Shown: one piece after another, positions 1 through 40,141 of the stretch
How the letters are laid out: every line of letters starts with the position of its first letter
Numbering within the stretch: position 1 is the first letter of the stretch
From: Candidatus Polarisedimenticola svalbardensis
GTDB taxonomy: Bacteria; Acidobacteriota; Polarisedimenticolia; Polarisedimenticolales; Polarisedimenticolaceae
Reading direction: 5' to 3'
Assembly: GCA_014764515.1 (NCBI GenBank)
Contig: JACXWD010000027.1
Span: 1-40,141 of the forward strand
DNA length: 40,141 nt
Translations under genes and position numbers: made by a program
The notes under the pieces: model-generated
The model's input: the letters and a program-made list of their open reading frames with translations, nothing else
The model's database searches: none
Told to the model about the DNA's origin: nothing

Positions 1-39
1 GTTTCGGCGAAAAGGGGCCTGACCCCATTTACCATTTAA
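1..39. repeat. Possible edge of a GGGG/CCCC dispersed repeat
   Basis: Just downstream of the DUF971 gene the sequence reads GGGGCCTGACCCC (14-26), a short inverted motif. It resembles the GGGGACAGGCAC motif that begins and ends the fold-back element at 34374-34675. Motifs of this kind often flank REP-associated (Y1) transposase relics in proteobacteria. The window edge cuts the context, so only a weak call is possible. It could also serve as a small terminator-like hairpin for the dprA-topA operon. Confidence 0.25.
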
Positions 40-354
40 TTATTCACAGCAGGGGCAGAGTTTGCGGAGCATGTCGAAGGAGTAGATGCCGGTGTCGTGG
101 CCGTCGGACCATGCGATCGATATGCCGTAGCGGCCAACGCCGTGGATCTCCTTGGCCGTGACCGCACGGGGGACCGACTCGTTCTCCAGGATCTTCACCC
201 CGCTCATCTCATCCACGCAGGCGGCGCAGTTGCAGTTGCAGCGCAGGTAATAACCGGTGTAGATCGACTCGTGACCATCTTCCCAGACAATGCCGATCTC
301 ACCGTTGGGGAACGAGTTCAGATCCCTCGGCGTGCAGCGCTCCGATTCGCCCAT
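40..354 (-). CDS. DUF971 family protein (GBBH-like N-terminal domain)
   Basis: The 104-residue protein matches the DUF971 fold, which also forms the N-terminal domain of gamma-butyrobetaine hydroxylase. The signature appears twice: a W-x-DGH stretch early (WEDGH) and late (WSDGH), with LR-x-C-x-C and LCPCC cysteine clusters that could bind metal. Stand-alone DUF971 proteins are often near Fe-S assembly genes, but their biochemical role is not established. The ATG lies 4 bp beyond the topA stop, so it is the last gene of a dprA-topA-DUF971 operon on this strand. The length is normal for stand-alone members. Family call is firm; function is unknown. Confidence 0.8.
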   Translation of the reverse strand: MGESERCTPRDLNSFPNGEIGIVWEDGHESIYTGYYLRCNCNCAACVDEMSGVKILENESVPRAVTAKEIHGVGRYGISIAWSDGHDTGIYSFDMLRKLCPCCE

Positions 355-358
355 GACG

Positions 359-2908
359 CTACTCGTCCGCCTCGGCGCTTTCCGTGTGCTCGCAGTTGTC
401 GGAATCGCACACCAGCTGGCGGCCTTCCTTTTTCGTGACCCGCTCCACCAGGTACTGGCGGTCGCAGTCCGGGCAGGGCTTGTTCACCGGCTTGCGCCAG
501 AGAATGAAGCTGCAGTCCGGGTAGTGATCACAACCGAAGAAGATCTTCCCCCGTTTGCTGCGACGTTCCACCAGTTGCCCTTTGGAACATTCGGGGCAGT
601 GCACCCCGGTCTCGTTCATCTTGACGTAGCGGCAGGTCGGGTAGGCGGAACATGCGATGAACTCGCCGTAACGCCCCTGTTTCTGGGACAGACGGCTTTC
701 GCACCGGGGGCATTTATCGTCCAGGAGCACGTCCGGCTTCGCCTCGGCCTTGCCGTCCTTGTCGATGGTGACCTTGCGGGTGTTCTTGCAGTCCGGGTAG
801 GCGGAACAGGCCAGGAACGGACCGAACCGTCCGCGACGCAGAACCATCGCCTTGCTGCACTTCTCGCAGGGCTCGGCTTCGGTCTCCACCTGGGCCGGAG
901 CAGCAGCCTTGGCCGCCGCCGGCATATCCGAGCGGTCCAGACCGGCGATGTCGGCCACTTCCCGGGTGTTCTTGCAGTCCGGATAACCGGAGCAGGCCAG
1001 GAACTTGCCGAACCGGCCCCACTTCACCACCATCATCTTGCCGCACTTGTCGCAGACCTGGTCGGTCTCGATCGCCTCTTCCTTGACGTTCCGCATCTCC
1101 TTGCGGGCGACCTCAAGGTCGGCTTCGAACTTTTCACTGAACGCCTTGACCGCTTCGATCCAGTTCAGCTTCCCTTCTTCGATGCGATCCAGCTCTTGTT
1201 CCATCTGGGCGGTGTAGTCGGTGCTGATGATGTTGCCGAACGATTCGACCATGAGGTCGTTCACCAGCAGACCGAGCTCGGTAGGGGTGAAGCGGCGTTT
1301 TTCCTTCTCGACGTAATCCCGCCCGGTGATGGTGCTGAGGATGGTGGCGTAAGTCGACGGCCGGCCGATGCCCTTTTCTTCCAGGATCTTCACCAGGGCG
1401 GCCTCGGTGAACCGTGGCGGCGGCTGGGTGAAGTGCTGCTTCGGGATCAGGCCGGCAGGATCCAGTTTCTGCCCCGCTTCCAGTTTGGGGAGGCGTCGTT
1501 CCTTCTCTTCGTCCGTATCCGGGTCTTCCTTTTCCCGGCGCCGGGTCTCTTCGTCCTTGGCTTCGTGATACACAGCAAGCCAGCCTGCGAACTTGAGAAC
1601 CGAGCCGGTGGCCCGGAACCCGTAGCGGCCGGCTTCGATGTCGGCGCGGACGGTATCGAATACGGCGGAAGCCATCTGGGAAGCCACGAACCGGTTCCAG
1701 ATCAGGCTGTAAAGTTTCCATTCGTCGTTGCCCAGGAAAGGTTTGACCATCTCCGGGTTGAATTCCAGGCTGGTAGGCCGGATCGCCTCGTGAGCTTCCT
1801 GGGCCGCCTTGCCGACTTTGAACTTCCGGGCCTCTGCCGGCAGGGAATCCTTGCCGTAGGTCTCGCCGATAAAGCCCCGCACCGCGTCGATCGCCTCGTC
1901 GGCAACCCGGGTGGAATCGGTACGCATGTAGGTAATCAGGCCGACGGTGCCGTGGCTGCCGATCTCCCGGCCTTCGTACAGACCCTGGGCGACCCGCATG
2001 GTCTTGGCAACGTTGAACCCGACCTGGCGGGCGGCGTCCTGCTGCAGCTTGGAGGTGATGAACGGCGGCAGCGGGTGCTTCCTTCGTTCCTTGGCCTGGA
2101 CTTCGGTGACGGTGAACCCGGCATTGCCGCTTTCCGGCGTAACATCCAGGATCAGCGATCCCTCGGTGCCGTTATCCCGCTGTTCCTTGTCGCCGCCGGT
2201 GACCTTCCAGCCCAGGTCGGTGAGCACCGCAGACATTTCGTCCTGTGTGGTGGCCTCGTACTTCTCCCCATCACGGCTCAGGAGCTTGGCGGTGAACTGG
2301 GGCGGCTCGCCGGCGTCCAGGCGGGCGTTCAGGGACCAGTATTCCCGGGTCTCGAACGCCAGGATCTCCCGCTCCCGTTCCACGATGATCCGAAGGGCGA
2401 CGGACTGCACCCTGCCGGCGGACAGGCCTCTGCGGACCTTCTCCCACAGCAGCGGGCTGAGCTTGTACCCCATGAGCCGGTCCAGCACACGACGGGCCTG
2501 CTGGGCGTCCACACGATCCAGGTCGATTTCCTGGGGGGTTTCGAACGCCGCCAGGATCGCCTTCTTGGTGATCTCGTTGAACTGCACCCGGCGGAAGTCG
2601 GCCTTGGACGTTTTACGAAGCACTTCGTAGAGGTGCCAGCAAATCGCTTCCCCTTCCCGGTCCGGGTCAGGTGCGAGGTAGATGGTGTCGGCGTTTTTGG
2701 CCGCCTTTTTCAGGTCGGACAGGGTCTTCTTTTTCTCGGGCAGGACGTCGTAGGTCGGCTCGAATGTCTCCTCGTCTACACCGAGGTTCCGTTTCGGCAG
2801 GTCGCGCACGTGTCCCATGGACGCCTTGACGACGAAATTCTTACCCAGAAATTTGTTGATCGTCTTGGCCTTTGCCGGCGACTCAACGATGACCAGGGAT
2901 TGGGCCAT
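359..2908 (-). CDS. topA: DNA topoisomerase I (type IA)
   Basis: An 849-residue type IA topoisomerase that relaxes negatively supercoiled DNA by cutting one strand through a 5'-phosphotyrosine link. The N-terminal TOPRIM domain has the general-base glutamate in VESPAKAK (E9) and the metal-binding DPDREGE motif (D81-E87). The catalytic tyrosine is Y327 in GLITYMRTDST. The C-terminal quarter holds four clear Cys4 zinc ribbons (CDKC, CEKC, CPRC, CPEC) plus a fifth starting CPDC; E. coli TopA has fewer Cys4 ribbons. The ATG is preceded by AAAGGAG, located in the end of dprA, and starts 3 bp after the dprA stop, so the two are probably translated from one message. Housekeeping gene, intact. Confidence 0.97.
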   Translation of the reverse strand: MAQSLVIVESPAKAKTINKFLGKNFVVKASMGHVRDLPKRNLGVDEETFEPTYDVLPEKKKTLSDLKKAAKNADTIYLAPDPDREGEAICWHLYEVLRKTSKADFRRVQFNEITKKAILAAFETPQEIDLDRVDAQQARRVLDRLMGYKLSPLLWEKVRRGLSAGRVQSVALRIIVEREREILAFETREYWSLNARLDAGEPPQFTAKLLSRDGEKYEATTQDEMSAVLTDLGWKVTGGDKEQRDNGTEGSLILDVTPESGNAGFTVTEVQAKERRKHPLPPFITSKLQQDAARQVGFNVAKTMRVAQGLYEGREIGSHGTVGLITYMRTDSTRVADEAIDAVRGFIGETYGKDSLPAEARKFKVGKAAQEAHEAIRPTSLEFNPEMVKPFLGNDEWKLYSLIWNRFVASQMASAVFDTVRADIEAGRYGFRATGSVLKFAGWLAVYHEAKDEETRRREKEDPDTDEEKERRLPKLEAGQKLDPAGLIPKQHFTQPPPRFTEAALVKILEEKGIGRPSTYATILSTITGRDYVEKEKRRFTPTELGLLVNDLMVESFGNIISTDYTAQMEQELDRIEEGKLNWIEAVKAFSEKFEADLEVARKEMRNVKEEAIETDQVCDKCGKMMVVKWGRFGKFLACSGYPDCKNTREVADIAGLDRSDMPAAAKAAAPAQVETEAEPCEKCSKAMVLRRGRFGPFLACSAYPDCKNTRKVTIDKDGKAEAKPDVLLDDKCPRCESRLSQKQGRYGEFIACSAYPTCRYVKMNETGVHCPECSKGQLVERRSKRGKIFFGCDHYPDCSFILWRKPVNKPCPDCDRQYLVERVTKKEGRQLVCDSDNCEHTESAEADE

Positions 2909-2911
2909 GGC

Positions 2912-4084
2912 TCACGACTCCTTTAGAGGGCGTCGAAGATAGTACCTGCCCGGTAGTTGGTCAACCAACCCCCGGGCGGTCAGGCCGAACAGGGCGACCT
3001 GAATCGGCGCGATCCGCATCGGGATACCTTCCGCCATCTCGTCTAATAAGGAAGGCTCAACCGGGTCGAGATATTCCAGGACCTTGCGTTCGTCAGTCGG
3101 CAACTCGGCCAATAATTCCTCCAAACTACAACCTTTTCCTTCGGAAAGGCCGGAATCGGCCCTGTTTTCCAGCAGGTGGCCCCAGGCCGGCTGCAGCTCC
3201 TCCAGGATGTCCCGGGCCGACAGCGCCGGCCGGGCCCCGGAACGGAGCAACAAATTACAGCCGGTTGAGGTGGGCGACGTGACCGGTCCGGGCACGGCCA
3301 GCACTTCCCGGCCCTGTTCCAGGGCATGGCCTGCGGTGATCAGGGAGCCGGACTTCCGGGTCGCCTCCACCACCACCACGGCGGCGGAAAGTCCCGAAAT
3401 AAGGCGGTTTCTGCGGGGAAAGTGCCCCGGCATCGGCCCCATCATCAGGGGAAACTCGGAAACCAGGCAGCCGCCACCGGCAGCGATCTCCTCGAAAAGC
3501 TGTTTGTTTTCAGGCGGATAGAACGTTCCCAGACCGCTTCCCAGCACCGCCACCGTCTTCCCGCCTACCTTCAGGGCGCCGCAGTGGGCGGCAGTGTCCA
3601 CGCCCCGGGCGCCGCCGGAGACCGGTTCCACCCCGAACCGGGCCAGATCCCGGGCCAGCGTCTCCGCCGTGGACAGCCCGTAGCGGGTACCGTTGCGGGA
3701 ACCGACCAGGGCGACCCGCAAGACATCTTCCGGAAGCTCTCCCCGGAGGTACAACAGTACCGGCGGGTCGGGGATCTCCAGCAGCACTTCCGGGTAATTC
3801 GGATGGTTCACCGGCAGCAGGTCGATCCCCAGCTCCCGGCAGCGCTTCATTTCTTTATGGACCGTTCTGCGAAGGTCCTTCCGGACCTCCCTCAGCCGCT
3901 CCGCAAAATTCGGGCTCTTGTAGCGCGCCAGGGTCGACAGCTTCCCAGCCGGCACCCGGTACGCCAGGTCTCCCGGCGAGTACCCGGCCTCAAGAGCCCT
4001 TGATATCCGAACCGGTCCAAGAGAAGGAAGGAAGTTCAGTGCGATCCAGTCCGGCAGATCGCCGGCAGGCAGGTCTCGGGGCAT
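2912..4084 (-). CDS. dprA: DNA-processing protein DprA (Smf)
   Basis: DprA binds incoming single-stranded DNA and loads RecA during natural transformation; it is also widespread in non-competent bacteria. The central Rossmann-like domain is complete, with GSRNGTRYG, SGGARGVDTAAH and the RRNR-x-ISGLS and SGSLITAGHALEQGR segments. A winged-helix-like C-terminal domain follows. I choose the ATG at 4084 (390 residues), which has GGGGAG nine bases upstream, over a GTG at 4111 that would add nine residues. It is first in a dprA-topA-DUF971 operon. A decayed second copy of its 5' two-thirds lies at 24310-24634, across the 20-kb block, so this locus was duplicated. Confidence 0.95.
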   Translation of the reverse strand: MPRDLPAGDLPDWIALNFLPSLGPVRISRALEAGYSPGDLAYRVPAGKLSTLARYKSPNFAERLREVRKDLRRTVHKEMKRCRELGIDLLPVNHPNYPEVLLEIPDPPVLLYLRGELPEDVLRVALVGSRNGTRYGLSTAETLARDLARFGVEPVSGGARGVDTAAHCGALKVGGKTVAVLGSGLGTFYPPENKQLFEEIAAGGGCLVSEFPLMMGPMPGHFPRRNRLISGLSAAVVVVEATRKSGSLITAGHALEQGREVLAVPGPVTSPTSTGCNLLLRSGARPALSARDILEELQPAWGHLLENRADSGLSEGKGCSLEELLAELPTDERKVLEYLDPVEPSLLDEMAEGIPMRIAPIQVALFGLTARGLVDQLPGRYYLRRPLKES

Positions 4085-4111
4085 GGCAGATTTCTCCCCG
4101 AGGAGGCGCAC

Positions 4112-4397
4112 CGAGTTTGAAGGAAGAGGGGGCAGAGGTCAAGGGGATGGGGTGGAGTGAAATCGATACGCCAACCCACGGCAACCCCAAGTACGAAATT
4201 GAGACTGGGATGACGGATCGATGACCACGGCCGCCTGAATTCTTGATTTTCCGGAGACCGGAACCCTTTAGAAATCAGCTTTGGTTCATGGCAAGGCGAT
4301 TGCATTGTGCCCAATCGTCGCTGGAGAGATGGGACCTCCGGCGGTGGAGGCGGACATTTAATGTCCGTGGACTTGCAGAGGGAAAACGAGGGACGCC
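4112..4397. promoter_or_regulatory. Divergent intergenic region with two inverted repeats
   Basis: This 286-bp gap separates dprA (leftward) from the 20-kb operon (rightward). It holds two perfect inverted repeats: TTCCGG-AGA-CCGGAA (4249-4263) and CGGACAT-TTA-ATGTCCG (4351-4367). The second ends 30 bp before the first start codon of the operon and could be an operator or a 5'-leader hairpin. About the first 20 bases, including GAGTTTGAAGGAA, recur upstream of the dprA relic near 24663-24675. I see no convincing -35/-10 pair, so the promoter is not assigned. Confidence 0.45.
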
Positions 4398-4976
4398 ATG
4401 GACCGAAGCGACCGGATTACGAATGCACGCCTGGGCTACCTGCCGGTTCCGGCTGTGCTGTTTGCCCTGGTGTTTTGCGTTCTGTTCGGTCTGGGGAATA
4501 CCCCGGGCCTTGCGGAGCAGGACGACCAGCAGCTGATGAGAGGTCTGGACGAACAGGTCCAGGAGATCAAGTCCGACGTTCTCGGCATTGCGGAAGAGCT
4601 GAGCCTGCTGGAAGAGAAACTGCTGTACCCGTCCGGGACCCAGGTTGCGATCTTCATCGCGCTGGAACCAGGGGATGCCATGCGGCTCGACGCCGTGCAG
4701 CTCCAGATCGACGGTCAACTGGTGGCGCATTACATCTACAGCGCCAAGGAGCTGGAAGCGCTGCGCAAAGGTGGAGTGCAACGGCTGTACGTCGGCAATG
4801 TGGCCACCGGAACGCACCGGCTCGAGGTGTTCATCGACGGCAAGTCCACCGGCGGCGAAGATATTACACACACGGAACGGTTCGAATTCCGCAAGGAAGT
4901 GAAGCCGAAAATGGTCGGCTTGACGCTGGCCGGCTCCGGTTCCGGCAGCGCTGCGATCACACTCGGGGAATGGTAG
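4398..4976 (+). CDS. Conserved periplasmic protein, first gene of the Glt-like operon
   Basis: The 192-residue protein begins with a hydrophobic segment (residues about 14-38) that looks like a signal peptide or anchor, followed by a short helical stretch (42-72) and a beta-rich domain. The domain includes the phrases GGVQRLYVGN and GTHRLEVF. Similar proteins head TPR-TolQ-ExbD-AgmX gene sets in other proteobacteria and are sometimes labelled AraC regulators, but I see no helix-turn-helix here. The ATG has GAGGGA five bases upstream. The next gene starts 3 bp after its stop. It is likely a periplasmic part of the machine encoded downstream; a specific function cannot be read from the sequence. 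Confidence 0.7.
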   Translation: MDRSDRITNARLGYLPVPAVLFALVFCVLFGLGNTPGLAEQDDQQLMRGLDEQVQEIKSDVLGIAEELSLLEEKLLYPSGTQVAIFIALEPGDAMRLDAVQLQIDGQLVAHYIYSAKELEALRKGGVQRLYVGNVATGTHRLEVFIDGKSTGGEDITHTERFEFRKEVKPKMVGLTLAGSGSGSAAITLGEW

Positions 4977-4979
4977 TCG

Positions 4980-6860
4980 ATGCGCATCCCTCACCAGCTG
5001 CTCGGGCTTGGCCTGGGCCTGGTGCTTGCGGCCACACCGGTTGCAGGCGCCGAGTTGAGGGACCTCTTTTTCGGTGAGGCGCTGTACCACGCCTATCAGG
5101 GGCAGTACTTCGATGCGCTCCAAAGGCTCGACACCGAACTCGCCCAGTACAATGGTCTGGATGAGCCTTCCCTGGATACGCTGCACTATCACGTCAACGA
5201 TGCCGAATTCTCGGTAGGCGATTTCGAGCTCCATTACCGCATGCACCACCGGGCAGGGCGGGCCATCAAGGCGGTGCTGGAAGGCGCCGTCGATGAAGCG
5301 GTACGCAACGAGGCCGCCTTCCGGCTCGCGCGGATCCATTTCCAGAAAGGTCAGCTGGAAGAAGGGCTGCACGCACTGGACCGGATCGAAGGCACGGTGC
5401 CGCCCGGGCTGCCGGACGACATCGCGTTCCTGCGCGCCAATCTGTACATGGCGACCGGCCGGCCCAGCGATGCCGTCGACGAGCTCGACCAGGTGCAGAG
5501 CGACGACGGACTGGCCGGGTTCACAGCCTACAATCTCGGCATCGCACTATTGCAGTCCGGCCGGCCTCAGGAAGGGATCGAACAGCTGGACAAGGCCGGG
5601 CTGCTGGCAGGCGGCGATGGCGCCGGACTTGCGATCCGGGACAAGTCCAACCTGGTGCTCGGATCGATCCTGTTCGAATCGGAAGAGTACGAGCGGGCCA
5701 GGCGGTCGCTGGACCGGGTTCGCCTGGAAGGGCCGTTCTCGAACCAGGCCCTGCTGCGAGCCGGTTGGGCCGAGGCCACAGCCGGGAGTTATGACCGCGC
5801 CCTCGTCCCGTGGAACATCCTGGTGGAACGTGAACCGACCGACGCCGCCGTCCAGGAAGCGATGCTGGCCGTGCCCCATGCTTACTCCAAGTTGGATCTC
5901 CACGGCCGCGCCGCGATCCGGTACGGGCAGGCGCTGGAACTGTTCAGCAACCAGATCGAACGGGTGGACGCATCGCTGGACAGCATCCGTGGAGGACGGT
6001 TCCTCGATGCGTTGATCCGGGAGGAGGTCCGGCAGGACAAGCAGTGGGTCATACGCCTGCGCACCATGCCCGATGCACCGGAAACCTACTACCTGATGGA
6101 ATTGATGGCGACCCACGATTTCCAGACCGCACTGCAAAACTACCTCGATCTCGAGGACCTGCGGTCGAAGCTGCTGGGCTGGCGGGACAGCCTGGACGCC
6201 TTCGAAGACATCATTCGGCTGCGGGAAGAAAATTACGAGCCGCTGCTGCCGGGGGTCGATGCGCAGTTCCGGGAGCTGGATTCGCGGATGCGCCTGCGCC
6301 TTGCGCAGCGCAAGCATGTCGGCGATCGTCTGCAGGCGATGCTGACCGTGCCCCGGCCGGAGTACCTGGCGACCGCCGACGAGGGGATCGCCGGGGAGCG
6401 GATCGGACGCATCGAAAAGCGACTGGGTGATTCCAACGATCCTGACACAGCCGCCTTCCGGGAGCGGGTGGCCCGGTTACGTGGTGTTCTCACGTGGCGT
6501 CTCGAGACCGAGTACCACGAGCGGTTGACCGCGGCACATGAGCACCTCAACGAATTGAATGTGCATGTGGAGGCTCTCACCCGGCAGTATGAGTCCTTCG
6601 TCAGGAATCGACAGGCTGCGATGCACAGTTACGTCGGTTACGAAACCCGCATCAAGCGGCTTCGCACCGCGGTCGGCGATGCTATGCAGCGCATCGACAT
6701 CGTCATGGCCCGGCAGGGTCACTTGATTGAGACCGTCGCCATCAACCAGTTGAAAGCCCGCAGGGAACACCTGGTCGCCCAGCAGACCCAGGCGCGCTAC
6801 GCCGTGGCCGATAGCTACGACCGGGCCGCTCGCGCCGACATCGGTGAGGTGCAGCCATGA
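4980..6860 (+). CDS. Secreted TPR and coiled-coil protein
   Basis: A 626-residue protein with a signal peptide (about residues 1-24, ending in PVAGA) and therefore probably periplasmic. Residues about 30-320 are helical TPR-like repeats, with a recurring small-residue pattern such as AFRLARIHFQKGQLEEGLHA and AYNLGIALLQSGRPQEGIEQ. The C-terminal third is charged and heptad-like, predicting coiled coil. In position it corresponds to the periplasmic TPR subunits (GltD/AgmU type) of the Myxococcus gliding complex, an inference from operon context rather than from a diagnostic motif. Its final ATGA overlaps the start of the next gene. Confidence 0.72.
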   Translation: MRIPHQLLGLGLGLVLAATPVAGAELRDLFFGEALYHAYQGQYFDALQRLDTELAQYNGLDEPSLDTLHYHVNDAEFSVGDFELHYRMHHRAGRAIKAVLEGAVDEAVRNEAAFRLARIHFQKGQLEEGLHALDRIEGTVPPGLPDDIAFLRANLYMATGRPSDAVDELDQVQSDDGLAGFTAYNLGIALLQSGRPQEGIEQLDKAGLLAGGDGAGLAIRDKSNLVLGSILFESEEYERARRSLDRVRLEGPFSNQALLRAGWAEATAGSYDRALVPWNILVEREPTDAAVQEAMLAVPHAYSKLDLHGRAAIRYGQALELFSNQIERVDASLDSIRGGRFLDALIREEVRQDKQWVIRLRTMPDAPETYYLMELMATHDFQTALQNYLDLEDLRSKLLGWRDSLDAFEDIIRLREENYEPLLPGVDAQFRELDSRMRLRLAQRKHVGDRLQAMLTVPRPEYLATADEGIAGERIGRIEKRLGDSNDPDTAAFRERVARLRGVLTWRLETEYHERLTAAHEHLNELNVHVEALTRQYESFVRNRQAAMHSYVGYETRIKRLRTAVGDAMQRIDIVMARQGHLIETVAINQLKARREHLVAQQTQARYAVADSYDRAARADIGEVQP

Positions 6861-9800
6861 TCCGTCGTCTCACCATTGCGATGGTGCTCGCGCCGGTCTT
6901 CATGGCCGGGTGCGCCACCGTTCCCGAACGCCAGGCCCAGGTGACCCTGGCGGAGCTGCGGAACGTGCAACCGGACGTGCAGGAAGTGCAGGTCGAGCAG
7001 GGCTTTGAGCAGGCGATGGAGGGCTACCGCCGCTTCCTCGAAGAGACGCCGGAGACGGCGATGACTCCGGAGGCGATGAGGCGTCTCGCGGATCTGCAGA
7101 TCGAAAAGCAGTTCGGGATACGCGATGGTGAGGGCACCGTGCAGGAAACGGCTCTCCCGGTACCTTCCCAGGCGGATGTGCCCGAGAGGGCCGGCACGTC
7201 CGGACAGCCTGGATCGCCGGATGGAATATGGGAATCCGATCAGGAATTCGAGCAGCGCACGACCGCCGAAACTGCGGTTCCGGCAAGCCCTGCAGGGGTT
7301 GAGACCGATCCCGCGGACGCCCTCGAGGCGATCGCACTGTACGACAAGCTGCTTACCGAGTACCCGAGTTACGAGAACAGCGACCAGGTGCTGTACCAGA
7401 AGGCGCGGGCATACGACGAAATCGGCCGCAGCGAAGAGGCGATGGAGACCATGGAGCTCCTGATCCAGGCCAATCCCCATTCCGGGCACTACGACGAAGT
7501 GCAGTTCCGGCGGGGCGAATTCCTGTTTACGCGCAGGCAGTATCGCGATGCGGAGAGCGCTTATGCGGCGATCTTCAACCTGGGCGCCGGATCATCGTAT
7601 TACGAACTGGCTCTCTACAAGCTCGGGTGGACGCTCTACAAGCAGGAGTTCTACGAGGAGGCCCTGCACAAGTACATGGCATTGATGGACTACAAGGTGT
7701 CCGTCGGCTACGACTTCGATCAGGCCGCAACGGAAGAAGACGAGCGCCGCGTAGCCGATACCTATCGAGCCATCAGCCTGAGCTTCAGCTACATCGGTCC
7801 ACCGGAAACCGTTGCGGAGTACTTTGCGGAGTTCGGCAATCGCACCTACGAGGATCGGGTCTACAACAACCTCGGCGAACACTACCTGGCCAAGCTGCGC
7901 TATGACGACGCGGCGAAGACCTACAAGACGTTTATGGGACTATACCCGTTCCACCGAGCCGCGCCGATGTTCAGCATGCGGGTCGTGGAAACCTTCACCA
8001 AGGGTGAGTTCCCCAAGCTCGTGCTGGAGGCGAAGCGGGAGTTCGCGTCGGATTACGGACTGCACTCCGAATACTGGCAGCACTACGAGCCCGAGGAATC
8101 GCCGGAAGTACTGGCCTACCTGAAGACGAACCTGAACGATCTTGCAACGCACTATCACGCCCGGTACCAGGATACGGAGGACGAAGCCGAGAAGCTTGCA
8201 AGCCATCGCGAGGCGAGGCGGTGGTACGGCGACTACCTCGAGTCCTTCCCGACGGATGAAGATACGCCGGCGATCAACTACCGGCTGGCGGACCTCCTCC
8301 TGGAGAGTGGGGAGTTCGGGGAGGCGGCCAGGCAGTATGAGCGCACGGCCTACAAATACGCCGGGCATGCCCAATCGTCGGCTGCGGGTTACGCTGCGGT
8401 CTACGCCTACCGCGAGCAGATGAAGGTTGCCGACGATGAACAGCAGGACGCGGTCAGGCGCAACACCGTCGAAAGCTCGCTCCGGTTCGCCGACGCGTTC
8501 CCGGACCACGAACACACCGCGGCGGTTCTGGGCGCCGCCGCTGACGACCTGTACGAGCTGGAGGATTACGACTCCGCCATCGCAGCGTCCCGGCGGGTAA
8601 TCGATGCCTATCCCGAGGCAGGCGAAACCATCCTGCGCTCGGCGTGGATCGTCGTCGCACACGGCTCGTTCGAACTCGCGGAGTACCCGCAGGCCGAACA
8701 GGCCTATGGTGAAACCCTTGCGCGGACTCCGCTGGATGACGAGTCCCACGAAGGACTGGTGGACAATCTCGCCGCCTCGATCTACAGGCAGGGCGAGATC
8801 GCAAACGACGCCCAGGACTATCGGGCGGCTGCGGACCATTTCCTGAGAATCCGTTCGGCGGCGCCGACGTCCGCCATCCGTGCATCGGCCGAATACGATG
8901 CAGGCGCCGCGTTGATCCGGCTGGAGAGCTGGAACGAGGCTGCAGGGGTGTTCGAAGCGTTTCGCAGCGCCTACCCCGGGCATGAACTGCAGCTGGAGGC
9001 CACCAGGCAGATCGCGTACGCCTACCGCGAGGACGGCCGGTTGATGCGCGCCGCCGACGAGTACGACCGTTTCGCCACCGAGTCGGTAGACCCGGAGCTG
9101 CGTCGTGAAGCGCTGCTGGTGGCAGGGGACCTCTACGAGCAGTCCGATGCCCCGGGCCGTGCTCTAAATATCTATAACCGCTACGTGGAAGAGTATTCCG
9201 TCCCTGTGGAGCCGGCCCTGGAAACCCGGTTCAAGATCGCCGGGATCCACAACGCGGCTGATGACGATTCGCTCTATCACCAGGAACTGGCGGAGATCGT
9301 AAGGCTCGAGGCGGAGGCCGGGCCGGACAGGACCGGTCGGACCCGCTTCCTGGCGGCAAGTTCGGCCCTCGTTCTCGCTGAGCAGCTCTACGGAGAGTTC
9401 ATCACCGTGAAACTGCTGCAACCGTTCGAAGCCAGCCTGCAGGACAAGCAGGAGCGCTTGGACACCACCATCGCGGCCATGGGTGCTCTGGTGTCGTACG
9501 AGGTCGCCGAGGTAACGGCGGCCGCCACGTACTACATGGCGGAGATCTACTTCGATTTCAGCCGGTCCCTGGCTGAGTCGGAACGGCCCACCGATCTTGA
9601 GCCGGTGGAACTGGCGGAGTACGAATTGGCCCTTGAAGAGGAAGGGTATCCCTTCGAAGAAAAAGCGATCGACCTGCACGAGGAAAACCTGGAACTGTTG
9701 CAGGCCGGAGTCTTCAATTCATGGACTGCGAAAAGCCTCGACAAGCTGGCCGAGCTGGTTCCGGGGCGTTACGCCAAGAACGAAATGAGCAGCGGCTTCC

Positions 9801-9937
9801 TCGCCAGGGTCGATGTCTACGAGTATCGCTCGCCCGGGTCGGAATTCGTCGGACCGCTTATGAGCGGCATCGACACGACGGACCGGAACGAAACGGTCCT
9901 GGCCGCCCGGGCGCAGTCCGGTGAGGAGGAGCGCTGA
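6857..9937 (+). CDS. Large TPR outer-membrane lipoprotein
   Basis: A 1026-residue lipoprotein. The signal peptide ends in a lipobox, FMAG-C (Cys19), followed by ATVPE, with no Asp at +2, so outer-membrane sorting is plausible by the E. coli rule. Most of the chain is tandem TPR/YfgC-like helical repeats (for example [20 protein letters not shown] and [20 protein letters not shown]). The periodic YPxxxxxD and FPxxExT phrases are typical of periplasmic TPR proteins such as BamD, YbgF/CpoB and AglT/GltE. It overlaps the gene before (ATGA) and after (TGATGA), so the three TPR genes are translationally coupled. Likely role: outer-membrane or periplasmic scaffold of the energised complex. Confidence 0.75.
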
Positions 9938-10599
9938 TGAATCGTTACACCATTCCGATCATGCTCTTTGGTGTGCTGTTCGCCGGTTGCACGGCCCGTC
10001 TCGACAAGCCGGCGCAGACGACGCCTGCGGATCTGCCCGATGCACGCGTAAAAACGCAGTCTGCGGCGATGGAACAGGATGCCGGCGGGTTCAGCATCAC
10101 GGAGCCGGTACCGGCAAACCTCGAACTGCGCGCTGGATACGATGAGGCATTGCGCTACTTGGAACAGGAGCGTTATGAACCTGGGATCACGTTGCTGCTG
10201 GAGCTGACCGAACAGGCGCCGGAAGCTACGGCGGCGCACATCGCCCTGGGGATTGCCTACGCGAACATCGACGACCTGGACCGCGCCGAGGCCAGCCTGC
10301 AAAAAGCGCTTGAACTGAATCCACGACATCCCGCCGCGTACAACGAGCTCGGTCTGGTCCAACGGCGCAAGGGGCGGTATGCGGATTCCCGCGCCAGTTA
10401 CGAGGCGGCCCTCTCACAGTTCGCCGACTACCACTTCGCCCACAGGAACCTGGCAATCCTGTGCGATCTGTATATCGGGGACACCGCGTGTGCGCTGGAG
10501 CATTACGAGGCGTACAGCCGGATGGTTCCGGAGGACGGCGAGACCGTCAAGTGGATCGCCGATCTCCTCAACCGCATGAACCGGGAGGAGGCGCCATGA
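9937..10599 (+). CDS. Small TPR lipoprotein
   Basis: A 220-residue lipoprotein with lipobox LFAG-C (Cys18) and a compact block of canonical TPRs (residues about 70-190): [20 protein letters not shown] and the consensus-like [18 protein letters not shown]. It is the third TPR gene in a row. The start ATG shares its first base with the stop of the upstream gene, and its own stop overlaps the next start (ATGA at 10596-10599). The short size and regular repeats suggest an adaptor for protein contacts in the periplasm. Confidence 0.75.
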
Positions 10600-10934
10600 G
10601 CGGAAACATCGTCCTGGCATTGCTGCTGACCATCGGTTCGGTCCCGGTGGAAACCGGGGCGGAGGCCGAACAGCCTGCCGCCGCCGCCGGAACCGGTGTG
10701 GAGACGGCAGAAGGCGCAAAGAGGATCTCCGGGATGTCCATCCTGGGTAACCAGGAAGCGCCCACGTCGCTGGTCATCGTGCCCTGGAAGAGCTCGGAGA
10801 TCGGTGAGGCCCTGGGTATCTCGACGATGCTCGACGATTCCAGGCAGCCAGTGGACCGGGAAGTGTTCATGCGGGCGCTGAGCTACTACGAAATCAGGTC
10901 GGAATCTCTTGTCTTGGATGACCGCAAGCAATAG
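10596..10934 (+). CDS. Small secreted protein conserved with the Glt-like operon
   Basis: The frame is open further upstream, but the ATG at 10596 has GGAGGAG five bases before it and overlaps the preceding stop. It gives 112 residues beginning [15 protein letters not shown], a short signal peptide. The mature part is low-complexity (Ala/Gly/Glu) up to about residue 40, then a conserved-looking core including [12 protein letters not shown] and [10 protein letters not shown]. No known domain is recognised. I recall similar short proteins directly before TolQ-like genes in related operons. Probably a periplasmic accessory subunit. Confidence 0.65.
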
Positions 10935-10960
10935 CGAAGGCTTTTCAGGAGGGCTCGAAG

Positions 10961-11611
10961 ATGGATGGTTTGTATGCAGTAATCAGGTTTTTCGTAGCGG
11001 GGGGTTCGTTCATGTACCCCATTCTGATCGTGTTTACGGTCGGCATCGCGATAGCGATCGAGCGCTACATCACGCTTACACGGATCCGGCGCCAGAACGA
11101 CGGGATGTGGAGCAGGCTCCATCCGGCCCTGGCGGACGGAGACTTCGAGAAGGCGCGTGAGATGACCAGCGAGGACGACTCAACCGTTTCGCGGCTGCTC
11201 GCCATGGGTCTCGCCCGCCAGGGCGCCGTGCGCCGCCGGGAAGACATCGAAATCGCCATGGAAGAGAGCATGATGGAGATCATCCCGCAACTGGAGAAGC
11301 GCACGGCGTACGTCGCGCTCGGAGCCAGCGTGGCCACCCTGCTCGGACTGCTGGGCACGATCATCGGGTTGATCCAGGCGTTCACGGCAGTGGCCAACGC
11401 CAATCCTGCGGAGAAGGCCGACCTGCTGTCCGCCAGCATCTCGGTCGCCATGAACACCACCGCTTTCGGGCTGATCGCCGCGATCCCGTTGCTGGTAATG
11501 CACACCGTGCTCACGTCCAAGACCGGCGAGATCGTGGACAGCCTCGAGATGGCTTCGGTGAAGGCGCTCAACGTCATTACGAGCCTGGCGAAGCGCCAGA
11601 TCGCGGTGTAG
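10961..11611 (+). CDS. MotA/TolQ/ExbB-family proton channel subunit
   Basis: A 216-residue inner-membrane protein with three transmembrane helices (about residues 7-33, 117-142 and 157-183) and a cytoplasmic loop after the first, the TolQ/ExbB/AglR topology. Family motifs are GLLGTIIGLIQAF in TM2 and AMNTTAFGLIAAIP in TM3, which align with ALIATAxGLxAAIP of ExbB. The Glu that precedes ALIATA in ExbB aligns with Val162 here. ExbB-type pentamers pass protons with an ExbD dimer to power TonB-like transducers. The genes just downstream supply two ExbD-like proteins and a transducer. AGGAGGG lies before the ATG. Confidence 0.92.
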   Translation: MDGLYAVIRFFVAGGSFMYPILIVFTVGIAIAIERYITLTRIRRQNDGMWSRLHPALADGDFEKAREMTSEDDSTVSRLLAMGLARQGAVRRREDIEIAMEESMMEIIPQLEKRTAYVALGASVATLLGLLGTIIGLIQAFTAVANANPAEKADLLSASISVAMNTTAFGLIAAIPLLVMHTVLTSKTGEIVDSLEMASVKALNVITSLAKRQIAV

Positions 11612-11616
11612 CCGAT

Positions 11617-12099
11617 ATGGCCAGATCACACCATTATCGGCGCCGCCAGAAGGAGGTGCCCGAGCTCGACATGACCACCTTCATGAACCTGATGGTGGTT
11701 CTCGTGCCTTTCCTGCTCATCACTGCGGTGTTTTCGCGGATCACCATCGTTGAGCTGGACCTGCCCAGCGCCCAGGCCGCCACGCCGATGACCCCGACCT
11801 TCCGGGTCGAGGTGGTCGTACGGGATGCAGGGTTCGAGATCATGGACGGCACCCGGGTCATCGCCGCGATTCCGAATGTGGACGATCGGTATGACCTGCC
11901 GAAGCTGTCCGATTACCTGGTACGGATCAAAGGCGAGTACCCGGAGAAGGACGACGCCTCCGTGCTGGTCGAACCGGATATCGAATACGACCATCTCATA
12001 CAGGTCATGGATACCGTGCGGAGCGTTGAGATCAGCGACGGCGGGCAAATGATTCGTGCCGACCTGTTCACGGCGATATCCATAGGAGATGCGCCATGA
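11617..12099 (+). CDS. ExbD/TolR-family protein lacking the membrane Asp
   Basis: A 160-residue protein with a basic N terminus, one transmembrane helix (about residues 20-40) and a periplasmic domain typical of ExbD/TolR. In this family an Asp near the start of the helix (D25 in ExbD, D23 in TolR) carries protons and is required for function. Here the aligned position is Asn24 in TTFMNLMVVLVPF, codon AAC. Its partner encoded next keeps the Asp. The gene starts 5 bp after the channel gene and its stop overlaps the next start (ATGA). Family certain; an altered or structural role is inferred from the missing Asp. Confidence 0.88.
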   Translation: MARSHHYRRRQKEVPELDMTTFMNLMVVLVPFLLITAVFSRITIVELDLPSAQAATPMTPTFRVEVVVRDAGFEIMDGTRVIAAIPNVDDRYDLPKLSDYLVRIKGEYPEKDDASVLVEPDIEYDHLIQVMDTVRSVEISDGGQMIRADLFTAISIGDAP

Positions 12100-12593
12100 A
12101 AGTATCGCGCCGGATCGCACGTATGACGCGCAACAGGCGGATCGTACCGAAGTTGAATCTGACCTCACTGATGGATGTCTTCACCGTTCTGGTTTTCTTC
12201 CTGATGATCAACTCGGCCACCGTGGAGACCCTGCATCAGCCGAAGGAGATCAAGCTTCCGGAATCGGTGATCGAGCAAAAACCGCGGGAAACCGTCGTGA
12301 TCTTTGTCGGCCGGGACGAGGTCCTGGTGCAGGGTGTGCCGGTGGCGCGGATCGCCGACATCCAGGCGACCACCAGCGCGGAAATCGAACCGATCAGTGT
12401 GCGGCTCGCGGAACTGAGTAAGAGCGTCATCGGGCTGAGCACGAAGACGGTTGCAGAGAGTCAGGAGGTCACGGTGCTGGCGGACAAGTCGATTCCGTTC
12501 AGTGTCCTGAAGAAGATCATGGCCACTTGCACCGGGCAGGGTTATACGCGGGTGTCGCTGGCGGTGATTCAGAAATCCGCTCAAACGCCCTAA
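12096..12593 (+). CDS. ExbD/TolR-family protein with intact Asp
   Basis: A 165-residue ExbD/TolR homologue with one transmembrane helix (about residues 22-42) and a periplasmic domain. The proton-carrying Asp is present at D27 in LTSLMDVFTVLVFF. The C-terminal region keeps the family's VTVLADKSIPFSVLKKIMAT segment, close to the common ADxxxxYxxV phrase. Paired ExbD genes beside one ExbB gene are also the arrangement of Myxococcus AglR-AglQ-AglS. Overlaps the previous gene by four bases. Likely the catalytic half of an ExbD heterodimer. Confidence 0.92.
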   Translation: MKVSRRIARMTRNRRIVPKLNLTSLMDVFTVLVFFLMINSATVETLHQPKEIKLPESVIEQKPRETVVIFVGRDEVLVQGVPVARIADIQATTSAEIEPISVRLAELSKSVIGLSTKTVAESQEVTVLADKSIPFSVLKKIMATCTGQGYTRVSLAVIQKSAQTP

Positions 12594-12618
12594 CGAGAAC
12601 AGGGATCGGGGACACGGC

Positions 12619-14088
12619 ATGAAGTCTCAGGAAGAACAGCAGGTACGCGCACAGGTCGAGGAGATCCGCGGGAGACTGCAGGATCTGACCGACGATCTGC
12701 ACGTTGTCGATGGGGAGGTCGAGAGCCTGGGCCCGCAGCGCATGCACCATGAGCTGCTGGAACGGGCCTGCAACTCCCTGGAGCAGCTCGGTGAGCTCGG
12801 TGCAGCCCCGCTGTTCTGGGGCGACCAGATCGCGCCTGACCGGGTCGATGAACGGCTGAGCACGGTTCGTCACACTGTCAGCACGTTCCAGTCACAACTC
12901 GTGGAGCTTGACGAACGTCGCCAGGAGATTCTCGACAGGATCGGCGATGAAAAGGAAAACCTGGAGATTCTGGGCGAGGATCTTGACGAGATCCTGGTGG
13001 CGGAGGAACGCAAGAAGAACGAATGGATCGTCGAACGGGACATCAGCGCGCTGCCGCGTCGCGTGCAGCGCATGGCCTGGGCCCGTGGCGGCGAGGACGA
13101 CAGGCGGTTCCACAAGACGCTGGCCTCAGCGCTGATGACCGGCCTGCTGTTCGGAGCGGTGCTTCCGCTCATCGACCTGCCGTTGCCTGCGCCGTTCATT
13201 CCGGACGAAATGCCGCGGCGCCTGGCCCAACTGGTGCGGCAGGAGCAGATCAAGCGATCGACGCCGCCCCCACCGGAGACGTATCCGGAGGACAGTCCGC
13301 TCGAGAAGGAACAACAAAAACCGGAAAACGAGCCGGAGCCTCCTGAAGAGCCGGACCCCCAGGCGATGGCCGATGCGGAACCGCAGGTACCTCTGGAAGG
13401 GCCGGTAACCGCCGATCCGGGACCACCGGGCCCTGCCGGTGAGCCGCGGCAGGCGGTTCAAAAGGCCGGAATCCTGGCGTTCCGCGACAAGTTTGCCAGC
13501 CTGGCCCAGGACAAGGTCGATCCGCGCCTGGGAGCCGACGCACGTTTCGGCGATACCGATGACGTGTCCAGTTCCGCGATGCCGACCCGCTCCATGTTGA
13601 CCACCAATGCGCCGGGCTCCAGCGGCGGCATCAACATCGGGTCCCTGAGCCGTAACGTAGGCGGCGGAGGTGGATCCGGCGGCGGCGGCGGCGGGATCCA
13701 GGGCGTGCCGGTTGGCCGGGCCACCAGCACCATCGCCTCCATCGGCGGCGGTGGCGGCGGCGGCCGGCCGCTGGCCCGTGGCGGACCGGGGCTGTCTCGC
13801 ACCGACGAAGAGATTCAGATCGTGTTCGATCGCTACAAGGCGTCGTTCTACCGGCTGTACAACCGGGAACTGCGCAAGGACACCACCTTGCGCGGTCAGA
13901 TGGTGCTGCGCCTGACCATCGAGCCCGACGGCAGCGTATCGATGTGCAAGCTGCAGTCTTCCGACATGAACGCACCGACCCTGGCCGATCAGGTGGTTGC
14001 CCGTGTCCGGACCATCAACTTCGGTGCGAAGGAAGAGGTGCAGACCGTAACCATCGTGTACCCCATCGACTTCCTGCCGGCGGCGTGA
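12619..14088 (+). CDS. AgmX/PglI-type TonB-like energy transducer
   Basis: 489 residues with a clear domain order. Residues 1-150 are charged, coiled-coil-like and cytoplasmic; 167-188 form the single membrane helix; 215-275 are Pro/Glu-rich, like the span of TonB that crosses the periplasm; 336-383 are a Gly-rich linker; 394-489 match the AgmX/PglI C-terminal domain (DRYKASFYRLYNRELRK, then LTIEPDGSVSMCKL and YPIDF). In Myxococcus, AgmX/GltJ-type proteins work with the AglRQS motor. Here it likely carries motor motion to periplasmic TPR proteins and the outer membrane. The long cytoplasmic coiled coil is absent from TonB and could bind a cytoplasmic partner. Confidence 0.85.
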   Translation: MKSQEEQQVRAQVEEIRGRLQDLTDDLHVVDGEVESLGPQRMHHELLERACNSLEQLGELGAAPLFWGDQIAPDRVDERLSTVRHTVSTFQSQLVELDERRQEILDRIGDEKENLEILGEDLDEILVAEERKKNEWIVERDISALPRRVQRMAWARGGEDDRRFHKTLASALMTGLLFGAVLPLIDLPLPAPFIPDEMPRRLAQLVRQEQIKRSTPPPPETYPEDSPLEKEQQKPENEPEPPEEPDPQAMADAEPQVPLEGPVTADPGPPGPAGEPRQAVQKAGILAFRDKFASLAQDKVDPRLGADARFGDTDDVSSSAMPTRSMLTTNAPGSSGGINIGSLSRNVGGGGGSGGGGGGIQGVPVGRATSTIASIGGGGGGGRPLARGGPGLSRTDEEIQIVFDRYKASFYRLYNRELRKDTTLRGQMVLRLTIEPDGSVSMCKLQSSDMNAPTLADQVVARVRTINFGAKEEVQTVTIVYPIDFLPAA

Positions 14089-14113
14089 TGCCGTGAGAAA
14101 AACGAGGGCAGCC

Positions 14114-17100
14114 ATGGCACGCAGCGAATCAAGTGGTATGAAAAGGACCGGCCGGACAATGCTGTTCCTGCTGCTGCTCCTGACCCTGTTCGCCGGTGCG
14201 TCCTCCGAAGCGCTGGCGTGCTCGGATTATGGCGGCCTGATCGACGGCTTCGTCGACCCGGTCCCGCCGTCTCAGGTCCAGATCGACGGCAACTGCACCG
14301 TCCGGAACTTCCCGGCGGACAACCCGCTCACGACCAACTTCAGCTTCTTCACCCAGCCGGGCCAGACCGACGAGCGCTGGCTGATCATCTTCGACAACGT
14401 GGTGCATACCGGCCAGATGGCGTGCAACTCCGTGGCCGGCCACAAGATCTGGTTCACAAACGGCTCGTCCAGCTCGATCCAGGAAGGCTGCCAGAACCTC
14501 CTGATCCCGGTGGAGAAGATCGACAAGCAGAACCCTGCGGGCCAAACCACCGCCACCGTCGGCGTCCCGTTCACGTACACGCTGAAGATCCCGGTCCTGT
14601 TCGACCCGGCGACCGGTGCCGTCATCAACGCCAACGGATCGCCGAACGACCTCCATGGCATCACGGTGTGGGACGATCTGCACGCAACCGGTGTGGACCT
14701 GACCTACGTCAGCCATACCGCGTACTGGCTGGACGACGGCACAGCGGTGCCGCACACGTTCTCGAACATCGGCGGCGCCCTGACCTTCGACACGATCCCG
14801 ATCGTCGTAGCCGATCGCCAGTTCGTCATCGAGCTCACCGTCGTGCTCGACGACTCCCCGGCCAACACTCCCGGCACACAGTTCATCAATACGGCCAAGT
14901 GGGATTTCGGGCGACTCATCGACGACGTGTTCTATGAGCCGCTCCCGGGCGAATGGGGCGTCACCCCACCGCTGACCATCGCCGCACCGGTGCTCGAGGT
15001 CACCAAGTCGGGCCCGGATACCATGAACCTGGGACAGTGGGGCGAATTCGTAATCGATGTCCGGAATAGAGGGCTCGGCGACGCCTGGGACGTCTCCATT
15101 CAGGACCTGCTCCCGGACGGCCCGACGGGAGGGATGTGCGACCAGACCCCCGAGATTCTGAGCAGCCGGGTGTTCGCAGCCGACGGCGTCACCCCGGTGC
15201 CGGGCAAGGGCCCGCTCAACCCGGGCATCGACTACCGCCTGGCCTGGAGTCCGGCGCCGGACTGCAGGCTCGATCTCACGATGCTGACACCCGCAGGAGT
15301 TATCGGGCCGGATGAGCGGCTGGTCCTGCGGTACCGCACCCAGTTGGACAGCGACACCCGGAACGGCATCGCGCTGACCAACGTGGCCGGCGCCATCCGC
15401 TGGTTCAACGGCGACAACACCAATCCCCAGCGGCAGGTCTACTCCCGAACCTTGACCAACGGCACCGTCGGAACCCCGGATCACGAGGATGCCCATACCG
15501 TGACGGTAGCGCTTACCGGGTTCTTCTTCGAGAAGACCGTCGCGGACCTGACCACCGGTGCGGATCCCGCCACCACCGCCGGACCGGGGGACACGCTGCG
15601 GTACACCCTGCGTTTCCGCACCACCGATCAGGCGCTGGCCGGTTTCAGGATCCATGACGAGCTGGACGCTCTGAACACGCCGCCGGCGTTCGAGGCCGGG
15701 ACCCTCACCCTGGTGACCTACCCGGCAGGGGCAGACATCAGCGGCACCAGCAGTACCGGCGGATCTCAAGGAACCGGTGTCCTCGACATCCGGAACCTGA
15801 ACCTGCCCGCCGACGGCGAGCTCCTGATCCGGTTCGACATCGTGCTGGACTCGACCCTCGGCAACGGCACGGTGGTTGCCAACCAGTCGACGCTGTTCCT
15901 CGCGAACGGAACGCCCTTTACGTTGAGCGACGATCCGAACGTGAACGGAACGGCCGACCCCGAAGTTCCCGGCGACGAAGATCCGACCCGGGTAACCATC
16001 GTTGCGGCCCCCGATTTCCGGGTACACAAAATATCCACCGACCTGACAGGCGATCCGAACGTCCTGCTGGCCGGCGAGACCCTGCGGTACACCATCACGG
16101 TGAAGAACATCGGCAACGAAGACGCGGCAAACGTGTCGCTGCGGGATCAGGTGCCGGTGAATACGACCTATGTCGCAGACAGCACCACCCTGAACGGCGG
16201 ACCGATCCCGGATGATTCCGGCATGACTCCGCTGGTAAACGGTATCCTGATCCATTCGCCGGCGGATACGACCCCGGGTGCGATGCCCGCCGACAGTTCG
16301 GCCAACCCGGCCAACGTGGCGACCATCACCTTCGATGTGGTGGTGAATCCGGATGTCGTGGACGGCACGGTGATTTCGAACCAGGGGTTCGTCAGCGCCA
16401 TCGCCGCCGGAATCGTCGATCAGCCGTCCGATGACCCGGACACCCCGACTGCCGACGATCCGACCCGGGACATCGTGGGCAACGTTCCGCTGCTCTACGC
16501 AGAAAAGAGCGTGGTGCTGTTCGGCGATCTGGGGTCGCCGGGAATCGTGGATCCGGGCGACGTCCTGCGCTACACGATCACGGTGCACAATTCGGCTGCG
16601 ATACCGGCGACAGGCGTGGTTCTGACCGACGCCGTTCCGGCGGATACGACCTACGTCGCCGAATCCACGCTGCTCAACGGGCTGCCGGTCGGTCAGCCCG
16701 ACGGTGGCGCATCGCCCCTCGCTGCAGGTATCGACGTCAGTTCTTCCGACCTGACCCCGCCGTTGCCGGGCCCCGGCGCCGGCACGGTTTCCCCCGGAAG
16801 CAGCGCAGTGCTGCAGTTCGACCTGCGGGTCAACATCGGAACCCCCGAAGGAACCCTGATCAGCAACCAGGCGGTGGTCGAGAGCACCGAACTGCCGGAC
16901 CTGTTGACCGATGGTGACGGCAATCCTGCTACCGGGCCCGAGCCGACGGTGGTGGTGGTCGGCGCCAGCCAGCAGCTCTCCATCACGAAGCAGGTTGCGG
17001 TGGTCGGCGGCGGCGCCGCCGTCCCCGGCGCCGAGCTGGAATACATCGTCCGCGTTGTGAACATCGGGGCGGTGCCTGCACTGTATGTGGCGGTAACCGA

Positions 17101-19258
17101 TGATCTGGATGCACCTCAACCGGGCCAGCTCGCCTACGTGGACCTTTCGGCGACAATGAACGGTTCGACGGCAGGTGTCGGCTTCTCCGGTTCGACGATT
17201 ACCGCCGATTATTCGGCGGTCCACGGACCGCTGGAGCCGGGCGGGGTCATCGTGATCCGGTTCCGGGCCGTTCTGGACGCCGGCCTTACCGACGGCGCCG
17301 TGGTGACCAACACCGGTGTGGTGGCCTGGAACAATCCGACACAGACCGAAAGCGGAAGCGTCTCGATCACAGTCGGCGGAATCCCCGGTGTCGCCGTACT
17401 GAACGGTGCGGCATGGCACGACGCCGACTTCGACGATGTCCGGGATAGCGCTGAGCGGGTCCTGGCCGGCTGGGCGGTGGACCTGTACCGCGATGGCCTG
17501 TTGCTGCATACGGCGTTGACGGACACCGCCGGGAACTACCGCATCATCGGCATTGAGCCGAACGACGGCACTGGAACCATCTATGAATTGCGGTTCCGCG
17601 CCCCGGGTGCAGGGGCGAGCACCGCCATGCTCGGCCTTGCCGCTTCACCGTTCACCGACGGACTGCAGCGGATCAGCGACATCGTTGTGCCGTCGGAAGC
17701 GAACCTGCTGGGCCTGAACCTGCCGATCGACCCGAACGGCGTCATCTACAACTCGATTTCCCGTGCGCCGGTTCCAGGGGCGACACTCACCCTGCAGGAT
17801 GCCGCCGGTGGTTCGCCGTTGCCGGCCGCCTGTTTCGATGATCCGGCCCAGCAGGGCCAGGTCACGCTGGCGAACGGGTACTACAAGTTCGACGTCAACT
17901 TCAGCGATCCGGCCTGCCCCAGTGGTGGCGCCTACGTCATCGACGTAACAATTCCTCCGGGTGCGACCTATATCCCCGGTCCTTCCCAGATCATCCCGCC
18001 CACATCCGACGGCTCGACAGCCGCCTTCTCGGTCCCGGCCTGTCCGGGCGGCGTGGACGACACGGTTCCGGTCACCGCCCTGTTCTGCGAGGTTCAGCCT
18101 TCGGAGTTCGCTCCGGCTGCGGCGGTTCCGCCGCGAAGCGCGGGCACGGTCCACCATGTTCACCTGACCCTGGACGGCAGCATGTCCCCCGGTTCGAGCC
18201 AGATATTCAACAACCACATCCCGGTGGATCCGGAACTCAGCGGTTCCCTTGGGATCTCCAAGACGACGCCGGTACTGGATGTCACCCGAGGGCAGCTGGT
18301 TCCGTACGTCATCACCGTGAACAACATGGCTGGCCAACTGCTCACCGACGTGACCATCGTGGACCGCTTCCCGGCCGGATTCAGCTACGTCGAGGGTTCC
18401 GCCCTTCTCAACGGCGTGCCCACCGAGCCTGCGATCAACGGCCGGGAGCTGAGTTGGAACGCTGTGGTCATCGCGGGCACCGAGGCTTTAACGGTGAAAC
18501 TGCTGCTGGCCGTGGGCGCCGGCGTGACCGAGGGTGAATATGTGAACCGGGTGCAGGCGGTGAACGGGGTCACCGGCGACGCCATGTCCGGTGAAGCGTC
18601 CGCCACCGTCCGCATCGTGCCGGATCCCACCTTCGACTGCACCGACGTGATCGGCAAGGTGTTCAACGACATCAATCGCGACGGGCGGCAGGACGACGGC
18701 GAAGAAGGGATTCCAGGCGCACGGGTTGTGACGGCAACCGGCCTGCAGGCGACCACCGATCCATACGGGCGGTTCCACATCACCTGCGCGGTCACGCCCC
18801 ACGAGAGTCGCGGAAGCAACTTTGTCTTGAAGCTCGACGACAGGAGTCTGCCCAGCGGGTTCCGGCTGTCCACGGACCCGGTGCAGGTCAAGCGCGCCAC
18901 CCGCGGCAAGGTTCTGCGGTTCCGGTTCGGAGCATCGATATTCCGGGTGGTCGGCATCGATCTCTCCGATGCGGCGTTCGAGCCGGGTACCACCGCAATC
19001 CGCGTACAGTGGCGGCCGCGACTGGGCCTGCTGCTGGAGGAGCTGAGCAAGGCGCCGGCGATACTGCGCCTGTCCTATGTCGCCGATACCGAGGATGAAG
19101 CACTGGTCGGACGACGTGTTGCGGCCGTCAGGCAGCAGTTGACCGAACTCTGGAATGCGGCGGACGGCCGCTACCCGCTCACCGTCGAAACGGACATCTT
19201 CTGGCGTCTCGGTGGACCGCCCGGGCGATCCGAATTGCCTGTGTGGGACGGGAGGTGA
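14114..19258 (+). CDS. Giant DUF11-repeat and SdrD-B-like surface protein
   Basis: About 1714 residues from the ATG at 14114 (GAGGG five bases upstream); a GTG at 14093 would add seven. A signal peptide ends in SEALA before Cys-Ser-Asp. Residues 30-290 form an N-terminal beta-rich domain. DUF11-type repeats start near 292, 469, 635, 792, 953 and 1375, with phrases such as LRYTITVKNIGNEDAANVSL and the recurring DxVPxxTTYVxxSTxLNG. SdrD-B-like domains start near 1092 and 1508 (GKVFNDINRDGRQDDGEEGI). The last 100 residues (from about 1608) may fold like a degenerate OmpA domain. Such proteins are usually stalk-like adhesins or surface-layer parts. Lying inside the motor operon, it is the probable cargo or outer element. 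Confidence 0.8.
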   Translation: MARSESSGMKRTGRTMLFLLLLLTLFAGASSEALACSDYGGLIDGFVDPVPPSQVQIDGNCTVRNFPADNPLTTNFSFFTQPGQTDERWLIIFDNVVHTGQMACNSVAGHKIWFTNGSSSSIQEGCQNLLIPVEKIDKQNPAGQTTATVGVPFTYTLKIPVLFDPATGAVINANGSPNDLHGITVWDDLHATGVDLTYVSHTAYWLDDGTAVPHTFSNIGGALTFDTIPIVVADRQFVIELTVVLDDSPANTPGTQFINTAKWDFGRLIDDVFYEPLPGEWGVTPPLTIAAPVLEVTKSGPDTMNLGQWGEFVIDVRNRGLGDAWDVSIQDLLPDGPTGGMCDQTPEILSSRVFAADGVTPVPGKGPLNPGIDYRLAWSPAPDCRLDLTMLTPAGVIGPDERLVLRYRTQLDSDTRNGIALTNVAGAIRWFNGDNTNPQRQVYSRTLTNGTVGTPDHEDAHTVTVALTGFFFEKTVADLTTGADPATTAGPGDTLRYTLRFRTTDQALAGFRIHDELDALNTPPAFEAGTLTLVTYPAGADISGTSSTGGSQGTGVLDIRNLNLPADGELLIRFDIVLDSTLGNGTVVANQSTLFLANGTPFTLSDDPNVNGTADPEVPGDEDPTRVTIVAAPDFRVHKISTDLTGDPNVLLAGETLRYTITVKNIGNEDAANVSLRDQVPVNTTYVADSTTLNGGPIPDDSGMTPLVNGILIHSPADTTPGAMPADSSANPANVATITFDVVVNPDVVDGTVISNQGFVSAIAAGIVDQPSDDPDTPTADDPTRDIVGNVPLLYAEKSVVLFGDLGSPGIVDPGDVLRYTITVHNSAAIPATGVVLTDAVPADTTYVAESTLLNGLPVGQPDGGASPLAAGIDVSSSDLTPPLPGPGAGTVSPGSSAVLQFDLRVNIGTPEGTLISNQAVVESTELPDLLTDGDGNPATGPEPTVVVVGASQQLSITKQVAVVGGGAAVPGAELEYIVRVVNIGAVPALYVAVTDDLDAPQPGQLAYVDLSATMNGSTAGVGFSGSTITADYSAVHGPLEPGGVIVIRFRAVLDAGLTDGAVVTNTGVVAWNNPTQTESGSVSITVGGIPGVAVLNGAAWHDADFDDVRDSAERVLAGWAVDLYRDGLLLHTALTDTAGNYRIIGIEPNDGTGTIYELRFRAPGAGASTAMLGLAASPFTDGLQRISDIVVPSEANLLGLNLPIDPNGVIYNSISRAPVPGATLTLQDAAGGSPLPAACFDDPAQQGQVTLANGYYKFDVNFSDPACPSGGAYVIDVTIPPGATYIPGPSQIIPPTSDGSTAAFSVPACPGGVDDTVPVTALFCEVQPSEFAPAAAVPPRSAGTVHHVHLTLDGSMSPGSSQIFNNHIPVDPELSGSLGISKTTPVLDVTRGQLVPYVITVNNMAGQLLTDVTIVDRFPAGFSYVEGSALLNGVPTEPAINGRELSWNAVVIAGTEALTVKLLLAVGAGVTEGEYVNRVQAVNGVTGDAMSGEASATVRIVPDPTFDCTDVIGKVFNDINRDGRQDDGEEGIPGARVVTATGLQATTDPYGRFHITCAVTPHESRGSNFVLKLDDRSLPSGFRLSTDPVQVKRATRGKVLRFRFGASIFRVVGIDLSDAAFEPGTTAIRVQWRPRLGLLLEELSKAPAILRLSYVADTEDEALVGRRVAAVRQQLTELWNAADGRYPLTVETDIFWRLGGPPGRSELPVWDGR

Positions 19259-19263
19259 GCGGT

Positions 19264-22200
19264 ATGAGCAAGCACGTCCATCTACCGCTGATATTCGGAT
19301 TATTGTTGACCTCTTCTGCCGGGGCAGGTTCGGTGGACGACGCCGAACTTGGCGAGACGGTCGAAAGGCACCTGTCCTCCGACCAGCCGTTCCGGCAATG
19401 GTCCCAGGACCCGGACCGGCTCAACAGTGAGCTTGGGGACCGGCTCGAAGTCCACCAGGTCGCAACCGAAGAGGTGGATACCGTCAAGCTGAAGAATGTC
19501 GTTCCGCCGATCCGGTTCGAATCGGGAGTAGCCGACATACCTCCGGACTACGTCGAAAAACTCGCCAGAACCCTTGAGCGAGTGCGGCACCGCAAGAACG
19601 TTCGCGTCCACTTCGTCGGGCATGCCGACTCCCAGCCGCTGTCCGATTCCCTGGTTCGGGTTTTCGGGGACAATGCGGGCCTCTCCAGGGAGCGGGCCGG
19701 CGAGGTGGCGGAGTATTTCAAGACCGCTCTCGACCTGCCGCCGGAAGCGATCACGTACGAATGGGCCGGCGACGCCCGGCCTGTGGCCACGAACACGACC
19801 GCAGATGGGAGGGCGCTCAACCGCCGGGTCGAGGTGGAAGTGTGGTACGACGCGATCCGGGACGGTCTGCGGGATGAAGAGGTCGTTGTTTCCGACGACA
19901 TCAGGCAGATCAAGGTCTGCAGGATGGAAACCGTCTGCAAGATGCGTTACCTGGAAGGCCACGAGCGGCGGGCGCGGGTCAGGAACCTGATCGTGCCTTT
20001 GCGTTACGAGGATGAAAACACGCCTGTTCCCGAAAGGTTCACCCACCAGATCCGGCAGGCGCTTTCAAACCTGCGGGACAAGCACAACGTGAAGGTCCGG
20101 TTCATAGGCCATACCGACGACGTGGCGCTGACCGGCCGCAATGATCGAATTTACGGGAACCACCTGTCGCTGTCGAAAGCTCGGGCGCACCGCCTGGCCC
20201 TGGCCGTCCAGGAACTCCTGAACCTTCCTGCCGCCGCCATCGAAAGCGACGGTCGCGGTGCCTCGCGCCCGCTGGCTTCCAACGAAACCGGGCAGGGCCG
20301 GGCGTTGAACCGCCGCATCGAGGTGGAGTTCTGGTACGACGATCCTCTCCAGGAACTGCCGGACGAGCCGCAGCTCTGTCCCGGTGATGTGGGCGAAGAG
20401 ATGGTGACCCGGGTGTACGACCCGCCGTGGGGCAGCCTGGCAACCCTGGAACTCGAGTCCGGCCAGCCGGTCATTCCACCGGGCTACGCTGTGACCCTGC
20501 ATCGGGCGTTGACCGATGTGGCGGAGCGGACCAACGCCCGGTTGCGGTTTATCGGGTATACGAAAAACGAGCGCCTCGACCGCCGCACCGCATCGGTGTA
20601 CGGCGACGACATCGGCTTTTCCGCAGCACGGGCGCGCCGCACCATGGAGACCGTCAAGCAGAACCCTCTGTTGTCCGGCGCCCGGTCGGAGCATGAAGGA
20701 CGGGGCTATGTCCAGTCCGACGACGTGGTGAACGCCGGCTTCATCCAGGGTGAGCGGTCTTTCGTGCGGGTACAGGTCGTCTATGACGAGCCGGCGCCCC
20801 TCTACGATTACGAAGGGGTGGATATCACCCGTATCACCAGGGAACTAAGGCCGGCAAGTCCGTACGAACTGAACGTGATGCGGATCACCGTGGACGGCGA
20901 GCCGATCGACGATCCGGGGCGCAGCTATTCCGATCTTCAGCGCTGCACCGACGTTGCGCTGGAAGACGCCAGCATCCAGTTCCGGTTCGACAACCTGGAG
21001 TCCCGGCGGCGACTCGGCGTCGCGGCCCACCCGAACGCCGTAGCGGTGAACCGGGTGGACGACGGTGCGATCGCACCGGTAGTGCATTTCCGGATGTACG
21101 ACAACTACTCGAGCTTCATAGACCGGGCCGAGATCCGGATCTTCGACCTGCAGCAGTCCCTGCAGGCCGAGCCGCTCCAGATCGCCGAAATCGACGCGGA
21201 GGGGATGGCGGAGTGGCGTCCGGCTGTGGACAGCTTCGCCGGTCCGGTACGCGAGCTCCGGTATGTCCTGCGCGCCTACGATTCCAAAGGACGTTTCGAT
21301 GAAACCGACCCCCGGCCGCTGTGGCTGTACCGCGGGTCGCCGCCTGAGGAGTTGGGGCACGAACTGCTGGCCGGCTACGGCGAAAGCGATCTGGCCCGTC
21401 ATCAGATCCCGGTGGACGGCGGAACGGTGAACGTCCGGGGCAACGACATTCCGGCGGGGCACACGGTCTGGGTGGCGGGCCGCCAGGTTCCGGTGGATCC
21501 GCAGGGCAGGTTCGTCGCGGAGGAAATCCTGCCTGCCGGTGCGCACACGGTGGAGGTGGCGGTGCTGGATGACGCCGGCAACGGTTCGCTGTACCTTCGC
21601 GACCTGGAATTCAAGGGCACCGACCTGTTCTACGTCGGTATCGCCGAGGTGACGCTGTCCGAGAACCGGGCCAGCGGACCGGCCGACCTGCTGCAGGGCG
21701 CGAACGCGCCCCAGCCTTACGATTCCTCGCTGGATGGCCGGCTGGCGTTCTACCTCAACGGCCGGGTCAGCAGGAACTGGCGCTTGACGGCCAGTGCGGA
21801 TACCCGCGAAGGCCCCCTGGAAGACCTGTTCAGCAACTTCCTGGACAAATCGCCTGATGCGCTGTTCCGGCGGATCGACCCCGATTACGCCTACCCGACG
21901 TTCGGAGACGACGGGATCGTCGAGGAAATGGCTCCGACCCTGGGCAAGTTCTACGTCAAGGCGAGCCGTGGCGAGAACTACGCTCTGTGGGGCAACTTCA
22001 AGGTCGGCTACATGGGCAACGAACTGGCCCAGGTCGATCGCGGTCTGTACGGCGCCAGCGCACACTACCAATCCGAGTCCACCACCCGTTCCGGTGAACG
22101 GCGGATCGCCGTGGACGGCTTCGCCGCCGAACCGGGAACCATGGCGAGTTATGAGGAGTTGCGGGGAACAGGCGGCTCCCTGTATTTCCTCCGCCACCAG

Positions 22201-24306
22201 GACATCCTGACCGGCTCCGAGCGGGTGCGGATCGAAATCCGGGACAAGGACTCGGGGATCGTCACAGGGGTGGTCAACCTGCGGCCCGGTATGGACTATG
22301 ACATCGACCATCTCCAGGGCCGGCTGCTGCTGACCGAGCCGCTGTCGTCCATCGCCGGCGACAATCTTCTGGTGCGCAGCAGCGGCCTGAGCGGCGATGA
22401 GGCGTACCTGGTGACCCGCTATGAGTACACCCCCGGGTTCGACGAGCTGGATGCGGTGGCTGTCGGGGGCCAGGGCCATTTCTGGTTCAACGACCATGTG
22501 CGGATCGGCCTGACCGCCAACGCCAACGAGGAAGGGGATACCGACAGCAGTCTCGGCGCCGCAGACCTGACCCTGCGGATGAGTCCCGAATCCTGGTTCA
22601 AGGTCCAGGCGGGCCGGAGCGAGGGGCTGGTCTCCAATTCGCTGCGATCCGATGACGGCGGATTCGGGTTCCAGAGCCAGGACGCAGTGTCGTTCTCCGA
22701 CGCGGAAGCAGGCGCCTACCGCGCCGATCTGAGCGCCGGTCTCGGCGATTTCTTCGACGGTCGCGACGGTCGCATCACGCTGTACACGCAAAAACTCGAC
22801 GCCGGCTATTCGGCGCCGGGCCAGACAACGATCAAGGACACCGAGCAGTTCGGCGGCACCCTCGGGATACCGCTGACGAACCGCCTGAGCCTGAGCGCCA
22901 AAGGGGACCGGAAGAGCCAGGACCAGGGACTCGAGACCCGGGCGATTGAATTGAACGTCGGCTTCAAGCTGACCGACCGCTGGAGCGTCAGCAGCGGCGT
23001 TCGCAACGACCTGCGCCAGGACAACTCGCCGGTGGTTCCGTTGACCCAGAAACAGGGCGAACGGACCGACGCTGTGGTGCAGATAGCGTACGATCCCGGC
23101 GCATCCTGGCGCGCTTATGGATTCGTTCAGGACACGGTTTCCAAAACCGACAACCGTGAAGACAACGGGCGGATCGGAGCAGGCGGATCCTATCGCCTGA
23201 CGGAACGTTTCCGGGTGGACGGCGAGGTGTCCGGCGGAGACCTGGGGGCCGGCGGCCGGATCGGCACCAATTTCCTGTTTTCCGACAGGACCAGCCTGTA
23301 CCTGAATTATGCGCTGGAAAACGAACGGACGGACAACGGCCTGCAGGTCCGCCGCGGTAACCTGGTCTCGGGCGTGAAGAGAAAGCTGTCCGACAGTTCC
23401 AGCGTCTACCTCGAGGAGCGGTACCAGAACGGCGGGTCGCTGACCGGCCTGACCCACGCCGCCGGTGTCCACCTGGTGGCAAGGGAACGCTGGAATTTCG
23501 GCGGTAGTGCGGAGTTCGGCACACTGAACGATTCGTTGACCGGCGCCGAGACCGATCGCAGGGCCGCCGGAGTCCGTGTCGGTTACGGCCTGGGTACGAT
23601 CCAGGTCTCCAGTGCCGTCGAGTATCGCCGGGATGATGCGGAACAGGCGGACGCGACCCACACCACCAGGACGGCATGGCTGTTCCGCAACAACTTCAAG
23701 TACCAGCTGACGCCGGACTGGCGCATCGTCGGCAAGCTGAACCACTCGTTCAGTGACAGTTCTCTGGGAGAGTTCCATGACGGCGGCTACACCGAGGCTG
23801 TGTTCGGCTACGCCTACCGCCCGGTGAAGAACGACCGGCTGAACGGACTTGCCAAGTACACGTACTTCTACAATATCCCGACCGCCGGCCAGGTGGTGTT
23901 TCAGGACACCGCAGCCGAGTTCATTCAGAAAAGCCATATCGCTTCCTTCGACCTGACCTTCGACGTCTCGGCCGACTGGTCCATCGGCGGCAAAGTCGCC
24001 TACCGCCTGGGGCAGGTCAGCCTGGATCGGGAGCAGCGCGTATTCTTCGACAACACCGCCCAGCTGGCGGTGCTCCGGGCCGACTACCGCTTCCGCAAGG
24101 GCTGGGAGAGCCTGGCGGAGTTGCGCATGCTGGACCTGCCGGATATCGGTCAACGCCGCGGCGGCGCCTTGGTGGCGTTCTATCGCTACATCGGCAAACA
24201 CCTCAAGGTCGGCGCCGGGTACAATTTCACCGACTTTTCCGACGATCTGACCGACCTGAGCTACGACCACCAGGGCGCGTTCGTCAATATCGTCGGGACC
24301 CTGTAA
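19264..24306 (+). CDS. Triple OmpA-like domain protein with C-terminal outer-membrane barrel
   Basis: About 1680 residues from the ATG at 19264 (GGGAGGTG just upstream, overlapping the previous stop). A signal peptide ends near SSAGA. OmpA-like domains lie at about 75-200, 238-365 and 383-510. The first two keep the peptidoglycan-contact Asp (GHADS, GHTDD) and the LSxxRA Arg; the third has GYTKN and lacks the Asp. A region with Ig-like strands follows (515-785), then roughly 870 residues of alternating polar/hydrophobic strands typical of a large outer-membrane barrel. The phrase RPGMDYDIDHLQGRLLL is reminiscent of pre-barrel strands in other big export barrels. It would bridge cell wall and outer membrane and may be the pore or anchor for the DUF11 protein. 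Confidence 0.8.
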   Translation: MSKHVHLPLIFGLLLTSSAGAGSVDDAELGETVERHLSSDQPFRQWSQDPDRLNSELGDRLEVHQVATEEVDTVKLKNVVPPIRFESGVADIPPDYVEKLARTLERVRHRKNVRVHFVGHADSQPLSDSLVRVFGDNAGLSRERAGEVAEYFKTALDLPPEAITYEWAGDARPVATNTTADGRALNRRVEVEVWYDAIRDGLRDEEVVVSDDIRQIKVCRMETVCKMRYLEGHERRARVRNLIVPLRYEDENTPVPERFTHQIRQALSNLRDKHNVKVRFIGHTDDVALTGRNDRIYGNHLSLSKARAHRLALAVQELLNLPAAAIESDGRGASRPLASNETGQGRALNRRIEVEFWYDDPLQELPDEPQLCPGDVGEEMVTRVYDPPWGSLATLELESGQPVIPPGYAVTLHRALTDVAERTNARLRFIGYTKNERLDRRTASVYGDDIGFSAARARRTMETVKQNPLLSGARSEHEGRGYVQSDDVVNAGFIQGERSFVRVQVVYDEPAPLYDYEGVDITRITRELRPASPYELNVMRITVDGEPIDDPGRSYSDLQRCTDVALEDASIQFRFDNLESRRRLGVAAHPNAVAVNRVDDGAIAPVVHFRMYDNYSSFIDRAEIRIFDLQQSLQAEPLQIAEIDAEGMAEWRPAVDSFAGPVRELRYVLRAYDSKGRFDETDPRPLWLYRGSPPEELGHELLAGYGESDLARHQIPVDGGTVNVRGNDIPAGHTVWVAGRQVPVDPQGRFVAEEILPAGAHTVEVAVLDDAGNGSLYLRDLEFKGTDLFYVGIAEVTLSENRASGPADLLQGANAPQPYDSSLDGRLAFYLNGRVSRNWRLTASADTREGPLEDLFSNFLDKSPDALFRRIDPDYAYPTFGDDGIVEEMAPTLGKFYVKASRGENYALWGNFKVGYMGNELAQVDRGLYGASAHYQSESTTRSGERRIAVDGFAAEPGTMASYEELRGTGGSLYFLRHQDILTGSERVRIEIRDKDSGIVTGVVNLRPGMDYDIDHLQGRLLLTEPLSSIAGDNLLVRSSGLSGDEAYLVTRYEYTPGFDELDAVAVGGQGHFWFNDHVRIGLTANANEEGDTDSSLGAADLTLRMSPESWFKVQAGRSEGLVSNSLRSDDGGFGFQSQDAVSFSDAEAGAYRADLSAGLGDFFDGRDGRITLYTQKLDAGYSAPGQTTIKDTEQFGGTLGIPLTNRLSLSAKGDRKSQDQGLETRAIELNVGFKLTDRWSVSSGVRNDLRQDNSPVVPLTQKQGERTDAVVQIAYDPGASWRAYGFVQDTVSKTDNREDNGRIGAGGSYRLTERFRVDGEVSGGDLGAGGRIGTNFLFSDRTSLYLNYALENERTDNGLQVRRGNLVSGVKRKLSDSSSVYLEERYQNGGSLTGLTHAAGVHLVARERWNFGGSAEFGTLNDSLTGAETDRRAAGVRVGYGLGTIQVSSAVEYRRDDAEQADATHTTRTAWLFRNNFKYQLTPDWRIVGKLNHSFSDSSLGEFHDGGYTEAVFGYAYRPVKNDRLNGLAKYTYFYNIPTAGQVVFQDTAAEFIQKSHIASFDLTFDVSADWSIGGKVAYRLGQVSLDREQRVFFDNTAQLAVLRADYRFRKGWESLAELRMLDLPDIGQRRGGALVAFYRYIGKHLKVGAGYNFTDFSDDLTDLSYDHQGAFVNIVGTL

Positions 24307-24309
24307 TCG

Positions 24310-24634
24310 GCCCTTTTCCAGGGAATGGCCTGCGGTGATCGGGGAGCCGGACTTCCGGGTCGCCTCCTCCACCACCACGGCGGCGGAAAGTCCCGAAATA
24401 AGTCGGTTTCTTCGGGGAAAGTGCCCCGGCAGCGCTTCATTTCTTTATGGACCGTTCTGCGAAGGTCCTTCCGGACCTCCCTCAGCCGCTCCGCAAAGTT
24501 CGGGCTCTTGTACCGGGATTACCGGGAGAGTACCCGGCCTCAAGAGCCCTTGATATCCGAACCGGTCCAAGGGAAGGAAGGAAGTTCAGTGCGATCCAGT
24601 CCGGCAGATCGCCGGCAGGCAGGTCTCGGGGCAT
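24310..24634 (-). pseudogene. dprA: Decayed dprA copy, 3'-truncated with two internal deletions
   Basis: Three segments match the intact dprA: 24310-24431 to 3311-3432 (six differences by eye), 24425-24512 to 3835-3922 (one difference) and about 24528-24658 to 3978-4108 (one difference). Between the first two, 409 bp are missing, with the 7-bp sequence CCCGGCA at both original borders and once at the join. Between the last two, about 40 bp are replaced by unrelated bases. The 3' third of dprA is absent. The 409-bp loss breaks the frame, so no DprA can be made. It begins 4 bp after the barrel gene's stop and retains the ribosome site and ATG (24632-24634). Confidence 0.92.
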
Positions 24635-24752
24635 GGCAGATTTCTCCCCGAGGAGGCCGGATGAGTTTGAAGGAAATAGGGCCGGGGAGTCAAGTAGGCA
24701 GAGGGATTCGGGATGGTGGGGTGTAGCTGGGCATCAGAATCTTCAGAACGGC

Positions 24753-24787
24753 TTGCAAAAGTACACATAAGTGTGTACGCTATTACA
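24753..24787 (+). promoter_or_regulatory. hicAB promoter with palindromic operator
   Basis: TTGCAA (24753-24758) and a weaker TACGCT (24776-24781) are spaced by 17 bp. A perfect inverted repeat, GTACACA-TAAG-TGTGTAC (24761-24778), fills the spacer and touches the -10. HicB antitoxins with a DNA-binding C-terminal domain repress their own operon, and this palindrome is the obvious binding site. The hicA ATG lies six bases past the -10 and has no ribosome-binding sequence, so the transcript may be leaderless. Confidence 0.6.
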
Positions 24788-24970
24788 ATGAAACGTCGGG
24801 AACTGGAACGACGGCTGCGTGACCTGGGCTGGAAGCTCCAGCGTCATGGCGGAAATCACGATGTATGGAGCAGTCCCGACGGCTCGTTTTCGGAATACGT
24901 ACCTAGGCATGCCGAGGTTAACGAGCGGCTGGCCAGGGCGATCCTGAAACGGGCAAAGGAGCGCAAATGA
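24788..24970 (+). CDS. hicA: HicA-family mRNA interferase toxin
   Basis: A 60-residue protein with the HicA double-stranded-RNA-binding-like fold: MKRRELERRLRDLGW, then GGNHDVW with the catalytic His24, then a C-terminal helix. HicA cleaves mRNA and is neutralised by HicB. The frame extends upstream to 24713, but homology starts at the ATG at 24788. The stop overlaps the hicB start (ATGA at 24967-24970). The pair sits directly beside the dprA relic, which suggests arrival at the same rearranged junction. Confidence 0.9.
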   Translation: MKRRELERRLRDLGWKLQRHGGNHDVWSSPDGSFSEYVPRHAEVNERLARAILKRAKERK

Positions 24971-25380
24971 GATTCGAAGGACGGATGAAGAAGGACGGCA
25001 AGTTCTGGTTGGTGGAGATCCCCGCTTTAGATGCGGTGACTCAGGGGCGTACCAAGCGCGAAGCCTACGAGATGGCGAAGGATCTCATCGAAACCATGGC
25101 GGGCAGGCCGGAGTTTGAGGTGACGGTCTATCCTGGCGGACGGGATACCTTCGAGATCGGTGCCAATAGCACTGGAATGCTGCTGGCGCTGCTCCTGAGG
25201 CGGCAGCGGGAGCGCCAGGGGATGACACTGAGCGAAGCAGCGGAGCGACTGGGGCAGACCTCCAAGAACGCCTATGCCCGATATGAGCAGGGGAAGGCGA
25301 TGCCCAGCGTCGAGAAGCTGGAACAGCTCCTCAAAGCGATCGCTCCCGACCAGAAGATTGTCTGGCGTTTCGCCGCCTGA
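24967..25380 (+). CDS. hicB: HicB-family antitoxin with XRE helix-turn-helix
   Basis: 137 residues. The N-terminal 50 form the HicB partial RNase-H-like fold (KFWLVEIPALDAVTQGRTKREA), which covers the HicA active site. A C-terminal XRE-type helix-turn-helix (about residues 70-125, LRRQRERQGMTLSEAAERLG then KNAYARYEQGKAMPS) provides DNA binding. The likely operator is the 7-bp-arm palindrome at 24761-24778. Coupled by a 4-base overlap to hicA. Confidence 0.92.
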   Translation: MRFEGRMKKDGKFWLVEIPALDAVTQGRTKREAYEMAKDLIETMAGRPEFEVTVYPGGRDTFEIGANSTGMLLALLLRRQRERQGMTLSEAAERLGQTSKNAYARYEQGKAMPSVEKLEQLLKAIAPDQKIVWRFAA

Positions 25381-25468
25381 AAACGCCGGAACCGCCACCT
25401 CTTCCAGTAAATAAGCGCGGGCGGATACAGGGATACAATAGATCCTCCTGCTTTCCGGAGGCTCTGCC

Positions 25469-27709
25469 ATGAAACCGTCCGGGTTATCGATCATCCTGCT
25501 CACCATTGCGATCGCAGTCGTGGTCGCTTCCGGGACCACTCCGGCTGTTGCCCAGGACGAGTCGGTTTGCTCGGCCATGGTCACGGTGGTCAACGAACAG
25601 GGCGCAGCCCTCCCCGCCGGTTACAACATCAGTCTGATGTTCTCGCCGGTGGATCTACGAGAGCAGGGGACCGACGGTATCTCCAAATCCTTTCGGTTCG
25701 ATTCGCTCCCTTGCGGGGAGGCTCTGGCGGTGGTCGGCCAGGGTGGAGGTGGAGCGGTTGAACAGAGGGTACTGGAAGCTGTGGTACGGGAACCTGTCTC
25801 CCTTGAACCAGGTGCACCGCTAGAGGTGCATCTCACCATCCCGGCAATGATTCCGGTCACGGTGGTTGCGGTAGATGAAAACGGAGCACCGGCGGCAGGA
25901 GGAAACGTTATTGCGATTCCTGGAGGCGATAATCGGCAAAACTTCGGTTCGGCCCATTATGGGAGTCTATCGTCCACCGGTGAGGCGGTGTTGCAACTTC
26001 AACCGGGACGTTACTTGCTGCAGACTTCGTTTTCCGACGGGCAGACCGTACAGAGCATGACGGTGGATGGGGCGACATTCAATGCCAAGGAGCCGTTGCT
26101 GATTGGAGACCGGCCTAGAGAACTGCTGATCGTGGTCTCGAGTGCAGAGAGAATTACCGGAATAGTCACCGAGGATGATGGTGAACCGATTCCCGGCTAT
26201 CAGTTGATCGTCCGGAAGGTAGTATCCGTGCGGGACAACCAATATACGATGCTGCAAGAAGACGGACGGTTTGTGGTGACGACCAGCGAGTTTCCGGTGG
26301 AGGTGTTCATCCACGATCCGGGAGGCGACTGGAAGTTCGAACCGGTCTCCATTCTGGTCCCGGACAAGGAGCATGCAAACGGTCTGCATTTTACCGGACG
26401 CCATTTCGAGGACCGCACCTTGAAGGGCAGGGTGCTGGCCGGCGATCCTGCCGTACCGGTGGCCCGCGCCTTTATCAGCTCCAGTCCGAACTGTTATACC
26501 GGCGATGGAAAACGATCCGTAGCCCGCCCGGTTCAGATCATGGCTGATGACGATGGTGAATTCGAGCTGCCCTGTTTCGATGGATGCTACATCTCCCTTG
26601 AGATCTCCAAGCCGCGATCCGAAGAGTACCTGCCGCTGGAGTGGTACGGCGGACCGGAAGAATGCGAGCAGGAGCAAACGTTTATCCTGCAGGAAGGGAA
26701 TACGGTTACAGGTGTGGTCACCGATTCACAGGGAGATCCGGTCCCGGACCTGGTTGTCGGTACCATGATGATGAGGAACCAGGCTGTAACCGACGGCGAA
26801 GGACGGTATCGGATTCAGAGCCTGGATGCTGGCAGATATGAGCTGCAGGTGATGAGGCCGAGAGACGCTGCGTTTAACCCATGGATCCTGATGACCGAGG
26901 ACAGCGGAAAGGGTCCCGCTGTTCAATTCAATTCCAACGGTAAAACCAGAGAACTGGATCTCGTGGTCACCAGGGGCGGATCGATCTGCCTGGATCTTGG
27001 GGATGGAGAGGGAAGGTCGATGGGAGTCGATTACCTTGAACTGTTTTTATCAGGCGAAGACAATCCGGCCAAGGCGTCGAGTCGGTACGACAGCACTGGA
27101 ATGACCCGAACCGATCCCTTCTGCCTCGGCCCGCTGGCCCCGGGTGATTACCACCTCCGGGCCGGAAACCGGTTCAGCAGTTTCATGCCGACCTGGTGGC
27201 CCGGTACCGACGATCGGGAGCAGGCTACCCTGGTCAGCGTGATCGCCGGGGACAGGCTGGAGCTGGGCCCCATGACTACCCACAGGGCCGGCCCGGTGCA
27301 GGTCAATATCAAAGAAGGCCATTTCCTTCAGAGCAGCCCGCCGTTCCTTGCGTTCCGAGTTGCTGTAGAAAGGAACGATCCTGAAGAGGAAGTAGAAGAG
27401 CAGGAGTGGGTCCAGGTCGATCAGGACGAGTTGCGGTTCCTTGGGGAAACCAAAACGCGAACCGAGGCAGGCCAGCCGACTTACAGATCTTTGCGCTATG
27501 CGCCGTACCCGACCGGGCGGTACGACGTGCGGCTTTGTGAAACGGAAGATTGTGAAGACGGCAAAGTATGGTGCTCTCCCAAACCGCTGGTTGTAGAAAA
27601 GAAGAACGGCGGTGAGATCGAACTGGTCCTCAGTGAAGATTCGGAATGCAGGGCGATCTCGGACGATGAAGTCGATCTTCCCAACGAAAAGTCCGGCCCG
27701 AACCGGTGA
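25469..27709 (+). CDS. Secreted protein with carboxypeptidase-regulatory-like repeats
   Basis: 746 residues, with GGAGG seven bases before the ATG. The signal peptide ends in TPAVA before QDES. The mature protein is a chain of beta-sandwich modules of the carboxypeptidase-regulatory/Cna-B type. The best are near residues 230-255 (GIVTEDDGEPIPGYQLIV) and 410-460 (GVVTDSQGDPVPDLVVGTM, then TDGEGRYRIQSLDAGRYELQ). Several Cys residues could form disulphides in the periplasm or outside. No catalytic motif or anchor is visible. It appears to be monocistronic between hicAB and the response regulator. Probably a structural or surface-exposed protein; function unknown. Confidence 0.72.
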   Translation: MKPSGLSIILLTIAIAVVVASGTTPAVAQDESVCSAMVTVVNEQGAALPAGYNISLMFSPVDLREQGTDGISKSFRFDSLPCGEALAVVGQGGGGAVEQRVLEAVVREPVSLEPGAPLEVHLTIPAMIPVTVVAVDENGAPAAGGNVIAIPGGDNRQNFGSAHYGSLSSTGEAVLQLQPGRYLLQTSFSDGQTVQSMTVDGATFNAKEPLLIGDRPRELLIVVSSAERITGIVTEDDGEPIPGYQLIVRKVVSVRDNQYTMLQEDGRFVVTTSEFPVEVFIHDPGGDWKFEPVSILVPDKEHANGLHFTGRHFEDRTLKGRVLAGDPAVPVARAFISSSPNCYTGDGKRSVARPVQIMADDDGEFELPCFDGCYISLEISKPRSEEYLPLEWYGGPEECEQEQTFILQEGNTVTGVVTDSQGDPVPDLVVGTMMMRNQAVTDGEGRYRIQSLDAGRYELQVMRPRDAAFNPWILMTEDSGKGPAVQFNSNGKTRELDLVVTRGGSICLDLGDGEGRSMGVDYLELFLSGEDNPAKASSRYDSTGMTRTDPFCLGPLAPGDYHLRAGNRFSSFMPTWWPGTDDREQATLVSVIAGDRLELGPMTTHRAGPVQVNIKEGHFLQSSPPFLAFRVAVERNDPEEEVEEQEWVQVDQDELRFLGETKTRTEAGQPTYRSLRYAPYPTGRYDVRLCETEDCEDGKVWCSPKPLVVEKKNGGEIELVLSEDSECRAISDDEVDLPNEKSGPNR

Positions 27710-27873
27710 AATCCGGCCATATCCGCAAATCCCCTTGAATTAACCTCTCCCAGTCATTAAATCCTACTTAGGAGATACGATTCAGTAATCGCGCTGGAAA
27801 TTTCGGCCTTTTTGCGAAGGCTGGCGGTACGTTACCCCCGGTGGAATCATGCCGCCTCGAGGAACTGTAATAG

Positions 27874-28257
27874 ATGATGCACGATGCGCGAATCCTGGTG
27901 GCTGAGGATGATCCGGTGACGGTCCGGTTCCTGCAGTCCCTGCTGGAAGAGAATGGCTTCGAGGTGCTGGTGGCGGAAGACGGTCGCCACGCCCATGAGC
28001 TGGCCACCAGCGGGAGCCCGGACCTGATCATCAGCGACCTGGTCATGCCGTACCGGGACGGCTTCGGCCTGATCCGTGCGCTGCGGACCCTGGAAGCGCT
28101 GACCCGTGTGCCGATCATCATCCTGTCCATGAAGGACCGTGAGGCCGACATCGTCCGCGGCCTTGAGGAAGGAGCCGACGACTACGTGGTCAAACCGTTC
28201 AATGCCCGGGAGCTGTTGGCCCGTGTGCGCAAGCAACTGGACAGGCCCCGGAGCTGA
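27874..28257 (+). CDS. Receiver-only response regulator
   Basis: 127 residues that form one complete receiver domain and no output domain. The acidic pocket is E11-D12-D13, the phospho-acceptor is D55 (IISDLVMP) and the conserved Lys is K107 (VVKPF). A second ATG at 27877 is possible. Stand-alone receivers act through protein contacts or phosphorelays. No histidine kinase is in the window. It begins a run of five closely packed genes for a probable polysaccharide pathway, so it may control the synthase or the HEAT protein post-translationally. The 164 bp before it hold only short hairpins (for example GCCTT/AAGGC at 27806-27821). Confidence 0.9.
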   Translation: MMHDARILVAEDDPVTVRFLQSLLEENGFEVLVAEDGRHAHELATSGSPDLIISDLVMPYRDGFGLIRALRTLEALTRVPIIILSMKDREADIVRGLEEGADDYVVKPFNARELLARVRKQLDRPRS

Positions 28258-28259
28258 TT

Positions 28260-29468
28260 GTGCAAGCCGCCCTCATCTATTCGATCCTGACCGTGTTGCT
28301 GGTGTTCACCGGCCTGACGGTGGCGATCATCATAGGCAAGGCCTGGCGTGAGTCGGTGGAGGTTTACCATCGGGCCCGTCGCCGTGAGATCGAACCGGCG
28401 GTGCTGGCGTACGCTCACGGCGAAGCCGGTTCGGTGCTCCCCGGGCTGGGCGGCCAGGTCCGTTTCAGGGACCGCAACGTGGTGGAGCAGGTATTGCTGG
28501 AGTTCATCCAGCGGGTTCGCGGTATCGAGCGGGACCGTCTGGGCAAGGCGTTCGACGAGCTCGGTTACGTGGACAGCAATCTGGAACAGCTCCGTTCCGC
28601 CCGCTGGTGGTTCCGGGCCGAGGCGGCGGAGAAACTGGGACTATCCGGCGCACGCCGGGCCATCGAGCAGCTGGCGTCGGCACTGAACGATGATGAACCG
28701 GAAGTGCGGATCCGGGCCGCCACCGCTCTCGGCAGGCTCGGTGGCCGGGCTTCGGTGGTTCCGCTGATCGATGCATTGAACGAGCCGAACCGCTGGTCCA
28801 CCATCAGGATCGCCGACATCCTCACCGGCATGGGAACCGAGGTCGTCCAGGAGCTGGTACAGGCCTGGGACGATCTGAGTCATACCGGCCGGCTTGCCGC
28901 CATCGACATCTTCGGTCGCATCCGCCTGCTGGACGCGGTGCCCTGGTTGAGGCAGCGGCTCACCGACGAGCACGCCGACATCCGCGCCCGGGCGGCCCAT
29001 GCTCTCGGCGCCATCGCCGAACCGGGGAGCGCCCAGACGTTGCAGAAGATTATGAACGATCCGGAATGGCCGGTGCGGGCCATGGCGGCCAAGGCGCTGG
29101 GCCGGATCCGGGACCGGGGCAGCATCCCGATCCTTACCGGCAGCCTGCGGGACCCGGAATGGTGGGTCCGGGCCAATGCGGCGGAGTCGTTGCGGCTCAT
29201 GGGGCCTGACGGTATCGCGGCGCTGATCGGTATGCTGGACGACGACGATAATTACGCCCGGCACCAGGCGGTGCTGATGCTGGGAGAAGCCGGCGAGATC
29301 GACGCCTGGGCCGAACAGCTGGCGGTCCATGACGAAACCGCACTGGACAGGATCCGCCGGGTGATCAGGTCGGGACAGATCGGGCGGCTTGAAGAGCTGG
29401 CGGAGATGCATCCCGATGCGGTGGTCCGCACCCGGATCCGGGCGATGTTACCGGAGGAGCGGTCATGA
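28260..29468 (+). CDS. Membrane-anchored HEAT-repeat protein
   Basis: 402 residues starting at GTG, 2 bp after the response-regulator stop. One transmembrane helix lies near residues 4-27. The rest is mainly HEAT/PBS-lyase-type repeats of about 31 residues, seen in LASALNDDEPEVRIRAATAL, RQRLTDEHADIRARAAHALG, PEWPVRAMAAKALGRI and DPEWWVRANAAESLRL. HEAT solenoids bind proteins. Its stop overlaps the glycosyltransferase start (ATGA at 29465-29468), so it is probably an assembly or regulatory partner of the synthase, perhaps read by the receiver protein. This link is inferred from context only. Confidence 0.82.
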   Translation: MQAALIYSILTVLLVFTGLTVAIIIGKAWRESVEVYHRARRREIEPAVLAYAHGEAGSVLPGLGGQVRFRDRNVVEQVLLEFIQRVRGIERDRLGKAFDELGYVDSNLEQLRSARWWFRAEAAEKLGLSGARRAIEQLASALNDDEPEVRIRAATALGRLGGRASVVPLIDALNEPNRWSTIRIADILTGMGTEVVQELVQAWDDLSHTGRLAAIDIFGRIRLLDAVPWLRQRLTDEHADIRARAAHALGAIAEPGSAQTLQKIMNDPEWPVRAMAAKALGRIRDRGSIPILTGSLRDPEWWVRANAAESLRLMGPDGIAALIGMLDDDDNYARHQAVLMLGEAGEIDAWAEQLAVHDETALDRIRRVIRSGQIGRLEELAEMHPDAVVRTRIRAMLPEERS

Positions 29469-30907
29469 ACTGGACCGCCATCATCGGGGACCTGATCTAC
29501 GGGTTCAACTGGTTCGTGCTGGCGTACTTCATCACGCTGAACACGATCTACCTGCTGCTGTTCCTGCTCTCGCTGTTCGAGGTGGTGAAGTTCGTCCGGA
29601 GGACGTTCTTCTCCGACTACCGCCAGATCATGCAGTCGGAGATGACCTGGCCTGTCTCGATCCTGGTTCCCGCCCACAACGAGGAAACCAACATTGTCGA
29701 TACGGTTCGCTCCCTGATGATGGTGAACTACAGCGAGTTCGAGATCATCGTCATCAACGACGGTTCCACCGACAACACCCTCAAGGAACTGATCGAAGCG
29801 TTCGAGTTGCGCCAGATGGACCGGGTCTACAAGGTTTCGGTGGGAACCGAACCGGTTCGCAAGATCTACGGTTCCCTGAACCACCGCAACCTGGTGGTGG
29901 TGGACAAGGACAAAGGCGGCAAGTCCGACGCCCTGAACGTCGGCATCAATGTTTCCCGGTACCCGCTGTTCTGCTCCATCGACGCCGACTCGGTGATCGA
30001 GGACAACGCCCTGCTCCGGGTGGTCAAGCCGTTCATGGAGAAACCGGCGGAGACCGTGGCCGCCGGCGGCATCGTCCGGATCATCAACGGCTGCACCGTG
30101 CAGGATGGCCGGGTTGTGAAGATCGAGCTGCCGGACAACCAGCTGCCGATCTTCCAGGTGGTGGAATACCTCAGGGCGTTCCTGTCCGGCAGGGTCGGCT
30201 GGTCGGCGCTGCAATCGCTCCTGATCATTTCCGGCGCCTTCGGCGTGTACAAGAAGAAGCATGTTCTTGATATCGGAGGGTACTCCAGCGATACCGATAC
30301 CGAGGACCTGGAACTGGTGGTTCGCCTGCACCGCCACATGAAGACGCTGGGCCGCAAGTACCGGGTGGTGTTCGTTCCCGATCCGGTCTGCTGGACCGAG
30401 GTGCCGGAAACGATCCGGGTCCTGGCCCGCCAGCGCAACCGCTGGCACCGGGGACTGTTCCAGACCATGTGGATGCACCGGGGCATGTTGCTGAACCCGC
30501 GGTACGGCACCCTGGGCATGGTGGCCATGCCGTACTTCTTCCTCTTCGAGATGCTGGGACCGTTCGTGGAGACCTTCGGCTATCTCGTGGTGGTGTTGTC
30601 GTTCCTGTTCGGCCTGCTGAACCTGGAGTTCTTCCTGCTGTTCCTGGCGATGTCGGTGCTGTACGGCATTTTCCTGTCCGTCGCTTCCATCCTGCTGGAG
30701 GAAGTATCGTTCCGGCGCTACCCGGGCTGGATCGACCTGACCAAGCTGCTGGTATTCAGCATCCTTGAGAACTTCGGCTACCGTCAGTTGCTGTCGTTGT
30801 TCAAGGTCAAGGCGCTGTGGGACGTGCTCCGCCGCAAACGGGGCTGGGGCAAAATGGATCGGGCCGGTTTCCGGCAGAAGGAAGAGCAGGAGGCGGTGGA
30901 CTCATGA
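29465..30907 (+). CDS. Processive family 2 glycosyltransferase (polysaccharide synthase)
   Basis: 480 residues with a BcsA/PgaC/hyaluronan-synthase-like layout. One or two helices lie at 12-45, then a GT-A catalytic domain with VINDGSTD, D173-A-D175 (metal and UDP-sugar), T279-E280-D281 (base) and Q323-R-N-R-W327 (acceptor and product site), then about four C-terminal helices (residues 340-460). The QxxRW motif marks processive synthases that extrude the chain while making it. The sugar cannot be predicted. It is followed directly by a TPR/barrel protein, as PgaC is matched with PgaA, which supports synthase-dependent export. Overlaps neighbours by four bases on both sides. Confidence 0.9.
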   Translation: MNWTAIIGDLIYGFNWFVLAYFITLNTIYLLLFLLSLFEVVKFVRRTFFSDYRQIMQSEMTWPVSILVPAHNEETNIVDTVRSLMMVNYSEFEIIVINDGSTDNTLKELIEAFELRQMDRVYKVSVGTEPVRKIYGSLNHRNLVVVDKDKGGKSDALNVGINVSRYPLFCSIDADSVIEDNALLRVVKPFMEKPAETVAAGGIVRIINGCTVQDGRVVKIELPDNQLPIFQVVEYLRAFLSGRVGWSALQSLLIISGAFGVYKKKHVLDIGGYSSDTDTEDLELVVRLHRHMKTLGRKYRVVFVPDPVCWTEVPETIRVLARQRNRWHRGLFQTMWMHRGMLLNPRYGTLGMVAMPYFFLFEMLGPFVETFGYLVVVLSFLFGLLNLEFFLLFLAMSVLYGIFLSVASILLEEVSFRRYPGWIDLTKLLVFSILENFGYRQLLSLFKVKALWDVLRRKRGWGKMDRAGFRQKEEQEAVDS

Positions 30908-32142
30908 AACCGATGATGCGGGGAGCGCTGCTCCTGGTCCTGGCCGGTGTTCTGTGCCTGCCGGCACTGACCGCCGAGGAGACCGGGTTCTCCAGGACCG
31001 AACTGTTCGAAGCCGCCCGGGAGGCGGCCTGGTCCGGTGAGCGTGAATACGCCGTCGAGATCTGCCTCCGGATCCTGGAGCGTTACCCCAACGATCACGA
31101 CACCCGCATCCTGCTGGGCCGGATCCACGCCTGGGAGAAACGGTTTCCCCAGGCGCGTCAGGAGCTGCACACGGTCCTTGAAGCCAAGCCGCTGTACCTG
31201 GACGCCCGGCTGGCTCTGATCGACGCCGAGTTGTGGGACGACCAGGCCGAAGAGGCGATCCGGCTCTGTGATGAAGGGTTGGAGCAGGATCCGGGCGAGG
31301 CCGACCTGCTCTATCGCAAGTACCGGGCGTTGCGGAAGCTGGGCCGGGAACAGGATGCCCTGGAGGTGGCCCGCCTGGCCCTGGCCGCCTCGCCGGATGA
31401 CCGCAAGCTGTACCGCACCGTGAAACGGCTTGAAGCCGAACAAATGAAGAACGAGCTCGCCGTCTGGTACCGCTACGAACATTTCGATCAGAGTCTGGAT
31501 CCGTGGCACGAATCCGGTGTGCAGCTGTCCCACAAGTTTCCGTGGGGCACCCTGATCGGCCGGGGCACCCAGGCCTGGCGGTTCGGTGATTCCGGCACCC
31601 AGTTCGAGGTGGACGCCTACCCGAAACTGCCGCACCGGTTCTACCTGTACCTCAACGCCGGAGCCTCGGGATCGAGCCTGTTCCCCAACTACCGCTACGG
31701 CGCCGAGCTGTACAAGAATTTCGGCGGCGGCTGGGAAGCGTCCGCCGGTGCGTTCCGCCTGCACTTCGATAGCTCCACCGGCAAGCTGTACACCGGCTCT
31801 CTCGGGAAGTACTGGCGGAACTACTGGTTCTCCCTGCGGCCGACCCTGTCGGACCGGGACCCGGATAATTCCCTGTCCTGGCGGTTCTCCGCCCGGCGCT
31901 ATTTCGGTGATCGGGAAGATTACGTCGGGTTCAGTGTGGGCACCGGCACCAAGCCGGAGCAGGACTTCCTCACCGGCACCCAGAATGATCTGAACTCGGG
32001 CCGCCTCCAGGTGGAGGCCCAGCGCCGCATCATCGGGCGCTGGATCGCCAAAGCGAGCGTCGGCATGCGGGAGCAGGAGTTCCTGACCACCGACACCCGG
32101 GACAGCTGGTTCGCAAGGGTCGGCATGGAATGGTGGTTCTGA
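30904..32142 (+). CDS. TPR plus YaiO-type outer-membrane barrel protein
   Basis: 412 residues from the ATG at 30904, which overlaps the glycosyltransferase stop; upstream extension of the frame runs inside that gene. A signal peptide is followed by TPR repeats (about 30-185, including FPQARQELHTVLEAKPLYLD). Residues about 195-412 are short amphipathic strands ending in VGMEWWF, with the terminal Phe that BAM recognises, resembling the YaiO barrel family. The TPR-then-barrel order is that of export porins such as PgaA and AlgK/AlgE. It likely guides the polymer made by the upstream synthase through the outer membrane. Confidence 0.82.
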   Translation: MKPMMRGALLLVLAGVLCLPALTAEETGFSRTELFEAAREAAWSGEREYAVEICLRILERYPNDHDTRILLGRIHAWEKRFPQARQELHTVLEAKPLYLDARLALIDAELWDDQAEEAIRLCDEGLEQDPGEADLLYRKYRALRKLGREQDALEVARLALAASPDDRKLYRTVKRLEAEQMKNELAVWYRYEHFDQSLDPWHESGVQLSHKFPWGTLIGRGTQAWRFGDSGTQFEVDAYPKLPHRFYLYLNAGASGSSLFPNYRYGAELYKNFGGGWEASAGAFRLHFDSSTGKLYTGSLGKYWRNYWFSLRPTLSDRDPDNSLSWRFSARRYFGDREDYVGFSVGTGTKPEQDFLTGTQNDLNSGRLQVEAQRRIIGRWIAKASVGMREQEFLTTDTRDSWFARVGMEWWF

Positions 32143-32143
32143 T

Positions 32144-34372
32144 TTGAAATTCCGATTCAACTGGCGAACCACCGGTCTGTTCCTGTTTATCTGGCTCATG
32201 GTCGGTTTCTTCAGCGGCACCGCCGTCCTGCTGGGACCGGTGCGCTGGATCACCGAACACGGCCGGTCGTCGGGCTGGATCGACGGCAAGGAAAAAGGTG
32301 TGGTGCTGGCGGTGATCGCCACCTACGTCCTGCTGTCGGCTCTGGTGGCATGGCTGCTGGCCCGCACCGCGGCCCGCAGTGCAACCGGGCACGTGCGGTT
32401 CGGGATTCCGACCCTGGCGCTTGTGGCCGCCGCCGCCTGCCTGTGGCTCTGGATGAACCCGATCACCCTGGGCGCGGACATGGGGGAGGTGAACCAGGTC
32501 AACGCCCGGTTCACATTCGGTCCCTACCCGGACGAAGACCGCATGCGAATCCTGAAAGAAGAGGGCTTCACCGGGGTGATCACCCTGCTTCACCCGGCGG
32601 TACTGCCGTTCGAGGCGAAACTGATCGCCGAGGAGAAAGCGGCTGCGGCAGCCGTGGGGATCGAAGTGGTCGAGGCGCCGATGCTGCCCTGGGTGTCGGA
32701 GAACCAGGATTCCCTGGACAAGATTCTGGAATTGGCCCGGAGCGGCCAGGGCAGGTACTACGTGCACTGTTTCCTGGGGAAGGACCGGGTCAACACGGTC
32801 CGTGCCCTGGTGGAGCGGGAAGTCGGTGAGGTGGAGATCGAGAACCAGGTCGCCGGTCGCAGCCTGGAAGAGCAGGGTCACCTGGAGCGTGGTGACATCC
32901 ATGTTCTGAACGAAGGGGTCATCCTGACGCCGTACCCTACCGACGAGGAGTACCTGGCGTTTGTGCTCACCGGCAACTGGAAGGCTGTGGTCTCCCTGCT
33001 GGACCCGGACCACGAAGGGGACCGCAAGTGGGTCGACAAGGAACGTGAAGTGCTGGAGCGATACCACATCCCGTTCCACGTCGTTCCCCTGGCCCATGGT
33101 GAGTGGGATCCGGAGCGGGGGCTGGAAGCTGCGAGGGAAGTCTGGAACCTGCCCCGGCCGCTGCTGGTCCACGGGTTCCTGGGACCATCCACTGGGAAAT
33201 CGCCTACGGCGGAAGGGTTCATGCAGTCGTTCCTGACCGGCCTGCCGGCGCTGCCGCCTGCCAAGTTCAAGCCTCCGATGCACTTCGGTGAATCGAAACT
33301 GCTGGCCCCCAACGTGGCCACAGGCCCGTCGCCTACCGCCGGTGAGTTCCGTTCCTACCTGTTCGCCCGGGGTGTGCGTGCGGTGTTGTTCATTGCAGGC
33401 GACGGTGCTGCCGGGCCGGCGGAACATCGCAAGGCGGCGGAGTCCGCCGGGCTGAGCTACGAAACGGTGGAGCAAAACGATAGCGCCTGGATCGACAGGC
33501 TGGCGGCAGGGGGACCGTACTACCTGTATGGTGCCCTGGACCCGGCGGTGGAACAGGAGATCTCCGCGCAGTACGGCCCGCCGATACCGGATGGGCCGAA
33601 GTGGGATGGACCGGGAACGGGTCCGACCCCGGCTGGCGCCGCGGTGGACGCGGGGTTTATCGACGGGCTCATTCCAACCACCCGGGTCGCCGTGCTGACC
33701 GCTCCGCTGCTGCTGCTGTATGCCGCCTTCGCCGGCGGTTTTGCCGGCTGGCTGCGGATCAAGGCTGACGTGCGGGCGCCGTATACCCGCAAGATCTTCC
33801 ATTTCCTGATCTTCACCACCGCAGGGTTCCTCCATCTCACCGGCGGTCTTCCCCTTGTCGCCCTGTTCGGGGGGATCACCGCGCTGGTGGTGCTGTATGC
33901 GGTCTGGCGGGGAGACAGATTCCCGTTCTACGAGGCGATGGCGAGACCGACCGATGCGCCGAAGCGATCGCTGTTCATCCTGGTTCCCCTGGGGACCACC
34001 GCCGCCGGCGGCCTGTTGTCCAACCTGCTGTTCGGCCCGTTCGCCGTGGTCGGCTACCTGGTCGGTGGCTGGGGAGACGCCATTGGCGAGCCGGTAGGGA
34101 CCGCATTCGGGAAACACCGCTACAAGGTGCCGTCCCTGGGTGGGGTGGCCGCTACCCGGAGTTGCGAAGGTTCTGCGGCGGTGCTGGCCATGGGGATAGG
34201 GGCGGCCTGCCTCGGCCTGTTCCTGGGAGGGTACAGCGCCGGTTCGATCCTGACGGCCGGCCTGGCCTGCGGCGTCGCCGGCGCCCTGGTGGAAGCGGTC
34301 AGCAATCATGGCCTGGACAACCTGACCATCCAGATCGCATCCGCCGGAACCGCCTGGCTGATTTTGGGATAA
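32144..34372 (+). CDS. Fused membrane phosphatase and CTP-dependent lipid-kinase-like protein
   Basis: 742 residues from a TTG 1 bp after the barrel gene; no good ribosome site is seen. Three helices (about 10-35, 48-72, 86-104) precede a dual-specificity-type phosphatase domain with a complete CX5R motif, H208-C209-FLGKD-R215. A second, related domain has HGFLGPSTGK (G344 where Cys is expected) and is probably inactive. Residues about 505-742 are polytopic and match the dolichol/phytol-kinase type: GGWGDAIGEPVGTAFGK, then SCEGSAAV, then EAVSNHGLDNLT. Family knowledge gives CTP-dependent phosphorylation of isoprenoid alcohols or diacylglycerol. A role in lipid-carrier recycling or control of the polysaccharide locus is inferred. 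Confidence 0.75.
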   Translation: MKFRFNWRTTGLFLFIWLMVGFFSGTAVLLGPVRWITEHGRSSGWIDGKEKGVVLAVIATYVLLSALVAWLLARTAARSATGHVRFGIPTLALVAAAACLWLWMNPITLGADMGEVNQVNARFTFGPYPDEDRMRILKEEGFTGVITLLHPAVLPFEAKLIAEEKAAAAAVGIEVVEAPMLPWVSENQDSLDKILELARSGQGRYYVHCFLGKDRVNTVRALVEREVGEVEIENQVAGRSLEEQGHLERGDIHVLNEGVILTPYPTDEEYLAFVLTGNWKAVVSLLDPDHEGDRKWVDKEREVLERYHIPFHVVPLAHGEWDPERGLEAAREVWNLPRPLLVHGFLGPSTGKSPTAEGFMQSFLTGLPALPPAKFKPPMHFGESKLLAPNVATGPSPTAGEFRSYLFARGVRAVLFIAGDGAAGPAEHRKAAESAGLSYETVEQNDSAWIDRLAAGGPYYLYGALDPAVEQEISAQYGPPIPDGPKWDGPGTGPTPAGAAVDAGFIDGLIPTTRVAVLTAPLLLLYAAFAGGFAGWLRIKADVRAPYTRKIFHFLIFTTAGFLHLTGGLPLVALFGGITALVVLYAVWRGDRFPFYEAMARPTDAPKRSLFILVPLGTTAAGGLLSNLLFGPFAVVGYLVGGWGDAIGEPVGTAFGKHRYKVPSLGGVAATRSCEGSAAVLAMGIGAACLGLFLGGYSAGSILTAGLACGVAGALVEAVSNHGLDNLTIQIASAGTAWLILG

Positions 34373-34373
34373 C

Positions 34374-34675
34374 GGGGACAGGCACGAAACCGGGGTTTTA
34401 GGGACACTCATGAACGCCGAAGCTACGTCAGCTGATTGAAATTGCTCGCCAGAAGCAACCCTCTCCTCTTCGATTGAATCGCCCTTGTACAGCCGTCCGT
34501 AAGTGACGATTTAAAAATAGTCCCGCCAGGGCGGGACTGTTTTCAAATCGCCACTTCAGGACGGCTACTAATAAGAGAAGGTTGAATGGGGCTCTGAAGC
34601 TGGCAACAGCCTGAGCGGCACAGGTACGCCCGATCTTAAGGCTGTCCCCAAAACCCCAGTTATGTGCCTGTCCCC
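34374..34675. repeat. Fold-back element with terminal inverted repeats (MITE-like)
   Basis: The left end reads GGGGACAGGCAC, later GGGGTTTT; the right end is its inverse, AAAACCCC then GTGCCTGTCCCC, ending at 34675. Inner inverted pairs nest toward the centre: AGCCGTCC (34491) with GGACGGCT (34559), AAGTG (34501) with CACTT (34552), CGATTT (34507) with AAATCG (34545), and the central AGTCCCGCC/GGCGGGACT. The whole 302 bp would fold into one long imperfect hairpin. No protein is encoded. The GGGGACAGGCAC ends are of the kind found around REP-associated transposases, so a non-autonomous mobile element is likely. Confidence 0.7.
34513..34544. terminator. Bidirectional terminator-like hairpin at the centre of the fold-back element
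   Basis: AGTCCCGCC (34519-34527) pairs with GGCGGGACT (34530-34538). An A-run precedes it (AAAAA, 34513-34517) and a T-run follows (GTTTT from 34539), giving a GC-rich stem with U-tracts on both strands. It lies downstream of the polysaccharide locus and could end that transcript. Confidence 0.55.
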
Positions 34676-34732
34676 AAAGTCCCAAAATCCGGTACAATCG
34701 CGGTTCACCCTGAATTCAACCGGAGGTTACCG

Positions 34733-35512
34733 ATGGACTGGGGAATGAAGAACCGTCTGAGCCGGATCCTGCAGCCGGAGTCCGGACGCACCGTCATGCT
34801 GGCCGTGGACCATGGCTACTTTCTCGGGCCGACTTCAGGCCTGGAAAAGCCGGGGGAAACCATCGCCCCGTTGCTCCCTTACGCCGACTCCCTGATGCTG
34901 ACCCGAGGGGTGCTGCGCAACTGCGTCCCGCCGGAATCGAAAACGCCGATCGTCCTGCGGATCTCCGGGGGAACCAGCATCCTCAAGGACCTGTCCGGCG
35001 AGGGCCTGACCGTCTCCATGGATGACGCCGTCCGGCTGAACGTCTCCGCCATCACCCTGTCGATCTTCGTCGGCGCAGACGGCGAGCGGGAGACCCTCCT
35101 GTCCCTGTCCGAAGCGGTGGACTGGGGAGAGACCTACGGCTTCCCGGTGCTTGCGGTGACCGCCGTCGGCAAGGACATGGTCCGTGACGCCCGCTACCTG
35201 GGCCTGGCCTGCCGCATCGCCGCCGAACTGGGCGCCCACATGGTCAAAACCTACTTCTGCGACGGCTTCGAGAACATCGTCCGGGACACCCCGGTGCCGC
35301 TGGTCGTCGCCGGCGGGAAGAAGATCCCCGAAAAAGACGCCATCCAGATGGCCTCCAACGCCATCAACGCCGGCGCCAGCGGCGTGGACATGGGCCGCAA
35401 CATCTTCCAGTCCGACAGCCCTGTCGGCATGATCCAGGCGGTTCGCGGCGTGGTGCACAACAACATGCCGGTAAAGGAAGCCCACCAGCTGTACCTGGAC
35501 ATCAAAGGCTGA
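34733..35512 (+). CDS. DhnA/LsrF-type class I aldolase or thiolase
   Basis: 259 residues from the ATG at 34733, with CGGAGGT upstream and a possible TACAAT -10 at 34693-34698. The TIM-barrel protein has LAVDHGYFLGPTSGLE at the start and the Schiff-base lysine K172 in MVKTYFCDGFE, then PVPLVVAGGKKIPEKDA and GASGVDMGRNIFQS. These fit the COG1830 family: FbaB aldolase, LsrF thiolase of autoinducer-2 breakdown, and aminodideoxyheptulosonate synthase. No other lsr gene is present, so an AI-2 role is not supported. It is followed 4 bp later by a dehydrogenase, which suggests a short sugar-phosphate pathway. Confidence 0.85.
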   Translation: MDWGMKNRLSRILQPESGRTVMLAVDHGYFLGPTSGLEKPGETIAPLLPYADSLMLTRGVLRNCVPPESKTPIVLRISGGTSILKDLSGEGLTVSMDDAVRLNVSAITLSIFVGADGERETLLSLSEAVDWGETYGFPVLAVTAVGKDMVRDARYLGLACRIAAELGAHMVKTYFCDGFENIVRDTPVPLVVAGGKKIPEKDAIQMASNAINAGASGVDMGRNIFQSDSPVGMIQAVRGVVHNNMPVKEAHQLYLDIKG

Positions 35513-35516
35513 CTTG

Positions 35517-36521
35517 ATGCTGGCCGCCGTGTACCACAGCAACCGGGACATCCGCGTGGATGAAGTGCCCCGGCCGATTGCCGGCAGCGGCGAGCTGCTC
35601 ATGAAGATCGAGGCCTCCGGCATCTGCGGCTCCGACGTCATGGAGTGGTACCGCATCAAGAAAGCACCGATCGTGCTGGGCCACGAGGTGGCCGGCCTGG
35701 TGGAACAGGTCGGCGAAGGCGTTGACGGCTTCAACACCGGCGACCGCATCGTCGCCACCCACCACGTACCGTGCAACACCTGCCGTTACTGCCGCACCGG
35801 ACGGCACTCGGTATGCGACACGTTGCGCACCACCACCTTCCATCCCGGTGGCTTCGCACAGTACGTTCGCCTTCCGCCGATCAATGTGGACCGGGGCGTC
35901 GTAAGGATCCCCGATCATGTCTCTTACGAAGAAGCTTCCTTCGTGGAGCCGCTGGCATGCGTGGTCCGGGCCCTGCGGATCTCCGGCCTGACGCCGGGGA
36001 TGAGCGTTGCCGTTCTAGGCAGCGGCGTTTCCGGCATCCTGATGATCCAGGCGGCGAAGGCGATGGGGGCAGGGGAGATCCTGGCCACCGACCTTTCGGA
36101 CTACCGCCTCAAGCAGGCCGAACGGTTCGGCGCCACCCGGGTCGAGAGAGCCGACCGGCTGGACAGTTCCGCCTTCAAGGCCGACCAGGTCCTGGTCTGC
36201 GCCGCCGCCGCACCTGCCGTAACCCAGGCACTGGAGCTGGTGGACAAAGGCGGCACCATCCTGTTCTTCGCGCCGATGGAGCCGGGCAGCACCTACCCGA
36301 TGCCGATGTTCGACATCTGGAACAAGAACGCCCGAATCGTGCACTCCTACGCCGGTCCTCCTGCCGACATGGCCACCGCCATGGACCTGATCGCGGCGAA
36401 ACGGATCGACGTCGCCGGCATGATCACCCACCGCCTGCCCCTCAAGGAAACCGCCAAGGGGTTCGACCTGATGCTCAAAGGGGCCGACTCCCTCAAGATC
36501 GTCATCGAACCCTGGCAATAG
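35517..36521 (+). CDS. Zinc-dependent MDR alcohol dehydrogenase
   Basis: 334 residues from the ATG at 35517 (a TTG one codon earlier is possible). Medium-chain dehydrogenase features are complete: catalytic-zinc ligands in GICGSD and GHEVAG with Glu in FVEPLACVVRA, the structural-zinc Cys cluster VPCNTCRYCRTGRHSVC, and the nucleotide-binding loop VLGSGVSGILMIQ. It is nearest in pattern to sorbitol/threonine-dehydrogenase-like enzymes. The substrate is not predictable. It lies between the aldolase (4 bp) and glyoxalase I (11 bp), so the three are one operon acting on small hydroxy-carbonyl compounds. Confidence 0.9.
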   Translation: MLAAVYHSNRDIRVDEVPRPIAGSGELLMKIEASGICGSDVMEWYRIKKAPIVLGHEVAGLVEQVGEGVDGFNTGDRIVATHHVPCNTCRYCRTGRHSVCDTLRTTTFHPGGFAQYVRLPPINVDRGVVRIPDHVSYEEASFVEPLACVVRALRISGLTPGMSVAVLGSGVSGILMIQAAKAMGAGEILATDLSDYRLKQAERFGATRVERADRLDSSAFKADQVLVCAAAAPAVTQALELVDKGGTILFFAPMEPGSTYPMPMFDIWNKNARIVHSYAGPPADMATAMDLIAAKRIDVAGMITHRLPLKETAKGFDLMLKGADSLKIVIEPWQ

Positions 36522-36532
36522 GAAGACCGACA

Positions 36533-36916
36533 ATGCGACTGCTCCACACCATGATCCGTGTCGGCGACCTTGAGAAATCCATCGACTTCTACACCCGGGT
36601 TCTGGGGATGAAACTCCTGCGCCGCAAGGACTACCCCAAAGGGAAGTTCACCTTGGCGTTCCTCGGCTACGGCGACGAGTCGGACACAACGTGCCTCGAA
36701 CTGACCCACAACTGGGAAACCGACTCCTATGAACGGGGCAACGGCTTCGGCCACCTGGCCATCGAAGTCGCTGACGTCCACCAGGCGATCGAGGAAATCA
36801 GATCGAAAGGCGGCACCATCCAGCGCGAGCCCGGCGCCATGAACGCCGGCGCCACCATCATCGCCTTCGTGGAAGACCCGGACGGCTACGCCATCGAGCT
36901 CCTCAACAAGAAGTAA
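36533..36916 (+). CDS. gloA: Lactoylglutathione lyase (glyoxalase I)
   Basis: 127 residues from the ATG at 36533. The metal ligands fall exactly where they do in E. coli GloA: His5, Glu56, His74 and Glu122. It converts the methylglyoxal-glutathione hemithioacetal to lactoylglutathione. Its length and lack of insert are those of the short Ni/Co-type enzymes. Together with the upstream aldolase and dehydrogenase it may remove a toxic dicarbonyl made by that pathway. Confidence 0.93.
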   Translation: MRLLHTMIRVGDLEKSIDFYTRVLGMKLLRRKDYPKGKFTLAFLGYGDESDTTCLELTHNWETDSYERGNGFGHLAIEVADVHQAIEEIRSKGGTIQREPGAMNAGATIIAFVEDPDGYAIELLNKK

Positions 36917-36960
36917 ACCACTAGACTCCCCGGCCTTCCGGGTCTACATTCACTGTGTCC

Positions 36961-36989
36961 CACCCAAGCCTCCTCCCGAGAGGCACTCC
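36961..36989 (+). repeat. 29-bp repeat, copy 1
   Basis: First of three direct repeats with shared core CCTCCTCC-N3-GAGGCA-N3-C. The GCCTC and GAGGC arms can form a small hairpin. A TTG follows at once (36990), opening an 11-codon reading frame whose TGA overlaps the GTG of the DUF4160 gene. The other copies are at 37701 and 38389. Confidence 0.85.
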
Positions 36990-37018
36990 TTGACAAGTGT
37001 TACCTCTGAAGGTAACGT
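36990..37018 (+). promoter_or_regulatory. Promoter and palindromic operator of the DUF4160 pair
   Basis: A consensus TTGACA (36990-36995) and TAACGT (37013-37018) are separated by 17 bp. A perfect inverted repeat, GTTACCT-CTGA-AGGTAAC (36999-37016), overlaps spacer and -10. The GTG start lies three bases beyond the -10, so a transcript from here would have almost no leader. The palindrome is a likely site for the helix-turn-helix protein encoded second in the pair. Confidence 0.65.
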
Positions 37019-37021
37019 TTC

Positions 37022-37216
37022 GTGAGCAGGATCAAGCGGGGAGGGTACATCTTCATGACCTGGATCGGTGATCATGACCCGCCACATGTCCACGTCTACG
37101 AAGGGGATCGCTTGATTCTTAAATGGGACCTCCAAGACGGGAAACCCCTTCAGGGGGCCGCTTCGAGGAAACTAGAAAGATTGATCGAGGAACTGATCCG
37201 GGAGGGCCGGCTTTGA
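37022..37216 (+). CDS. DUF4160 small protein, possible toxin
   Basis: 64 residues from GTG. The signature GDHDPPHVHVYEGD is that of DUF4160, a family of small proteins often paired with a DUF2442 or helix-turn-helix gene in toxin-antitoxin-like units. The C-terminal part is basic and helical. The stop overlaps the TTG start of the next gene. The molecular activity of DUF4160 is not established to my knowledge; a toxin role is inferred from pairing, promoter design and the integron-like setting. Confidence 0.7.
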   Translation: MSRIKRGGYIFMTWIGDHDPPHVHVYEGDRLILKWDLQDGKPLQGAASRKLERLIEELIREGRL

Positions 37217-37686
37217 TCACCATCATCACCGCGGTGTCCATGAATAACCGGAAGAAGGAGTTCCAGGTCTGCTCGGCCCACGGGAGCCACACCTTCCCCT
37301 TCGCCCTTCTGGACGTTAAGCCGACCCCTGACAATCCGATCGTTGAACTGTATGTGGACAAGGAACTGGCCAGCGAGTGCTTCACCTATATTCTCAAATC
37401 GGGGGAAATGGATAGCGTAACCCTGGACCAGGTACGTTGGTATAATCGGGATCCCCAGTACATGCACGACATGCTCCTGTACAAACTTTCGGTGGAGGCT
37501 CAGAAACGGGTCAAGGAAAGCAACCTCAGCAAGCGGGAGATCATCCGGCGCCTGGGCACTTCCCCATCCCAGCTCTACCGCATCCTGGACACCACCTACT
37601 ACGGCAAAACCGTGGACCAGATCCTCAAGCTGTTCCATGTACTGCAGTGCGAGGTGGAAGTGAAAGTCACACCCAAGACTGCATAA
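37213..37686 (+). CDS. DUF2442-like and XRE helix-turn-helix protein, possible antitoxin
   Basis: 157 residues from the TTG at 37213, which has GGGAGG seven bases upstream and overlaps the DUF4160 stop; the frame is open further upstream and an ATG at 37240 is an alternative. Residues 1-80 are beta-rich and may match the DUF2442-type N-terminal domain. Residues about 105-150 are an XRE-like helix-turn-helix (SNLSKREIIRRLGTSPSQLY). As the second gene with DNA-binding ability, it fits an antitoxin that represses the palindrome at 36999-37016. Confidence 0.68.
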   Translation: MITIITAVSMNNRKKEFQVCSAHGSHTFPFALLDVKPTPDNPIVELYVDKELASECFTYILKSGEMDSVTLDQVRWYNRDPQYMHDMLLYKLSVEAQKRVKESNLSKREIIRRLGTSPSQLYRILDTTYYGKTVDQILKLFHVLQCEVEVKVTPKTA

Positions 37687-37700
37687 ACCGTCCCTGGTCC

Positions 37701-37729
37701 CACCCAAGCCTCCTCCGACGAGGCAAGTC
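37701..37729 (+). repeat. 29-bp repeat, copy 2
   Basis: Same layout as copies 1 and 3 (CCTCCTCC, GAGGCA, final C), and 27 of 29 positions can be aligned without doubt. It is followed directly by ATG (37730), which opens a 13-codon frame whose TGA overlaps the ATG of the RelE-like gene. It separates the two toxin-antitoxin-like units. Confidence 0.85.
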
Positions 37730-37736
37730 ATGCAGA

Positions 37737-37765
37737 TTGCACACTATACGCCAATGGCGTATAAT
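37737..37765 (+). promoter_or_regulatory. Promoter and palindromic operator of higBA-like pair
   Basis: TTGCAC (37737-37742), 17-bp spacer and a perfect TATAAT (37760-37765). The inverted repeat TATACGCC-AAT-GGCGTATA (37745-37763) spans spacer and -10 and is the probable antitoxin operator. The toxin ATG is five bases past the -10 with no ribosome-binding sequence, so a leaderless transcript is expected. Confidence 0.75.
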
Positions 37766-37770
37766 AGCTG

Positions 37771-38088
37771 ATGGAGTTCATTGAGACTCCGGTTTTCACA
37801 AAGGAAGTTCGCCGGCATCTGGATGACATGGCCTACCGGGCGCTCCAACTCGCTTTATTGCTCAGGCCGGAGCAGGGCAGGCTCATTCAAGGCTCCGGTG
37901 GTCTCCGCAAACTAAGGTGGAGGTCGAAAGTAAGGGGCAAACGGGGAGCGCTGAGACTGATTTACTACTGGGACCCAGGCAGCGATGGTCTATACCTTCT
38001 TTTCCTGTACGAGAAGGGAAGCCAGGAAAACCTGACGCCGACTCAACTTAAAATCCTGAGCAGGATCGTTCGGGAGGAATTGAAATGA
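37771..38088 (+). CDS. higB: RelE/HigB2-type toxin
   Basis: 105 residues with the RelE/ParE-superfamily pattern of HigB-2 toxins: IETPVFTKEV at the start, GSGGLRKLRWRSKVRGKRGA in the middle and LRLIYYW then LYLLFLYEKG near the end. These are ribosome-dependent mRNA-cutting enzymes. Its last four bases overlap the antitoxin start (ATGA at 38085-38088). Toxin-first order is normal for HigBA. Close relatives are common cargo of chromosomal integrons such as that of Vibrio cholerae. Confidence 0.87.
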   Translation: MEFIETPVFTKEVRRHLDDMAYRALQLALLLRPEQGRLIQGSGGLRKLRWRSKVRGKRGALRLIYYWDPGSDGLYLLFLYEKGSQENLTPTQLKILSRIVREELK

Positions 38089-38375
38089 AGAAATCCCAAT
38101 TCGATGACCTTACGAAGAGCGTCCGGCAGGCCGGCCGCATCAGACGGGGAAAGGCTAAACCTTCCCGTAGCTTTGTGTTCGAACCGGCGGACATCAAGTC
38201 GATACGCGACAGCCTTGGAAAGTCTCAGTCCGAATTCGCACTGATGATCGGTGTCAGCGTGTCTACGCTCCAGAACTGGGAACAGGGCCGCCGTCAGCCG
38301 GAAGGGCCGGCTCGAGCCTTGTTGAAAGTCGCTGCGGAAGATCCGAAGGCGGTTGAAAAAGCTCTCAGCGCATAA
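38085..38375 (+). CDS. higA: HigA2/NadS-type antitoxin
   Basis: 96 residues. The N-terminal 35 residues are the toxin-wrapping part (FDDLTKSVRQAGRIRRGKAK), followed by an XRE helix-turn-helix with the family hallmark GVSVSTLQNWEQGRRQPEGP. It should neutralise the upstream toxin and repress the palindrome at 37745-37763. Its stop is 13 bp before repeat copy 3. Confidence 0.9.
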   Translation: MKKSQFDDLTKSVRQAGRIRRGKAKPSRSFVFEPADIKSIRDSLGKSQSEFALMIGVSVSTLQNWEQGRRQPEGPARALLKVAAEDPKAVEKALSA

Positions 38376-38388
38376 CGGATCCAGGTCC

Positions 38389-38417
38389 CTCCCGAGCCTC
38401 CTCCTACGAGGCACACC
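38389..38417 (+). repeat. 29-bp repeat, copy 3, at the integrase start
   Basis: Third copy, differing from the others mainly at CTCCCGAG versus CACCCAAG and in the three-base loop. It ends one base before the integron-integrase ATG and supplies its ribosome-binding GAGG. The other two copies put a start codon at the identical position, so this copy may show what the repeat was originally part of. Confidence 0.85.
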
Positions 38418-39380
38418 ATGGAAACCCGCCTGCTGGACCAGGTACAGGACAAGATCCGCACATTGCACTACAGCCGCCGCACCGGCAAAACCTACAGCCA
38501 CTGGATCCGGAAGTTCATCCTGTTCCACAACAAGCGTCACCCCAGGAAAATGGGCGCCCATGAGATCGAACAGTTCCTGACCTATCTGGCGACCCATCGC
38601 AACGTCAGCCCTTCCACCCAGAACCAGGCGTTCTCAGCAATCCTGTTCCTGTACAAACAGGTGTTGAAGATCAATCTGGATCAGATCAAAAACGTCCGTC
38701 GCGCCAAGCGGACCACCAACCTGCCGGTTGTGCTTTCCAAAGAAGAAACCGCCGCCATCCTGGACCACCTCCACGGCAACCATCTCCTGATGGGAAAACT
38801 GATGTACGGGACAGGTCTCCGACTTCTGGAGTGCCTTCGCCTTCGGATCAAGGACATCGATTTCCAGCGCCGCCAGCTCACGGTCCGCCAGGGGAAGGGC
38901 GGCAAGGATCGTTGCACCGTCTTGCCGGTCGGCTTGATAGATTCTCTCAAGGCCCATTTGACCAGGGTTCAGAACCAGCATCGCATCGACCTGGATAGGG
39001 GGGCCGGTTTCGTGGAACTCCCCACAGCCCTGGAACGCAAGTTCCCCAACGCCGCCAGGTCCTGGGGCTGGCAATGGGTATTCCCCGCCACCCGGACCTA
39101 CCATCACCAGGAGACAGGCCAGACCCGCCGGCACCACTACCACGAGACTGCATTGCAGCGAGCCGTTCACACCGCCGTGAAGGACGCCGGCATCGTGAAA
39201 CGTGTGACCTGCCATACCTTCCGGCATTGCTTCGCCACCCACCTGCTGGAGGACGGCTACGACATCCGCACCGTCCAGGAGCTTCTGGGACATGCCAACG
39301 TGTCAACTACCATGATCTACACTCATGTCCTGAACCTGGGCCCCGGCGCGGTTCGCAGCCCGCTGGACAGTCTCAAATGA
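38418..39380 (+). CDS. intI: Integron integrase (IntI-type tyrosine recombinase)
   Basis: 320 residues. Tyrosine-recombinase residues are complete: R135 (TGLR), H266-xx-R269 (HTFRH), H292 (LGH) and Y301 (MIYTH). The integron-specific patch lies between them: [17 protein letters not shown] followed by [12 protein letters not shown]. IntI recombines folded attC sites of cassettes with attI. Usually it is transcribed away from its cassettes; here two toxin-antitoxin units lie upstream in the same orientation and carry no attC-like ends. The start is fixed by GAGG six bases upstream, inside repeat copy 3. Appears intact. Confidence 0.95.
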
Positions 39381-39461
39381 ACTTCTGAGGTATATCAAAA
39401 CATGATAGGCAGGTCTGTATAACTCGATGAAGAACCAGCTATCTGGAGCCAAATCGTCTGC

Positions 39462-39554
39462 GTTCAACTAGTTCCAGGGATTCTGCATGAGATAATAATC
39501 AGGAGGAACTGAAGGACCTGTTACTTCAACAGGTCTGTATATTTATAGTTGAAC
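39462..39554 (+). other. Candidate integron recombination site (attC/attI-like)
   Basis: Within the 280-bp gap after intI, GTTCAACTA (39462-39470) and TAGTTGAAC (39546-39554) form a perfect 9-bp inverted repeat. Their outer seven bases satisfy the attC core rules RYYYAAC and GTTRRRY, and the 93-bp span is in the attC size range. Inside are a 7-bp hairpin ACCTGTT/AACAGGT (39516-39534) and a GTTCC/GGAAC pair. The inner boxes are not symmetric like classical attC sites. CAGGTCTGTATA occurs twice (39410-39421, 39530-39541), like the direct repeats of attI sites. Confidence 0.4.
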
Positions 39555-39558
39555 TAAA

Positions 39559-39580
39559 CCGCCTTCGGCGGGGCCCTTTT
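39559..39580 (+). terminator. Terminator-like hairpin
   Basis: CCGCC-TTC-GGCGG (39559-39571) is followed by GGCCCTTTT. The stem carries the stable TTCG-type loop and a short T-run. It could end transcripts from intI or from the region before the next recombinase gene. Confidence 0.55.
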
Positions 39581-39660
39581 CAAGGATTCCTTTTCTCCCC
39601 ACAGCGTATCGGTGCAGCCTTCATCTCATGAGCCCATGTCGGGCTACATGGAGGTGAACG

Positions 39661-40141
39661 ATGACCGAACTGCGTCGACGCATGATCCGAGACATGACCA
39701 TCCGCGGGTTTTCGCCGCGCACACATCAGACCTACCTGTACGCCGTAAGGCAGTTGGCGAAATATTATCGGCGCCCGCCGGATGAGCTCAGCGCCGAAGA
39801 AGTGCAGGGCTACCTCTCGGACATGGTCACGACCCGGAAATGGGCCTGGAGCACTTGCAGCCTTGTGGTGAACGCCTTTCGATTCCTCTACCACACCACT
39901 TTGGATCGGAAGACGATGGAATTTGTCATCCCGAGGCCGAAACAATCCAAACATCTTCCGGAGATTCTGAGTCGTGAGGAGGTCCGTCAGCTGCTTGAGT
40001 CACCACCCAACCCGAAACACCGTCTTCTGCTGACCACCATCTATGCGGCCGGGCTACGGGTCAGCGAAGCACTGAAGCTGAGAGTGAAGGATATCGACAC
40101 GAGGCGCATGACGATCCATGTGCACCAGGGCAAAGGACGCA
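39661..40141 (+). CDS. Tyrosine recombinase, start only (cut by the window)
   Basis: An open frame from ATG at 39661, with GGAGGTG four bases upstream, to the right edge (160 residues visible). It opens with a SAM-like core-binding domain (MIRDMTIRGFSPRTHQTYLY) and reaches the first catalytic arginine in AAGLRVSEALKLRVKDID. The sequence style is that of the phage-integrase-like proteins that accompany IS91-type transposases, but this cannot be confirmed without the missing part. It is clearly different from the IntI just upstream, giving two tyrosine recombinases side by side. Confidence 0.85.
   Translation, partial: MTELRRRMIRDMTIRGFSPRTHQTYLYAVRQLAKYYRRPPDELSAEEVQGYLSDMVTTRKWAWSTCSLVVNAFRFLYHTTLDRKTMEFVIPRPKQSKHLPEILSREEVRQLLESPPNPKHRLLLTTIYAAGLRVSEALKLRVKDIDTRRMTIHVHQGKGR

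Follow-up and report, generated by a model that had tools for sequence, protein, structure and literature searches.

A proton-driven Agl-Glt-type core operon co-inherited with a giant DUF11-repeat protein and a triple-OmpA barrel protein

What work might a machine resembling the Agl-Glt system of Myxococcus perform when its genes are followed directly by those of two giant surface proteins? The question is raised by a locus in the window, a stretch of 40,141 nucleotides (contig JACXWD010000027.1 of Candidatus Polarisedimenticola svalbardensis). The host is a soil/marine bacterium of the Acidobacteriota, and its assembly comprises 3.69 Mb in 180 contigs. Eleven co-directional plus-strand genes span 4398-24306 with intergenic distances of -16 to +26 bp, and dprA/topA lie divergently upstream. 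The gene order is orf192, TPR626, TPR1026, TPR220, orf112, ExbB, ExbD1, ExbD2, transducer, DUF11, barrel. The features are listed below, with the start of orf112 corrected to 10596; the two core classes are defined further on.

4398..4976, plus strand: orf192, exported coiled-coil protein with a predicted Ig-like domain, kept in both core classes
4980..6860, plus strand: TPR protein of 626 aa with a signal peptide, GltC-like from its position and a weak profile match
6857..9937, plus strand: TPR lipoprotein of 1026 aa, GltD-like (profile against Myxococcota GltD-like proteins, 2e-85)
9937..10599, plus strand: TPR lipoprotein of 220 aa, GltE-like
10596..10934, plus strand: orf112, small exported protein found in both core classes and recognizable by the diagnostic motif VPWK...P-D--VF-R---Y
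10961..11611, plus strand: ExbB/TolQ/AglR-type channel, grouping in the tree with Glt-linked Myxococcota ExbB
11617..12099, plus strand: ExbD-like protein 1 (AglQ/S-type), Asn in place of the usual proton-carrier Asp
12096..12593, plus strand: ExbD-like protein 2 (AglQ/S-type), proton-carrier Asp kept
12619..14088, plus strand: GltG/AgmX-type transducer with a cytoplasmic coiled-coil, one TM helix (about residues 170-195), a Gly-rich linker and a TonB-like C-terminal domain
14093..19258, plus strand: giant exported DUF11/SdrD-repeat protein of 1721 aa whose C-terminal region is conserved and may be a degenerate OmpA-like domain
19243..24306, plus strand: outer-membrane barrel protein of 1687 aa with three OmpA-like domains, an Ig-like/plug-like middle and a large C-terminal beta-barrel

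Domains were assigned with Pfam and NCBIfam. TPR was found in three of the proteins, two of which carry a lipobox. MotA_ExbB scored 90 bits, the two ExbD domains 55 and 59 bits, DUF11 118 bits and OmpA 68 bits, the last in three copies (barrel residues 79-205, 240-370 and 395-517). The transducer passed the AgmX/PglI C-terminal model NF033768 with 61.6 bits (cut-off 40), and orf192 matched no model. The tightly spaced or overlapping genes described in the initial annotation, with the domains named there, were all present by their gaps and scores. The lengths that it gave for the giants, ∼1714 and ∼1680 residues, are correct only from internal ATGs; GTG starts give 1721 and 1687 aa.

Profile HMMs made from the operon together with related loci were searched against eight Myxococcota regions. 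Matches were obtained for the GltD-like protein (2e-85 to 1e-44), the GltE-like protein (4e-39 and weaker), ExbB (2e-58), both ExbD proteins (7e-27) and the GltG-like transducer (8e-24 and weaker), with a weak match for GltC (1e-10 at best). Three regions (L242, L243, L244) share the order TPR (GltC-like, weak)-GltD-GltE-ExbB-ExbD-ExbD-GltG. In the same eight regions the orf112 and DUF11 profiles had no match and the barrel profile had a single weak match of OmpA type. In the ExbB tree, which like the other trees was a quick search, the native channel was placed with the Glt-linked channels of Myxococcota (L216-218; support 91), with E. coli TolQ/ExbB outside (support 99). ExbD proteins usually bear a proton-binding Asp. 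The pairing of Asn in ExbD1 with Asp in ExbD2 was found in 28 of 30 class I loci, in 24 of 34 other loci and in Myxococcota L242-L244.

By homology and gene order, the motor portion is truly related to the Agl-Glt system, as had been proposed from its architecture: the Myxococcota matches fall in the same order and the ExbB proteins branch together. The motor does not group with ordinary TonB-iron uptake systems, its ExbB standing apart from E. coli TolQ/ExbB, and TonB iron uptake was rejected. The transducer had no Pfam match to the FHA domain of GltG. FHA is listed for M. xanthus GltG only (Luciano 2011, PMC3169522), and so is a trait of GltG proper and not of the whole core family. The gliding-specific Group A genes GltA, B, F, H, I, J and K are absent from the operon, and no AglZ was found in the window. 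The absence of MglA, also claimed initially, is true of the window but not of the genome, which encodes an MglA-like GTPase on another contig (C143), away from the operon. Linked GltC/D/E/G and AglRQS cores were described in non-gliding bacteria, including gammaproteobacteria, with function unknown; the non-deltaproteobacterial cores clustered and carried one extra gene missing in myxobacteria (Luciano 2011, PMC3169522).

Whether the giants belong with this core was addressed by searching GTDB contigs for the orf112 motif in the form of a composite DNA pattern. At least 118 stretches were retrieved, of which 80 were taken as loci, and the core operon was present in nearly all of them. Class I cores are followed by DUF11 and OmpA-barrel genes, whereas class II operons stop at the GltG-like transducer gene, beyond which lie various genes, most of them with housekeeping roles. 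The classes had been set by core identity before the barrel search was run. The barrel protein was then searched in 50 genomes with an orf112 locus (27 class I, 23 class II), most relatives being MAGs. An orthologue with 53-74% identity was found in 26 of 27 class I genomes and in 0 of 22 class II genomes. In the sole class I exception (G322) the DUF11 gene runs off the end of its 8-kb locus. The only one of the 23 class II genomes with a close barrel orthologue (G348) also holds a class I operon. In the TPR1026 tree a single branch with 100% support splits class I from class II, coinciding exactly with presence or absence of the pair.

Similar results were obtained for 369 evenly drawn gammaproteobacteria. 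A barrel at least 50% identical was found in 13 genomes, all 13 among the 85 that have orf112 (P = 2.4e-9), and 8 of these 13 barrels lie within 25 kb of orf112 on the same contig. In the phylum of the host, orf112 was found in 7 of 297 genomes, all in the same class. The full operon order recurs in Acidobacteriota and Gammaproteobacteria, which is more than chance would give. Class I members also carry the phylum labels Anaerolineales (L101) and Myxococcales (L088), which may be binning errors or transfer. The genomic distribution well supports the giant pair as a conserved, co-inherited part of the class I system across two phyla, in line with the initial view that the giant genes belong with the motor genes; the co-occurrence search suggested there recovered barrel and core together in both samples, and the motor-linked barrels form one clade.

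The pair also has a history of its own. DUF11/barrel pairs with no motor nearby were found on replicons of Eleftheria, Sinorhizobium, Paracoccus and Vibrio, in gammaproteobacteria and in Acidobacteriota; some stand-alone homologues are annotated 'TonB-dependent receptor'. The pair of this operon is a member of that family, with a DUF11 giant whose C-terminus is conserved and the barrel protein next in order. That the giants occur without the motor, the observation proposed initially as a refutation, is thus true of the wider family and false of the orthologous clade. In the barrel tree the motor-linked barrels form one 100% clade nested among stand-alone ones, two of them (G475 and G010) being assigned by inference since their contigs stop short of where the motor genes would lie. 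All motor-linked barrels have 2-3 OmpA domains, whereas all 17 stand-alone members have 0-1; tree and domain counts together show that OmpA domains were gained on joining the motor.

Gene fusion is a usual sign of physical partnership. In one class I locus (L203) DUF11 and barrel form one 5146-aa ORF, a linker replacing the second signal peptide, and single ORFs also occur in L258 and in the distant motor-less L048, L050, L052, L054 and L255. These fusions point to a physical partnership of the two giants. The fused forms run repeats-OmpA-barrel, the layout of an autotransporter.

Within barrel residues 1050-1687, a count of hydrophobic alternation gave an approximate 25-30 strands (shuffled mean 14, maximum 23), and up to about 34 were counted by eye in the C-terminal part. 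This richness in amphipathic strands makes it likely, though unproven, that the C-terminal 640 residues form a very large barrel. On reading the sequence, the Asp and Arg positions that peptidoglycan binding would call for are preserved in OmpA domains 1 and 2 and lost from domain 3. A profile search of the PDB matched the OmpA domains only, with no solved relative of the barrel, and a single-sequence AlphaFold model of the barrel had a pLDDT of 29, so the barrel is a candidate pore for the DUF11 protein. Barrel relatives were absent from a viral contig scan. Plasmid searches gave no match with the long TPR protein and nothing real with orf112.

The DUF11 C-terminus was modeled in the same way; pLDDT averaged 45 and reached 60-75 over one beta-alpha-beta-alpha-beta stretch. 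Foldseek with this model ranked the OmpA-like domain of TssL eighth (E 0.14). Alignment with hhalign to the three OmpA domains was in register each time at a non-significant probability of 2%. Model and alignments are only suggestive of an OmpA-like C-terminal region.

A division between motor and machine is visible in six acidobacterial operons (G007, G024, G028, G328, G329, G330), in which ExbB and both ExbD proteins come from another subfamily. The swapped ExbB is nearer to E. coli TolQ/ExbB in the tree. The swapped transducers have lost the cytoplasmic coiled-coil, and their TM helix bears an SxxxH motif that is absent from native transducers. The SxxxH motif is typical of TonB/TolA. Transducer residues 265-489 and all non-motor genes remain 57-75% identical. 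Five of the swapped operons had enough data for a tree of non-motor genes, in which they cluster, with the unlabelled G010 inside (support 87); the simplest explanation of this clustering is a single motor replacement that was then co-inherited. Exchange of the motor and the transducer N-terminus, with all else kept, marks the motor as a separable power unit. By the same comparison, the boundary inside the transducer is where the motor ends and the machine starts, TM helix and cytoplasmic part on one side and periplasmic tip on the other.

The reading that we prefer, at about an even chance, is that the class I Agl-Glt machine uses the PMF to export, position or move its own DUF11 giant via a large, peptidoglycan-anchored barrel. 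The operon would be a self-contained proton-driven trans-envelope machine, an Agl-Glt core to which an outer-membrane output module of its own is attached. The GltG-type transducer would be energized by ExbB together with two unlike ExbD proteins, of which only ExbD2 has the proton-carrying Asp. The TonB-like tip of the transducer would work on two targets, the TPR lipoproteins of the periplasm and the three OmpA domains that belong to the barrel. Anchored to peptidoglycan by these domains, the barrel would serve as a very large pore or as a holdfast. Its dedicated client would be the DUF11 giant, which would be threaded through the barrel or held in it, C-terminus on the periplasmic side and repeats on the outer side, and motor power would export, extend or move it. 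Gene content and order, homology of the core, co-inheritance, fusion, gain of OmpA domains and motor exchange are what the sequences show, whereas topology, physical contacts and the kind of work done on the DUF11 protein are inferred. The motor-less pairs apparently reach the surface, so that the motor may be needed for something added, such as movement, tension or anchoring, rather than for basic export. A stronger statement, that class I is a distinct PMF-driven system of protein export and surface display via a ∼25-34-strand barrel, in which a once motor-less pair was captured and the motor is exchangeable, we consider less likely than not.

Among the other explanations, a surface-motility machine whose motor drags the DUF11 giant along the cell as a mobile adhesin is unlikely, though the least unlikely of them. 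It would have parallels in SprB of Flavobacterium and the CglB-linked Agl-Glt complexes of Myxococcus. The core is homologous to a gliding machine, the DUF11/SdrD repeats are adhesin-like and an MglA-like GTPase is encoded in the same genome; such GTPases, however, are widespread, and this one is unlinked to the operon. OmpA domains with peptidoglycan-binding residues favor a fixed barrel. Gliding is undocumented in most core-bearing bacteria, and the core is not sufficient to drive motility (Luciano 2011, PMC3169522).

The arrival of multiple OmpA domains at the very point where barrel and motor come together would also fit a Tol-Pal-like stabilizer, in which the motor pulls a barrel tied to peptidoglycan by its three OmpA domains and the DUF11 protein is a passive surface coat. 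The TPR lipoproteins resemble YbgF/CpoB-type repeats, and the replacement motor of the swapped operons is of TolQ/ExbB type. We consider this improbable. Three other MotA/ExbB loci occur in the genome, so a Tol system is probably present already; class II cores lack the barrel altogether; and the scheme leaves no role for the fusions or for a co-inherited DUF11 protein with a conserved C-terminus.

A TonB-type importer, with the barrel as a transducer-energized receptor or porin for a large substrate caught by the DUF11 protein, could draw on the TonB-like transducer tip and on the receptor annotation of some stand-alone homologues. It is very improbable: Pfam finds OmpA only in the barrel protein, with no Plug or TonB_dep_Rec domain, the native motor lies outside the TonB ExbB clade, and the operon has no transporter or enzyme genes. 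Chance adjacency of two unrelated operons, conceivable insofar as the pair occurs without the motor and the core without the pair, is refuted by the co-occurrence counts (26/27 against 0/22, and 13/13), the one-change tree label and the same gene order in two phyla, and is scarcely credible.

Since 2011 no role has been known for this motor family beyond the gliding bacteria, and the operon offers a concrete, testable job for it. In cultured Lysobacter daejeonensis and Pseudomaricurvus sp. HS19, the specific surface partners that are co-inherited with the class I core can be deleted and observed. The motor swap is an experiment of a kind that nature seldom provides, on the coupling of ExbB-type motors to outer-membrane work.

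Compared with known systems, the operon is closest to the Agl-Glt core (Group B of Luciano 2011, PMC3169522: AglRQS with GltC, D, E and G), sharing its genes and order, the AgmX/PglI tip and the ExbB clade. Its extra gene, orf112, is absent from the Myxococcota clusters examined, as that paper reports for non-deltaproteobacterial cores. It differs in the coiled-coil cytoplasmic domain of its transducer, in place of an FHA match, in having no Group A genes, and in adding the DUF11 giant and the triple-OmpA barrel, which the main text of PMC3169522 does not mention. The initial judgement that the combination was uncharacterized therefore holds in part: the core operon was already described in 2011, and the class I surface pair is apparently new, no prior description having been found in the main text of open-access papers.

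The Nfs/Agl spore-coat machine of Myxococcus (PMC3858216) is likewise a Glt-family machine that acts on a surface polymer and not in gliding; its polymer is spore-coat carbohydrate, whereas here it would be an operon-encoded protein. The type IX/gliding system (GldLM, SprA, SprB; PMC8986121) offers a functional analogy, with a PMF motor, a very large outer-membrane barrel and a giant surface adhesin. Membership was rejected, as no T9SS equivalog (GldK/L/M/N, SprA, PorV, T9SS CTD) reached its cut-off in the operon; a generic TPR match to PorW/SprE was sub-threshold (26 against 250 bits). In SPI4 the ExbB/MotA-type proton channel SiiAB (PMC12204202) is encoded with the giant Ig-repeat adhesin SiiE (PMC6272769). 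SiiE exits via a type I secretion system (PMC6272769), whereas this operon has no ABC, MFP or OMF genes; type I membership was rejected. The stand-alone DUF11 and OmpA/barrel pairs share the DUF11 C-terminal region and the barrel family with class I, which differs from them in its adjacent motor and its fuller set of OmpA domains.

Downstream of the eleven-gene operon, the following features were annotated in the window:

24967-25380, plus strand, HicB-like/HTH antitoxin-type small protein, flanked by the operon on one side and the CarboxypepD_reg protein on the other
25469-27709, plus strand, exported protein of 746 aa carrying several CarboxypepD_reg-like domains, just downstream of the operon
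27874-32142, plus strand, response regulator, HEAT-repeat protein, family-2 glycosyltransferase and TPR/outer-membrane barrel protein, consecutive
38418-39380, plus strand, tyrosine recombinase containing an IntI-like insert (16 protein letters, not shown)

No obvious HicA partner was found for the HicB-like protein, and the 746-aa protein lies outside the conserved unit. The four-gene row adjoining the operon resembles a small exopolysaccharide synthesis/export cluster. On the basis of its IntI-like insert, the recombinase looks like an integron integrase.

Class I core operons (followed by the DUF11 and OmpA-barrel pair) and class II core operons (ending at the GltG-like transducer gene) were found together in single genomes of Steroidobacter sp. 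RBC007 (loci L072 + L121) and G348 (L110/L196). A distant barrel homologue (G501:C2:461122-463986) lies at the end of an open reading frame of 11,777 aa, which appears to encode repeats and barrel in one giant polypeptide.

The initial annotation reported no MglA gene, which holds within the window but not for the whole genome, where an MglA-like GTPase (G000:C143:78084-78368, L261; motif GxxxxGKTTNL...YTVPGQVxYxATRK) forms the N-terminal part of a long reading frame.

The Asn/Asp asymmetry of the ExbD-like pair (window 11617-12593), which may form a directional, asymmetric stator, is common to Glt-linked motors across phyla, being shared with the Myxococcota Glt clusters (L242-L244).
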